Positions 1-64,000 of a stretch of DNA of 64,000 nt are shown here, piece after piece. Numbering within the stretch: position 1 is the first letter of the stretch; each line of letters opens with the position of its first letter. Where the stretch lies: positions 9,161,008 to 9,225,007 of the forward strand of contig OX422192.1 of the NCBI GenBank assembly GCA_949130485.1. Reading direction: 5' to 3'. A program made the translations under genes and the position numbers. The DNA is from Agelas oroides. Its lineage: Eukaryota; Porifera; Demospongiae; Agelasida; Agelasidae. The notes below the pieces were generated by a model, which did not search any database, was not told the DNA's origin, and was given only the letters and a program-made list of their open reading frames with translations.

Positions 1-73
1 ACGGGTGGGGAGCAACTCATAGATGATGTTCTTGGGTCTCCTGTATCATATGAAACCTCTCTCTGATCTGCAG

Positions 74-3000
74 TGAGTCTGCTGGAGGTTCTTCCAAAGG
101 ACAAGAAGGCAAAGGAGGAGAAGACAGCCATCCTGGGCCAGGCGTGTGTGGACCTTCTCCCCCTCCTCCTCACCACGGAGCAGTCTCCTCCTTCTCTTAA
201 GCTGACAGTGAAGCTGCTTGCTGAGGGAAGTGGGACCAGCTCAGAGGAAGCGGTAAGTCTCGTGTGTAACCAGTACAGCTGACTCAAGCTAAACCGTAGA
301 TGTTACACTGTGTGTACATATGTGTCGAGTCTACATCCGTACGTGTGTACACCATACGTGCACAACGTGTGGCCAATGACCACCCCCAGAGGAGGTAGGG
401 CGCAATCACGTGATAACGACAATTGACTGACATTCCAAAGTCAAGAAGTGTGGATGCAAGCGAAACAAACGATTCTATGGACAAAGTCGCGATGGGCACA
501 ATGGGCGTGCATGATTTTCGACAGAGATGAAAACGTTTGTCAGCTAAAATGGACTCCTTTGACTCACCTTGCGTGGAACTGGCAACCTACAAGCCTAAGT
601 TGCAAGGTGAGTCATAATAACAAATTTTGACTAATCAGATGGCTTCAGCTTAGTCGAAAACTCAATGCGCCCGTTGTGACTTTGTCCATAGAGTGATCCT
701 TGTAGCTAGCATCTACGATTCTCGCCCTTGGAAAGTCATCAGAGCGACTATACGACATGACGTCATGTCCTCCCTCCTCAATGACCTCCCCCCTCCCTCT
801 TCCTCAGGCTGAGGTGGATGTGGAAGTGTCAACTAGTCAGCCATTACTGAAGGAGGAACTAAGTACACGCAGGTGAGGATTCAAAGAGCACCATAATTAT
901 ACTATCTGTGTCACAGGTGTAGGTACACTGTTTGAAGCAATTTGTGTGTATAGCAAATGCTGCTAATGTAGTAAATCTGATTGCCTTAACTTCAAATAAT
1001 TTACTCCCTTTCTCCCTTCCTCTTCCCACAGTAACCTCCTCACCTTCCGACTTCGATCCCTCCACTCCCTCCCGGACTCTTGGCAGCCTCCAAACTTTCC
1101 CTACACATTCTCCCTCGCCATGCCCCTCCCCTCCTCCTCCCCCTCCCCCACCAGCATCACCCTCCCTCAGGGTATCCTCAAGTGTAGCCCGGACAAAGAT
1201 CCTAGTGCGGCTCTCTTCACACTGGAAATGGCCCAACCTGCCCGGAGCTGTGGGCGGGGCTGCCCTGGACCCGGAGAGACCCATACAGCCGTGTGCACTG
1301 GAGGATGAAGTCGGAGAGTTGAATGAGAAACAGGTGCATGAGAAAGCTTTACCCTCTCTTCCTCCTTCCCTTGTTCCTTTACTCCCTCCCTCTCTCTCCC
1401 TCCTTCCCTCCTCCCTCCTCCCTCCTCCCTCCTCCCTCCTCCCTCCCTCCCTCCTCCCTCCTCCCTCCTCCCTCCTCCCTCCTCCCTCCTCCTCCTCCCT
1501 CCTCCCTCTCCTCTCTCTCTCCCTTCTCCCTTCCTTTCTTCATCTCTCTCTCTTCTCTCCCTCCATTCTCTCCCCTCCTCAGCATGTAAAGTTCAGGAAG
1601 TCTGCAGAGTGTGACAAACCTCGTGTTGTGTGGAATGTTGAGCGTGCTGCTGGCTGCAGCCGGAGGCAAACACCTCCCTCCTCCAGCTCCTCTCCAGTGT
1701 CCCCTGTGGCCAGGTGGAGGTGGGGAGGTGGAGTGTGCCCAGTGGAGGAGGGAGGGGGAAGGGGAAGGAGGAGGAACCTATGCTCTCCTTCCATGGTGTC
1801 GCCTATGTCAACCTCTCGCCCCTGCTCTATCCTGGAGGTGAGGGAGGGAGGGAGGGAGGGAGGGAGGGAGGGAGGGAGGGAGGGAGGGAGGGAGGGAGGG
1901 AGGGAGGGAGGGAGGGAGGGAGGGAGGAGAGGAGGGAGGGAAGGAAGGAAGGAAGGAAGGAAGGGAGGGAGGGAGGGAGGGAGGGAGGGAGGGAGGGAGG
2001 GAGGGAGGGAGGGAGGGAGGGAGGGAGGGAGGGAGGGAGGGAGGAGGGAGGGAGGGAGGGAGGGAGGGAGGGAGGAAGGAAGGAAGGAAGGAAGGAAGGA
2101 AGGAAGGAAGGAAGGAAGGAAGGAAGGAGGGAGGGAGGGGTACATGTATTGATGTGTTATGTCTCCCTCCCCTTCAGCCACACACATCTGTGGAGCCTAC
2201 TCCCTGCACCCTATAGTGAGACGGAGGTGCCTAAAAAGGTCAGTCACTTGTGACATGGCTTTGATCTCAGTTTGAGAAGCAGTTATAAACATCATCTCGT
2301 GAGGTCCCCCATATCCAAGTTGTTTAGAGATTCTCATGTTGGATTTTCAATTCATGAAATTTAGTAGTTTTGCACCCAGCCTCCCCTAGCTGAGTTTAGG
2401 AGGGTCTGGGTTCAAGACAAGTGCCTGATCCTCTCCTCCTCCCCTCCTCCTCCCCTTTCCCCCTCCCTTCCCCCTCCCTTCTTTTATATTAGCTGCAACG
2501 TGAACATGTTAGTATTCTTGTCTCTGCTGCTGAAGCTGCGGCGCCTCTCAGTCGCTAGCAGCAGCTAAGAAGACACAGGAGGGAAACGAACAGCCTCCGC
2601 TGCCAGACTGGCCGACGCCAGTGTTGTAACTCCAAACCAGGAGGGAGGTGGGGAGGGAGGAGAGGTGAAGAGTGAGGGGTGTGCCTATGTGGAGGCAGGG
2701 AGCTATGTGTTCCTGGAGATAGAACTGCACAAACCTCTCATACCAAAGCGACCTCCCTCCGTCCTTGCTCAACGGTAAGCTCAGAATGGAGCTTTTCATG
2801 CAGTCACACTGCCACCATATGATGTATAATAGCCTCATTCCATACCCAGCTGTAATAGCCTCATTCCCATACCCAGCTGTAATAGCCTCATTCCCACACC
2901 CAGCTGTAATAGCCTCATTCCCACACCCAGCTGTAATAGCCTCATTCCCACACCCAGCTGTAATAGCCTCGTTCCCACACCCAGCTGTAATAGCCTCGTT

Positions 3001-6000
3001 CCCACACCCCAGCTGTAATAGCCTCATTCCCACACCCAGCTGTAATAGCCTCATTCCCACACCCAGCTGTAATAGCCTCGTTCCCACACCCAGCTGTAAT
3101 AGCCTCGTTCCCACACCCAGCTGTAATAGCCTCGTTCCCACACCCAGCTGTAATAGCCTCGTTCCCACACCCAGCTGTAATAGCCTCGTTCCCACACCCA
3201 GCTGTAATAGCCTCATTCCCACACCCAGCTGTAATAGCCTCGTTCCCACACCCAGCTGTAATAGCCTCGTTCCCACACCCAGCTGTAATAGCCTCATTCC
3301 CATACCCAGCTGTAATAGCCTCATTCCCACACCAGCTGTAATAGCCTCGTTCCCACACCCAGCTGTAATAGCCTCATTCCCACACCCAGCTGTAATAGCC
3401 TCATTCCCACACCCAGCTGTAATAGCCTCATTCCCACACCCAGCTGTAATAGCCTCGTTCCCATACCCAGCTGTAATAGCCTCATTCCCATACCCAGCTG
3501 TAATAGCCTCATTCCCACACCCAGCTGTAATAGCCTCGTTCCCATACCCAGCTGTAATAGCCTCATTCCCACACCCAGCTGTAATAGCCTCGTTCCCATA
3601 CCCAGCTTTCAGTTGCATTTAGCAACAGGACACAAGTGGTGCGTTAGTCTCGTGCCCAGACCGCGGGTCTGGGAAAGGGGCTAGCTACGTAAGAGGCTAA
3701 CCAAAACAGCTTGACATTGCAAGTGAAGTTTTATGGCCGGCCATCTGTTCCAAATTCAATTTGCATTTAACTGTGGTAGTGGCTGTGTGTGTGTTTGCAT
3801 GTGTTGGAGGGGCCAGTAAGCACTGTTAGCTTGAGCTCAATGTTTGATACCTCCAATTAACGATTTGATTGTCAAGTAGATTTCCATTCACTGCGTTGTG
3901 ACACAATTGATATGTCTCTGTGTGTGTATGTAGGATTGCAGAGTACATTCCTCCTCGTCCTGCTCTCCCTCGGAAGGTGGGCGGAGCCGAGAGGGCAGTA
4001 GCCAACTACCACTCCCAGACTGCTAATATTGCAAACACACTCCTAGAGGAGTATCGGTGAGAGGGAGGAGGGGGAGGGGCAGAGGAGAGGGGGGCGGGCA
4101 GGGAGGTACAGTAGTCTGGAGGAGTCCGCTAAGTGTGCAACCAGCTCTCTTCCTCTCTCCTTCTTTTTCAGGGACTTGTTTGGCGAGGAGTTGCAGAATG
4201 GAGCATTGTCTGACTCTAAGGAGGCAACGGATGAGAGGTACTTACGTTGGAGCTGTCCAGATTAGCAGTAACTAAGTTCACTCCTCTTTTGCAAGAGCAC
4301 ACGTTGACTGTTTACAGTGCCTGTTGCCACCCCCCCTCCCTCGGTCACAACCCAGGTGTCATAAGCTGCTGTTTCATCTCAATTCTTCTGGAAAGTACCA
4401 CGCCTTCAAGGAACAGCTGAAGGTACGCCTGCAATACATGTAGCATAGCAGCATATTGTTCTATTACCAACTGTTACAGTAGTGGCTGTCTTAACAACGT
4501 TCCTCCTCTCCTCCTTTCCTTTCTTCTTCATCCCCTCTTTATCTGCCCTCCCCCTCTCACCCTCTCCCCCCCTCTCCTCCCCCTCTCACCCTCTCCCCCC
4601 CTCTCCTCCCCCTTTCACCCTCTCCCCCCCTCTCCTCCCCCTCTCACCCTCTCCCCCCCTCTCCTCCCCCCCTCCCCTCTCCTTCCTCTCCCCTCCCTCC
4701 ACAGCAAGCAGTGGTACAGATAGTGAGGGAGAAGTTCTTATCTTGTGCCAAGACAAAGGACCAGGCAGACCGTCAGGCGTTCCTCAGCGAGCTGTACGTC
4801 TTCCTCACTGACCAGATGCACACCGGCATGAAAAAGGTCTGTTGGTGGGAAACACACCAACACACCACCACCATGTTACACCTGGTATACATCGTAGTTA
4901 TAATGTGTAATAATGTACTTATAATGTGTACCCCTCTCTGCAGGTGTTGTCTTTGGAGGACTCCTCTCCTCCTCCTCCCTCTGCCGTAGACTGCGAGCTC
5001 CTCAAGCACTTTGCATTTGAGGCCGAGGTATGAAGACATTATCCTCCTCCTCTTTGAGCCGAGGCTAGAACAATTACACAGAGATACAGTGGGATTCATG
5101 GAGTTGAGCACATAAGAACAGGCGGCTAGAGTAAGAGCATGTAACTGACCAGACTACAGGCTTCTATTGGAGTTACACGCTCTTACTCTAGCCGCTCTTA
5201 TGCGCTCTTGCTACATTGTCCTACATACCCAGTTCATACACACATTATTTCTATCATGTGCAGGTCTGTAGGGACTTTGAGCTGGCTGATAGGTATTACA
5301 AAGAGGTATGTTGGTTCCATCATGGTGAACATGTCAATAAAGATTCAAGACAATATACAACTCATGTTAACTTGAAGTGAAAATGTATTACTTCCTTATA
5401 AGGAAGCATCATACATGTAAATGAGTTTTGGGGATGAGTTGTTTTTCAGCAAAAGACTGGAAACAAGGCTGGCACACACCACTCCCCTCCACACACACCT
5501 CTCCTCACACACCCACCCCCTCCCCCCACACACACACACACACCACCACTCGCAGCGAGTATCAAGAGAAGACCACGCCCCCTCCCACTGGTACGACTAT
5601 GGTGTGTTCTGTCTGCTGGTGGGGGACCTGGATCGCAGTGAGCAGTGCTTCAGAGAAACCATCTCACGAGATCAGAAAATGGTGCCAGCGTAAGTGTACA
5701 AAAACACATCTGCCTTACTGTAATCCTTCACAATGTCCACTCCCCCCACACACACCACACATCCCCCACACTCCCCCCACACACACCACACTCCTCCACC
5801 CACAGTCTACTGCTGTATGGGATGACTTGCTGTCTACAAGAACGCTACTCTGAGGCAGAACAATTCTTTGAAATGGCAACAACTTCTGACCCTGGCAACA
5901 TCATTGCCTGGACGATGAAAGGTAATTAGCCACTAATTGCAGGGACATACCCGCCACATACTTTTCAATTACACACACAAATTCATAGGTCTGTTTTACG

Positions 6001-9000
6001 AGCACTCTGGCAATGGGATCTACCAGGACATGTGCTACCAGGAGGCCAACAAACTCAACTCCTCACACGCACGGAAGACGTTTGTCACCCCAGGAGGGGT
6101 GGCAGGGCAGACATTCATCACCCCACCCCCAGTAGCAGGAGGGGCAGGGCAGAAGGCAGCATGCTCCCAGTCCAAAGCCTCCATCACTTCCAAACAAACA
6201 GGTGTCACTTCCAAACAAACAGGTGCAGCCAGGCTTCCCGTCTTACCAGCGAGAGTTTATTACACACACCAGTCTGTTCCCACACCCTCTTCCAGTTTGT
6301 TGTTTGCAGTACTAGCGGAAAACGCTGGGCACGGCCTGGAAATGAGGCTACACACACCTAACATTTGACGGGTATTTCCCCAAGGACTTCACTCATGAGT
6401 AAATCCCCCATTCACACACACACACATACCACACACACACACACACAGGAGATCTGAAGCATCCCAGTACCTCCAGTATTGGTCATGGGGAGGTACCTCG
6501 AGTGATGGTGGAGAGCTCTAAGTCACTTAGCAGCAGATCCTCCCAGAAGATGGGAGAGGGGGTGAGGAGGGAGAGAGAGTTTGTGGGAGGATGGAGAAGG
6601 CAAGAGTGGGGAAGAGATGAGGGTGGAGGATGTGGGGAGGGAGTGAGGTGGGCAGTGGAAGCGTGAGCAAGGGAAGAGGGGAGCGTGGGGAGGGTGGGTA
6701 GTAGATGCACATTGTCACACACAAAGTGACACCCCCCAGGTTCCAAATACAGCAGAAGACTCTACCCCTCACCCTCACCCTCCACTCCCCACCACCCTCA
6801 CCACCGGAGCCCCCACTGAGTCAGCTGTCAATTTTAGCATGATAGCCAACGTGATCTCAGAGGACAACGAAGGTGCCACGCCCACACAGCTCAAGGGAGA
6901 AGAAGCAGAGACAAGGTAAGTGACCTTCAAGGGTTAGCCAGATTGCTGGTAACAGGGGGAGGAGAGGAGGGGGGGGAGGGGAGGGGGGTGGAGAGGAGGG
7001 GAGGAGTGGAGGAAGGGAGGAGGGAAGGGGGGAGGGGAGGGGAGGGTGGTGGAGGGGAGGGGAATGGGGGAGGGGGAGGAGGGAAGGGTGGTGGACAGGT
7101 TTATCATTTGCAGCCATTCTGTCTTGGTCTCTCCTCTAACCCCCCCCCCCCCCCCCCCCCCTTTCCTTCCCCCTCCCACCTCTCCCCACACCACTCTCTC
7201 CCTCAGCGTCCGAACAGGTGACCCAGGTGACACTGAAGAAAGGACGGAGCTGGTGCAGTCTTCACAACAGCTATCCAAACTTTCAGCCACCAGCCTCCAC
7301 TCTGGTGATCCTCCAGCTGCCCCTCCCCCTCCTCCTTCCTCCCCTCCCACCTCCATCTTCCTACAGGCTGCATCATACCTTCTGGATGTGCATGCACTGA
7401 AGGTGAGTGGGAGAACAAGTAGCTGCCTTATCAGGATTTGAGGTATGCCCCTTTAATTATGCATGATAATGAGAAGAAAACCACACACACACACACACAG
7501 TTTGCAGAGATGGCGCTGGCTCATGAGCTGACACACCCCGAGGGTGGCCCCTCCCCCCTCTACCACGTGGCCGAGGGTCGACTGTACATGCACAGAGAGC
7601 AGCATGACAAGGCAAAGGAGACCCTCAAAAAGGCCACTACAATGGACATCCAGGTACCACTGAGTTGCCATGGAGCTACTGGACAGTCACTTGTGGTCAC
7701 ACTAACGTCCTCCCTTCTCCCTCCCCCTCCACCAGGGTGCCAATGCTTGGTCTCTCCTAGGCCACACCCACTTTCTGATGGGGGATTTCCCCTCTGCTAA
7801 GGACTGCTACGAGAGAACAGTGGACTATGTCACCCGTCCCACCCACCTGCACACAGTGTACCTCAGACTGGCCGACATCTACCTCAGAGAACAACAGGTG
7901 TGTGTGGTGAGCACAACTGGACGTTAGCTGTTCTGATATTAACCTTCTCCCATCCTTCCCCTCCTTCATCGTACTCTCCTCCCCTCCTCTGTCGTACTCT
8001 CCTCCCCTCCTCTGTCGTACTCTCCTCCCCTCGTACTCTCCTCCCCTCCTCCCTCGTACTCTCCTCCCCTCCTTCATCGTACTCTCCTCCCCTCCCACCC
8101 TCACAGTATGAGAAGGCTAAGACCACGTTCCTCCATGCCTGTCGGACATCCCCCTCCAGTATGACGTGGAGGGGTGTGGGCATTGCATGCTACAAGGTAG
8201 CCCTCATGTACAGGAAACACTGCAGTATCATTGTTATCCCTCCCTCCCTCCCTCCTCCCTCCCTGCATCCCTCCCCTCTCTGCAGCTGGGTGACCTGGCA
8301 CAGTCTGAGGATGCGTTGTGTGAAGCCAACATTCTCAACAACCTTGACCCTCTGGTGTGGGCCTACCTCACCATGGTCTGCCTCAAGGTACACGCACACT
8401 AGCGGTGGGCCTACCTCACCATGGTCTGCCTCAAGGTACACGCACACTAGTGGTGGGCCTACCTCACCACGGTCTGCCTCAAGGTACACGCACACTAGCG
8501 GTGGGCCTACCTCACCATGGTCTGCCTCAAGGTACACGCACACTAGCGGTGGGCCTACCTCACCGTGGTCTGCCTCAAGGTACACACACACTAGCGGTGA
8601 GCCTACCTGACCATGGTCTGCCTCAAGGTACACGCACACACTATAGCGGTGGGCCTACTTCACCATGGTCTGCCTCAAGGTACACAGCCTTGTTCCGACT
8701 GCTCTTGTGTCTTGCAGTATATACTCTTTAGTACTGCACACAATGAGACATATTATGTTGTCCGAAACCCATGGTACTGTGGAGGATGATCTAACTTGTT
8801 GACGAGATGTGGACTACCACAGTAAAGTTGGTTGCCTGAAGAATAGCAAAGACTATTTGAAATGTTGCACAAAATTTTGTCAACTTTACTGTGGTAGTCC
8901 ACTATCTCGTCAACAAGTAAGACACATTATGCCCTAGAGGCTTGTTAAGGGGGTAGGGTTATATGTACACATGTATGTAGTGTACATTGTGAGTACATAC

Positions 9001-9424
9001 CTTATATGGTGATGCACAATTTTCATTGCCACCTCAGACGGAGAGACCAGTGGAAGCTGAACAAGCTCTCAATTTTGCAGTCAAGGTGAGGTCTTAGAGG
9101 GGTGTGGCAATTGTGGGGGGTGGGTGTGGTCTGGGACAGGGTCTACTACAGAAATCCATGCATGAAATGGCAGTCCCCATCTCCCGATCATCCCAGCATG
9201 GCTGATGAGGCTAACTGCTTTTCTCCTTGTTCATAAGGTTTTTGTGATTGAAATGCCTTCACTGGAGGATCATTTGCCATGTCTGCATATCAAGCTGCCT
9301 TTGTGTGTCTCTGCAGGCTGGTTTGAAGGATCCTTCCCTCTCAGCTGAGATCAGAGAGCTCTACCAGACTCTCTCTCCCTCCACTGACCTTGTGCACCTC
9401 CACCAACTGACAGTAGCTACATAG
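74..9424 (+). CDS. CFAP70: CFAP70 (TTC18), ciliary TPR protein; 5' end lies outside the window
   Basis: Exons read from splice sites and family resemblance: 74-252, 808-872, 1032-1333, 1583-1837, 2178-2238, 2493-2774, 3934-4056, 4172-4237, 4356-4422, 4705-4836, 4944-5027, 5264-5305, 5556-5689, 5806-5921, 5989-about 6221 or later, 6449-6561, 6740-6915, 7207-7402, 7501-7653, 7736-7897, 8107-8195, 8286-8387, 9038-9085 and 9317-9424 (stop TAG 9422-9424). Recognisable stretches include [48 protein letters not shown], the TPR exons from [20 protein letters not shown], and the final TPR helices ending LTMVCLK. CFAP70 is an axonemal protein linked to the outer dynein arm in other animals. Between 1032 and 2774 the family-like reading changes frame several times (near 1220, 1645, 2215, 2553 and 2608). 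These could be assembly indels or real damage; exons from 3934 on read cleanly. The exon ends around 6200-6400 are uncertain. Confidence 0.85.
474..692. repeat. Foldback element in a CFAP70 intron
   Basis: The intron 253-807 holds an imperfect inverted repeat. The left arm starts TCTATGGACAAAGTC at 474 and the right arm ends GACTTTGTCCATAGA at about 692. A second nested inverted repeat (TGACTCACCTTGC / GCAAGGTGAGTCA) lies inside. There is no coding potential; it looks like a small non-autonomous DNA element. The rest of the intron shows nothing recognisable. Confidence 0.6.
1345..1580. repeat. Pyrimidine-rich CCTCCCT/CTCCCTC low-complexity intron
   Basis: The whole intron between CFAP70 exons 1032-1333 and 1583-1837 is made of C and T in irregular CCTCCCT units on the plus strand, ending in a normal acceptor (CCCCTCCTCAG). 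Confidence 0.85.
1838..2140. repeat. (GGGA)n / (GGAA)n purine microsatellite
   Basis: About 300 bp of GGGA tetranucleotides with blocks of GGAA (about 1941-1962 and 2074-2128) fill the CFAP70 intron directly after the splice donor at 1838. The G-runs could form quadruplexes on the coding strand. Long open frames across it in several frames are by-products of the repeat. Confidence 0.95.
2828..3607. repeat. 27-bp minisatellite, about 29 copies, in a CFAP70 intron
   Basis: The unit is a 27-mer that can be written as AGCCTCATTCCCACACCC followed by AGCTGTAAT. It is repeated head to tail with few variants (CATTCCC/CGTTCCC, CACACC/CATACC). It lies between exons 2493-2774 and 3934-4056. Its TAGCCTCATTCCCA part equals the end of the hairpin family found across this window. 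Confidence 0.95.
3645..3683. repeat. Short hairpin of the TAGYCTCG family
   Basis: TAGTCTCGTGCCCAGAC is followed by an inverted GTCTGGGAAAGGGGCTA. It lies just after the 27-bp minisatellite in the same intron. The remainder of the intron to 3933 has a short GT-rich tract and nothing else recognised. Confidence 0.65.
4544..4672. repeat. 28-bp C/T-rich tandem repeat in an intron
   Basis: About four to five copies of a 28-bp unit containing CTCACCCTCTCCCCCC precede the acceptor of the exon at 4705. It is low complexity. Confidence 0.8.
5106..5207. repeat. Foldback element, family 2 (short copy)
   Basis: GAGCACATAAGAACAGGCGG at the left is mirrored by CCGCTCTTATGCGCTC at the right, with arms running through GCTAGAGTAAGAGC and GTAAC. 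It lies in the CFAP70 intron 5028-5263. A longer relative with the same ends is at 59570-59787, so this is a dispersed family. Confidence 0.7.
7976..8100. repeat. GTACTCTCCTCCCCTC tandem repeat in an intron
   Basis: Six to seven irregular copies of a unit of about 17-22 bp fill most of the intron 7898-8106 of CFAP70, ending at a normal acceptor. Confidence 0.8.
8340..8690. repeat. About 48-50-bp minisatellite made from a CFAP70 exon end and its splice donor (7 copies)
   Basis: The first unit is the 3' end of the exon 8286-8387 (coding [10 protein letters not shown]) plus the intron start GTACACGCACACTAGCG. This exon-intron junction is then repeated six more times downstream, each copy keeping CTCAAG|GTACAC. 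Reading past the first donor reaches an in-frame TAG after four codons, so only the first donor gives the family-length protein. The same unit is expanded to over thirty copies at 13040-14660. Confidence 0.9.
8793..8918. repeat. Foldback element with near-perfect arms of about 36 bp
   Basis: ACTTGTTGACGAGAT is followed by GTGGACTACCACAGTAAAG. The right arm starts CTTTACTGTGGTAGTCCAC and ends ATCTCGTCAACAAGT. A spacer of about 50 bp separates the arms. It lies in the CFAP70 intron 8388-9037 and looks like a MITE; no target duplication is obvious. Confidence 0.75.
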
Positions 9425-9677
9425 AACATATGAACACTCTGTATCTTGCAACAAATAGATATTAAGAACAGACTGTACAAGTTATAAGACTATAGCAAGG
9501 GAGTTTGAGGATCAAGAGTATCTGGGTAGTCCAGCGGTCCAGCGCAGTATTTCTAGTTGATTAGGTCAGGACCAGTGCAGGTAGTACTCATAACTTTGTT
9601 ACAAAAAAAAAAGAATCCTTGGACAATTACATCTTTTCTATAATGAAGAAACACATCAAGCAACACCCAAGCAGTAC

Positions 9678-11894
9678 TCATACAATGTAAACTTTGCCTG
9701 CAGATACATGGTCACTCACATATACAAAACCATCATCATCTATTACAATACCTGCAGGGTAACTGAACTGACCAAAGGAGGTCACAAACTCTCCACTTGT
9801 CTTAAACACTGACACACATTTGTGCCCATTGTCACACACATAAACTAACTGGTCAGAACCAACACAAATGCCACAAGGAAACTTTAGTTGTTCAGAAGCA
9901 GCACCCTTTTTACTGAAAGCAGACAAAAACTGTCCCTTGTGGTCAAAGACTTGCACACGGTTATTCCAACCATCACTCACATACAAATTTCCTGCTCTGT
10001 CCTGGGCAATGTCATTTGGATAGTTAAACTGACCATCTCCATTACCATGGCAACCAAAACTATTCATATACTCCAACTCTGTGTTCAGTATTTGAAATCT
10101 GTTGTTCCCACGATCACACACGTATAGTTTGTCATTGATGATCTTGATAATACTGAGGTCACTGAACTCTCCTGGTCGTGTGCCTTTTCTTTCAACAACT
10201 TTCATGAGCTTCCCTTCCTTGCTGAACTTGAAGAGTGAGCAGTTACCCCTGTCAGACACATAGATATTGTCATCTTTGTCCACAGCTACTCCGCTAGGGT
10301 GTGAAAACTTCTCACTTGTGATAGTTTGTACCTTCTTGCCCTCTCTATCAAACACTGTCACCTTCTTCCCACCATACTCAGCTACAACTAACTGTTGCTT
10401 GCTATTGAGTGCTTTCCCCCATGGGCGATTCACACCTTCCACGACCCTGACTGGCTCACCTAGCTGGGTGGGGTGGATCTTTGCAAACACTTGAAATGGA
10501 CTGCCAGCAATTTGGGTGCCATTCACCTTAACGATCAGGGTGTACCTCCCACGAACCTCTGGAGTGTAAGTGGCCTCATAAACTCCTCTCCCTTTTGAGG
10601 TAACTTTGGCGTGAACAACAGAATCATTCACAACTGATTTCAGCTCTGCCTCAACAACTTGCTGTTCTCCACAGAGCTGGCCATTTTGGTACACAGTGCG
10701 GACTGTGAACTGGGCTGACTTGCCAACTTCAGCAACTTTCGTCCCAGCCCCCTCTGCTGTGCACTTGGTGGGATCTGCTGGCAAGATTGTTACCTCAGCA
10801 TTCTTTTGACAGAGGTCAGAGATACCTTCAGCGCAGGCCACTCTAACACCAACATTCGCTACCTCTGCTGGTATGAGATTGATGCGCTCATGCTTTGCAC
10901 ACTGCTCTTGAATTTGCTCTTGAATGTGCTGCTGCAACGACATGAATTCTTCATCAGTTGCATTTTCAACACTGCGCTCTACAAACTCCACAAGACCTTG
11001 AATCTCACTGGTGGCTAGTGCGAAACTCTTCTTCTGTGCTCCCAGGTTGTCCAGCTTTTGCTGCTTCAATTCAGATGCTCTGTCCAGCAGTTGCTTCTCT
11101 CGCTTGTGCAGGATTTCATAAAGTTGCTTGAAAGACTGCTCAATTGTACCTGCAACAGCTTTATGTTGCTCAGAAACCTCCCTTTCAACCTTCTCCACCT
11201 CCCTGGTAGCAGCTGAGAGGTTGGTTTGGATCTTTGCAAGTGGCACCAAACTCTCTTTGACTGTTTTCTTGTACTGAGGGGCGGATTTCTTCACAAACTC
11301 AAACTTGTGTCCTGCATGATCACGAATGATGCAGTCTCGACAAATGAGGTGATTGCAATCAAAGCAGTAGATCTTCAACTGTTCATCGTGATCTTTGCAC
11401 ATTGAGGGCGGGGCTTCTTTCAGCGGGATCGCCTTAGCCCCGCCCTCTTTCAGTTCCTGGAGGGTCACGACTTTATGACCAGTGAATACCTTCATCACAC
11501 CGTGCATTCTCGCGCAATCGTTGCAGATAAAGTCAGTACATTGGCGACAAAACGCGACAGCCTTCGCTCTGGAACACATTTCACAAAGAGCTTCCATTTT
11601 CCCCTGCGCTTTTTCCATCTTTGTACGCAGTTCTTTCATTCGGTTGACGAAAAACGCCGTGGGCAGTTGATCGGGGTCATTTTGAGGCAAAAGTGTTCCC
11701 CTTCGGCACTCGGGGCACGAAAAGGGGCGGTTGGTTCCTGCTCGAAGGGCTAGTTGCCGGACGCACTCCTTGCAGTAGTAGTGAAGGCAAGGGAGGATCT
11801 TGGGGTCGCGGAAGTGCTCCTGGCAAACAGGGCAGGTGATCTCCTCCTCCAGCTCCTCCAACCCCTTCTCCACGGGATCTGGACCTTCCGCCAT
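9678..11894 (-). CDS. TRIM-NHL protein, copy A (RING, two B-boxes, coiled coil, filamin, NHL)
   Basis: Single-exon gene of 738 codons starting MAEGPDP. A C3HC4 RING runs from CPVCQEHF to CPECRRG (about residues 21-65). B-box 1 (CEMCSRAKAVAFCRQC) is at about 104-145 and B-box 2 (MCKDHDEQLKIYCFDCNHLI) at about 165-205. A long coiled coil follows to about 330, then a filamin/Ig-like domain ending KVNGTQIAGSPFQVFAK (about 370-475), then six NHL blades to the C terminus. Proteins of this order (TRIM2/3/71, Brat, LIN-41 type) are E3 ubiquitin ligases whose propeller binds RNA or protein. The start is set by the ATG shared with the other copies. It is convergent with CFAP70, whose stop is 250 bp away. 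Its RING and B-box metal ligands are intact, so a working ligase is likely; the substrate is unknown. Confidence 0.92.
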   Translation of the reverse strand: MAEGPDPVEKGLEELEEEITCPVCQEHFRDPKILPCLHYYCKECVRQLALRAGTNRPFSCPECRRGTLLPQNDPDQLPTAFFVNRMKELRTKMEKAQGKMEALCEMCSRAKAVAFCRQCTDFICNDCARMHGVMKVFTGHKVVTLQELKEGGAKAIPLKEAPPSMCKDHDEQLKIYCFDCNHLICRDCIIRDHAGHKFEFVKKSAPQYKKTVKESLVPLAKIQTNLSAATREVEKVEREVSEQHKAVAGTIEQSFKQLYEILHKREKQLLDRASELKQQKLDNLGAQKKSFALATSEIQGLVEFVERSVENATDEEFMSLQQHIQEQIQEQCAKHERINLIPAEVANVGVRVACAEGISDLCQKNAEVTILPADPTKCTAEGAGTKVAEVGKSAQFTVRTVYQNGQLCGEQQVVEAELKSVVNDSVVHAKVTSKGRGVYEATYTPEVRGRYTLIVKVNGTQIAGSPFQVFAKIHPTQLGEPVRVVEGVNRPWGKALNSKQQLVVAEYGGKKVTVFDREGKKVQTITSEKFSHPSGVAVDKDDNIYVSDRGNCSLFKFSKEGKLMKVVERKGTRPGEFSDLSIIKIINDKLYVCDRGNNRFQILNTELEYMNSFGCHGNGDGQFNYPNDIAQDRAGNLYVSDGWNNRVQVFDHKGQFLSAFSKKGAASEQLKFPCGICVGSDQLVYVCDNGHKCVSVFKTSGEFVTSFGQFSYPAGIVIDDDGFVYVSDHVSAGKVYIV

Positions 11895-12010
11895 CGCAAC
11901 TGTAGGCTTCTTTTCAAGGAAGAAAGCTAAAGAGGGTGGGTAAAAATGGCAGCCAGAACAGCGACTCAGCTACGCCCACACAGTTCTAGTGCGCATGTGC
12001 AAATGAATAT
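11895..12010 (-). promoter_or_regulatory. Conserved 5' flank of TRIM-NHL A
   Basis: The roughly 115 bp upstream of the start codon are shared with copies B, C and D: TTCTTTTCAAGGAAG, AGCTAAA, GGGTGGGTAAAAA and GCGACTCAGCTACGCCCACA, ending TCTAGTGCGCATGTGC. In unit 4 homology stops just past this point, so it is the smallest upstream block kept by all four genes. This is probably promoter plus 5' UTR; no transcript data are available. Confidence 0.5.
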
Positions 12011-12892
12011 GTACACAGCGGAATCGATGATTAGGCAACTCAACTCCACAGCCACAGTGGACACTACTTCCTGATGGGTGGAATTCATCTTCTAAACTAC
12101 ACCTCAAGATATTTGGTTCCCAGACCCTTCAGTGAAAGGGGTGGAGTGAGTGTTGGAACCCAAGATGCTCACATGTAGAACCTTGTGCCCTATCAGGTTT
12201 AACTCAGTCTCGGATATCACTATGTAGCTAAGGTAGATGCTGGTATTATGATCCAGGTAAGTTTGTTTCTTCAGTCGTATCTAAAACATTTCTTCAGAGA
12301 ATGTACAACTTAAAACGTAACATTGGTATTTTTTCCCTAGTCTCACTAGCCAGACTCTTTCTGGTGAGAGTCTGGCTACACAAGACTATTCTTACCCCTC
12401 TGCAGTGGTTCTGAAAGAAAGGGTCTACATAAATCACTCTTGCAGGTATTATGAGTCAACTGCAAGTATTATGATCAGAACGAAGAGAGATTGTAAAATG
12501 CAGCACCTGGTGACTGCATTTGTCGGCCTGATGAGCGATTGACAAGCCGAACAGTTCTTTCCCACAGCCCTCAACTGCCGGGAAGTGAGTGTTAGTAACC
12601 TAACATCTGAGTCAGTTGTGACACAATGCTCCTCCCTCCTTGTCCCACACAGTGTGGCTGTACAGCTGCAGACAGTATAGAGTTGTGGATTTACTTTAAG
12701 AGCAAGTTGATTCAAGTGCAACTCCCGATAAACTCAACGGTGGCTCAGATTAGAGCAGGGTATAGTGAGCTACTGGCTGTATTGCCAAGCTCACCTGAGC
12801 TCACCCGAACAAGTACAGTAAGGCTAGCTACACTGTCTACACGTAGGTAAAAGAATGACTGAAGGATGAGATGTGACTATCTTCATCCGAGT
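12011..12892. other. Non-coding 5' flank of TRIM-NHL A shared with units 2 and 3
   Basis: No gene was recognised. The segment is colinear with 18776-20711 (apart from the insertion there) and partly with 26820-27480. It carries a hairpin of the TAGYCTCG family at 12338-12388. A GTACAGCTGCAGACAG stretch recurs in unit 2 at about 20490. Confidence 0.6.
12338..12388. repeat. Hairpin TAGTCTCACTAGCCAGACTC (unit 1 copy)
   Basis: TAGTCTCACTAGCCAGACTC is followed by the inverted GAGAGTCTGGCT and then AAGACTA. Positional copies sit at 20147-20197 (unit 2) and 27286-27336 (unit 3), so this hairpin was duplicated with the unit. Confidence 0.75.
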
Positions 12893-15352
12893 ATGACGTG
12901 GAGGGGTGTGGGCATTGCATGCTACAATGTAGAAGAGAACGAAACACTACCACTGTTACTAGTTTTACTGCAGAATACAAGTACAGTGAATTATGGAAAT
13001 GCTGTAACTGTCAATCTTCTCTATAGCTGGGTGATCTGGTACCACACACACTAGCGGTGGGCCTACCTCACCATAGTCTGCCTCAAGGTACACACACACA
13101 CTAGCGGTGGGCCTACCTCACCACAGTCTGCCTCAAGGTACACACACACACTAGCGGTGGGCCTACCTCACCATGGTCTGCCTCAAGGTACACACACACA
13201 CTAGCGGTGGGCCTACCTCACCATGGTCTGCCTCAAGGTACACACACACTAGCGGTGGGCCTACCTCATCATGGTCTGCCTCAAGGTACACACACACACT
13301 AGCGGTGGGCCTACCTCACCATGGTCTGCCTCAAGGTACACACACACACTAGCGGTGGGCCTACCTCACCACAGTCTGCCTCAAGGTACACACACACACA
13401 CTAGCGGTGGGCCTACCTCACCATGGTCTGCCTCAAGGTACACACACACACTAGCGGTGGGCCTACCTCACCATGGTCTGCCTCAAGGTACACACACACT
13501 GGCGGTGGGCCCACCTCACCATGGTCTGCCTCAAGGTACACACACACTAGCGGTGGGCCCACCTCACCATGGTCCGCCTCAAGGTACACACACACTAACG
13601 GTGGGCCCACCTCACCATGGTCTGCCTCAAGATACACACACACTGGCGGTGGGCCTACCCCACCATGGTCTGCCTCAAGGTACACGCACACTAGCGGTGG
13701 GCCCACCTCACCATGGTCTGCCTCAAGGTACACGCACACTAGCGGTGGGCCCACCTCACCATGGTCTGCCTCAAGGTACACACACACTAGCAGTGGGCCC
13801 ACCTCACCATGGTCTGCCTCAAGGTACACACACACACTAGCGGTGGGCCCACCTCACCGTGGTCTGCCTCAAGGTACACACACACACTAGTGGTGGGCCC
13901 ACCTCACCGTGGTCTGCCTCAAGGTACACACACACACTAGCGGTGGGCCTACCTCACCGTGGTCTGCCTCAAGGTACACACACACACTAGTGGTGGGCCC
14001 ACCTCACCGTGGTCTGCCTCAAGGTACACACACACTAGCGGTGGGCCTACCTCACCATGCTCTGCCTCAAGGTACACACACACTAGCAGTGGGCCCACCT
14101 CACCATGGTCTGCCTCAAGGTACACACACACTAGCAGTGGGCCTACCTCACCATGGTCTGCCTCAAGGTACACACACACTAGCGGTGGGCCTACCTCACC
14201 GTGGTCTGCCTCAAGGTACACGCACACTAGCAGTGGGCCTACCTCACCATGGTCTGCCTCAAGGTACACACACACTAGTGGTGGGCCTACCTCACCATGG
14301 TCTGCCTCAAGGTACACACACACTAGCGGTGGGCCCACCTCACCATGGTCTGCCTCAAGGTACACACACACTAGCAGTGGGCCTACCTCACCATGGTCTG
14401 CCTCAAGATACACACACACTAGCGGTGGGCCCACCTCACCATGGTCTGCCTCAAGGTACACACACACACTAGCGGTGGGCCTACCTCACCATGGTCTGCC
14501 TCAAGATACACACACACTAGCAGTGGGCCCACCTCACCATGGTCTGCCTCAAGGTACACACACTAGTGGTGGGCCCACCTCACCATGGTCTGCCTCAAGG
14601 TGCACGCACACTAGCGGTGGGCCCACCTCACCATGGTCTGCCTCAAGGTGCACACACACAACTTGTTCCAACTGCTCTTGTGTTTTGCAGTAGATACTCT
14701 TTAGTACTGCACACAACAAAAGCTCAATAAGACATATTATGTCCAAGAGGGGCGTGGTCTGCTTGTTCCCTGTATACCCACATGTGCAGGGGGTGGGGTG
14801 GTGTGTACACGTGTATAGTGTGCATTGTGAGTATAGTGATAGTTGTGTATATAGTGTACATTGTGAGCACATACCTTATATGGTGATGTACAATCTTCTT
14901 TGCCACCTCATGCAGACAGAGGGACCAGTGCAGTCAAGGTGAGGTCTTAGAGGGGTTTGGCAATTGAGGTGGGTGGGTGGGTGGGTGTGGTCTCGGACAG
15001 GGTCTACTACAAAGATCGCATAAGATGGCAGTGAGTCGCCATCTCCTGTTCACCCTGTGCGGCTGATGAGGCCTGGTATTGGTCGAAATTAACATCTGCT
15101 AACTGCTTTTCTCATTGTTCACAAAGGACAAGTTTCCCTACTTTGAAACAACTCAATTATGTGCGTTGCCTAACAGAAGTTATTTTCTGGGGGGTTGGTG
15201 ATTGAAATACCTTTACTGGAGAATCATATCTGCATATCAAGCTACCTTTGTGTGTCTCTGCAGGCTGGTTTGAAGGATCCTGAGAGCTCCACCGGACTCT
15301 CTCTCCCTCCACTGACCTTGTGCACCTCCAACAACTGACAGTAGCTACGTAG
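12893..15352 (+). pseudogene. Broken CFAP70 3' fragment in duplication unit 2
   Basis: This is a partial copy of the last CFAP70 exons. Sequence like exon 8107-8195 is at 12893-12937 (GACGTGGAGGGGTGTGGG). The exon start CTGGGTGATCTGG is near 13026, followed by the hugely expanded exon-end minisatellite. A shortened relative of exon 9038-9085 is at about 14915-14938, and the terminal exon at 15264-15352 has lost about 18 bases in the middle. No open reading frame spans it, so it is a non-functional relic. Confidence 0.85.
13040..14660. repeat. Expanded 45-50-bp minisatellite with more than 30 copies of a splice donor
   Basis: Head-to-tail units contain GGTGGGCCTACCTCACCATG, then GTCTGCCTCAAGGTACACAC and ACTAGC. 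They are the same unit as at 8340-8690 and derive from the CFAP70 exon end and its GT donor. Copies vary by single substitutions and by the number of CA dinucleotides. The long open frames seen in it on both strands are products of the period. Confidence 0.95.
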
Positions 15353-15609
15353 AACATGAACACTCTGTATCTTGTCTTTATAACTGACCCAGTGTATACT
15401 CATGCACACTGAAATTGAGATTACAAATCGAGACAAGCAGGTGAGTTTGAAATTAGGTACCTGCAAATCAAGAGTATGGATCTGCAACCAAGGTAGTTAT
15501 CAGTAAACACTCAAAAGATGCAAAGTACCTACATAGTACAAGTATAGCTACTGGCATACACAAAACCATCATCATGCACCATGCAGTACCTGCACTGACA
15601 CACATCCAG

Positions 15610-15725
15610 TAGCCTCGAACCCAGGCTTTCCGTTCTGGATTTTGTCTCGCAGCTTTGGAGGAAAACCGATTTTTCTCCAAAGCTGCAAGACAAAACCCAG
15701 AACGGAAAGCCTGGGTTCGAGGCTA
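15610..15725. repeat. 116-bp near-perfect palindrome of the TAGYCTCG family
   Basis: TAGCCTCGAACCCAGGCTTT at the left and AAAGCCTGGGTTCGAGGCTA at the right are exact reverse complements. The arms continue inward through CCGTTCTG, TTTTGTCT and GCAGCTTTGGAG almost to the centre. A diverged relative is at 62715-62863. Confidence 0.9.
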
Positions 15726-15766
15726 CACATCCAGTGTCACATCACCCTAAATGAGTTGTTTGGAAG

Positions 15767-16367
15767 TAGCCTCATTCCCAGGCCTACCCCGTTTTTTGTT
15801 CTTCGGTTTACGTTCACTATAATACATGGAGACGGAAGAGTGCGAAAAACAGGGAAGGCCTGGGAACTATAGTACCACAGCTCGTTTCACAACTCGAATC
15901 TTATTGGTTGGGTTAGGGTTAATTTAGGGTGTTGTTAGGGCAACAGCGCATATAAATGTGTATAATATATTGACCAATAGGATTAGAACTTCGATAAGAG
16001 CTGCGGGATATTTCCCTGGGAACACCTGTCACGTGAATGACGTCTGGTGGACGGACGTAGGGGGGCGGTGCCCAACTACAAATTCGTGTGCAATAAACCA
16101 TAGAGCAAATTTCTTACCGGTGAAGTCAAGTATTGTCGATCTTGTGAACGTCTGGGGTCCAGGCTATCATTGGAGCGCTTGATGATGAAGTCTAGTATAC
16201 GTTGTTTGAATGTGGACCCCTCTGTCCACCTCGCGTCCACCTGACGTCATTCACGTGATAAGTGTTCCCAGGCCTTCCCCGTTTTTCCCGCTCTTCCGCT
16301 TCTGTGTATTATACTGAACAAAAACTGAAGAACAAAAAAAAACAGGGGAGGCCTGGGAATGAGACTA
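15767..16367. repeat. Composite palindromic element with hairpins at both ends
   Basis: The left end begins TAGCCTCATTCCCAGGCC and the right end finishes GGCCTGGGAATGAGACTA. Each end is itself a hairpin of about 100 bp containing GTTTTTTGTTCTTCGGTTT-type and GGAAGAG motifs. Inside both are CACGTGAATGACGTC and its inverse GACGTCATTCACGTG. Related copies lie at 28360-28640 and 33493-33653. No coding region was found. Confidence 0.75.
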
Positions 16368-16433
16368 GTACAATAATGAAAGTACAACAATCCACTTAAC
16401 TTAGAGCACTACATAATGAATGTAAAATATTAG

Positions 16434-18665
16434 TTACAACATGTAAACTTGGCCTGCAGTTACATAGCTTCCCACAAACAAGAAGCCATCATCATCAATT
16501 ACAATACCTGCAGGGTTAATGAACTGACCAAAGGAGGTCACAAACTCTCCACTTGTCTTAAACACTGACACACATTTGTTCCCCCTGTCACACACATAAA
16601 CTAACTGGTCAGAACCAACACAGACGCCAAAGGGATACCTTAGTTGTTCAGAAGCAGCACCCTTCTTACTGAAAGTAGACAAAAACTGTCCCTTGCAGTC
16701 AAAGACTTGCACACGATCATTCTTACTATCACTCACATACAAATTTCCTGCACTGTCCCGGGCAATGTCACTTGGCCACTGAAACTGACCATCTCTATCA
16801 CCATGGCAACCAAAACTATTCAAATACTCCAACTCTGTGTTCAGTATTTGAACTCTGTTTTTCCCACGATCACACACGTACAGTTTGTCATTGATGACCT
16901 TGATCATACTAAGATCCCTGAACTCTCCTCGTTGTGTGCCTTCTCGTCCAACTACTTTCATGAGCTTCCCTTCCTTGTTGAACTTGAAAAGTGAGCAGTT
17001 TACCATGTCAGACACATAGATATTGTCATCTTTGTCCACAGCTACACCAGTAGGGATTAAAAACTTCTCACATGTGATTGTTTGTACCTTCTTGCCCTTT
17101 CTATCTAACACTGTCACCTTATTCCCATCCCTCTCAGCGACAACTAACTGCTGCTTGCTGTTGAGTGCTATCCCCCATGGGCCTACCACTCCTTCCATGA
17201 CCCTGACTGGCTCACCTAGCTGGGTGGGGTGAATCTTGGCAAACACTTGAAATGGACTGCCAGGAATTTCGGTGCCATTCACCTTCACAATCAGGGTATG
17301 CCTCCCACGAACCTCTGGAGTGTAAGTGATCTCATAAACTCCTCTCCCTTTTGAGGTCACTTTGACGTGAACAACAGAATCATTCACAACTGATTTCAGC
17401 TCTGCCTCAACCACTTGCTTTTCTCTGCTGAGCTGACCATTTTTGTACACAGTGTGAACTGTGAACTGGGCTGACTTGCCGACTTCAGCAACTTTTGTCC
17501 CAGGCTCCTCTGCTGTGCACTTGGTGGGATCCACTCTCAAAACTATTACCTCGGCATTCTTTTGACAGAGGTCAGAGATACCTTCAGCACAGGCCACTCT
17601 AACACCAACATTCGCCACCTCTGCTGGTATGAGATTGATGTGCTCATGCTTTGCACACTGCTCTTGGATTTGCTCTTGAATGTGCTGCTGCAACGACATG
17701 AATTCTTCATCAGTTGCATTTTCAACACTGCGCTCTACAAACTCCACAAGACCTTGAATCTCACTGGTGGCCAGTGTAAAATTCTTCTTCTGTGCTCCCA
17801 GGTTGTCCAGCTTTTGCTGCTTCAATTCAGACGCTCTGTCCAGCAGTTGCTTCTCTCGTTTGAGTAGGATTTCATGAAGCTGCTTGAAGGACTGCTCAAT
17901 TGTGCCTGCAACAGCTTTATGTTGCTCAGAAACCTTCCTCTCAACCTTCTCCACCTCCCTGGTAGCAGCTGAGATGTTGGTTTGTATCTTTGCAAGTGGT
18001 GCCAAACTCTCCTTGACTGTTTTCTTGTACTGAGGGGCGGATTTCTTCACAAACTCAAACTTGTGTCCTGCATGATCACGAATGATGCAGTCTCGACAAA
18101 TGAGGTGATTGCAATCAAAGCAGTAGATCTTCAACTGTTCATCGTGGTCTTTGCACATTGAGGGTGGGGCTTCTTTCAGCGGGATCGCCTTAGCCCCGCC
18201 CTCCTTCAGCTCCTGAAGGGTCACGACCTTATGACCAGCGAAGGTCTTCATCTTTCTGTGCGATCTCACGCAATCGCTGCAGATGAATTCGGCACACTGG
18301 CGGCAAAACGCTTCCACCTTCGCTCCAGAACACAATTCGCAAATAGCTTCCACTTTTCCCTGCGCTTTCTCCATTTTTGTACGCAGTTCTTTCATTCGGT
18401 TGACGAAAAACGCCGTGGGAAGTTGATCGGGGTCATTTTGAGGCAAAAGTGTTTCCCTTCGGCACTCGGGGCACGCAAAGGGGCGGTTGGCCCCTGCTCG
18501 GAGGGCCAGTTGTTGGACGCACTCCTTGCAGTAGTAGTGGAGGCAAGGGAGGATCTTTGGGTCGCGGAAGTGCTCCTGACAAACGGTGCAGGTGACCTCG
18601 TCTTCTAACCCTTCCTCCAACTCCTCTAACCCCTTCTCCACGGGATCCGGAGCTTCTGCCATCAC
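16434..18665 (-). CDS. TRIM-NHL protein, copy B
   Basis: Single-exon gene of 743 codons with the same domains in the same order as copy A. Near the N terminus GLEELEE is followed by a second GLEDE, a small in-frame duplication that explains the extra residues. The RING starts CTVCQEHF, where the other copies have CPVC. B-boxes, coiled coil and filamin domain are nearly identical to the other copies. The NHL blades differ mainly at the residues before P-x-G (LIPTG, QWPSD, RYPFG, INPAG) and in the loop before the next strand (SDMVNCS, SDSKNDR). The ATG at 18665 is followed by a second ATG one codon on; the second one aligns with the other copies' start. An E3 ligase role is inferred from the family. 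Confidence 0.92.
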   Translation of the reverse strand: MMAEAPDPVEKGLEELEEGLEDEVTCTVCQEHFRDPKILPCLHYYCKECVQQLALRAGANRPFACPECRRETLLPQNDPDQLPTAFFVNRMKELRTKMEKAQGKVEAICELCSGAKVEAFCRQCAEFICSDCVRSHRKMKTFAGHKVVTLQELKEGGAKAIPLKEAPPSMCKDHDEQLKIYCFDCNHLICRDCIIRDHAGHKFEFVKKSAPQYKKTVKESLAPLAKIQTNISAATREVEKVERKVSEQHKAVAGTIEQSFKQLHEILLKREKQLLDRASELKQQKLDNLGAQKKNFTLATSEIQGLVEFVERSVENATDEEFMSLQQHIQEQIQEQCAKHEHINLIPAEVANVGVRVACAEGISDLCQKNAEVIVLRVDPTKCTAEEPGTKVAEVGKSAQFTVHTVYKNGQLSREKQVVEAELKSVVNDSVVHVKVTSKGRGVYEITYTPEVRGRHTLIVKVNGTEIPGSPFQVFAKIHPTQLGEPVRVMEGVVGPWGIALNSKQQLVVAERDGNKVTVLDRKGKKVQTITCEKFLIPTGVAVDKDDNIYVSDMVNCSLFKFNKEGKLMKVVGREGTQRGEFRDLSMIKVINDKLYVCDRGKNRVQILNTELEYLNSFGCHGDRDGQFQWPSDIARDSAGNLYVSDSKNDRVQVFDCKGQFLSTFSKKGAASEQLRYPFGVCVGSDQLVYVCDRGNKCVSVFKTSGEFVTSFGQFINPAGIVIDDDGFLFVGSYVTAGQVYML

Positions 18666-18775
18666 AACTGTATCTTCTTTTCAAGGAAGAGAGAAAGCTA
18701 AAGGTGGGTAAAAAGCCAGAGCAGAAAAATGCGACTCAGCTACGCCCACACAGTTCTAGTGCGCATGTGCAGCTG
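18666..18775 (-). promoter_or_regulatory. Conserved 5' flank of TRIM-NHL B
   Basis: It carries the same upstream block as copy A (TTCTTTTCAAGGAAG, GGTGGGTAAAAA, GCGACTCAGCTACGCCCACA, GTGCGCATGTGC), supporting retention of a promoter or 5' UTR with each duplicated gene. Confidence 0.5.
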
Positions 18776-18942
18776 GCAATTCAACTCCATCAGCCACAGA
18801 CAGTGGACTACTTCCTGATGGGTGGAATTGATCTTTTAAACTACACCTCAAGATATTTAATTTGGTTCCCAGACCCTTCAGTGAAGGGGGCAGAGTGAGT
18901 GTTGGAACCCAAGATGCTCACATGTAGAACCTTGTACCTTAA

Positions 18943-19198
18943 GGTGGCACAGTACCCTGTATTTTCAAGGTCAACAAACCTGGAATCCAAGTTGATAGTC
19001 TTCTTTGTCTTGTTAAAATTTTAGCGCACAGTCCGTTTTGGGAGTCTCAAATCGTTCACGGTCCGTAAAATTGGGGATTTTCCCCATTTCCTGTCGGCAT
19101 TGCCATCCAATAATCAGTTTATAATTAAGTTAGTTAAGATGTGGCCTGGCGGCACCCTTCATGTGGTGCTCGGAACTTTGAAGATAAGCTTAGATCGA

Positions 19199-19237
<39 letters not shown>

Positions 19238-19963
19238 GGAGTTTAGTAGAGTGCTGTAGTGTCAGTAGCTGTGAGTAGTGCGTGATGCCTGCTTGTGAAA
19301 GCAAGCTTGTGTCTAGAAGCAGCAGAAAGGCCACAGTGGCCAAGACTGTATTTGTTGAGTAGGCCCAGGTCTCGCGGCCGTATGCCTAGTCTAGTTGGTG
19401 ACCGTGGCCAGGTGCTTCGAGTGCTGGGCTGGGCTTTAACTAGAATACGCAATTTATCGTTTGTGCTACAGTCTGACAGACAAGGGAGCTGAACGGTGGC
19501 TGTGTGTGGAACAGAGCCGTGAGTTGTTTAGCGACATAAGGGGGAGAGGTGGGGCTAGTAATGCTTGCTTCCACTCGTGAATGAGCCCCTCCCGTAGACA
19601 AGCTGTGAATTTTTCGAAATGTGCATTCATTTTGGTGCAGTCAAAGTTGTCCATTCCAAGAGTAGTGACAAACATGAGTCTAGCCTGACTTTGAGAGTAG
19701 CTTTGAACAAAAGCTGGCATAGATTGATTTGAGATACATTGGTGGTTGGGACGCTACCTACAGTGAGCGTGTAGATGCGTCCATCGAGTGGCAATTTTGG
19801 GTTCATGAATATATTAATGAGCTACTAAAACCCTTTTTAAAATTAGGCAAAGCAAGATTGCCCTAAACCAAACCCTAACCCTGAAACTAGGAGTAACCCT
19901 GGTCCTGACTGTAACCCAAGTTTATGTTTTCGTTAACCTCCGCCGAGGGACGACCGTGCCACC
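18943..19963. mobile_element. Non-autonomous element of about 1.0 kb flanked by TTAA
   Basis: It is absent from the colinear places in units 1 and 3. The ends are GGTGGCACAGT and the inverted ACCGTGCCACC, and TTAA lies directly outside both (18939-18942 and 19964-19967). A TTAA target is typical of piggyBac-type elements, but the inverted ends are short and no transposase was recognised. An uninterrupted run of about 32 A lies inside at about 19201-19232. Short open frames inside match nothing I recognise. Confidence 0.6.
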
Positions 19964-20146
19964 TTAAGAGTTCTATTAGCTTTAACTCAGTCTTCCCTTG
20001 GGATATCATTAGGTAACTATGTAAGGTAGAAGCTGGTATTATGCGCCAGGTAAGCTGAATTGCTCATTATATTTTATTTCTTCATTCGCATCTAAAAGTT
20101 TAAACCATTTCTCCAGAGAATGTACAACTTAAAACATAACATTGGT

Positions 20147-20197
20147 TAGTCTCGCTAGCCAGACTCTGTGTGGTGAGAGTCCGGCTACACAAAACTA
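20147..20197. repeat. Hairpin TAGTCTCGCTAGCCAGACTC (unit 2 copy)
   Basis: This is the positional equivalent of the hairpins at 12338 and 27286 within the duplicated flank. The right arm is slightly diverged (GAGAGTCCGGCT, AAAACTA). Confidence 0.7.
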
Positions 20198-20810
20198 TTC
20201 TTCCCCCTCTGCCGTGGTTCAGAAAGTATGTAAATCACTCTTGCAGGTATTATGAGTCAACTGCTGGTATTATGATCAGAGAAATTGTAAAATGCTAGAA
20301 TGCAGTTTCAACTCCGACTATAAAATGTTTAAATCAACAAAGCACCTGGTGACTGTGTTTGTCAATGAGTGATTGACAAGTGGAACAGTTCTTCCCACAG
20401 TCCTCAACTGCCGGAAAGTGAGTGTTAGTAACCTAACATCTGGGTCATCTTGTGGCACAATGCTCCTCCCTCCTTGTCCCACACAGTGTGGCTGTACAGC
20501 TGCAGACAGTATAGAGTTGTAGGTTTACTTTAACAGCAAGTTGATTCAAGTGCAACTCTCGATAAACTCAACGGTGGCTCAGATTAGAGATTAGAGCAGG
20601 GTACATGTATAGTGAGCTACTGGCTGTATTGTACCTGAGCTCACCCAAACAAGTACAGTACACGTAGGTAAAAGAATGACTGAAGGATGGGCGGGACTAT
20701 CTTCATCCGAGTGGGTCCTAAGTGGGTGAAAAATAATTTAAAATATTCACCCTCCCTCCTTTTAGTATCATTATTTTCTCTCCTCCTTGACACGCACACA
20801 TACGCATGCA

Positions 20811-21051
20811 GGTCTATTTTACGAGCACTCTGGCAATGGGATCTACCAGGACATGTACTATACCAGGAGGCCAACAAACTCAACTCCTCACACACGCAGA
20901 AGACGTTTTTTGTCACCCCAGGAGGGGGGCAGGGCAGACATTCATGTACTATAGTGTGCAAATGCTGAGCCTAGCCTGGAAACAAGACTACACACACAGC
21001 ACAGTTATGCGCATGACGGATATTTCGCCAGAGGGCTTTACTCACAAGTAA
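20811..21051 (+). pseudogene. CFAP70 internal-exon fragment in unit 3
   Basis: It matches the start of CFAP70 exon 5989 (TTTTACGAGCACTCTGGC, GGATCTACCAGGACATGT, CAACTCCTCACAC) and continues to the part of the gene around 6330-6400 (TATTTCGCCAGAGGGC). Small insertions break the frame and no neighbouring exon follows, so it is a relic carried by the duplication. Confidence 0.8.
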
Positions 21052-21089
21052 ATTGAATGTGCAACTAGTAGTGGAGCTTGAATGAACTC

Positions 21090-23236
21090 TTGCTATGTGT
21101 GATATCTTGTCACTCAAATTGATTATCACACAAACATACTAGCATAGCAACAAACTGATAGCCTGATTGAACAGAATGACTTACATGGTGAAAGGTGCCT
21201 TTATATACAAACAAGACATAATATCATGGCGTACGGTAGTACGCCATATGTAGGGATGACCCCGAAAAAAAATGGCGGCCACATTCAAAGTGCACAAATG
21301 ACACGCTCGAAATGTCCGCGTTAGATAAGTCAACGGCCTCCATGAGCCATATCAGACATTATCGAGTGCTTCCATGGGCAACAGGATCGTTAAATTTGCT
21401 GGAAAGCATCGCTAAGTGCCTGACAGTCAAGTCGCTAAAAAAGGCAAATCGTCTATCTTCTGACTTCTTCTTCTTCTTCTTCTTCTTTTGCTCACCACGA
21501 TAGCACGACAACGGCTGAAGCTATTACAACGATTCAAACGCGAAAGATCAGCATAAATTACTGGGTATTGTACCCACCACTCATCGTTCTCAAAGAAAGA
21601 AGTCGAATTAATCGGCGATTCTCAGGTAACCCCACGCTTATGCTTGCTGCTATACGCCATTTTGTTAGAATAGAATATTCATAGCGATTACGTCAACAGA
21701 AGTTCAACAGCTGCAGCACGTGAAGTTGGCATGCAGCTGCGGTTATTCTACTTCCGTAGAGAACTTGACGATCGATTGATTCCCAAACGATTGCATATGT
21801 TGCTACTTTCATACAGCAGTTGACGTACTTGTGCTGGATTTGACAAGGAACGCAGTATGCGTAACGTCCACAAGAAACGGGCGCGGGATAAGCAGAACTA
21901 TCTGCGAAACAAAGAAAGCAAAAGGCAAGCGTCCCGTAACAAGTAATGGAAGAACCCGGAAAAACACTCTTACTCTCCAAGGGTTCCTTTACCACAGTTA
22001 TGCCTTACCTCTTTATGACCTATGTACCTGCCACCCACCATACACAACCTACACACACCTGCCCACAATGTATAACCAGCTATAGAAACTGTTCCTTGGA
22101 CAACACACAACATACAGTGTTACAACCCTGTCATACAACAGAACAGGTAGACAGTCATGTATATACCACAGTGCCTTAGAACAACCACTCACACACACAT
22201 GCACATACCCAATTAGACAACAGTTACACCCATGATTCCATTGTCAAGTGGATAAGTGCAAACAGCTAACATCCTCCAGAAATCCATCAACATCAACAAT
22301 AAACTACATAACAAGTCATTTCACTTGGGGTGTGGTTACACAACAACAACAAAAAAAAAAACAGAAACAAGTCACAAAAAAGTTTGCCAAACGCAAACAA
22401 GCACATGTAGGGATGAAATCCTCAAAAACCAACCAAACAAGACGGGAACGACACCACAATACTTTTACACCATCCCTACATCTTGTGCCATTTTGCCACC
22501 TGTACACAACACAAAACCCTCTACATTTGTACTTATTAGCCCACACCAACCACAAACAAACATAGTACTTCACTCCATTCAACTATCTCACAAAATAACC
22601 CATCCTTCACAAAGCATTACAAAATTACCACTACTCACTTCACAGCCACCTGTATACAAGACAACCCATATCTATCATGCTAAACAGGCATAAAACTTAA
22701 CAACATAATGCACATTCCAACATAACACACACACTCACCACTCCTCACTCACTCCACACCTTCTACACACAACTTGGACCATACCTGCTACACTCAGTAG
22801 CAACCACCAACAACACAACATACTCACTATGCACAACACACCCACGCCACACCCTTCCATCTACAAGACAACCCTCTTCTACACACAACTAAAAAACAAA
22901 TACAAACACACAGTTTTGGCAAAATGGCACAAGATGTAGGGATGGTGTAAAAGTATTGTGGTGTCGTTCCCGTCTTGTTTGGTTGGTTTTTGAGGATTTC
23001 ATCCCTACATGTGCTTGTTTGCGTTTGGCAAACTTTTTTGTGACTTGTAGAATATTCTAGATGCTTACAGATTCTGTTAATGACTTAACCATATCCTGAG
23101 TCATGTGAGTACACACTGACTAAGGTCAAACCAAAATCCTATACAGCTAAAGAGGTGTCAATGACAACAGATAAATCATGTGTGCACCATTATAAGAAAT
23201 AAGATTGCATGATCAAAGCTACTACATTATGAATCG
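21090..23236. mobile_element. Inserted block of about 2.1 kb, unidentified, absent from unit 4
   Basis: Unit 4 runs from AACTAGTAGTGGAGCTTGCA straight to GTGCATGTGTATACTTTTG. In unit 3 these flanks are separated by this block. Its left part has a palindrome (GGCGTACGGTAGTACGCC near 21230) and several short open frames, one basic (29 codons starting MRNVHKKRARDKQNY, near 21857). Its right part is AC-rich and holds a 132-bp perfect inverted repeat. Ends and target duplication are not clear, so it may be more than one insertion. I do not recognise the family. Confidence 0.5.
22367..23048. repeat. Perfect 132-bp inverted repeat with a 418-bp G-poor spacer
   Basis: Arms 22367-22498 and 22917-23048 are reverse complements without a mismatch that I could find. 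The left arm begins ACAAGTCACAAAAAAG and ends CATTTTGCCA. Each arm also contains TGTAGGGATG and CATCCCTACA in inverted order. The spacer on the plus strand is almost devoid of G and rich in CA and AC. A transcript across it would form a long double-stranded stem. Confidence 0.85.
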
Positions 23237-23676
23237 TGCATGTGTATACTTTTGATTCATCATATACCGGTAAGTCGAACTTCTTGGGCTTACTCCCAAA
23301 AGTGGTAAGGACCAATGAGATTACGAGATTGGTAATTATTACGTAGCACTTCCCTTACAACAGTAAAAAAATTTTATCTCTACCTTTTTTGAGCGGGTTT
23401 AGCATAAAAGGTTTTGAACGTTGCTAGGTTACACTGTTGCAAAAGTGTGTTCTAACCCAAGAAATTCGACTTGGTTCACCAGACTGTTTCTCCTTGTGAG
23501 AGGGTGGGGTCTGGGGACGAGACTATGTCAAAACCTCCCTAGGGGGCGTGGTCTGCTTGTTAACCTCCCCTGTATACCCACATGTGCAGGGATAGGGTGG
23601 TATGTAGTTGTGTATACAGTGTACATTGTGAGTACATACCTTATATGGTGATGTACAATCTTCATTGCCACCTCAG

Positions 23677-24135
23677 ACGGAGAGACCAGTGGAAGCTGAA
23701 CAAGCTCTCAAGTTTGCAGTCAAGGTGAGGTCTTAGAGGGGTGTGGGTGTGGGTATAGTCTGGGACAGGGTCTACTACAGAGATCCATGCATGCATGAGA
23801 TGGCAGTCCCCATCTCCCGCTGACCCCAGCGCAGCTGATGAGGCCTGGTATTGGTCGAAATTAACATCTGCTAACTGTTTTTCTTATTGTTCATAGAGGA
23901 CAAGTTTCCCTACTTTGAAACAATTCAATTATTGAGTTTCCTAACAGAAGTTATCTTCTGGGGTTTTGGTGATTGAAGTGTCATTTGCCATGTCTGCATA
24001 TCAAGCTACCTTTGTGTGTCTCTGCAGGCTGGTTTGAAGGATCCTTCCCTCACAGTTGAGATCAGGGAGCTCCACCAGACTCTCTCTCCCTCCACTGACC
24101 TTGTACACCTCCACCAACTGACAGTAGCTACATAG
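23677..24135 (+). pseudogene. CFAP70 last two exons, copy in unit 3
   Basis: 23677-23724 matches exon 9038-9085 and 24028-24135 matches the terminal exon 9317-9424 including the stop. Splice sites and frames of both are intact, but the upstream exons needed to start a protein are missing. It is best seen as a truncated passenger of the TRIM duplication. The preceding 23236-23676 is non-coding and shared with unit 4 at about 27650-28083. Confidence 0.85.
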
Positions 24136-24463
24136 AGCACTCATGCTATCCCACACCTTGTCCTTATAATTATCTAACCATTGTACGTTCACACTCAAAA
24201 TGTAGACAATCAAGTTCCCAGGCCTTCTGACCATACAAGTGATCAAAACTGGATGGTGGGAAGGCTTGTGAGTGAGGCTACCCAAGGCTAGAAACTAGCT
24301 ATAGGATTAGAAAATGGCTCCGGCAAGGATTGCATGCATGCAGGAAGACGGACACACTTATACATACCTGGGACCAGAAACTGAGAATGTACTACTAATG
24401 TCATAGCTTTGTAAACAATACAAAAATTAATACCGGCCATTCTTGAACAATCAATAAAAGTAG

Positions 24464-26663
24464 TCATAATATGAAAACTTGGCCTGCACTTTCCTCATTG
24501 CCCACAAATACAAAACCGTCATCATCTATTACAATACCTATCGGGCAACTGAACTGACCAAAGGAGGTCACAAACTCTCCACTCGTCTTAAACACTGACA
24601 CACAATTGTTCCCATTTTCACACACATAAACTAACTGGTCAGAACCAACACAGATGCCATAAGGTGCAGAATCCTTTTTACTGAAAGTAGACAAAAACTG
24701 TCCCTTGCAGTCAAAGACTTGCACACGATTGTTGTTAGTATCAGTCACGAAAAAATTTCCTGCTCTGTCCTGGGCAATGTCATTTGGGTCATTGAACTGA
24801 CAATCTCCATCACCATGGCAACCAAAGCTATTCAAATACTCCAACTCTGTGTTCAGTATTTGAACTCTGTTGTTCCCACTATCACACACATACAGTTTGT
24901 CATTGATGACCTTGATCATACTAAGACTCCTAAACTCTCCTGGTTGTGCACCTTTTTGTCCAACTACTTTCATGAGCTTCCCTTCCTTGCTAAACTTGAG
25001 AAGGGAGCAGTTATCATCATCTGACACATAGATATTGTCATCTTTGTCTATAGCTACTCCTATAGGGCTCGAAAACTCATTTGTGATTGTTTGCATCTCC
25101 TTGCCCTCCCTGTCAAACACTGTCACTTTCCTTCCATGCTCCTCAGCTACAACCAACTGCTGCTTGCTGTTGAGTGCTATCCCCCATGGGTTGTTCACTC
25201 CTTCCACGACCCTGACCCCTGACTGGCTCACCTAGCTGGGTGGGGTGGATCTTTGCAAACACTTGAAATGGACTGCCAGCAATTTCGGTGCCATTCACCT
25301 TAACGATCAGGGTATGCCTCCCACGAACCTTGGGAGTGTAAGTGACCTCATAAACTCCTCTCCCTTTTGAGGTGACTTTGGCGTGAACAACAGAATCATT
25401 CACAACTGATTTCAGCTCTGCCTCGACCACTTGCTTTTCTCTACAGAGCTGGCCATTTTGGTACACAGTGTGGACTGTGAACTGGGCTGACTTGCCAACT
25501 TCAGCAACTTTTGTGCCAGCCCCCTCTGCTGTGCACTTAGTGGGATCTGGCAAGACCATCACCTCAGCATTCTTTTGACAGAGGTCAGAGATACCTTCAG
25601 CACAGGCCACTCTAACACCAACGTTTGCTACCTCTGCTGGTATGAGATTGATGTGCTCATGTTTTACACACTGCTCTTGGATTTGATCTTGAATGTGCTG
25701 CTGCAACGACATGAATTCTTCATCAGTTGCATTTTCAACACTGCGCTCTACAAACTCCACAAGACCTTGAATCTCGCTGGTGGCTAGTGCGAAACCCTTC
25801 TTCTGTGCTCCGAGGTTGTCCAGCTTTTGCTGCTTCAATTCAGACACCCTGTCCAGCAGTTGCTTCTCTCGCTTGTGTAGGATTTCATGAAGTTGCTTGA
25901 AAGACTGCTCAATTGTGCCTGCAACAGCTTTATGTTGCTCAGAAACCTCCCTCTCAACCTCCTCCACCTCCCTGGTAGCAGCTGAGATGTTGGTTTGGAT
26001 CTTTGCAAGTGGTGCCAAACTCTCTTTGACTGTTTTCTTGTACTGAGGGGCGGATTTCTTCACAAACTCAAACTTGTGTCCTGCATGATCACGAATGATA
26101 CAATCTCGACAGATGAGGTGATTGCAATCAAAGCAGTATATCTTCAACTGTTCATCGTGGTCTTTGCACATTGAGGGCGGGGCTTCTTTGAGCGGGATCT
26201 CCTTAGCCCCACCCTCCTTCAGCTCCTGAAGGGTCACAACCTTATGGGTGGCGAACGTCTTCATCCTTCTGTGCGATCTCACGCAATCGCTGCAGATAAA
26301 CTCGGTACATTGGCGGCAAAACGCTTCTACCTTTGCTCTAGAACACACCTCGCACATGGCTTCCACTTTTCCATGCGCTTTCCCCATTTTTGTACGCAGT
26401 TCTTTCATTCGATTGACGAAAAACGCCGTAGGTAGTTGATCGGGGTCATTTTGAGGCAAAACTGTTCCCCTTCGGCACTCGGGGCACGCAAAGGGGCGGT
26501 TGGTCCCTGCTCGGAGGGCCAGTTGTCGGACGCACTCCTTGCAGTAGTAGTGGAGGCAAGGGAGGATCTTGGGGTCGCGGAAGTGCTCCTGGCAAACGGG
26601 GCAGGTGATCTCCTCCTCCAGCTCCTCCAACCCCTTCTCCACGGGAACTGGAGCTTCCGCCAT
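24464..26663 (-). pseudogene. TRIM-NHL copy C, frame-shifted between filamin and NHL domains
   Basis: The frame 25143-26663 (506 codons, MAEAPVPVEKG) gives RING, two B-boxes, coiled coil and filamin domain, then runs out of frame into a short foreign tail. The NHL propeller continues openly in another frame from about 25220 to 24464. At about 25205-25218 the plus strand reads GACCCTGACCCCTGACTGGC, where the other copies have a single CCCTGAC: a 7-bp tandem duplication. Both halves remain free of other stops, so the event looks young. The gene may now make a propeller-less TRIM, or be a pseudogene, or the sequenced allele may be one of several. The spacer between the second and third blades and part of blade five also differ in length from the other copies. 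Confidence 0.88.
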
Positions 26664-26790
26664 CGCAGCTATAGCTTCTTTTCAAGGAAGAGAGAGAAAG
26701 CTAAAGGGGGTGGGTAAAAATGGGAGGCAGAGCAGAAAAATGCGACTCAGCTACGCCCACACGGTTCTAGTGCGCGCGTGTGCAAATGAA
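26664..26790 (-). promoter_or_regulatory. Conserved 5' flank of TRIM-NHL C
   Basis: It shares TTCTTTTCAAGGAAGAGAG, GGTGGGTAAAAA, GCGACTCAGCTACGCCCACA and TTCTAGTGCGCG with the other copies. It is kept although the gene is frame-shifted. Confidence 0.45.
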
Positions 26791-27483
26791 TGTGTACCCA
26801 GTGGATGAGAGCTGACCATTAGGCAACTCAACTCCACCAGCCACAGTGGACACTACATCCTGATGGGTGGAATTGATCTTCTAAACTACACCTCAAGAGA
26901 TAAAATTTGGTTCCCAGACCCTCCAGTGAAAGGGGTGCAGTGTGTGTTGGGAACCCAAGATGCTCACATGTAGAACCTTGTGCCCTATCAGCTTTAACTC
27001 AGTCTGCCCTAGGGATATCATTAGGCAACTATGTAGCTAAGGTAGATGCTGGTATTATGAGCCAGGTAAGCTGAATTACTTTATTTCTTCAGTCGTATCT
27101 AAAACATTTAGTACTAGTATTATGATCCAGATAAGCTGAATTACTTTATTTCTTCAGTCATATCTAAAACATTTAGTACTAGTATTATGATCCAGATAAG
27201 CTGAATTACTTTGTTTCTTCAGTCGTATCTAAAACATTTCTTCAGAGAATGTACCACTTAAAACATAACATTGGTATTTTTCCCCTAGTCTCGCTAGCCA
27301 GACTCTTTCTGGTGAGAGTCTGGCTGCACAAGACTATTCTTACCCCTCTGCAGTGGTTCTGAAAGAAAGGGTCTATGTATCACTCTTGCAGGTATTAAGA
27401 GTCAACTGCAAGTATTGTGATCAGGACGAAGAGAGATTGTAAAATGCAGCACCTGGTGACTGCGTTTGTTGGCCTGATGAGCC
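26791..27483. other. Non-coding TRIM 5' flank in unit 3
   Basis: It is colinear with 12011-12530. It contains a short tandem triplication of TATTATGATCCAGATAAGCT-type units (about 27050-27240) and the hairpin at 27286-27336. No gene was seen. Confidence 0.55.
27286..27336. repeat. Hairpin TAGTCTCGCTAGCCAGACTC (unit 3 copy)
   Basis: The left arm is TAGTCTCGCTAGCCAGACTC and the right arm GAGAGTCTGGCT plus AAGACTA. It is the positional equivalent of the copies in units 1 and 2. Confidence 0.75.
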
Positions 27484-28978
27484 GGGGGTGGGCAGGGCAG
27501 ACATTCATGTACCAGTGCACAAATGCCTGGAAACAAGACTACACACACAGCACAGTTATGCGCATGAAGGATATTTCGCCAGAGGGCTTTACTCACAAGT
27601 AAATTGAACGTGCAACTAGTAGTGGAGCTTGCATGGACTCTTCTTGTGCATGTGTATACTTTTGATTCATCATATACCGGTAAGTCTGGTGAACAAAGTC
27701 GAATTTCTCTTATTCCCAAAAAGTGGTAAGGACCAATGAGATTCCCTTACAACAGTAAAAAATTTTTTATCTCTACTTGAGTATCCGTACTTTTTTTGAG
27801 CGGGTTTAGCATAAAAGGTTTTGACGTTGCTAGGTTACACTGTTGCAAAAGTGTGTGCTAACCTAAGAAATTCGACTTGGTTCACCAGACTGTTTCTCCT
27901 CATGAGAGGGTGGGGTCTGGGGATGAGACTATGTCAAAACCTCCCTAGGGGGCGTGGTCTGCTTGTGATCCTCCCCTGTATACCCACATGTGCAGGGGAT
28001 AGGGTGGTATGTACACATGTATATATTGTACATTGTGAGTACATACCTTATATGGTGATGCACAATCTTCTTTGCCACCTCAGACGGAGAGACCAGTGGA
28101 AGCTGAACAAGCTCTCAAGTTTGCAGTCAAGGTGAGGTCTTAAAGGGGTGTGGTAATTGTGTGTGTGGGTGTGGTCAGGGACAGGGTCTACTGTAGAGAT
28201 CCATGCATGCATGAGATGGCAGTCCCCATCTCCTGCTCATCCCAGCTGACGAGGCTTGGTATTGGTCGAAATTAACATCTGCGACTGCTTTTCTCACTGT
28301 TCATAAAGGAGAAGTTCTACTACAGAGATCCATATACTGATGAGATGGCATTCCCCATCAGCCTCGTTCCCAGGCCTCCCCCATTTTTTGTTATTCGATT
28401 TGCATTCAGTATAATACACGGAAGCGAAAGATGTTATGCAATCGAAGTCACCCACTGCGAAGGACATATTTTGGTCAAGGCCTTATCAGCTGTGCTGGGG
28501 TGACCAGGAGATGGGGACTGCTATCTCATGCACAAAATACAGTCAGGTACATAGTCAGGTGGATTTTCGCCGCTCTTCCGCTTCCGTGTATGCAAACCAA
28601 ATACCAAAAAAGAAATGGGGAAGGCCTGGGAACGAGGCTAAGTCCCATCTCTGTGCTCATCCCAGCGCAGCTGATGAGGTATTGGTCAAAATTATCATCT
28701 GCTAACTACTTTTCTCATTGTTCATAAAGGACAAGTGTCCCTACTTTGAAACAACTCAATTATGAGTTTCGTAACAGAAGTTATCTTCTGGGGTTTTGGT
28801 GATTGAAAGCCTTTACTGGAGAATCATTTGTCATGTCTGCATATCAAGCTGCCTTTGTGTGTCTCTGCAGGCTGGTTTGAAGGATCCTTCCCTCACAGCT
28901 GAGATCAGGGAGCTCCACCAGACTCTTTCTCCCTCCACTGACCTCCTGCACCTCCACCAACTGACAGTAGCTACATAA
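27484..28978 (+). pseudogene. CFAP70 fragments in duplication unit 4
   Basis: 27484-27600 matches the part of CFAP70 around 6095-6400 (GGGCAGGGCAGACATTCATG, TATTTCGCCAGAGGGC). 28084-28131 matches exon 9038-9085, and 28871-28978 matches the terminal exon, ending in TAA instead of TAG. Intervening exons are missing, so this is a passenger relic of the duplication. Confidence 0.85.
28360..28640. repeat. Hairpin-ended element of the TAGYCTCG family
   Basis: It starts AGCCTCGTTCCCAGGCC and ends GGCCTGGGAACGAGGCTA. The outer arms carry the GTTATTCGATTTGCATTCAG and GGAAGCG motifs seen at 15767 and 33493. A copied piece of local CFAP70-intron sequence lies inside. Confidence 0.75.
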
Positions 28979-29060
28979 AATAAACACCCTGCATTTAGTC
29001 TTTATAACTTACCCACTGTACACTCACACTCACACATTGTCTGACCTGGTGCACCTCCAC

Positions 29061-29104
29061 TAGCCTTGTTCCCAGACCATGTGCATGGCCTGGGAACAAG
29101 GCTA
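29061..29104. repeat. 44-bp hairpin of the TAGYCTCG family
   Basis: TAGCCTTGTTCCCAG is followed by ACCATGTGCATGGC and the exact inverse CTGGGAACAAGGCTA. It is one of the smallest members, lying in the non-coding spacer 28979-29348 where nothing else was recognised. Confidence 0.85.
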
Positions 29105-29348
29105 CATGAAATGGTTCTGTCTGTACACCTACATACTCACATTCACATTGAGATTACAAAGAAACTGAAAGACTGGCAGTGTTAGAAATGGAAAAAATCT
29201 GTACCTGGGATGAATTCTAGTTGATCAAGCCAGGCACTGAGGTGGTTATGTGGGTAGTTCTCTGGAACAAAACTTCATATCACAGTTTTTGTTAATTACA
29301 TTATTATTAATTACAGAGAAGAAACAATAAATGGGATATCCAAGGTAC

Positions 29349-31565
29349 TCATAACATGAAAACTCTGCCTGCAGTTTTATAATCACTCACGTAAACAAAA
29401 CCATCATCATCAATTACAATACCTGCAGGATGACTAAACTGACCAAAGGAGGTCACAAACTCTCCACTTGTCTTAAATACTGACACACAACTGTGCCCAT
29501 TGTCACACACATAAACTAACTGATCAGAACCAACACAGATGCCAAGAGGACGGTTGAGTTGTTCAGAAGCAGCACCCTTTTTACTGAAAGTAGACAAAAA
29601 CTGTCCCTTGCAGTCAAAGACTTGCACATGGTCATTGTAACTATCAGTCACATACAAATTTCCTGCTCTGTCCTGAGCAATACCATTTGGCCAGTGAAAC
29701 TGACAATCTCCATCACCATGGCAACCAAAACTATTCAAATAATCCAACTCTGTGTTCAGTATTTGAACTCTGTGGTTCTCACAATCACACACGTACAGTT
29801 TGTCATTGATGAGCTTGATCATACTGAGATTACTGAACTCTCCTGGTTGTGCGCCTTTTTGTCCAACTACTTTCATGAGCTTTCCTTCCTTGCTGAACTT
29901 GAAGAGTAAAGAGTTACCCTTGTCAGACACATAGATATTGTCATCTTTGTCCACAGCTACTCCTTTAGGACGAGAAAACTTCTCACATGTGATTGTTTGT
30001 ACCTTCTTTCCCTCTCTATCAAACACTGTCACCTTCTCCCCATCATACTCAGCTACAACTAACTGCTGCTTGCTGTTGAGTGCTATCCCCCATGGCCCTA
30101 CCACTCCTTCCACGACCCTGACTGGCTTGCCTAGCTGGGTGGGGTGGATCTTAGCAAGCACTTGAAATGGACTGCCAGCAATTTGGGTGCCATTCACCTT
30201 CACAATTAGGGTATGCCTCCCACGAACCTCTGGAGTGTAAGTGACCTCATAGACTCCTCTCCCTTTTGAGGTGACTTTGGCGTGAACCACAGAATTATTC
30301 ACAAGGGATTTCAGCTCTGCCTCAACCACTTGCTTTCCTCCACAGAGCTGGCCATTTTGGTACACAGTGCGGACTGTGAACTGGGCTGACTTGCCGACTT
30401 CAGCAACTTTTGTCCCAGGCCCCTCTGCTGTGCACTTGGTGGGATCCACTCTCAAGACTATTACCTCAGCATTCTTTTGACAGAGGTCAGAGATACCTTC
30501 AGCATAGGCCACTCTAACACCAACATTCGCCACCTCTGCTGGTGTGAGATTGATGCACTCATGTTTTACACACTGCTCTTGGATTTGCTCTTGAATGTGC
30601 TGCTGCAACGACATGAATTCTTCATCAGTTGCATTTTCAACACTGCGCTCTACAAACTCCACAAGACCTTGAATCTCACTGGTGGCTAGTGCGAAACCCT
30701 TCTTCTGTGCTCCCAGGTTGTCCAGCTTTTGCTGCTTCAATTCAGATGCTCTGTCCAGCAGTTGCTTCTCTCGTTTGAGTAGGATTTCATGAAGTTGCTT
30801 GAATGACTGCTCAATTGTGCCTGCAACAGCTTTATGTTGCTCAGAAACCTCCCTCTCAACCTTCTCCACCTCCCTGGTAGCAGCTGAGAGGTTGGTTTGG
30901 ATCTTTGCAAGTGGCACCAAACTCTCTTTGACTGTTTTCTTGTACTGAGGGGCGGATTTCTTCACAAACTCAAACTTGTGTCCTGCGTGGTCACGAATGA
31001 TGCAGTCTCGACAAATGAGGTGATTACAATCAAAGCAGTATATCTTAAACTGTTCATCATGATCTTTGCACATTGAGGGCGGGGCTTCTTTCAGTGGGAT
31101 CGCCTTAGCCCCGCCCTCTTTCAGCTCCTGAAGGGTCACGACCTTATGAGTGGCGAACATCTTCATCCTTCTGTGCGATCTCACGCAATCGCTGCAGATA
31201 AATTCGGCACACTGGCGGCAAAACGCTTCTACCTTTGCTCTAGAACACACCTCGCACATGGCTTCCACTTTTCCCTGCGCTTTCTCCATCTTGGTACGCA
31301 GTTCTTTCATTCGGTTGACGAAAAACGCCGTGGGCAGTTGATCTGGGTCGTTTTGAGGCAAAACAGTTCCCCTTCGGCACTCAGGGCACGCAAAGGGGTG
31401 GTTGGTTCCTGCTCGGAGGGCCAGTTGTCGGACGCACTCTTTGCAGTAGTAGTGGAGGCAAGGGAGGATCTTGGGGTCGCGGAAGTGCTCCTGACAAACG
31501 GGGCAAGTGATCTCCTCCTCCAGCTCCTCCAATCCCTTTTCCACAGGATCCGGAACTTCCGCCAT
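29349..31565 (-). CDS. TRIM-NHL protein, copy D
   Basis: Single-exon gene of 738 codons (MAEVPDPVEKG). RING (CPVCQEHF to CPECRRG), B-box 1 (CEVCSRAKVEAFCRQC), B-box 2, coiled coil, filamin-like domain and six NHL blades are all present, with ligand cysteines and histidines intact. Its N-terminal two thirds are almost the same as copies A-C. The NHL part has its own residues at the variable loop sites (SRPKG, SDKGNSL, HWPNG, TDSYNDH, NRPLG, SHPAG). It probably acts as a cytosolic E3 ubiquitin ligase or RNA/protein-binding regulator, by family analogy. Confidence 0.92.
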   Translation of the reverse strand: MAEVPDPVEKGLEELEEEITCPVCQEHFRDPKILPCLHYYCKECVRQLALRAGTNHPFACPECRRGTVLPQNDPDQLPTAFFVNRMKELRTKMEKAQGKVEAMCEVCSRAKVEAFCRQCAEFICSDCVRSHRRMKMFATHKVVTLQELKEGGAKAIPLKEAPPSMCKDHDEQFKIYCFDCNHLICRDCIIRDHAGHKFEFVKKSAPQYKKTVKESLVPLAKIQTNLSAATREVEKVEREVSEQHKAVAGTIEQSFKQLHEILLKREKQLLDRASELKQQKLDNLGAQKKGFALATSEIQGLVEFVERSVENATDEEFMSLQQHIQEQIQEQCVKHECINLTPAEVANVGVRVAYAEGISDLCQKNAEVIVLRVDPTKCTAEGPGTKVAEVGKSAQFTVRTVYQNGQLCGGKQVVEAELKSLVNNSVVHAKVTSKGRGVYEVTYTPEVRGRHTLIVKVNGTQIAGSPFQVLAKIHPTQLGKPVRVVEGVVGPWGIALNSKQQLVVAEYDGEKVTVFDREGKKVQTITCEKFSRPKGVAVDKDDNIYVSDKGNSLLFKFSKEGKLMKVVGQKGAQPGEFSNLSMIKLINDKLYVCDCENHRVQILNTELDYLNSFGCHGDGDCQFHWPNGIAQDRAGNLYVTDSYNDHVQVFDCKGQFLSTFSKKGAASEQLNRPLGICVGSDQLVYVCDNGHSCVSVFKTSGEFVTSFGQFSHPAGIVIDDDGFVYVSDYKTAGRVFML

Positions 31566-31683
31566 CGCAACTGAAGCTTCTTTTCAAGGAAGAGAGAGAG
31601 AAAGCTAAATGGGTGGGTAAAAATGGCAGCCCAGAGCGACTCAGCTACGCCCACACAGTTCTAGTGCGCATGTGCAGATGAAT
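31566..31683 (-). promoter_or_regulatory. Conserved 5' flank of TRIM-NHL D
   Basis: It has the same block as the other three copies (TTCTTTTCAAGGAAG, GGGTGGGTAAAAA, GCGACTCAGCTACGCCCACA, CTAGTGCGCATGTGC). Similarity ends here, so this is the minimal shared upstream sequence. Confidence 0.5.
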
Positions 31684-31958
31684 AATGGTATACGACAATC
31701 CCGTACGGAAAATTTATTGGTCCCGGTCGGGGGATAGGCAATACTGTACCCCCAAGATGCTCAATACCTCCAGTTGAAATACATGGGACCAGAAATTTGG
31801 ATTAGCGTTACAGCACGGGTAGAGTAAACTAGGGTTAGATTTGGGCAGGTGAACAGGATTTCTGGTGCCATGTACATACAACATGTACTCCTCACTGTTC
31901 AGATATGTATGCATATTTCCAGTCTTGGATCCACATTCCCTACTTCACTATTGAAACT

Positions 31959-32017
31959 TAGTCTCGTGCCCAGCCCACATGCACCTTGTGAGAGGGTGGG
32001 GTCTGGGGACAAGACTA
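31959..32017. repeat. Hairpin of the TAGYCTCG family
   Basis: TAGTCTCGTGCCCAGCCCAC at the left and GTGGGGTCTGGGGACAAGAC plus TA at the right form an imperfect stem. The interior has CCTTGTGAGAG, as in partial copies near 23490 and 27890. The region 31684-32108 holds nothing else recognised. Confidence 0.65.
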
Positions 32018-32108
32018 ATTGAAACTGCCAACAAAAACGATCACTTTCTTCAAGTGCCAGTAAGAATTTCATGGCAAGTGAGAACACACAGCAGTATAAA
32101 AAAACTTG

Positions 32109-35566
<3,458 letters not shown>

Positions 35567-36964
35567 GACAACACAGAGCCAGTTAATGTTGGTCTTCTGG
35601 CCAAAGTGATAGGGCTTCTGGTCTCAAGCAGCTTCTCTTCTTTATGTCTTGTGGAGTGTGTGGGAACTGGTTTTTACACGAGCCCTCTGGAGATTTCTTT
35701 CAGCCTGGACTTTCTAGCATCAAACGTTTAGCAGTCTCTCTTCTTTGTGTCTTGCTAGGACGAGTAGCGGTTGGTTTTGGTGTGGGGTGGGTGGGTGACA
35801 GGTTTTACGCCTCGTATGTATTTGGGATGTGTACAGGGTTAATCCTCTAGAGTGTGTGTGGTGGGGTTTAATGTCAGTCAATGAATTTCTCTTTTGTTTT
35901 ATCTTCTGGCCAAGTTGAGTATGACTTCTGGTATTAAACGTTCTTCTTCAGCGCTTGTACGTATCTTCAGGATCTGGGATGCGTAGAGGTTGGTTTCACA
36001 GAGTGTGTGTGTGCGATGAATGGATGGCGGGTTTCATGTACAAAGTCTGATAACAGTTCTCAGTGAATTGGAGATGTGTGAGCGAACAGCACGTGTGTGT
36101 ATGTGTGTGTGTGTGTGGGAATAAAGGGAACGTATTGTTACTCACAGAGCGAAAAAGGTCTTGATGGCACATGGAGGGTACATACACACATGGACACGGA
36201 CACACTATTACGGACATGGTTCTTGGCCCTCACCTGAAGTGATTCAAGTGGCTGCAACGCTGGAGACCAACAGTATGGCGATGGTCTGCAGTGCTACAGT
36301 AGTCCGACAACTGTTGGCTGATGACAAGGCTGGAAATCGACGAAGCACTGCTCAGCAAGATGTCTACCAACACACGAGATATCAGAAGTTCAACTGCTGG
36401 ATGAACAGGAAATGTCTCAAGTCAGACGATTATTGGTTGAGGTGTCGAAGCTGGAAATCCAGCCCTCCTCAGTCTGATGATAGCTGAGATGTCTGCGTCT
36501 GATAACAGGGATTTAATTACTGTGAATATTCACAGCTCTCAACTAAGATTGAGAATAATTTGAGACCTTAAAGTTTATAACTATTCATCTATTGAGATCC
36601 ACTAACAGCTCTTTCTCTCTCGTGCCAGACAAGTACAAATATAAACCCTGCTCAACGAGTACGGGGATATCCCTCTCTACTCGTTGTGATGGTGATGGGG
36701 TGGATTTGACAGCAAGTGCCTTCGGGTGTGTCCAACAATAAACGATATTTTCCTTCAAAAAATATCTGAGAACTGCTGTTCTTCACTCCTCCTCACAAAA
36801 GACAGAATCAGAGAGTTCCCTTTGTCAGTTTATAGCTAGGAATAGTCATAGCACCCCTTCTTGCTAGCCGCACTGGCGCACACAAACTGATACTTCAAAA
36901 TTTTTATAGGTTACCCAAAGATTTTTTTAACGATTGTGACGTCATATGTTAACCACATGGAAAA
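35567..36964. other. Intergenic region between divergent ZC3H11A and PSMC6
   Basis: No gene was recognised. It must contain both promoters. There are short GT-rich tracts (about 36000-36015, 36090-36118) and loosely repeated TTCTTTATGTCTTG-like segments (35636, 35730). An open frame at 35644-35850 has no recognisable product. Confidence 0.5.
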
Positions 36965-40291
<3,327 letters not shown>

Positions 40292-40931
40292 ACTTGAACA
40301 GTAATTGTAGGACCCTACAACGGCAATATATTCCCTATTATTCTGGACACTATGAATATTACACTCCAAAAAATGATTAAAGGTTGCATGTAATTGCCTG
40401 CCAAGATATGTAACATTATGCCTAGCTTCATGCACTCAGAGGAGGCCCCTGCCCATCACTTCTGCTTTTCCTACCGCAATCAACAGAAAGCTAGCCTCGT
40501 ACCCTGGGTACGAGGCTATGGAAAGTTGGGTGGCTGTCTGAGGATGATGCTAAATTGATAACCCCCCAAAAGCCAAAAACATAGGAGCAACATAACCAAA
40601 ATGTGAAACAAATGAATTTACATAAGCAAATAAAGTGACTACACTAACAATGGACGTCCAATTGATCTGAGTATATACAAGGGCAGTTGGTGAGTGACCT
40701 GGTACATATACTGCAGGAATGAAACTTGCTCAGCAACAAAAATGAATGTGTGTGTGAAAAAGTTGTGCTCAATAGCAAACACCTGTGATGGGGTCCACTG
40801 TACTTGAGATCTGAATGTCCACATAAAAGCAATCCTAGAGTGCAGTCCATACTAAATTAACCATAGTAATATTTCATGCAGGTTGTAGCCAACCCTAGAC
40901 TGTGTAGCTAACTGCAAGAATCACTGTGTGT
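40292..40931. other. Convergent intergenic region
   Basis: It separates PSMC6 from the first dispanin-like gene, which converges on it. It holds the 27-bp perfect hairpin at 40492-40518. No gene was seen. Confidence 0.6.
40492..40518. repeat. 27-bp perfect palindrome, minimal TAGYCTCG hairpin
   Basis: TAGCCTCGTACCC is followed by GGGTACGAGGCTA around a central T. It is the smallest family member, with almost no interior. Confidence 0.85.
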
Positions 40932-41972
40932 TCACGACAGTATCACTGCAAGAATAATCCCTGCAAGCAATCCTACAATGACAAACGGCAGAACAATGGC
41001 GACCCAGATGACCATCCCAAAATAAGGCCACTGACAAGCTGTAAGCCAGTGTCTCCGAGCAGCTGGTATGTCACCCTCGTTTATCTCATGTTGTGCCTGT
41101 GTGTTAAAAACAGTATAATTTAATTATAGCCAGAGATGATGTGCTGTACACTGTAATAGCCCATAGTAGTAAGCTTATGTATAGTGCCAAAATTTTGCCC
41201 CCCCCCCCCCCCCCCCCGTGCTGGGTTCCCACTAGCTCTTCAGCTGTCCGTCCACAGCAGTCCTGGTCTACTGATTGGGTAGCTTATGTCTACGTTTTCA
41301 CAGACGGTGGTACAGTTTTCTGGACTAGCCTCGTTCCCACTGAGCCCCCCCCCCCGCGGGGCTTTTTCGTCGCTTGCATCTATGCTTGCATACAGCTTTG
41401 GCTTGGGAACGAGGCTAGGACGGACCATATCTATGCCTATGGACGGCCTATGCACGACGGACGAACAGACTAAGTAGAAAGGAATACTTTCTCAGGTTTA
41501 CCCCCACATCAGCTATGTGTCTCGCTCCATTTACCTTCACCATCCTGCGTATCATCGGTACGAAGCAGAGAAGGACGAGGGGAGTTGTGAAAATGGATAG
41601 AATGACTGCGAAGATAACAGCGAGTGCGATACAGCGTGGAAGTTCATCAGCATACCAGTAGCACAGCCAGAAGCAGCAGCCATTCTCCCCACCGCTACCA
41701 CAGATGGCGTTTCTCTCTGGATCAGGTTGTTTCACATCTGCAAAGATCTCCCACTGGGCCCCATCTATAACTGCACGACCAGTAGCCGTGCCTATTTGGC
41801 CTGGGAACAGGGCTACAGGACTAACTGCCACCCATTTCTCCTTAGTATCCGGAGCCTTTGGTGGCACCACCACTGCAGCGTAGTAACGATTCAACGGATT
41901 GTCAGCTTGTGAGAGACCATGTGCAAACTTGTCATAGCTTGTGAGCTGGCTCGCTACAGCTTCTTCCTCCAT
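40932..41972 (-). CDS. Dispanin/CD225-like small membrane protein, copy I
   Basis: Two exons: 41972-41535 and 41096-40932, joined phase 0 (about 200 residues). The start chosen is the ATG giving MEEEAVASQ, aligned with the other copies; an in-frame ATG exists at 42035. A soluble N-terminal part has the family signature VVVPPKAPDTKEKWVAVS and QPDPER. A cysteine-rich segment (GCCFWLCYWYADELPRC) leads into a first membrane segment (ALAVIFAVILSIFTTPLVLL), then PMIRRMVK. Exon 2 begins AQHEINEGDIPAARRHW, which fits the CD225 loop pattern A-x-x-x-G-D-x-x-x-A, followed by a second membrane segment. IFITM and PRRT proteins share this plan; the link is by pattern, not proven. About 15 extra residues near 41780-41820 look like an in-frame piece of a hairpin repeat. 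Confidence 0.6.
41326..41417. repeat. TAGYCTCG-family hairpin in the intron of copy I
   Basis: TAGCCTCGTTCCCA at the left and TGGGAACGAGGCTA-type sequence at the right (CTTGGGAACGAGGCTA), with an interior C-run and GTCGCTTGCATCTATGC. A C-run at about 41198-41218 lies just outside. Confidence 0.8.
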
Positions 41973-42035
41973 TTTCACTCGGTCTGTTTTGATGAACTTT
42001 GACGATGTGAAATTCGACTTGGACCAGCTGAACAT

Positions 42036-42474
42036 TTACAGCACTGCACTTGCAGTTACACAACTAAGGCTTTTGTACTCGTGTGCACCTGTACAGCATG
42101 TACTAGAACATCTTTTGTGGTTGGGGTGTATAGAAAGTGAGTAATTGTGGGATTGGGAGTTTACGAGTCAGTGTTATCAGGTCAACCAAGGTCAACCAGA
42201 AACGTGTGATACCAACACACAAGCACACTAGTGGCCTCATTCCCAGACCCTCATGTCAATCTCAGAAGTGAGGCAAGGAATGGGGAGCTGGAGGGAAAAC
42301 ATTGTACACAAGGCTGCCTAGCACACGTCATACAATGTTACCATGAAAGTTTACAATAGTTAGGAAGAAGCTATAGTACTATGCTACTATTAGCGGCTTT
42401 CAGAGGTACATCCAACCACAGAAAAAGTAGGATGATGTCAGCCTACTGATTATGTCAGTAGTAAAGAGTGTTCA
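42036..42474. other. Spacer upstream of dispanin copy I
   Basis: No gene was found. A single hairpin-family end (GCCTCATTCCCAGACCCTC) is at 42236 without its partner. Confidence 0.5.
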
Positions 42475-42767
42475 TTAATCTCGTGAAATAACTGCAGAAA
42501 TAATCCAATAAGTCAATCCAGCCGTGACCAGGGGGAGGGCAATAGCAACCCAGAGACAAATTATGAAATATGGCCACTGACAAGCTGTACGCCAGTGTCT
42601 TCTGGCAGCTACCACGTCGTTATCTTTTATCTCGTGCCATGCCTGTAAGAAGAGATGTTAAAACAGATGCCATGTCTTCACCAATCAGGTTTCATTAGCT
42701 TCAAATGACAACTAGACTTTATACTGAGGAGAAGGCGTTCTTACCTTAATCATCCTGTGTATCATGG
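42475..42767 (-). pseudogene. Dispanin-like copy II, exon 1 almost entirely lost
   Basis: Exon 2 (42642-42475) is intact: AWHEIKDNDVVAARRHW, then a second membrane segment and stop. Upstream only the last codons of exon 1 (PMIHRMIK, about 42767-42745) and its GTAAG donor survive. Beyond them sequence resembling the other copies stops. Confidence 0.75.
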
Positions 42768-42965
42768 GTGATTCACTAAACATTTGTGCCTTGGGGGTTG
42801 CATTTTAGTAAACATCTGTGCCTTGGATGTTTGGAAGTTAACTCTATAATGACTTTTGTAACTACCTCACAGTAGAACCTTGGTGTCTTATTTGTATAAA
42901 AAATTCCTTGAAAAGTGCTGCAAGTCTTCAGTGTAATACTTTCTAGCTGATGTCATCCATGGATG

Positions 42966-43010
42966 TAGTCTCGAACCCAGACCCATTGGAGGGAATCTGG
43001 GTTCGAGACA
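42966..43010. repeat. TAGYCTCG-family hairpin
   Basis: TAGTCTCGAACCCAGA and the inverse TCTGGGTTCGAGACA around CCCATTGGAGGGAA. Confidence 0.8.
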
Positions 43011-43122
43011 ATTTCTGTGAGGCAACATGAAGTCAACTCAAAGTCCTGTAAATCAAAGTTTAACAAGTTAGACAAGAAGATGTGAACTCTTGTTGTCAGT
43101 TTATTAGTCGTGTTCATAGAGG

Positions 43123-43821
43123 TCATAAAACTGCAAAAACAATCCCGTAAACCAATCCCACAAAGACCACAGGGATGAGTACAACAGAAACCCAGCATGA
43201 AATCCAACAACAAGGCCACTGACAAGCAGTACGCCAGTGTCTCCGAGCAGCTGGTATGTCACCCTCGTTTATCTCATGTTGTGCCTGTGAGAAGAGATAA
43301 ACAAATTCTATCTCAAAGGTCATCAATTGACAGATAGACTTTATACTGAGAATAGTCTGAGAATAGTCTGAGAATAGTCTGAGAATAGTCTGAGAATAGT
43401 CTGAGAATAGTCTGAGAATAGGTGTTCCATTGCATGTGGCATTGTATTTTATTTACCTTACTCATCTTGTATATCATTGGCATGAAGCAGAGGAGGACGA
43501 GGGGAGTTGTAAGGATGGAGAAAATAACTGCAAAAACAACCGCGAGTACAATACAGAGGGGGAGCTCATCAGCAACCAGTAGCACAAGCAGCACTCATTG
43601 TGTCCACAAATGACCTTTCTCTCTGGATTGGGCTGTTGGATACTTGTATTGATGACTCCACCCACAGGACTAACTGCCACCCATTTCTCCTGAGTATTGG
43701 GAGTTTTCGGAGGTACAACCACCACAGCATGAGTACGATTCGAATGCGGACATTGTTTAGATACAAACTTGTCATAGTCTGTGATCTGGCTAAATGCAGT
43801 CTTGCTATCTTCTTCATCCAT
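43123..43821 (-). pseudogene. Dispanin-like copy III, one-base deletion in exon 1
   Basis: Exon 1 is 43821-43457 (MDEEDSKTAFSQ) and exon 2 is 43284-43123 (AQHEINEGDIPAARRHW). At about 43575 the plus strand reads CATCAGCAACCAGTAG where intact copies have CATCAGCATACCAGTAG, so the frame changes just before the first membrane segment; everything after it is still open. It is either a recent pseudogene, a polymorphism or a base-call error. The promoter block upstream is intact (43914-43956). Confidence 0.65.
43348..43422. repeat. 11-bp tandem repeat GAGAATAGTCT
   Basis: About seven head-to-tail copies lie in the intron of dispanin-like copy III. Confidence 0.95.
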
Positions 43822-43913
43822 TTTGATGATCGACTGTCACAACTAGTATTATGGTATTATGGCAGATTGTTGTAGCTAGCTAGGTAGACAACTAAATGAC
43901 AAGTATTAGCTAA

Positions 43914-43956
43914 CTGATTTCTGGTGTGATGGTGGGGTGAATTATATACCCTAGCT
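43914..43956 (-). promoter_or_regulatory. TATA-containing promoter block of dispanin copy III
   Basis: Read on the minus strand: AGGGTATATAATTCACCCCA, then ATCACACCAGAAATCAG, ending about 95 bp upstream of the ATG at 43821. The same block recurs at comparable distance upstream of copies IV (partial), V, VI and VIII. Confidence 0.6.
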
Positions 43957-44630
43957 GAACCAGATGTGAATCCTGCAAGGAGAACATTTGTATGTAAAAT
44001 TGTAAGGACTCCAAACAGCCAGCAGGTGAAAACTTGAATACTACAAAATTACACCACAAGGAATTATTAGCACACAGAATTTCCAAAACTGTTATTGACT
44101 TTGTGGACCTGCTATGCTTGATACTTCTGTTTGTACAGTATTTCATAAACTACTTCTTTGAAGTGTTCCATGTAGCCAGTCGGGGAAGCCAAATATACCA
44201 CACAGACAATTTCCACCAAATTTGTGGACCTACTATTGATGGTACTTCCTCTTTGTACTTCCATGCAGCCAGTCAACAGTGCAAGATACTTCTGATGTTA
44301 TTGATGTTGATATAGGTGTGAGTTTGGATGCTTGTGTGCTAACAGAAAACTGTAGAATTAACTCAAAGTGAATTGACTTCCTGTGTGTATGCATAGCAGC
44401 TAGGGTACACATCTGTCTAGCCTGCATTTGTTGTACCATAACACTGCATAGTCACAGTACAAATTAATTTTTTATAGGTAAGCTAAATCCAACGTGATAA
44501 CTCTGTAGACTATGTGATAACTTTGTATGCCCGGCCTGATACACTCAAATACAGATCGGAAGTCAACGTAAATTATACACTGCAGTATACATTCATTGCA
44601 TGAATCATAGTACCAACCATTGACTCCTGT
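43957..44630. other. Spacer between copies III and IV
   Basis: It contains degenerate stretches shared with spacers upstream of other copies (CAGCCAGTCAACAGTGCA near 44270). There is no gene. Confidence 0.5.
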
Positions 44631-44638
44631 ACATTCTC

Positions 44639-44800
44639 ACAATCAAGTTTATAGTATACACAATCAGTTTATAGTATACACAATCAAGTTTATAGTATAC
44701 ACAATCAAGTTTATAGTATACACAATCAAGTTTATAGTATACACAATCAAGTTTATAGTATACACAATCAAGTTTATAGTATACACAATCAAGTTTATAG
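44639..44800. repeat. 23-bp tandem repeat CAAGTTTATAGTATACACAA
   Basis: About seven copies lie just downstream of dispanin-like copy IV. Confidence 0.95.
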
Positions 44801-44818
44801 TTGCATAGTACACACACT

Positions 44819-45763
44819 TTAGAAGCAGATAATAACTCCTGGTGTAGCGCATTGACTTTGACTTTCCAAAACAGCTATTATAATCCCTATTATCAATACT
44901 AGTATGACCATGGGGAGGGCAATAGCAATCCAGACAGACATTGCACAACAAGGCCACTGACAAGCTGTACGCCAATATCTCCTGGCAGCTGCAATGTCAT
45001 CATTTTTTATTTCATGTCGTGCCTGTAAAATGATAGTAGATGTCATTTAAAAAATCATCGGTTATCCTCCCGTAGAGTATGTTTTATGCACATCATAAAT
45101 TTATCCCTATTCTCTACACCAAGCATGAGCAACAAGAACACAAACTTTGAATAAGGGAAGACGGTAGTCTGGATTCCAAACCCTTCTGCCGGGTTAGAAG
45201 GGTCTGGGGTCCAGACTGAGGAAGGACAAAGAACTACTGTGCCAACTGATGAATTCCGCCTTTTTTCCCTCATAATTTGCTAACGTCACACCCAGACCAT
45301 TACCCACCAAGTACCAAATGCCCTAAGAATGAGTCTAATACTTTGCCCACTACATGTATTATATACTTATATCAGCACTGTACTTCATATTTACCTTACT
45401 CATCCTGTATATCATTGGCACACAGCAGAGGAGGACGAGGGGAGTTGTGAGAATGGATAAAATAACTGCAAACACTACAGTGAGTGCAATGCAGCGTGGA
45501 AGCTCATCAGCATACCAGTAGCACAAGCAGTACTCATAGTGACCACAAATGGCCTTTCTCTCTGGATCAGGCTGCCGGATACTCGGGACGATGACTCCTT
45601 TTACAGCATTAACTGCCACCCATTTCTCCTGAGTATTGGAAGCTTTCGGAGGTACAGCCATCACAGCAAGAGTACGATTCAAACTACCCACTGTGACAGC
45701 AGACGCAAACCGGTCATAGCTTGTGAGCTGGTCCATCACAGCCTTTCTGTCTTCTTCATCCAT
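44819..45763 (-). CDS. Dispanin/CD225-like protein, copy IV
   Basis: Exons 45763-45395 and 45022-44819 give about 190 residues. The start MDEEDRKAVMDQLTSYDRF is chosen by alignment; an upstream in-frame ATG at 45787 would add eight residues. It has VPPKASNTQEKWVAV, RQPDPERKAICG, YCLCYWYADELPRC, membrane segment one (ALTVVFAVILSILTTPLVLL), PMIYRMSK, then exon 2 (ARHEIKNDDIAAARRYW) and membrane segment two. The tail after segment two is about 15 residues longer than in the other copies. The cysteines next to the membrane segments are possible palmitoylation sites. Confidence 0.6.
45165..45217. repeat. Hairpin related to the TAGYCTCG family, in the copy IV intron
   Basis: TAGTCTGGATTCCAAACCCT and AGGGTCTGGGGTCCAGACT form an imperfect stem around TCTGCCGGGTTAGA. 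Confidence 0.6.
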
Positions 45764-45813
45764 CTCAAGACTCTTGTGCAGGTACATAGCTGTGACAGAC
45801 TAGCTATGTATTC

Positions 45814-45850
45814 ACTGATTTCTGGTGTGATATATGTTATACCGTATAGC
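45814..45850 (-). promoter_or_regulatory. Partial promoter block of dispanin copy IV
   Basis: ATCACACCAGAAATCAGTG is kept on the minus strand. The TATA half is diverged (GGTATAACATAT). Confidence 0.4.
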
Positions 45851-46931
45851 GGGAAATTTTTGATGGGTGCAAATATTTCGCCGAAATGCCTTCAGATCCC
45901 TCTGAAGAATTTTTCGCGGTTTTTATTTTCTCGGAACGAACGCGCTACGCTCGAACCACACCCCTAGGCCCTACCAGTTGATTCCCACGCCCAACATGCC
46001 ATATAAGGAGTGTCTAGATTGAGAGGGCATGGATCCTGCAAATTCCAGCTGCACAAGGAAGCAGACAAACTTTGAACCTGCTGTTTGATGCTTGTTTGTA
46101 TTGCCAAAACTTCTTTGAATACTGCCAGTCAACAGCACATGCATGATCTCATGTTACTTCCTGTGTGCATGCCGTTCCCAAACCTTGGGCGTACGTATCT
46201 CTAGTCAGCCAAAATGTAGAACAGTCACAACTGTCACAATAAAATGATTCCTGATCGAGAGTAGCTTGTAACTTACACTGCAGTGTGCATTTCATTGAAT
46301 GACTCATACAGGGACGGAGATATGGGGGGGGGCTTAGGCCCTCCCACTTTTCAGGCAGCCCCCCCAATTTTTCTACTAGTTGTACAGAGAAATACAATAT
46401 CATCTTGTTTCCACACCCCCACAGCTTAACATTTAGAACATGAGCCCCCCCCCCCCCCCCCCGACTTCTTGGTAGTTGTCTCTGCCTTTGTCATAGTATA
46501 ATTGACCGCTGTGCCAAAGCCGCCATCTCATGCTCTTACCACATTTTCCTTGCAAGGCACTCCCCCAGCTGGTCACCCCCTTCCTTGTTGTGATTTTGAA
46601 CCCTGCTTTACAGATATAAGTGTTGTACGCATGTGTACATTTTTAAATTGACATTTTTTTAACAGCTCGCTTCTTGTAAGGGTTCTTGCCCTCTATGTAC
46701 ATATACACTTAGAGTGTTGTACGCATGTGGCGTAGAGTCTGTACCCTCTGTATATTTCCTTCCAATTACATGGAATGGTATCCCCCCATCAACTCAAGAC
46801 ACCCCCGTTAACTCCTGTACATTCATTTATAGTGCACATGCTTTTTAGACAAAGATGGAACAAGCATGCAAGCAAGTAATAATAACACCTGCTGTAGCTT
46901 ATTGATTATGTCTACACTACAGTCAAGATGT
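45851..46931. other. Spacer with G/C-homopolymer repeat material
   Basis: About 46308-46480 carries CAGGGACGGAGATATGGGGG, CAGCCCCCCCAATTTTTCTA and a run of about 18 C. This resembles pieces of the element at 49030-49719. No gene is present. Confidence 0.5.
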
Positions 46932-47978
46932 TCATCGAGTTAATAAAATAATTCCATAAACAATCCCTAAAATCAATCCTAATATGACCAAAGGGAGAAT
47001 GGCAGAGACCCAGATAGTCACCCCCGAACAAAGCCACTGAAAAGCTGTACGCCAGTGTCTCCCAGCAGCTGTCATGTCACCATTGTTGATGTCATGTTGT
47101 GCCTGTAAGAAGAAATAAACCTGTGGACATGAGGTTGTTCTCCTGCACAAAGTAAATTTCATCAGTGGCATATCTGACATTTAGATAGGGGAGGGGCGGG
47201 GATCGTTGATTTTTTTTTTTTAATACTTGTAATTCTTGGCAAACAGGATTTTGATAGTTGCTACACAGCGAATCTAGTGATCCCAAATTGCACGTATTAT
47301 TGTATTATTTGCTGCATGGAGTGATATCGCGGATTCCACGTGTAAAAAAAAGTGGGCAGCTGGAGGAAACCGAGTTGGCCAGCAGTAGTACGTCTTTGGC
47401 TTCGTGGCAGGTAGCGAAGGAACGGCTACTGTTAACTTAACCGAAATGACTGTAATGTAAATAGCGTAAATCCTGATGCAGCGTTGCCTTGGGTAGCTTT
47501 TCGGGGATCACACGCTATCTTCAACTCTTAAGTGCGCATGCGCATGTGCAAGTTCGGTCCGTGGTCGGGCTCGACCTGTCTGACCGCCTGCTACGGTTGT
47601 TACTTATTAGCACTATACTTTATATACCTTCTTCATCCTGCGTATCATTGGCACGAAGCAGAGGAGGACGAGGGGAGTTGTGAGAATGGACAGAATGACC
47701 GCAGATACAACAGTGAGTGCAATGCAGCGTGGAAGCTCATCAGCATACCAGTAGCACAAGCAGTACTCGTAGCGCCCACAAATGGCCTTTCTCTCTGGAT
47801 CAGGTTGCTGGATACTTGGGTCGATGACTCCTTCAATACCATTAACTGCCACCCATTTTTCCTGTGTATTGGGAGCTTTCGGAGGTACTGCCAATACGGC
47901 AAAAACACGATTCCAGTTACCTACGCGGTCATAGCATGTGAGCTGGTCCATTACAGTCTGTCTTTCTTCCTCATCCAT
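46932..47978 (-). CDS. Dispanin/CD225-like protein, copy V
   Basis: Exons 47978-47628 and 47102-46932 give about 173 residues. The start is MDEEERQTVMDQLTCYDRV. It lacks the ASAVTVGS stretch of copy IV. It keeps VPPKAPNTQEKWVAV, QQPDPERKAICG, YCLCYWYADELPRC, the first membrane segment, PMIRRMKK, and exon 2 AQHDINNGDMTAAGRHW with a second membrane segment (VSAILPLVILGLILGIVYGI). The promoter block is at 48047-48094. Confidence 0.6.
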
Positions 47979-48046
47979 TTTGATGGCTCTTGAGACTCTT
48001 GTGCAGGTATAGCAGTAGTACCGTAACAGATTAGCTATGCATTAGC

Positions 48047-48094
48047 TGATTTCTGGTGTGATACTCATAGTGGGGTAAAATTATATAGTATCCC
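48047..48094 (-). promoter_or_regulatory. TATA-containing promoter block of dispanin copy V
   Basis: On the minus strand: ACTATATAATTTTACCCCAC, then ATCACACCAGAAATCAGC, ending about 70 bp upstream of the ATG at 47978. Confidence 0.6.
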
Positions 48095-48338
48095 TATAAG
48101 GTCGGCATATTAAAATTTACGCCATAGGTCAATATCCATATAGGATCTGACTAGAATGAAGAGGATGTGCTGGAAACCCACACACTAGAAGCCAAATGAC
48201 TGTTTATTGAGCTTGTGAACCTGTGAACCTGCTGTTATATGCCTGATAGTTCCTGTATGTATTCACAAAACTTCTTTGAATAGTGCAGCCAGTCAACACT
48301 ATGATGTCATGGTGTGATTACAGTAGCTACCAGCTCTG

Positions 48339-48762
48339 TAGTCTCGTGCCCAGAGCCGACCTTCTTGGGAGGAAAGGTGTCTGCTGACTATTGAGCAGCA
48401 GTCTTGATTTTTGAACAAGCCAATGATTGCATTTTATGGCATAGCGCTAATTCATTGGCTATAGTGAGCAACACTTGCTTGTATGATGTGGCATTATTTC
48501 ATTTGTTTGTTCAGAATCAAGACTGCTGACTTGGCAGAACCAAGAGATTGAGACTGCTGACTTGGCAGAACCAAGAGATTGAGACTGCTGACTTGGCAGA
48601 ACCAAGAGATTGAGACTGCTGACTTGGCAGAACCAAGAGATTGAGACTGCTGACTTGGCAGAACCAAGAAATTGAGACTGCTGACTTGGCAGAACCCAGA
48701 AAGTGCTCAATAGTCACCAGACCCTTTTCCTCGTGAGAGGGTGGGGTCTGGGCACAAGACTA
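48339..48762. repeat. TAGYCTCG-family element with an internal 31-bp minisatellite
   Basis: The outer ends TAGTCTCGTGCCCAGA and TCTGGGCACAAGACTA are inverted. Next inside are TGACTATTGAGCA and TGCTCAATAGTCA. The centre at about 48519-48700 holds six copies of a 31-bp unit with GACTGCTGACTTGGCAGAAC. Confidence 0.85.
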
Positions 48763-49029
48763 CCAGCCCTGTGACTTAAGTTTCTATGTGAATTCCCAGC
48801 TGCTAGGGCGCACATTTGTCTATAGTCAGCCAAAATTAAATCTACTGCAATGATTTCTGATCACGAGTAGATGTCTCATAGCATCAGCTGCAATGATTTC
48901 TGATCACGAGTAGATGTCTCATAGCATCAGCTGCAATGAATTCCCATTGACTCTCACAATACTTAAATTGCATGATACTCACACTTTATATCACCAGAAG
49001 ATGTGGACTCTTAATGTGATTATGTTTAG

Positions 49030-49719
49030 CAGGGGGGGCAGGGGGGGGGGGCGAATGCCCCCCCAAAGTACAGATTGGGGGGGCCTTGCCCCCCCAATCC
49101 GAAGATGGCTACTGCTACTTCAATGATGTGTAATAATATACAACAGTTACTATCAAAATGCCAGTGTCAACGATGCGTCATTTACTTACCGTACGGTATC
49201 CAGCACAAACCATCGTCGTAGTTAGTCTCGCGTAGCCGCGAGACTAGGTCGTAGTAGGTTTTCCTGTGGGTGTGACTGGATAAGTTTATTTACTTTTAAT
49301 TAGACAAACACGTGCACTGCCACTGCACTGCCCCCCTTCAAGCTGTTAGGCGTGGTGATCACTGAACTAGTTTCAGAGTGTAGTACAAAGTAGAAACTGT
49401 TCTTGTCCAGGTCGTCAATTCGTCTATAAGATGCCCACCTCATCAGGCCCGCCACGTACGGTCGACTATAGTGACTGAAACGCCTCGTGACGACTGACGT
49501 GTATCGTGGCGAACGGAGGTATTACTCTCGCCATGTACTCTAGTCGGACTAGTGGCATTTGGGTACAAATATGGCCTCAGAAGCGATCTCAGAGCACCTA
49601 ATTTAAAAAAAAAAATTTTTCTGGGGGGGCATGCCCCCAGACCCCCCCTAGCGTGTGCACGCACCATCCTCGCTGCCCCCCCCCCCCCCCCCAATCTCAA
49701 GTACCTTCCGCCGCCCCTG
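49030..49719. mobile_element. Non-autonomous DNA element of about 690 bp, CAGGGG...CCCCTG ends, TTTAG duplicated
   Basis: It starts CAGGGGGGGCAGGGG and ends GCCGCCCCTG. TTTAG lies directly outside both ends (49025-49029, 49720-49724), a probable 5-bp target duplication. Inside are GGGGGGGCATGCCCCCAGAC and G/C runs. The hairpin TAGTCTCGCGTAGCCGCGAG at 49223-49246 is nested in it. No transposase was found. Confidence 0.6.
49223..49246. repeat. 24-bp palindrome of the TAGYCTCG family
   Basis: TAGTCTCGCG, then TAGC, then CGCGAGACTA, with no further interior. It is nested inside the 690-bp element. Confidence 0.8.
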
Positions 49720-49750
49720 TTTAGCTACTACAGTAAAATGTGTAACAGAT

Positions 49751-50361
49751 CTAAGCAAGCCCTGTAACAACTCCGGTCACCACAGAGAGAGCAAGCATGG
49801 CCCAGATGGTAGCTCCACAACAAGGCCACTGACAAGCTGTACGCCAGTGTCTCCCGGTAGCTGCAATGTCATTATCTCATTCTGTACCTGTAAGCTCATG
49901 AATGATAGCCTTAACTAATTGACAGCACTAATGTATTATGTCACTAAAATGAGATCTAACATAAAATTAACTAACAGTTCAAGTCTAAACGACTGTGACC
50001 CCTAAATGCTTCTACTAAACTTTTCCCCAGACCCCTGCCCCTCATCCTCCTCTTTTCATAGCTTGTGTAGGGAAAGCTGGGCAGGAGCCTGGGTTTAAAG
50101 TGTAGTTCCAAATGAGCAAACCTACTGTTTCAAAGATCAGTGCAGTGACTGTACACATATAATGTCTACCTTATTCATACTCAGGTCAATGACTCCTTTT
50201 TGAATACTAAATGCTACCCATTTCTCCTGAGTATTGGGAGCTTTCGGAGGTATAGCCACCACAGCATGAGTACGATTCAAACTACCCACTGTGACAGCAG
50301 ACGCAAACCGGTCATAGCTTGTGAGCTGGTCCATCACAACCTTTCTGTCTTCATCATCCAT
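49751..50361 (-). pseudogene. Dispanin-like copy VI, first membrane segment deleted
   Basis: Exon 1 (50361-50170) starts MDDEDRKVVMDQLTSYDRF and jumps from KGVIDLS directly to MNK and the donor. The QPDPER, cysteine and first membrane parts are gone by an internal deletion. Exon 2 (49887-about 49751) has lost bases near its start (the N-N-G-D part), changing the frame before DIAATGRHWRTACQWPCC. It is a decayed copy with an intact promoter block. Confidence 0.75.
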
Positions 50362-50425
50362 TTTAGCTCTCATGCATGACTATTGTGCAGGTATAGCCAT
50401 AGTATTGTGACAGACTAGCTATGTG

Positions 50426-50461
50426 ACTTCTGGTGTGATAGTGGGGTGAAATTATACCCTA
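50426..50461 (-). promoter_or_regulatory. Promoter block of dispanin copy VI
   Basis: Minus strand: AGGGTATAATTTCACCCCAC, then TATCACACCAGAAGTC, ending about 65 bp upstream of the start at 50361. Confidence 0.5.
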
Positions 50462-51274
50462 AGCTCATGCCATATAAGGAGTGTCTAGACTGAAGAGGAT
50501 GTGCATGGATCCTAGGAAGCAGACAAAGAACTTCCGAACTGTTATGAACTTTGAACCTGCTATTTGATGCTTGATACTTCCTGTATGAAGCTTCTTTGAA
50601 TGCTGCAGGTCAACAGCACATGCATGATGCTTTCTGATGTCATTGATCAACTGTGACTTCCTGTGTGCATGCCGTTCCCAAAACTTCGGGCGTATGTCTG
50701 TCCAGTCAGCCAAAATGCAGACATAAATAGTGACAACTATCACAATCCACTCAATAGTTTTAACATGCCAATTGGACATTAATAGAACTCTTACAATTCT
50801 TTATATGCTATTTGGTTTCAATGTTTTTCCTACTTTCCTTTGTACAGAGTACACATATATTTCTATGACGTAAAAAAAAAAAATCAGTATTACGTGTACA
50901 CGTAATATATTATCCCTGCTGCCATGAAAGGACGCGCGTAAATACATCGCAAGTTCAGGCGCTCGAGACTGAGTTGTCCTTCTAGTGATGTCACCCCACC
51001 TGCTGTTCTGCCAACCTTAGACTTAGTACCTTCTCTCGTGGAAATCCGAAGTCAGCTGGCTTAGCAAATGCATACATGGACAGCCAAAAATTGGATGCAA
51101 TACTCCGCGAGCCATGTAGCTACTACGGCTTTGCTTCTGTCCCAAAATGGCAATCTCAGAGCATCAAAATTTCCTGGTGGAGCATGCCCCCAGACCCCCT
51201 ACTCTTGCATGCTTATGCATGCATACATACATACATGTAACCCCCCTTCTAAAATTCCTTGCTACGGGCCTGAC
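50462..51274. other. Spacer with transposon-derived right end
   Basis: 51123-51274 shares GGCAATCTCAGAGCATC-type and CATGCCCCCAGACCCCC sequence with the right half of the element at 49030-49719. It ends CTACGGGCCTG immediately beside the donor of copy VII. No gene is present. Confidence 0.5.
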
Positions 51275-51640
51275 CTTGATCATCCTGCGTATCATTGGCA
51301 CAAAGCAGAGGAGGACGAGGGGAGTTGTGAGAATGGATAAAATAACTGCAAACACTACAGTGAGTGCAATGCAGCGTGGAAGCTCATCAGCATACCAGTA
51401 GCACAAGCAGTACTCATTGTGTCCACAAATGGCCTTTCTCTCTGGATCAGGCTGCTGGATACTGGGATCAATGACTCCTTCCACAGCACTAACTGCCACC
51501 CATTTCTGCTGAGTATTGGGAGCTTTCGGAGGTACAGCCACCACAGCAAATGTACGATTCAAACTACCCACTGTGACAGCAGACGCAAACCGGTCATAGC
51601 TTGTGATCTGATCCATCACAATCTTTTCTGTCTTCTCCAT
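51275..51640 (-). pseudogene. Dispanin-like copy VII, exon 1 only
   Basis: Exon 1 reads from an ATG at 51640 (MEKTEKIVMDQITSYDRF). The usual MDEEDRK start is shifted by small indels, and the present ATG restores the frame. The first membrane segment and PMIRRMIK are intact, followed by GTCAGG. No exon 2 was found before copy VI; transposon sequence lies directly after the donor. Splicing to the damaged exon 2 of copy VI is possible but would not give a second membrane segment in frame. Confidence 0.7.
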
Positions 51641-51727
51641 TCATTTTGATGGCTCTCAAGACTCTTATGTATAGCTGTAATATTTCGACAGACTAGCAAC
51701 GTATAAAGTGATTTTCTGGTGTCAGTG

Positions 51728-52819
51728 ATTAAGGAGTCTCTAGACTGCAGAGGATTTGCACGAATCCTGCAAATTTCATATACGCTATAGGAGCCAAATA
51801 CAGTGCACAAAGAATATTTTGTGAACTTGCTATTAAATTTTGATGCCTGATACTTCCTGTTTGCAGTCCCAAAACTTCTTGCTGCCCGTCAACTTTACAC
51901 TTCTCCCAAATCGTAAGTGCAGGACTTCAGACTGTTGCCTGTCAACAGTGCATGATGCTTTCTGATGTCATGAATGTTGATGGCTTTGATTGCAGTAACG
52001 GGGAATTGTAGGATCAACTCAAGGTAACTAGCTTAAGTATAAGGCATAATGGACTTACAGGATGGCAAGGACTAAATGGATTTGTACAAAGGGTTCCAGA
52101 TATCCAGCAGGTAAATTGTAGACACTTAACAACAACAACAACAACTGCATGGTAACACCAGACAGGAAGCTGCCAAATGCACACAGAACTCCCTGAACTG
52201 TTATCAAATTCATGAGCCTGTTAGTTGGTGCTTGCAACTTTATACTTCTCCCAAATTGTAAGTGCAGGACTTCAGTCTAGAGTGACTGTTGCCCATCAAC
52301 AGTGTATGATGCTTTCTGATGTCATGAATGTTGAGATGGCGATTGCAGTAACAGAGAATTGTAAGATCAACTCAAGGTGACTTGAGTTCCTGTGTGCATA
52401 CTAGCATGCCACTAGGGTACACATCGTCTATAGTCACATGCAGCCAAATTAATATCACATCTAGATCATTTCATATTAGTCCAAATTCCAAACAGCCATT
52501 CTCTCAAGCTAAAGACTGTGAACAATTCTGTCACAGGAGTGGAGATCGCTTTCACAGGTTCCCCAGAGCAGTCTTCACTGTCATTGACCAGATAACCCAA
52601 ACTCTTCATTACTCAAACACCTAGCTATCATGATACACTCAGATGCAATGATTTCTAATCATGAATGCGTAGCTGTAATACACTGTAGCATTCAGTTCAT
52701 CACGGTATCAACCACAAGCTTTCTCATTGACTCTTGTACACGGTCAAGCAGTACAATAGAAGATGTAAACATGATGCAGTTTTGTTAATGCTTACTATAT
52801 TAAGGAGTGTTCGTTGAGT
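51728..52819. other. Spacer with a duplicated block of about 180 bp
   Basis: About 51880-52035 and 52235-52385 are diverged copies of one sequence (ACTTCTCCCAAAT, GTAAGTGCAGGACTTCAG, GCTTTCTGATGTCATGAATG). Related stretches lie upstream of other array copies. There is no gene. Confidence 0.6.
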
Positions 52820-54033
52820 TTACAAAACAATTGCAAGAACAATCCCTATAATCGATCCTGATATCACAATTGGGAGAATAACTGAAATCCAGACACATGC
52901 CCCAAGATAAGGCCACTGACAAGCTGTACGCCAGTGTCTCCGAGCAGCTGGTATGTCATCATTGTTGATGTCATGTCGTGCCTGTGAAAAGAGATAAACA
53001 AATAGCATCTCAAACAGTTTCGATGTGTTGTCTTACTAACCTCACACGAACTTTGAATACATAGTTCATAGTTCAAGTCTAAACTGCAACACAACTTGCA
53101 GCTACCCTTATTCCCAGACTCCACCCAGCCTTTTCGTAGCTTGCATAAGGAAAGCTGGGTGGAAGCCTGGGGAACAAAGCACAGTGAGCAAATCAAGGTT
53201 TGGTAAGCTTGGTATAGTCAAGGTTTGGTAAGTTTGGTATAGTCAAGGTTTGGTAAACTTGGTATAGTCAAGGTTTGGTAAGCTTGGTATAGTCAAGGTT
53301 TGGTAAGCTTGGTATAGTCAAAGTTTGGTAAGTTTGGTATAGTCAAAGTTTGGTAAGTTTGGTATAGTCAAAGTTTGGTAAGTTTGGTATAGTCAAAGTT
53401 TGGTAAGTTTGGTATAGTCAAGGTTTGGTAAGTTTGGTATAGTCAAGGTTTGGTAAGCTTGGTATAGTCAAAGTTTGGTAAGTTTGGTATAGTCAAAGTT
53501 TGGTAAGTTTGGTATAGTCAAGGTTTGGTAAGTTTGGTATAGTCAAGGTTTGGTAAGCTTGGTATAGTCAAAGTTTGGTAAGCTTGGTAGCTCTAGTCAA
53601 AGTTTGGTAGGTTTGCCCACTACATTGAGAGCAGTGTAATGACTGCACATGTATTGTTTACCTTATTCATCCCGTGTATCATTGGCAAACAGCAGAGAAG
53701 GACAACGGGAGTTGTAAAAATGGACAAAATAACCGTGAAAACAATAGCAAGTACAAAGCAGCGAGGGAGCTCATCAGCGTACCCGTAGCACAAACAGCCG
53801 TTGTCATTGCTCCCACAAACAGCAATTCTCTCTGGATCAGGTTGTATAAAACCTGTATCGAAGCTCCCATCCGCGGCACAAACTCCCACCCATTTCTCCT
53901 TGGTATTGGGAGCTTTCGGTGGCACTACAACCACAGTGAAGTGACGTTGTCCATTAACTAGTGAGACATTAGATAAAAACTCATCATAGCTTGTGATCTG
54001 GCTCAGTGCAGTCTTTCTATCTTCCTCATCCAT
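52820..54033 (-). CDS. Dispanin/CD225-like protein, copy VIII
   Basis: Exons 54033-53662 and 52981-52820 give about 177 residues. The start is MDEEDRKTALSQITSYDEF. It contains VVVPPKAPNTKEKWVGV, QPDPERIAVCG, GCLCYGYADELPRC, membrane segment one (LAIVFTVILSIFTTPVVLLC), PMIHGMNK, then exon 2 ARHDINNDDIPAARRHW and a second membrane segment (ISVILPIVISGSIIGIVLAI). The intron holds a 25-bp minisatellite. The promoter block is at 54084-54120. Confidence 0.6.
53193..53610. repeat. 25-bp minisatellite TCAAGGTTTGGTAAGCTTGG, 16-17 copies
   Basis: Head-to-tail repeats, with A/G and C/T variants, in the intron of copy VIII. A diverged hairpin-like pair (CCCAGACTCCACCCAGC / GCTGGGTGGAAGCCTGGGG) lies just before it at 53114-53175. 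Confidence 0.95.
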
Positions 54034-54083
54034 TTTCCTGTGATGTAGTATTATAGCTAGCTAAGTAGCTAAACATGTATCAA

Positions 54084-54120
54084 CTGATTTCTTGTGATAT
54101 TGGGGTAAAATTATATATCC
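54084..54120 (-). promoter_or_regulatory. TATA-containing promoter block of dispanin copy VIII
   Basis: Minus strand: GGATATATAATTTTACCCCA, then TATCACAAGAAATCAG, ending about 50 bp upstream of the ATG at 54033. Confidence 0.6.
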
Positions 54121-54905
54121 TAGTTGAATCCATACAAGTAAAGGCATGCTGTACTAGACTAAACAGGAAGGATGGGAAGAATTTTACTAAGGGCTCCAGA
54201 TATCCAGCGGTGGGTACGTAACAGACAGGAAGCCAAATTCACACAGAATTCCAGCTATTAAAGTCATGAATCTGTTAATTGGTGGCTGTAACTTCTCCCA
54301 AAATGTAAGTGCAAGGGTTGACAGATAACTGAATAATGGAGTGATGGATGCTTCACTAACCTCTCATGGAGTTCGGGCTTTCGATAACTGACTATCAAGA
54401 GTCAATTGTCCCTTCTTCCTCTCTGCTCACCAAGTTTAGACTAGTGCCAAAGAAAGACTAGCCTCATTCCCAGTTCTCCATAACAGCTATTGTCACTTGC
54501 ATGCAGTATGAATAGCGTTACCCGTACTGCAAGTGACGATAGCTGTGGTGGAGAACTGGGAACAAGGCTAAAGAAACTATGGAACTTGCATGGCAACATG
54601 CATTTCTTCACACCATGAGAACGAGTAAGTAACACAGATTGTCTCAGTCTTCTTATGCACTCATCCGCAGGCAGTTTAGAAACCAAAGGGGTCTCCATGG
54701 AACGGTGTAGCTAAATGAGATCCTGGACATGTTAGCTACTGTATAACAGTATATGTTCATTTTCTACTACAACAGTATAATGATGGCTTGCTACATAATA
54801 CAGTTCAAAAGTTATAGTATTTATAGCATGTTCAACTGTAGCTAGTGTGGAGATGTGCATGGTGTCCATAACGTTCAATTCCTTATTGCATCAATGTTCC
54901 AGGCA
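54121..54905. other. Spacer between copies VIII and IX
   Basis: No gene. It holds the palindrome at 54459-54570 and short stretches shared with the spacer 51728-52819 (ACTTCTCCCAAAATGTAAGT). Confidence 0.5.
54459..54570. repeat. 112-bp hairpin of the TAGYCTCG family
   Basis: TAGCCTCATTCCCAGTTCTC and GAGAACTGGGAACAAGGCTA at the ends; arms continue through ACAGCTATTGTCACTTGCA and its inverse. Confidence 0.9.
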
Positions 54906-57900
54906 TTACGATAATATTATTGCTAAAACAATCCCTACAAACAATCCGGCAAAGACAAACGGCAGGACAAAAGCGGCCCAGATGCACGCTCCAAGATAAG
55001 GCCACTGACAAGCTGAACGCCATTGCCTTCCAGCAGCTAGCGTATCATTGTTATTTATCTCATGTTGTGCCTGTAAGAAGAAATAAACAGTAAATAAACA
55101 GTAAACAAACAGTAAATAAACAGTAAATAAACAGTAAATAAACAGTAAATAAACAGTAAATAAACAGTAAATAAACAGTAAATAACCAAACGAGACATTT
55201 GTTTATGTGGTAGCTAGCTATGACTACAATCATGTGAGAAAATTCCACCAAGCTAAGTGTGTGTGTGCTATTAGCTATTAGTACCTTTCACCACCACTGC
55301 CCACAATGTCTAGCTACAGTTACCAAAATCTATTAGCTATGACATACATCCTCACTGCTTCCCCTGCTGAATTGGCAACAAACATGCATGTTGTTCTCTC
55401 GCCCCCAATTAAATAATTTCCTGTGGGTGTGTGTAGAGATCATGCAGTCTGCTTCCCAAATCGAAAGCACCTTTCACCACCACTAGGGCTGCGCTAATTA
55501 TTCGGGAATAATTTTCTGAATAATAGGCAGCTTCTTACAAAACTTGAATAATAGGCTCCTCAGCTGCCCAAGAAAATACTGCGCATGCGCACGATGTGCT
55601 CTAAATAGAAATTGAGCGTGCCATGTGGTTTTACGTTGTTCCTGTTGTGGTCTGACAAGTCTAGGTGCTCTAGCCATTTTATGGAGGACACTGCTACCAG
55701 TCCTAGATCATTGTTAGATGTTCTTAGAGCTCCTCAAGCCTCAGAACTTACCAGGAAGAGAAAAATTGACTGTAACCCACCGACTGGAAAGAAGACGTCT
55801 AGGGGACAAGGATCTAGTGAACCAAAGTCAGTTACTCCCAAACAAAGAGTGAATGAATTCCCTGATGAGTGCTTAACTGTCTCTAGAGGTGGAAAACTAT
55901 TCTGTAGTGCCTGCAGGGAAGAGCTAAGTCTGAGAAAGAACATTATCACGAATCACATCAGTTGCAAGAAGCACAAGGCCAGCAAGGAGAAGTTAAGCAG
56001 CACTAAAGCTAGAGAGAGGGATATTATAGACAGTTTGAAGATTTACGATGCTGAACACCACCCTGTTGGAGAAACACTACCTATGGATCAGCGCGTTAGA
56101 AGAATCAAGGTCTTAAAGACCTTTTTACTTGCTGCCGTCCCCCTGGCAAAGCTAGACACGTTCCGTGGTCTGCTAGAAGAAAGTGCCCTGCGACTGACTG
56201 ACAGACGCCATATGAGTGACCTTATACCCTTTGTGCATTCTCAAGAGCAAAGCGATATCAAGACAGAGATCTGTGACCGGCCAATATCAGTGATCTTTGA
56301 TGGCACTACGAGACTTGGTGAGGCTTTGGCTATTGTTGTCAGGTTTGTTGATGATTCTTTTGCAATACAGCAACGATTAGTACGCTTGCAATTGCTAGTC
56401 AAAAGTATGTCTGGAGAAGAGATTGCCCGAGAGCTGATTAATGTCATCTCAGCTCAATATGGTATCGGTTCACACCAGCTCATTGCTGCTATGCATGACC
56501 GTGCTGCCTGTAATGGTGTTGCTTTACGAACCATCAAGGTTGTTTACTCCTCTATTGTTGACATAGGATGCTTCTCCCACACCCTAGACCTTGTTGGCAG
56601 TAAATTTGTTACACCTTGTCTCTCTTCCTTTATGGTCTGGTGGGTTAGTCTCTTCAGTCACAGTCCAAAGGCCATGCTGTTGTGGAAGGAGAGAACTGGT
56701 CTGTCCTACCAGGGATACTCGGCAACCAGATGGTGGAGCAAGTACGAGGTGATGAAGCAGCTAATGGACCTGTTTGGAGATGTCGAGCCTTTTCTTAAAG
56801 AGGCAAATGTCTCGCCTGCTACAATTGAGAAGCTACTCTCGGTTCTTCGAGACCCTTGTGAAAAGAAACATCTCCAGGTGGAGTTAGCAGCGACAATCGA
56901 TGCAGGTATGCCATTTGTAAAGGCAACGTACAACCTAGAAGGGGACGGCCCATTAGCTCTTACTTGCTATGATGCCATAAGTGCCTTGAATATGTCAGCT
57001 CGACAAGCATACTACCCCAATTTGGATGCTATTGCTGCACACATTGCATCAAATGCCCAGGAAGAAAGCGATTTAGTACAGCATGCAAAGAGTTGTGTCC
57101 AGCCTGGGATAGCATACTATTTTGAGCAGGTATCGACCAACATGAAGCCCGCTCTGGAAGCTTTTAAAGCAGCAAGGCTTTTTTCTCCCTTTCGATTGAT
57201 TGAAATCAATCCAAATGTTACTGCCATTGATTCCCTTGGTGCTTTTCCTTTTCTGGGAACTGAAATACCTGCCCTAAAACAAGAGCTTCCTCTTTACCAA
57301 GCAGCAGCACAAGATGTCGATCCTTCGTATGATCCACTTGTTTTTTGGAAGAATCACCAAGCTGGCTTGCCAACGTGGGCTAAAGCAGCACGACAAGTGT
57401 TTCTTGTGCAGCCGTCATCAGCAGCATCCGAGCGTGTCTTTTCGCTTTTGAAAAGTTCATTTGGAGAGAGGCAGAATTCTTCTTTACAAGACTACATCGA
57501 GACCTCTCTGATGTTCCAGTACAATAATCGTAAAGCATATTAAGCCTACAGACTAATCAACCTCTATCACATACAACACATGTATACTGGTCACATGATC
57601 ACTTTATCACACCACATTGTGAACACTCACTCAGTTCTGTCAGTCACATCATATACTTTCGTCAGTTTTTTTTTGAATAATAGGGGAAGTCTCATGAATA
57701 ATAGGGACCAAATGTTTGAATAAAAAATTTGAATAATAGGCAATTTTATTTGAACAATTAGCTCAGCCCTAACCACCACTGCCAACAATGTCTAGCTACA
57801 GTTACCAAAATCTGCTGATCAGGTTAGCATCCACTTACCTTCTTCATCTTGTGTATCATTGGCACAAAGCAGAGGAGGACGAGGGGAGTTGTGAGGATGG

Positions 57901-58267
57901 ATAAAATAACTGCAAAAACAACAGCCAGTACCATGCAGCGAGAAAGCTCATCAGCGTACCAGTAACAGTGATAGAAGCAGCAGTCATTCTCCCCACCATA
58001 GATGTTGCTGCAAATGGCTTTTCTCTCAGGGTCAGGTTCTCGAACAGTTGGATAAATTGCCCAGTCGCCCCCACTGGTGTGAGTAACTGCCACCCATTTC
58101 TCCTTGGTATCTGGAGCTTTTGGTGGCACCATGACTACAGCATAGTAACGATTATATCTAGGGTCAACTTCTGAGATTTGTGAGAACTGACCCACAAAGT
58201 TGTCATAAGATGTAAGCTGGCTCACTACAGCCTTTTTATCTTCTTCATCCAACTCAACTTGATCCAT
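54906..58267 (-). CDS. Dispanin/CD225-like protein, copy IX, with a hAT transposon in its intron
   Basis: Exon 1 58267-57839 (MDQVELDEEDKKAVVSQ) and exon 2 55070-54906 (AQHEINNNDTLAAGRQW) give about 197 residues. Like copy I it has the longer middle (VVMVPPKAPDTKEKWVAV, REPDPERKAIC, CCFYHCYWYADELSRC). Membrane segment one (LAVVFAVILSILTTPLVLL) is followed by PMIHKMKK, and segment two is rich in A, L, F and V. The intron is about 2.8 kb because a 2.3-kb hAT element lies inside on the other strand. It has no clear TATA block like those of copies III-VIII. Confidence 0.58.
55083..55185. repeat. 11-bp tandem repeat AAATAAACAGT
   Basis: Nine to ten copies lie just inside the intron of copy IX, beside the exon 2 acceptor. 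Confidence 0.95.
55484..57771 (+). mobile_element. hAT DNA transposon, apparently whole
   Basis: It is 2288 bp long. Terminal inverted repeats are TAGGGCTGCGCTAATTATTC at the left and, read inward from the right, TAGGGCTGAGCTAATTGTTC. The 8-bp target duplication ACCACCAC is exact at 55476-55483 and 57772-57779. A related unfilled sequence (CTTTCACCACCACTGCCCAC) is at about 55287, part of a local duplication. Subterminal GAATAATAGG motifs recur near both ends. One open transposase gene is inside. Confidence 0.95.
55681..57543 (+). CDS. hAT transposase (620 codons, open throughout)
   Basis: The first ATG in the open frame is at 55681 (MEDTATSPRSLLDVL); the frame itself is open from 55612. A BED-like zinc finger lies at about residues 80-115 (LFCSACREELS...NHISCKKH). 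The catalytic-domain landmarks follow: FDGTTRLGEALAI, MHDRAACNGVALRT, GCFSHTLDL (the C-x-x-H of hAT) and ATRWWSKYEVMKQL. The C-terminal hATC dimerisation block has PSSAASERVFSLLKSSFGER, containing the conserved glutamate. No stop or frame break was seen, so this copy could still be active or recently so. Confidence 0.93.
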   Translation: MEDTATSPRSLLDVLRAPQASELTRKRKIDCNPPTGKKTSRGQGSSEPKSVTPKQRVNEFPDECLTVSRGGKLFCSACREELSLRKNIITNHISCKKHKASKEKLSSTKARERDIIDSLKIYDAEHHPVGETLPMDQRVRRIKVLKTFLLAAVPLAKLDTFRGLLEESALRLTDRRHMSDLIPFVHSQEQSDIKTEICDRPISVIFDGTTRLGEALAIVVRFVDDSFAIQQRLVRLQLLVKSMSGEEIARELINVISAQYGIGSHQLIAAMHDRAACNGVALRTIKVVYSSIVDIGCFSHTLDLVGSKFVTPCLSSFMVWWVSLFSHSPKAMLLWKERTGLSYQGYSATRWWSKYEVMKQLMDLFGDVEPFLKEANVSPATIEKLLSVLRDPCEKKHLQVELAATIDAGMPFVKATYNLEGDGPLALTCYDAISALNMSARQAYYPNLDAIAAHIASNAQEESDLVQHAKSCVQPGIAYYFEQVSTNMKPALEAFKAARLFSPFRLIEINPNVTAIDSLGAFPFLGTEIPALKQELPLYQAAAQDVDPSYDPLVFWKNHQAGLPTWAKAARQVFLVQPSSAASERVFSLLKSSFGERQNSSLQDYIETSLMFQYNNRKAY

Positions 58268-58635
58268 TTTCACTCCAGCCTGTTTGGTGTTGTACCGCTC
58301 AACTTAGACTAGCCAAAATCTTACAAATTGCACATATAATCTTACAGTTGATACTGGTTACAACAGAGGCTTACTGAACTGATGCACCTGGCCCTTGGCT
58401 ATATGCTTTTATACCCAGATGCAGTTCATAGGTTTATCATAACACTAATTGAAAGTATATTCACCAACACACACTCAATGTTTGTTCTAAGTAACAGGTA
58501 CACTTTTTATCAGTTCAAGGTGCTAGGTTTATCATAACATTGAAAGTATATTCACTAACACACATGCACCCTTGATGGGTCAGGATTTGGAGAGAGTGTT
58601 TTCCTTGACTACAAGTTTGATATGATTGTACCATG

Positions 58636-58682
<47 letters not shown>

Positions 58683-58690
58683 TGCCATGG
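58268..58690. other. Spacer upstream of dispanin copy IX
   Basis: It contains two copies of a GTTTATCATAACA...GAAAGTATATTCAC segment (about 58431 and 58527) and a (CA)n run at 58638-58680. No gene was seen. Confidence 0.6.
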
Positions 58691-58945
58691 ATACGCTACC
58701 AAAAGCACAAATGTGTGTTTTGTGCAAGAAGCAATGGAATTCTAAAACTCTTCATCTTGTGAAAAACTATATGTTGAAGTGTAAGGGCCTCAATCTTCAC
58801 TCCACTTCCTGGACTGTGTCGGTTGAGTCCATAGGAAATACCGTAGGTGTACTTATTTTCACGAGAGAAATTTCACTATATTGTAAGGGGCTAGTGGGTG
58901 TGGCTTCTGCCTTCCAGTGTGGTTCCTTGGAGGACACTACTGCAT
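58680..58945 (-). pseudogene. Degenerate duplicate of the docking-adaptor terminal exon
   Basis: In loose colinearity with 59100-59285: TTGCCATGGATAC / TTGGCATCGATAC, ACAAATGTGTGTT / AAAGAGTGTGTT, CTTGTGAAAA, GGGGCTAGTGGGTG / GGTACTAGTGGGTG and TGGTTCCTTGGAGG / GCTGTTCCTTGAAA. There is no continuous frame. It looks like an old tandem copy of the 3' end of the neighbouring gene. Confidence 0.4.
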
Positions 58946-59138
58946 GAGGGTGAGTCTGACAGGAAGGACAAAAGTCCTTAACAATTATTCCATTCCAGTT
59001 CCAACATGGGAATTGGCCACAATAGAAATGTAAATAATTAAATCTTTATTGTGTTCATATCACAATTACAAAAATTTTGACATTATTATTATACGATAAA
59101 AATTGGCATCGATACACAAAATTACACAAAAGAGTGTG

Positions 59139-61437
59139 TTATGTGCGAGGTGGGAGAGGGGGAGGAGTTCTAACATCTCTTAAACTTTGTGAAAATCTGT
59201 CGAAGTGCGAGGTACTAGTGGGTGAGGTGGGGCTCACAGGGGTGGGACTTCTGCTTCTCCTGCGCTGTTCCTTGAAATAGACCTCTGAGGAGGGGGCTGG
59301 GGGACTGGAAAGACGAGGGTTGCGACGAGTAGGAACAGTGGGGAGGACAGGGGAGGAGGCTGGGGAATGGGAGGAGGAAGGAGGAGTCAGTTATTACCAT
59401 GGCAACTAACATGGAACATATTTGGTGTACACATTACTTAGCAACTCTAACCACACCCCCTTCAATTTCAACTTGATCCTTGACTTGTGTACTAGCGCAC
59501 TAAACTATAAGTAACATTCCTTTTTGCTATTAGAAACGATCCTACATTCCTTTCCTCAAGAGCGCATAAGAATGGGCGGCTTGAGTAAGAGCGTGTAACT
59601 CCATAAAATTTGAAACCGGTCGGAATTTACCGCCAGTATTAAAAATAGTAACACGTACTGTGCAGCTGCACGTAGACATAAGCCATTGTTGCTAAGCATG
59701 TGACTATTTTAGCAATAATTTTGACTAGACTATGGGATTCTATTGGAGTTACAAGCTCTTACTTGAGCCCCCCGTTCTTATGCACTCATTTCCTTTATAG
59801 GTGTGTTGAATGTCAGTGCATGCTCCAAACCTTGAAGCAAGCCCACTCTAATTAGACCACTCACTCACTCACTCACTCACTCACTCACTCACTCACTCAC
59901 TCACTCACTCACTCACTCACTCACCCACCCACCCACCCACCCACCCACCCACCCACCCACCCACCAACACACCCACCCACCCACCAACACACCCACCCAC
60001 CCACCAACACACCCACCCACCCACCAACACACCCACCCACCCACCAACACACCCACCCACCCACCAACACACCCACCCACCCACCAACACACCCACCCAC
60101 CCACCAACACACCCACCCACCCACCCACCCACCCACCCACTCACTCACTCACTTTGCCAATGAAGTTTTGCATGTGGAGGCGGTAGAGGGGATACATCCT
60201 TGGTGACCTTTGACCCCTCTAGGGTACTAGGTCTTGATACCCGGGGGATAATGGGAGGTTTTTCCTTGTTAAGTGCAGGGATGTGAGTAGGGCTGGTGCT
60301 GTGAGTGAGGGTGGGAAGGAGAGGAGAGAGAAGGAGGAGAGGGTTAGGGAGAATGGAGAGAGGAAGAAGAGGGAGGAAGAATACTTTAATCCCTATGGTT
60401 GTCACTACTGCCCCTGAGTGTACACATAATTATCCAACAGTCTACCAAATGACCTGTCCACTAACCCTTTCCGAGGAAGGGGAACAGGGGGAGATTCTGT
60501 GTTTCCATTCGTGTTGGACCTCGGTGGGATTAGGGATGACACAGAGGAGGGAGGGAGGAGAGTGAGGTACTCATTAGTGGAGGAGGTGTCGTGTGATGCT
60601 TCTAGCTCATCAGCTGGGGGGTCGAGGGAGAGTTTGTCATCTGTGAGTTTAGCAACCTCACTGTCCTCCTTGGAGGGTGGGAGGGGGTCCTCCACTGGTT
60701 GTGGTGTGAGGGTGTGGGGGGGTGGGGTGTGTGCATGAGGAGGTCATGCAAGTAAAGTTTAGGACAAAAGTGGCTCTTCATTCTCTCATAGCTATTAGCT
60801 CACGTACAGGGACCTCCACTACACGCTAGCTTCATTCATATTTATATTTCTGCCATGGCTGCCTATCAAATCCAGGCAGACGCTTGGCAACACGGCTTAC
60901 ATTTACTAAAAATGTCTCAAGCACTTATCAGGTCAGCAAGTCTGGTTACTATGGTAATTGTTCATTGGGTCAGCAAGTCTGGTTGCTATGGTAACTGTTC
61001 ATTGGGTCAGCAGGCTGGTTACTATGGTAACTGTTCATTGGGTCAGCAGGCTGGTTACTATAGTAACTGCACTTGTACATATGCTCCACCTACCTGTGTG
61101 TTGCTCCCTAGTGAAGTCAACATACGTCCCATTAGCCACTGGGGCTGACAAGTTGGGGACATAGCGGGGCAAGGATGGGTCACAGAGCTCATATATCTCT
61201 TTGTCAATGTCTGGCTCCGGTGCAAGTTCTTCATCTATTGGTCCCAAGTTTCCACTTTTCTCCGGCAAGCTACAAGGTGTCAAATCTTCTAGGGATTGTT
61301 TTGTATCACTGGTTGGCGAGTCAAAGGTGAAGGACGCAGGCAGGCTGGAAGGTGGGAAGTCATCTTTCAGGAAAGGAGGTGAGAGGGTGGAGCCAGGAGA
61401 ACCAAAGTTAGACTCAGACAGTGCAATACTGTGGTGT

Positions 61438-61483
<46 letters not shown>

Positions 61484-63776
61484 GGAGAGGTGGAGGGATG
61501 CATGTATATTAGTATTAGTAGTGTGTTGCTTCTACTGGCCTTTTGGCAAACCAAAAATATTTAGCAGTCACTTGAACTACTTGGACTTCACTGTCCTCTG
61601 AATACAACTAAATTGCTAATGACAACATAGACAATGTCATGCAAGAGAAGGGGTGTAGTCAGATAATTAATTGTCCCCTTGGCCCTTACATCATAATGAC
61701 ATCATAATGACATCATAATGGCATCACCATGGCTCACCTGTTAAGATGGTGCATCTTCAGATAGCCCTCATCATCGATCTCCGAACTTTCCTCTCCGCTA
61801 CTTCTGTCCTGAAGTTGCGTTGGCTTCACCCCGCTACCCATGTCCTGAAATGGGGCTGGCTGCATCTTGGCATACCCGTCCGGCACCCCTGCACTCTCTA
61901 AACTATTGTAGCCTGCAGGACAAAATTTCAGGACAGAATTTCAGGAAAAAATTTCAGGACAAATGTTCAAGACAAAGGAGTGGGACATATACATGTGGCA
62001 GTCCCAGGTAGAAATCGAACATTATTCCGTTGTGTATTTCAATCACGTTACCGCATTCGAAGCGCTGTAGCACAGGACTTCCATTAGGGGCGGGGTGTAT
62101 TCGTGCATCTATGCAGTGCGTACGAGCCCCGCCCCTAACATTCTGAGACTAACTCCTATTTATGCTGTTCCAGAGAACCATCATTACGCCCACCTCCCTC
62201 TGTGAGGAGCATCAGATCATTACCCACGGGTGTATTATCAGAAAACGGTAGTACATTTCAAGGTCAAGAAGTGAACCAGCTGTGTCAACTGAAGCCATAC
62301 ATACCCACCCACTCAGGGTATAGACTAAGGTCAAAGTTCAGATGGGTTATGTCGTTATTAGGCAGGGATGTATGGGGTATGTCATTATTGTTGCCACACA
62401 ACAGCCTTACTGTTGCCAAGTGACACACATGTACTAAACAAGTGTGTGTGTGCGTCGGCTCTCATAGCTTTTAATTGTATTCATACCAAAATCAATGAAA
62501 GCTAGGGGCATGCAAGTCTGGGAATGGCGGCTAGTGAGAGTGTACATATGTGTTGGTGTGTGTGGGTGAGCGAGCTATGGCAGTTGACTAACACCTTTGT
62601 CTAAACAACAGGAAATGGCTGTTTTCATAACTTCACGACTGGTATGGTGCTGCAGCCTATACTCCTGTCAAGTAAGAGTGAGAGATTCCACAGCACACTT
62701 TTGCTATGGAAACTTAGCTTTGAACCCAGGCCTTCCATTCTAGACTCTGTCTTGCATGGAGAACGTTGCAAGACAAAACCTGAAACACAAAACACATTTT
62801 GTCTGACAGAAAATTCTTTTCCAAAGCTGCAAGACAAAATCCAACAGAAAACCTTTGAGGCTAATGGACGCTGCTACTCACTGAAATGCCGTTGAGGTCT
62901 TTTTTTCTTCTTCTCTCTTGGTTTTGTATCCAGTAAGTTCTCCAGCGACCTGTGCAGTGTAGCACGCTGCTTTATTCGCTGCATTTCTGAGTCTTGGCGG
63001 GACAGTGTCGGCTGCGATGTGCCGTACTTGAGGCGGTAGAAGCGGGCCAGTCGCTGTGACACCTCATCTTGTGTGGTCGTCTCATCACCCTCCAGGACCT
63101 TGGCTAGGGCAATAGCCTGGGGAGGGAGGGAAGGGAGAAGGAGGGAGGGAGGGAAGGGAGAAGGAGGGAGGGAGAGAGGGAGGGAGGGAGGGGAAGAGAA
63201 ACGTTCTGTACTGTACATCAGAATACTTTCATCCCTCCCTCCCTCCCTCCCTCCCTCCCTCCCTCCCTCACACTCCCTCCTCCCTCCCTCCTCCCTCCCT
63301 CTTCCCTCCTCCCTCCCTCCCTCCCTCCCTTCTCCCTCCCTCCCTCCTCCCTCCTCCCTCCCTCCCTCCCCTCCCACCTTCTTGATGGCCAACATCCAGT
63401 TCTGTTTCATTCTCTGGTCGTCAGCAAGAATCTCAAGGAGAGTTCCTGTTTCACCACATGTAACCTCAAACCGATATCGTCGAGCTCCTTTGTCAGGAAT
63501 GCTCCTCACATCTGTGTTACTGTTTAGAACCAGTTTGCCCTGTTTGTGAGGTGTGTGTGTAGAGGGGGGAGGGGGGAGTGGGAGGGGAGAGGAGGGATGT
63601 AATTGTGTAATACGCATACGCATTAATTTGTCAGATGTTGCTTAGCAACCAAATCTTTGAACTTGAATAACATGAAAGGAAATGGATGGAGGTAACAGTG
63701 GGTGTGGCAGTAGGTTGCTAGGGATAACATACAACCACCTTCAGGCTCATGCTGCTCCACCCGGGGAGTGCAGCTA
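59139..63776 (-). CDS. PH-domain docking adaptor with YxxM motifs and a proline-rich tail (5' end outside the window)
   Basis: Exons fitted by phase: 63776-63739 (tentative), 63539-63378, 63116-62882, 61912-61738, 61428-61094, 60694-60466, 60298-60153 and 59359-59139 (stop TAA), about 510 residues. Exon 63539-63378 is the C-terminal half of a PH domain (GKLVLNSNTDVRSIPDKG to KQNWMLAIKK, with the conserved tryptophan). Next comes a basic linker, then tyrosine motifs: YNSL, GYAKM and GYLKM (both YxxM, the PI3-kinase p85 SH2 site), EIYEL, RYVPN, TYVDF and EYLTLL. SH3-type proline motifs follow (PPVPLPRKG, KPPIIPR, TPPPLPPRT at the end). The plan resembles Gab/IRS/DOK docking proteins, which link receptor tyrosine kinases to PI3K. 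The PH sequence also recalls SWAP70/DEF6, so the exact family is open. Confidence 0.65.
59570..59787. repeat. Foldback element, family 2 (longer copy)
   Basis: GAGCGCATAAGAATGGGCGG at the left; CCCCCCGTTCTTATGCACTC at the right. The arms share GAGTAAGAGCGTGTAACTCC with the element at 5106-5207. It is in the last intron of the docking-adaptor gene. Confidence 0.75.
59859..60152. repeat. (CACT)n, (CACC)n and 20-bp CACCCACCCACCCACCAACA repeats
   Basis: CACT tetranucleotides are followed by CACC tetranucleotides with CAACA interruptions every 20 bp (about seven), then CACT again. They abut the donor of the exon 60298-60153. The Gly/Trp/Val-rich open frames on the minus strand come from the repeat. 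Confidence 0.95.
60929..61066. repeat. 35-38-bp tandem repeat, about four copies
   Basis: Units contain GGTCAGCAAGTCTGGTTAC and TATGGTAACTGTTCATTG, in the intron between docking-adaptor exons 61428-61094 and 60694-60466. Confidence 0.9.
61435..61482. repeat. (GT)n followed by a G-run of about 30
   Basis: TGTGTGTGTGTG is followed by about thirty G, seven bases upstream (on the minus strand) of the acceptor of exon 61428-61094. As C on the gene strand, it forms an unusually long polypyrimidine tract. Confidence 0.9.
62715..62863. repeat. Diverged TAGYCTCG-family hairpin
   Basis: TAGCTTTGAACCCAGGCC at the left and AACCTTTGAGGCTA at the right, with interior GCAAGACAAAA and TTTCCAAAGCTGCAAGAC stretches as in 15610-15725. 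It is in the 970-bp intron 61913-62881, where nothing else was recognised. Confidence 0.65.
63120..63376. repeat. (GGGA)n and (CCCT)n intron, self-complementary
   Basis: GGGAGGGAGG-type repeats (63120-63192) and CCCTCCCTCC-type repeats (63233-63376) lie in one intron of the docking adaptor and could pair with each other. Confidence 0.9.
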
Positions 63777-64000
63777 CTGTGTGCATGTGTGTGTGTCCAA
63801 CGTGTGTATATGTGCATGTGTGCATGTGTGCATGCACGACAGTCTGGTCTCATTTGAGAGCTACTACCTTATAAGGGCACACCATTAGAACCACAAGTCA
63901 CAACAACGAGGAATTTTGCAGTAATTTGTCTCAAGCAGCCAGTGAATGGCTTCAACAGAGAAGGGGAGGCAAGAAGGAAAACCTCCCTTAGCTGTGTGAA

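Follow-up and report, generated by a model that had tools for sequence, protein, structure and literature searches.

The NHL propeller of amplified TRIM-NHL genes in the sponge Agelas oroides appears to diversify on a single face

The window, i.e. the whole 64-kb stretch of DNA that was analysed, covers positions 9161008-9225007 of one contig (OX422192.1, here C10) of the 259-Mb, 141-contig genome of Agelas oroides. Between positions 9678 and 31565 it holds four TRIM-NHL genes, all on the minus strand, single-frame and without introns, as established from the list of open reading frames, Pfam and tblastn (Table 1). The place of the four copies, the open frames of A, B and D and the broken state of C agree with the initial annotation (open frames, tblastn), and the GTG at 18665 that had been listed as the start of B is corrected to the ATG, the GTG lying one codon upstream. 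Copy C also has a 6-codon in-frame gap in one D-A loop. A tblastn search (E 1e-3) of the 64-kb window recovered no fifth TRIM-NHL copy. The proximal upstream flanks are shared as well, with an identity of 77-86% for pairs among A-D (blastn), and the stretch directly upstream of A is part of a 397-bp blastn match to C at 83%.

Table 1. Features of the TRIM-NHL cluster (positions in the window; residue numbers are those of copy D; M8, codon-model posterior)
Feature	Position	Strand	Evidence or remark
Copy A, intact, 738 aa	9678..11894	-	open frame, Pfam; 88% identical to D
Shared proximal 5' flank, ~115 bp immediately upstream of A	11895..12009	-	blastn of flanks; matches D at 86%
Copy B, intact, 742 aa, ATG at 18662	16434..18662	-	open frame, Pfam, tblastn
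Copy C, with a frameshift between the filamin and NHL parts	24464..26663	-	two frames
7-bp tandem duplication breaking the frame of C	about 25210..25223	-	read directly by comparison with A, B and D
Copy D, intact, 738 aa, reference for numbering	29349..31565	-	open frame, Pfam, tblastn
D 1-476: RING, two B-boxes, coiled coil, filamin	30138..31565	-	Pfam
D 483-738: six-bladed NHL propeller	29352..30119	-	predicted model, pLDDT mostly >90 but 78 in one block of ten
Rim 489-492, end of D-A loop VI-I and P-x-G	30090..30101	-	M8 >0.9 at 489, 490
Rim 507-510, B-C loop of blade I	30036..30047	-	M8 >0.9 at 507, 510
Rim 531-534, D-A loop I-II and P-x-G	29964..29975	-	M8 >0.9 at 531, 532
Rim 549-552, B-C loop of blade II	29910..29921	-	M8 >0.9 at 549, 552
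Rim 578-581, D-A loop II-III, no P-x-G	29823..29834	-	variable in 117 external proteins
Rim 595-598, B-C loop of blade III	29772..29783	-	M8 >0.9 at 598 on one of two trees; external variability
Rim 624-627, D-A loop III-IV and P-x-G	29685..29696	-	M8 >0.9 at 625
Rim 642-645, B-C loop of blade IV	29631..29642	-	M8 >0.9 at 643
Rim 671-674, D-A loop IV-V and P-x-G	29544..29555	-	M8 >0.9 at 672, 674; at 671 on one of two trees
Rim 689-692, B-C loop of blade V	29490..29501	-	M8 >0.9 at 689
Rim 711-714, D-A loop V-VI and P-x-G	29424..29435	-	M8 >0.9 at 712; at 714 on one of two trees
Rim 729-733, B-C loop of blade VI	29367..29381	-	M8 >0.9 at 730, 731, 732

Pfam matched RING, zf-B_box (two stretches), filamin and NHL in the TRIM-NHL copies and yielded no SPRY/B30.2 match in them. 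In the predicted model a long helix (residues 205-311, with low confidence there) lies between the B-boxes and the filamin domain, and the make-up of RING, B-boxes followed by a coiled coil, filamin and a six-bladed NHL propeller is that of the TRIM-NHL proteins (class VII / subfamily C). The eight RING zinc ligands (C21, C24, C36, H38, C41, C44, C60 and C63) are invariant in 120 of 120 aligned proteins, i.e. D, A, B and 117 external relatives, and all eight are kept in the 20 intact genome copies analysed below; judging by their domains, the copies are putative E3 ligases. Strands and loops of the propeller were assigned from the secondary-structure string of the predicted model, not from coordinates, and these classes span 255 of the 262 NHL columns.

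The initial annotation had described a conserved RING, B-box, coiled-coil and filamin part combined with loops that vary on one face of the propeller, and this is confirmed by the identity counts among A, B and D: 430-439 of 476 residues are identical in RBCC plus filamin and 201-208 of 256 in NHL, whereas within blades I-V (D 491-698) identity drops to only 10-14 of 33 residues at the rim but stays at 36-38 of 40 on the bottom face (14 of 33 and 38 of 40 for A versus D). The rim as used here consists of 43 codons in two short stretches per blade, around P-x-G and in the B-C loop, in six blades. Its positions were defined by structure and motif offset after the idea drawn from A-D in the initial annotation, so that fairer tests come from the 17 further copies and from the second and the third family, all introduced below. 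The possibility that gene conversion has homogenised the front end was considered and rejected, since pooled synonymous divergence among A-D is alike in RBCC/filamin (0.188) and NHL (0.204).

The cluster belongs to a close family of about 20 intact, full-length copies genome-wide, next to broken and partial ones, which sit on contigs C10, C7, C1 and a few others, are 71-88% identical to D where one match covers the whole copy, and were recovered as the same family by two queries. These copy numbers are lower bounds, because only the best 61 of 388 and the best 61 of 375 candidates were scored. The set used for the selection tests comprises 20 intact coding sequences, namely A, B and D and 17 further genome loci. 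An open frame of one partial copy that suggested a 2294-aa fusion turned out to be a read-through of undetermined bases. Elsewhere in the same genome we came across cathepsin-like exons (L069, L072) with the motif CGASYAF, presumably the silicatein active-site motif, so that we take these exons to be silicatein-type.

At the protein level, 1773 relatives at E <= 1e-3 were found among 7997 scored; the 120 external proteins listed are 74-90% identical to D, and for 5 of the 20 genome copies an identical protein occurs among them. All but P0017, P0101 and P0102 were aligned. Of the 40 positions that vary most in these 117 external proteins, 7 belong to RBCC/filamin and 33 to NHL; each of the 33 is situated in a D-A or B-C loop or where strand A begins, and none lies on the bottom face. 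Variability of the rim extends over all six blades and is weakest in blade III, which lacks the P-x-G yet varies at the equivalent residues.

Selection was assessed with a purpose-written codon model, with branch lengths taken from nucleotide trees and with visible optimiser noise. Omega in the 20 copies is 0.35 for RBCC plus filamin and 0.64 for NHL. The comparison of M8a with M8 gave, for the propeller, 2dL = 188 (NHL tree) and 199 (RBCC tree), with omega 3.4-3.75 in 11-13% of sites, and a weaker signal for RBCC plus filamin (2dL = 36, omega 2.2 in 5% of sites). With a lighter model, 2dL did not exceed 10.2 in any of 28 null simulations, whereas the real data gave 221.9; null values down to -8.5 reflect the optimiser noise. 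Posteriors above 0.9 were obtained at 22 sites on the NHL tree (11 D-A, 9 B-C, 2 at the x of P-x-G) and at 21 on the RBCC tree (9 D-A, 11 B-C, 1 at P-x-G), and at none of the 49 bottom-face positions of NHL. An even spread of substitutions over the propeller, which would have spoken against the initial annotation, is therefore not what was found: all NHL sites above 0.9 are on the top face. At a posterior of 0.5 the NHL tree yields 33 sites (15 D-A, 12 B-C, 3 strand A, 2 strand C, 1 bottom).

The excess of dN/dS that had been anticipated on the top-face loops is clear when the synonymous rate is shared across NHL, and weaker when each region is given its own. With the shared rate, omega is 2.2 at the rim (43 codons), 0.30 in the bottom loops and 0.41 in the strands, and the 17 positions taken from the motifs of the initial annotation reach 2.55-2.75 in the full set of 20 and 2.3-2.45 when A, B and D are left out (17 copies). 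With an own synonymous rate, the 17 other copies give 1.31-1.36 for the rim (p = 0.03-0.05) and only 1.13-1.20 for the 17 positions (p = 0.4-0.6). B-C loops taken alone, in the main set, have an own-rate omega of 1.45 (p = 0.03). A loop dN/dS below 1, named beforehand as contrary evidence, was not seen overall, except that the whole D-A loops taken alone have an own-rate omega of 0.82 (p = 0.11). NG86 counts with local pS do not separate selection from neutrality at the rim.

Part of these values is what one would expect if the top face had lost its ligand after duplication and were drifting, with the scaffold kept for folding only: once whole D-A plus B-C loops receive a separate synonymous rate, their omega is 1.0, and rim NG86 pN/pS, at 0.97-1.32, has intervals that span 1. 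To this relaxed constraint we assign an extremely low probability, on the following grounds. A model-free measure, d12/d4, relates divergence at first and second codon positions to four-fold divergence of the whole gene; it was taken over disjoint pairs picked by RBCC synonymous distance (in the first family, of 10 pairs, the 6 whose dS was below 0.45), after removal of columns with >30% gaps. For the rim it amounts to 2.62 [2.00-3.47] in the 6 close pairs and 2.47 [1.64-3.81] in A, B and D (three non-independent pairs), and over the three families its bootstrap interval is clear of 1 in all four comparisons. The corresponding values for the 6 pairs and for A/B/D are 0.88 and 0.56 at other top-face residues, 0.40 and 0.34 in the strands, 0.31 and 0.16 in the bottom loops and 0.28 and 0.28 in RBCC/filamin, and across the four comparisons the ranges are 0.16-0.65 (bottom), 0.34-0.42 (strands) and 0.28-0.50 (RBCC/filamin). 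In the first family the bottom loops, though exposed, are thus conserved, and the RING is intact. As A, B and D show the pattern by themselves, it is independent of the broken copy C, and the idea that C alone accounts for the variation is refuted. Moreover, the composition of the selected sites departs from an expectation derived from the NHL codons themselves: W is enriched 4.2x and R 1.75x, along with P, C and S, and W, P, C and S are all more enriched than R, while D (0.37x), I (0.32x), G and V are depleted.

The discrepancy between the two kinds of omega probably stems from the rim codons themselves, since 51% of the differing rim codons in the first family and 40% in the second change by two or three nucleotides, and such differences make path counting yield synonymous steps. 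Four-fold divergence counted directly, over the same disjoint pairs, at codons with an unchanged residue is not raised at the rim (first family: rim 5/34, within 3 codons 44/199, far 44/229, front end 187/1069; second family: rim 2/32, near 9/193, far 10/233, front end 110/1007). Although the rim counts are small, this suggests that the low rim omega and NG86 values under an own synonymous rate are largely a multiple-hit effect, and at the 17 positions the model-free count favours the shared-rate over the own-rate omega.

The same multi-nucleotide changes would also follow if hypermutation or gene conversion at loop codons produced the variation without selection, and exchange was indeed detected in the NHL of the second family (compatibility test, 0/300 permutations). 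We nevertheless regard such a local process as very improbable. Four-fold divergence is raised neither at the rim nor within 3 codons of it in both families, by which loop hypermutation is rejected, and the first family has no exchange signal in the compatibility test (117/300 permutations for the whole gene, 227/300 for NHL). Furthermore, the process would have to be confined to non-synonymous positions on one face in six blades, and we know of none that hits just such positions on one face of a propeller.

The rim pattern recurs in three TRIM-NHL families of this one genome. The second (L037-L041 and L049-L054) is 34-36% identical to D and has the same kinds of domains, as checked for L037. 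Here M8a versus M8 gave 2dL 170.6, and of 14 sites above 0.9, one sits where strand A begins and the remaining 13 fall in top-face loops. Separate synonymous rates give omega 2.07 for the rim (p = 0.001) and 1.0 for each of three classes, namely the D-A loops, the top loops as a whole and the bottom loops; NG86 pN/pS at the rim is 1.01. Over 5 disjoint pairs, chosen by RBCC synonymous distance, rim d12/d4 relative to the four-fold sites of the whole gene is 3.25 [2.20-4.69]; with the NHL four-fold sites as yardstick, which in this family are unusually alike (21/458), it becomes 6.95, and the bottom loops 1.40. In the third family (12 sequences, 39-43% identical to D; 5 pairs picked by eye from the identity matrix, with L055 and L060 unused and L042 dropped as short) the signal is modest: rim d12/d4 is 1.45 [1.07-1.92], and omega is 1.36 in B-C loops, 0.85 in D-A loops and 0.39 at the bottom. 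From the posterior sites, the d12/d4 counts and the three families we conclude that the top face of the NHL propeller is, with high probability, under diversifying selection, in support of the suggestion in the initial annotation that the binding face diversifies.

Very similar copies follow the same trend. Four disjoint pairs at 97-99.5% identity were drawn from the genome and the external proteins; they differ at 10/166 positions of the rim, 17/843 elsewhere in NHL and 23/1884 in the front end, an excess at the rim with Fisher p = 0.007 versus the rest of NHL and 0.0002 versus the front end; 6 of the 10 rim differences stem from a single pair, B with P0010, and five of these six fall in the interval 549-581. 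Sponges possess histocompatibility and harbour dense symbionts, and such a preference of near-identical copies for rim differences could fit a repertoire for self/non-self recognition (allorecognition) or for the sorting of symbionts instead of pathogen defence. We consider this improbable: the domains found by Pfam are typical of intracellular TRIM proteins, and the support comes from only four near-identical pairs, which may be alleles or separate loci.

Which ligands the top face contacts can be approached from its known relatives. TRIM71/LIN41, Brat, Mei-P26, TRIM2/TRIM3 and Thin have the same fold as the sponge copies, TRIM2/3 and LIN41 also the same kinds of domains, and RNA-bound LIN41 and Brat are among the close structural neighbours of the predicted D propeller. 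The part of PMC5908797 that was used names 14 residues of zebrafish LIN41 as RNA contacts; placed on D by blade and motif, without superposition, all 14 map to the rim (chance 1.9e-12). The D-A and B-C loops thus lie together, as had been proposed, on the face that bears the RNA site of LIN41. The rim could accordingly be thought to read different RNAs, the copies being Brat/LIN41-type post-transcriptional regulators of viral or transposon transcripts or of host transcripts that evolve fast; the net charge of the rim (mean +2.8, versus -7.7 for the bottom face) and the enrichment of R at selected sites are in line with this. Nevertheless, at the eight positions that correspond to the basic clamp of zebrafish LIN41 (R564, R581, R611, K628, R676, R707, R752 and R770), K and R make up only 118/886 residues (13%) in the 117 external proteins, so a conserved LIN41-like RNA clamp is rejected. 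The M8 posterior at the 14 mapped contacts is 1.0 at six and 0.02 or less at five. In addition, the rim charge ranges from -5 to +7, and given the stronger enrichment of W, P, C and S, protein or other ligands fit equally. The rim residues suit a versatile contact surface better than a single uniform RNA clamp, and RNA as the main ligand class is rather unlikely.

TRIM-NHL proteins are commonly viewed as ancient, slowly evolving regulators, and to our knowledge the NHL fold is so far associated with conserved RNA or protein regulation. For human TRIM2 versus TRIM3 we observed no rim excess of change in blades I-V (30 of 33 rim and 32 of 40 bottom residues identical, not significantly different, p = 0.32), whereas in the sponge copies the rim is the fastest-evolving part. 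The mean Ka/Ks of Group 1 TRIMs between human and mouse is given as 0.13 in the portion of PMC2533329 drawn on here, and the NHL TRIMs belong to this group because group 2 is the SPRY group.

The closest parallel in mode of evolution are the finTRIMs (ftr) of teleost fish. These form a large lineage-specific TRIM family, found as virus-induced transcripts in trout, with M8-type positive selection in the binding domain and 14 of 17 selected sites in predicted variable loops (excerpts of PMC2657112). Both groups thus combine a large lineage-specific TRIM family with positive selection in binding-domain loops, but the finTRIM domain is B30.2/PRY-SPRY, in vertebrates, and the sponge copies, known from sequence alone, carry NHL in its place and are therefore analogous to finTRIM rather than members. 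Primate TRIM5alpha likewise joins an RBCC effector to a positively selected C-terminal domain (same excerpts), as does TRIM22 (PMC3356915), but these have a SPRY domain and few loci. Large repertoires also exist in sponges for NLR (PMC8242945) and SRCR (PMC10855680) proteins, with other domains; the parts of these two papers that were covered do not describe selection on an NHL rim. Our partial coverage of the literature yielded no published case of selection on NHL domains or on sponge or invertebrate TRIM-NHL families, which is no proof of absence.

A constant effector, a face that is diversified at ligand-contact positions, invariant RING ligands and recurrence in three families are best accounted for by a recognition repertoire, and we hold it probable, by analogy with finTRIM and TRIM5, that the genes encode a germline repertoire of E3 ligases against foreign or fast-changing ligands. 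The genes would constitute an amplified family, both tandem and dispersed, of RING E3 ligases, probably cytosolic, in which a nearly constant RING/B-box/coiled coil/filamin front end carries the propeller as a ligand-capturing head. By the LIN41 analogy its top face would lie opposite the filamin attachment, and positive selection would have diversified this face on a constant scaffold. Dimers of the TRIM type would display two NHL heads, the rim of each copy might bind a different foreign or rapidly changing ligand, and capture could lead to ubiquitination of the ligand or a partner, followed by removal or signalling. We infer cell location, dimerisation, ubiquitination, ligand identity and a role in immunity or defence from the domains and from these parallels.

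More tentatively, with the chances for and against close to balance but leaning against, the top rim (~43 positions) may act as a germline-encoded variable receptor face on an invariant E3 chassis, inside the cell and in parallel in at least three families, perhaps varying between haplotypes too. If the above holds, the finTRIM/TRIM5 mode of E3-ligase diversification would extend to another fold and to an animal lineage that branched off early, and there would be an intracellular recognition repertoire built on NHL. The list of rim positions offers candidate residues that probably govern NHL specificity, and thereby bears on the question of how NHL domains choose their ligands.

Outside the NHL domain, the codon model applied to the genome copies placed secondary positively selected sites at residues 132-133 (B-box 1) and at 337, 399, 409 and 427 (filamin region), numbered on D, the intact reference copy; three of these residues (132, 133 and 427) recur in the set of the 40 most variable positions of the aligned external proteins. 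When the near-identical pair formed by the genome locus L018 and the external relative P0099 is compared, 8 of the 14 differences fall within D 409-435.

The window also holds further open frames (see the table), and the two small ones, which are without a match in a Pfam search, constitute a second local duplicate family. The intact TRIM-NHL copy A is flanked on both sides by a minisatellite with units of about 48 bp (8357-8686 and 13038-14716), and a tandem array of units of about 27 bp, 95-97% alike, occupies 2827-3607.

Other open frames in the window
Feature	Position	Strand	Remarks
hAT-transposase-like open frame, 643 aa	55612-57543	+	Pfam Dimer_Tnp_hAT
Small frame, similar to that at 51164-51640	41448-42035	-	common WYADELPRCIAL
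Small frame, similar to that at 41448-42035	51164-51640	-	common WYADELPRCIAL

Elsewhere in the genome, the matches listed by the search include two triplets of equal score and near-even spacing, on contigs C12 (2.715, 2.755 and 2.794 Mb) and C1 (1.320, 1.337 and 1.355 Mb), which point either to segmental duplication in the very recent past or to an artefact of the assembly. In the protein database search, the longest contig for 11 of the 120 listed external relatives (P0009, P0012 and P0015 included) measures 341,446 bases, and this common length suggests a dense array in another assembly.
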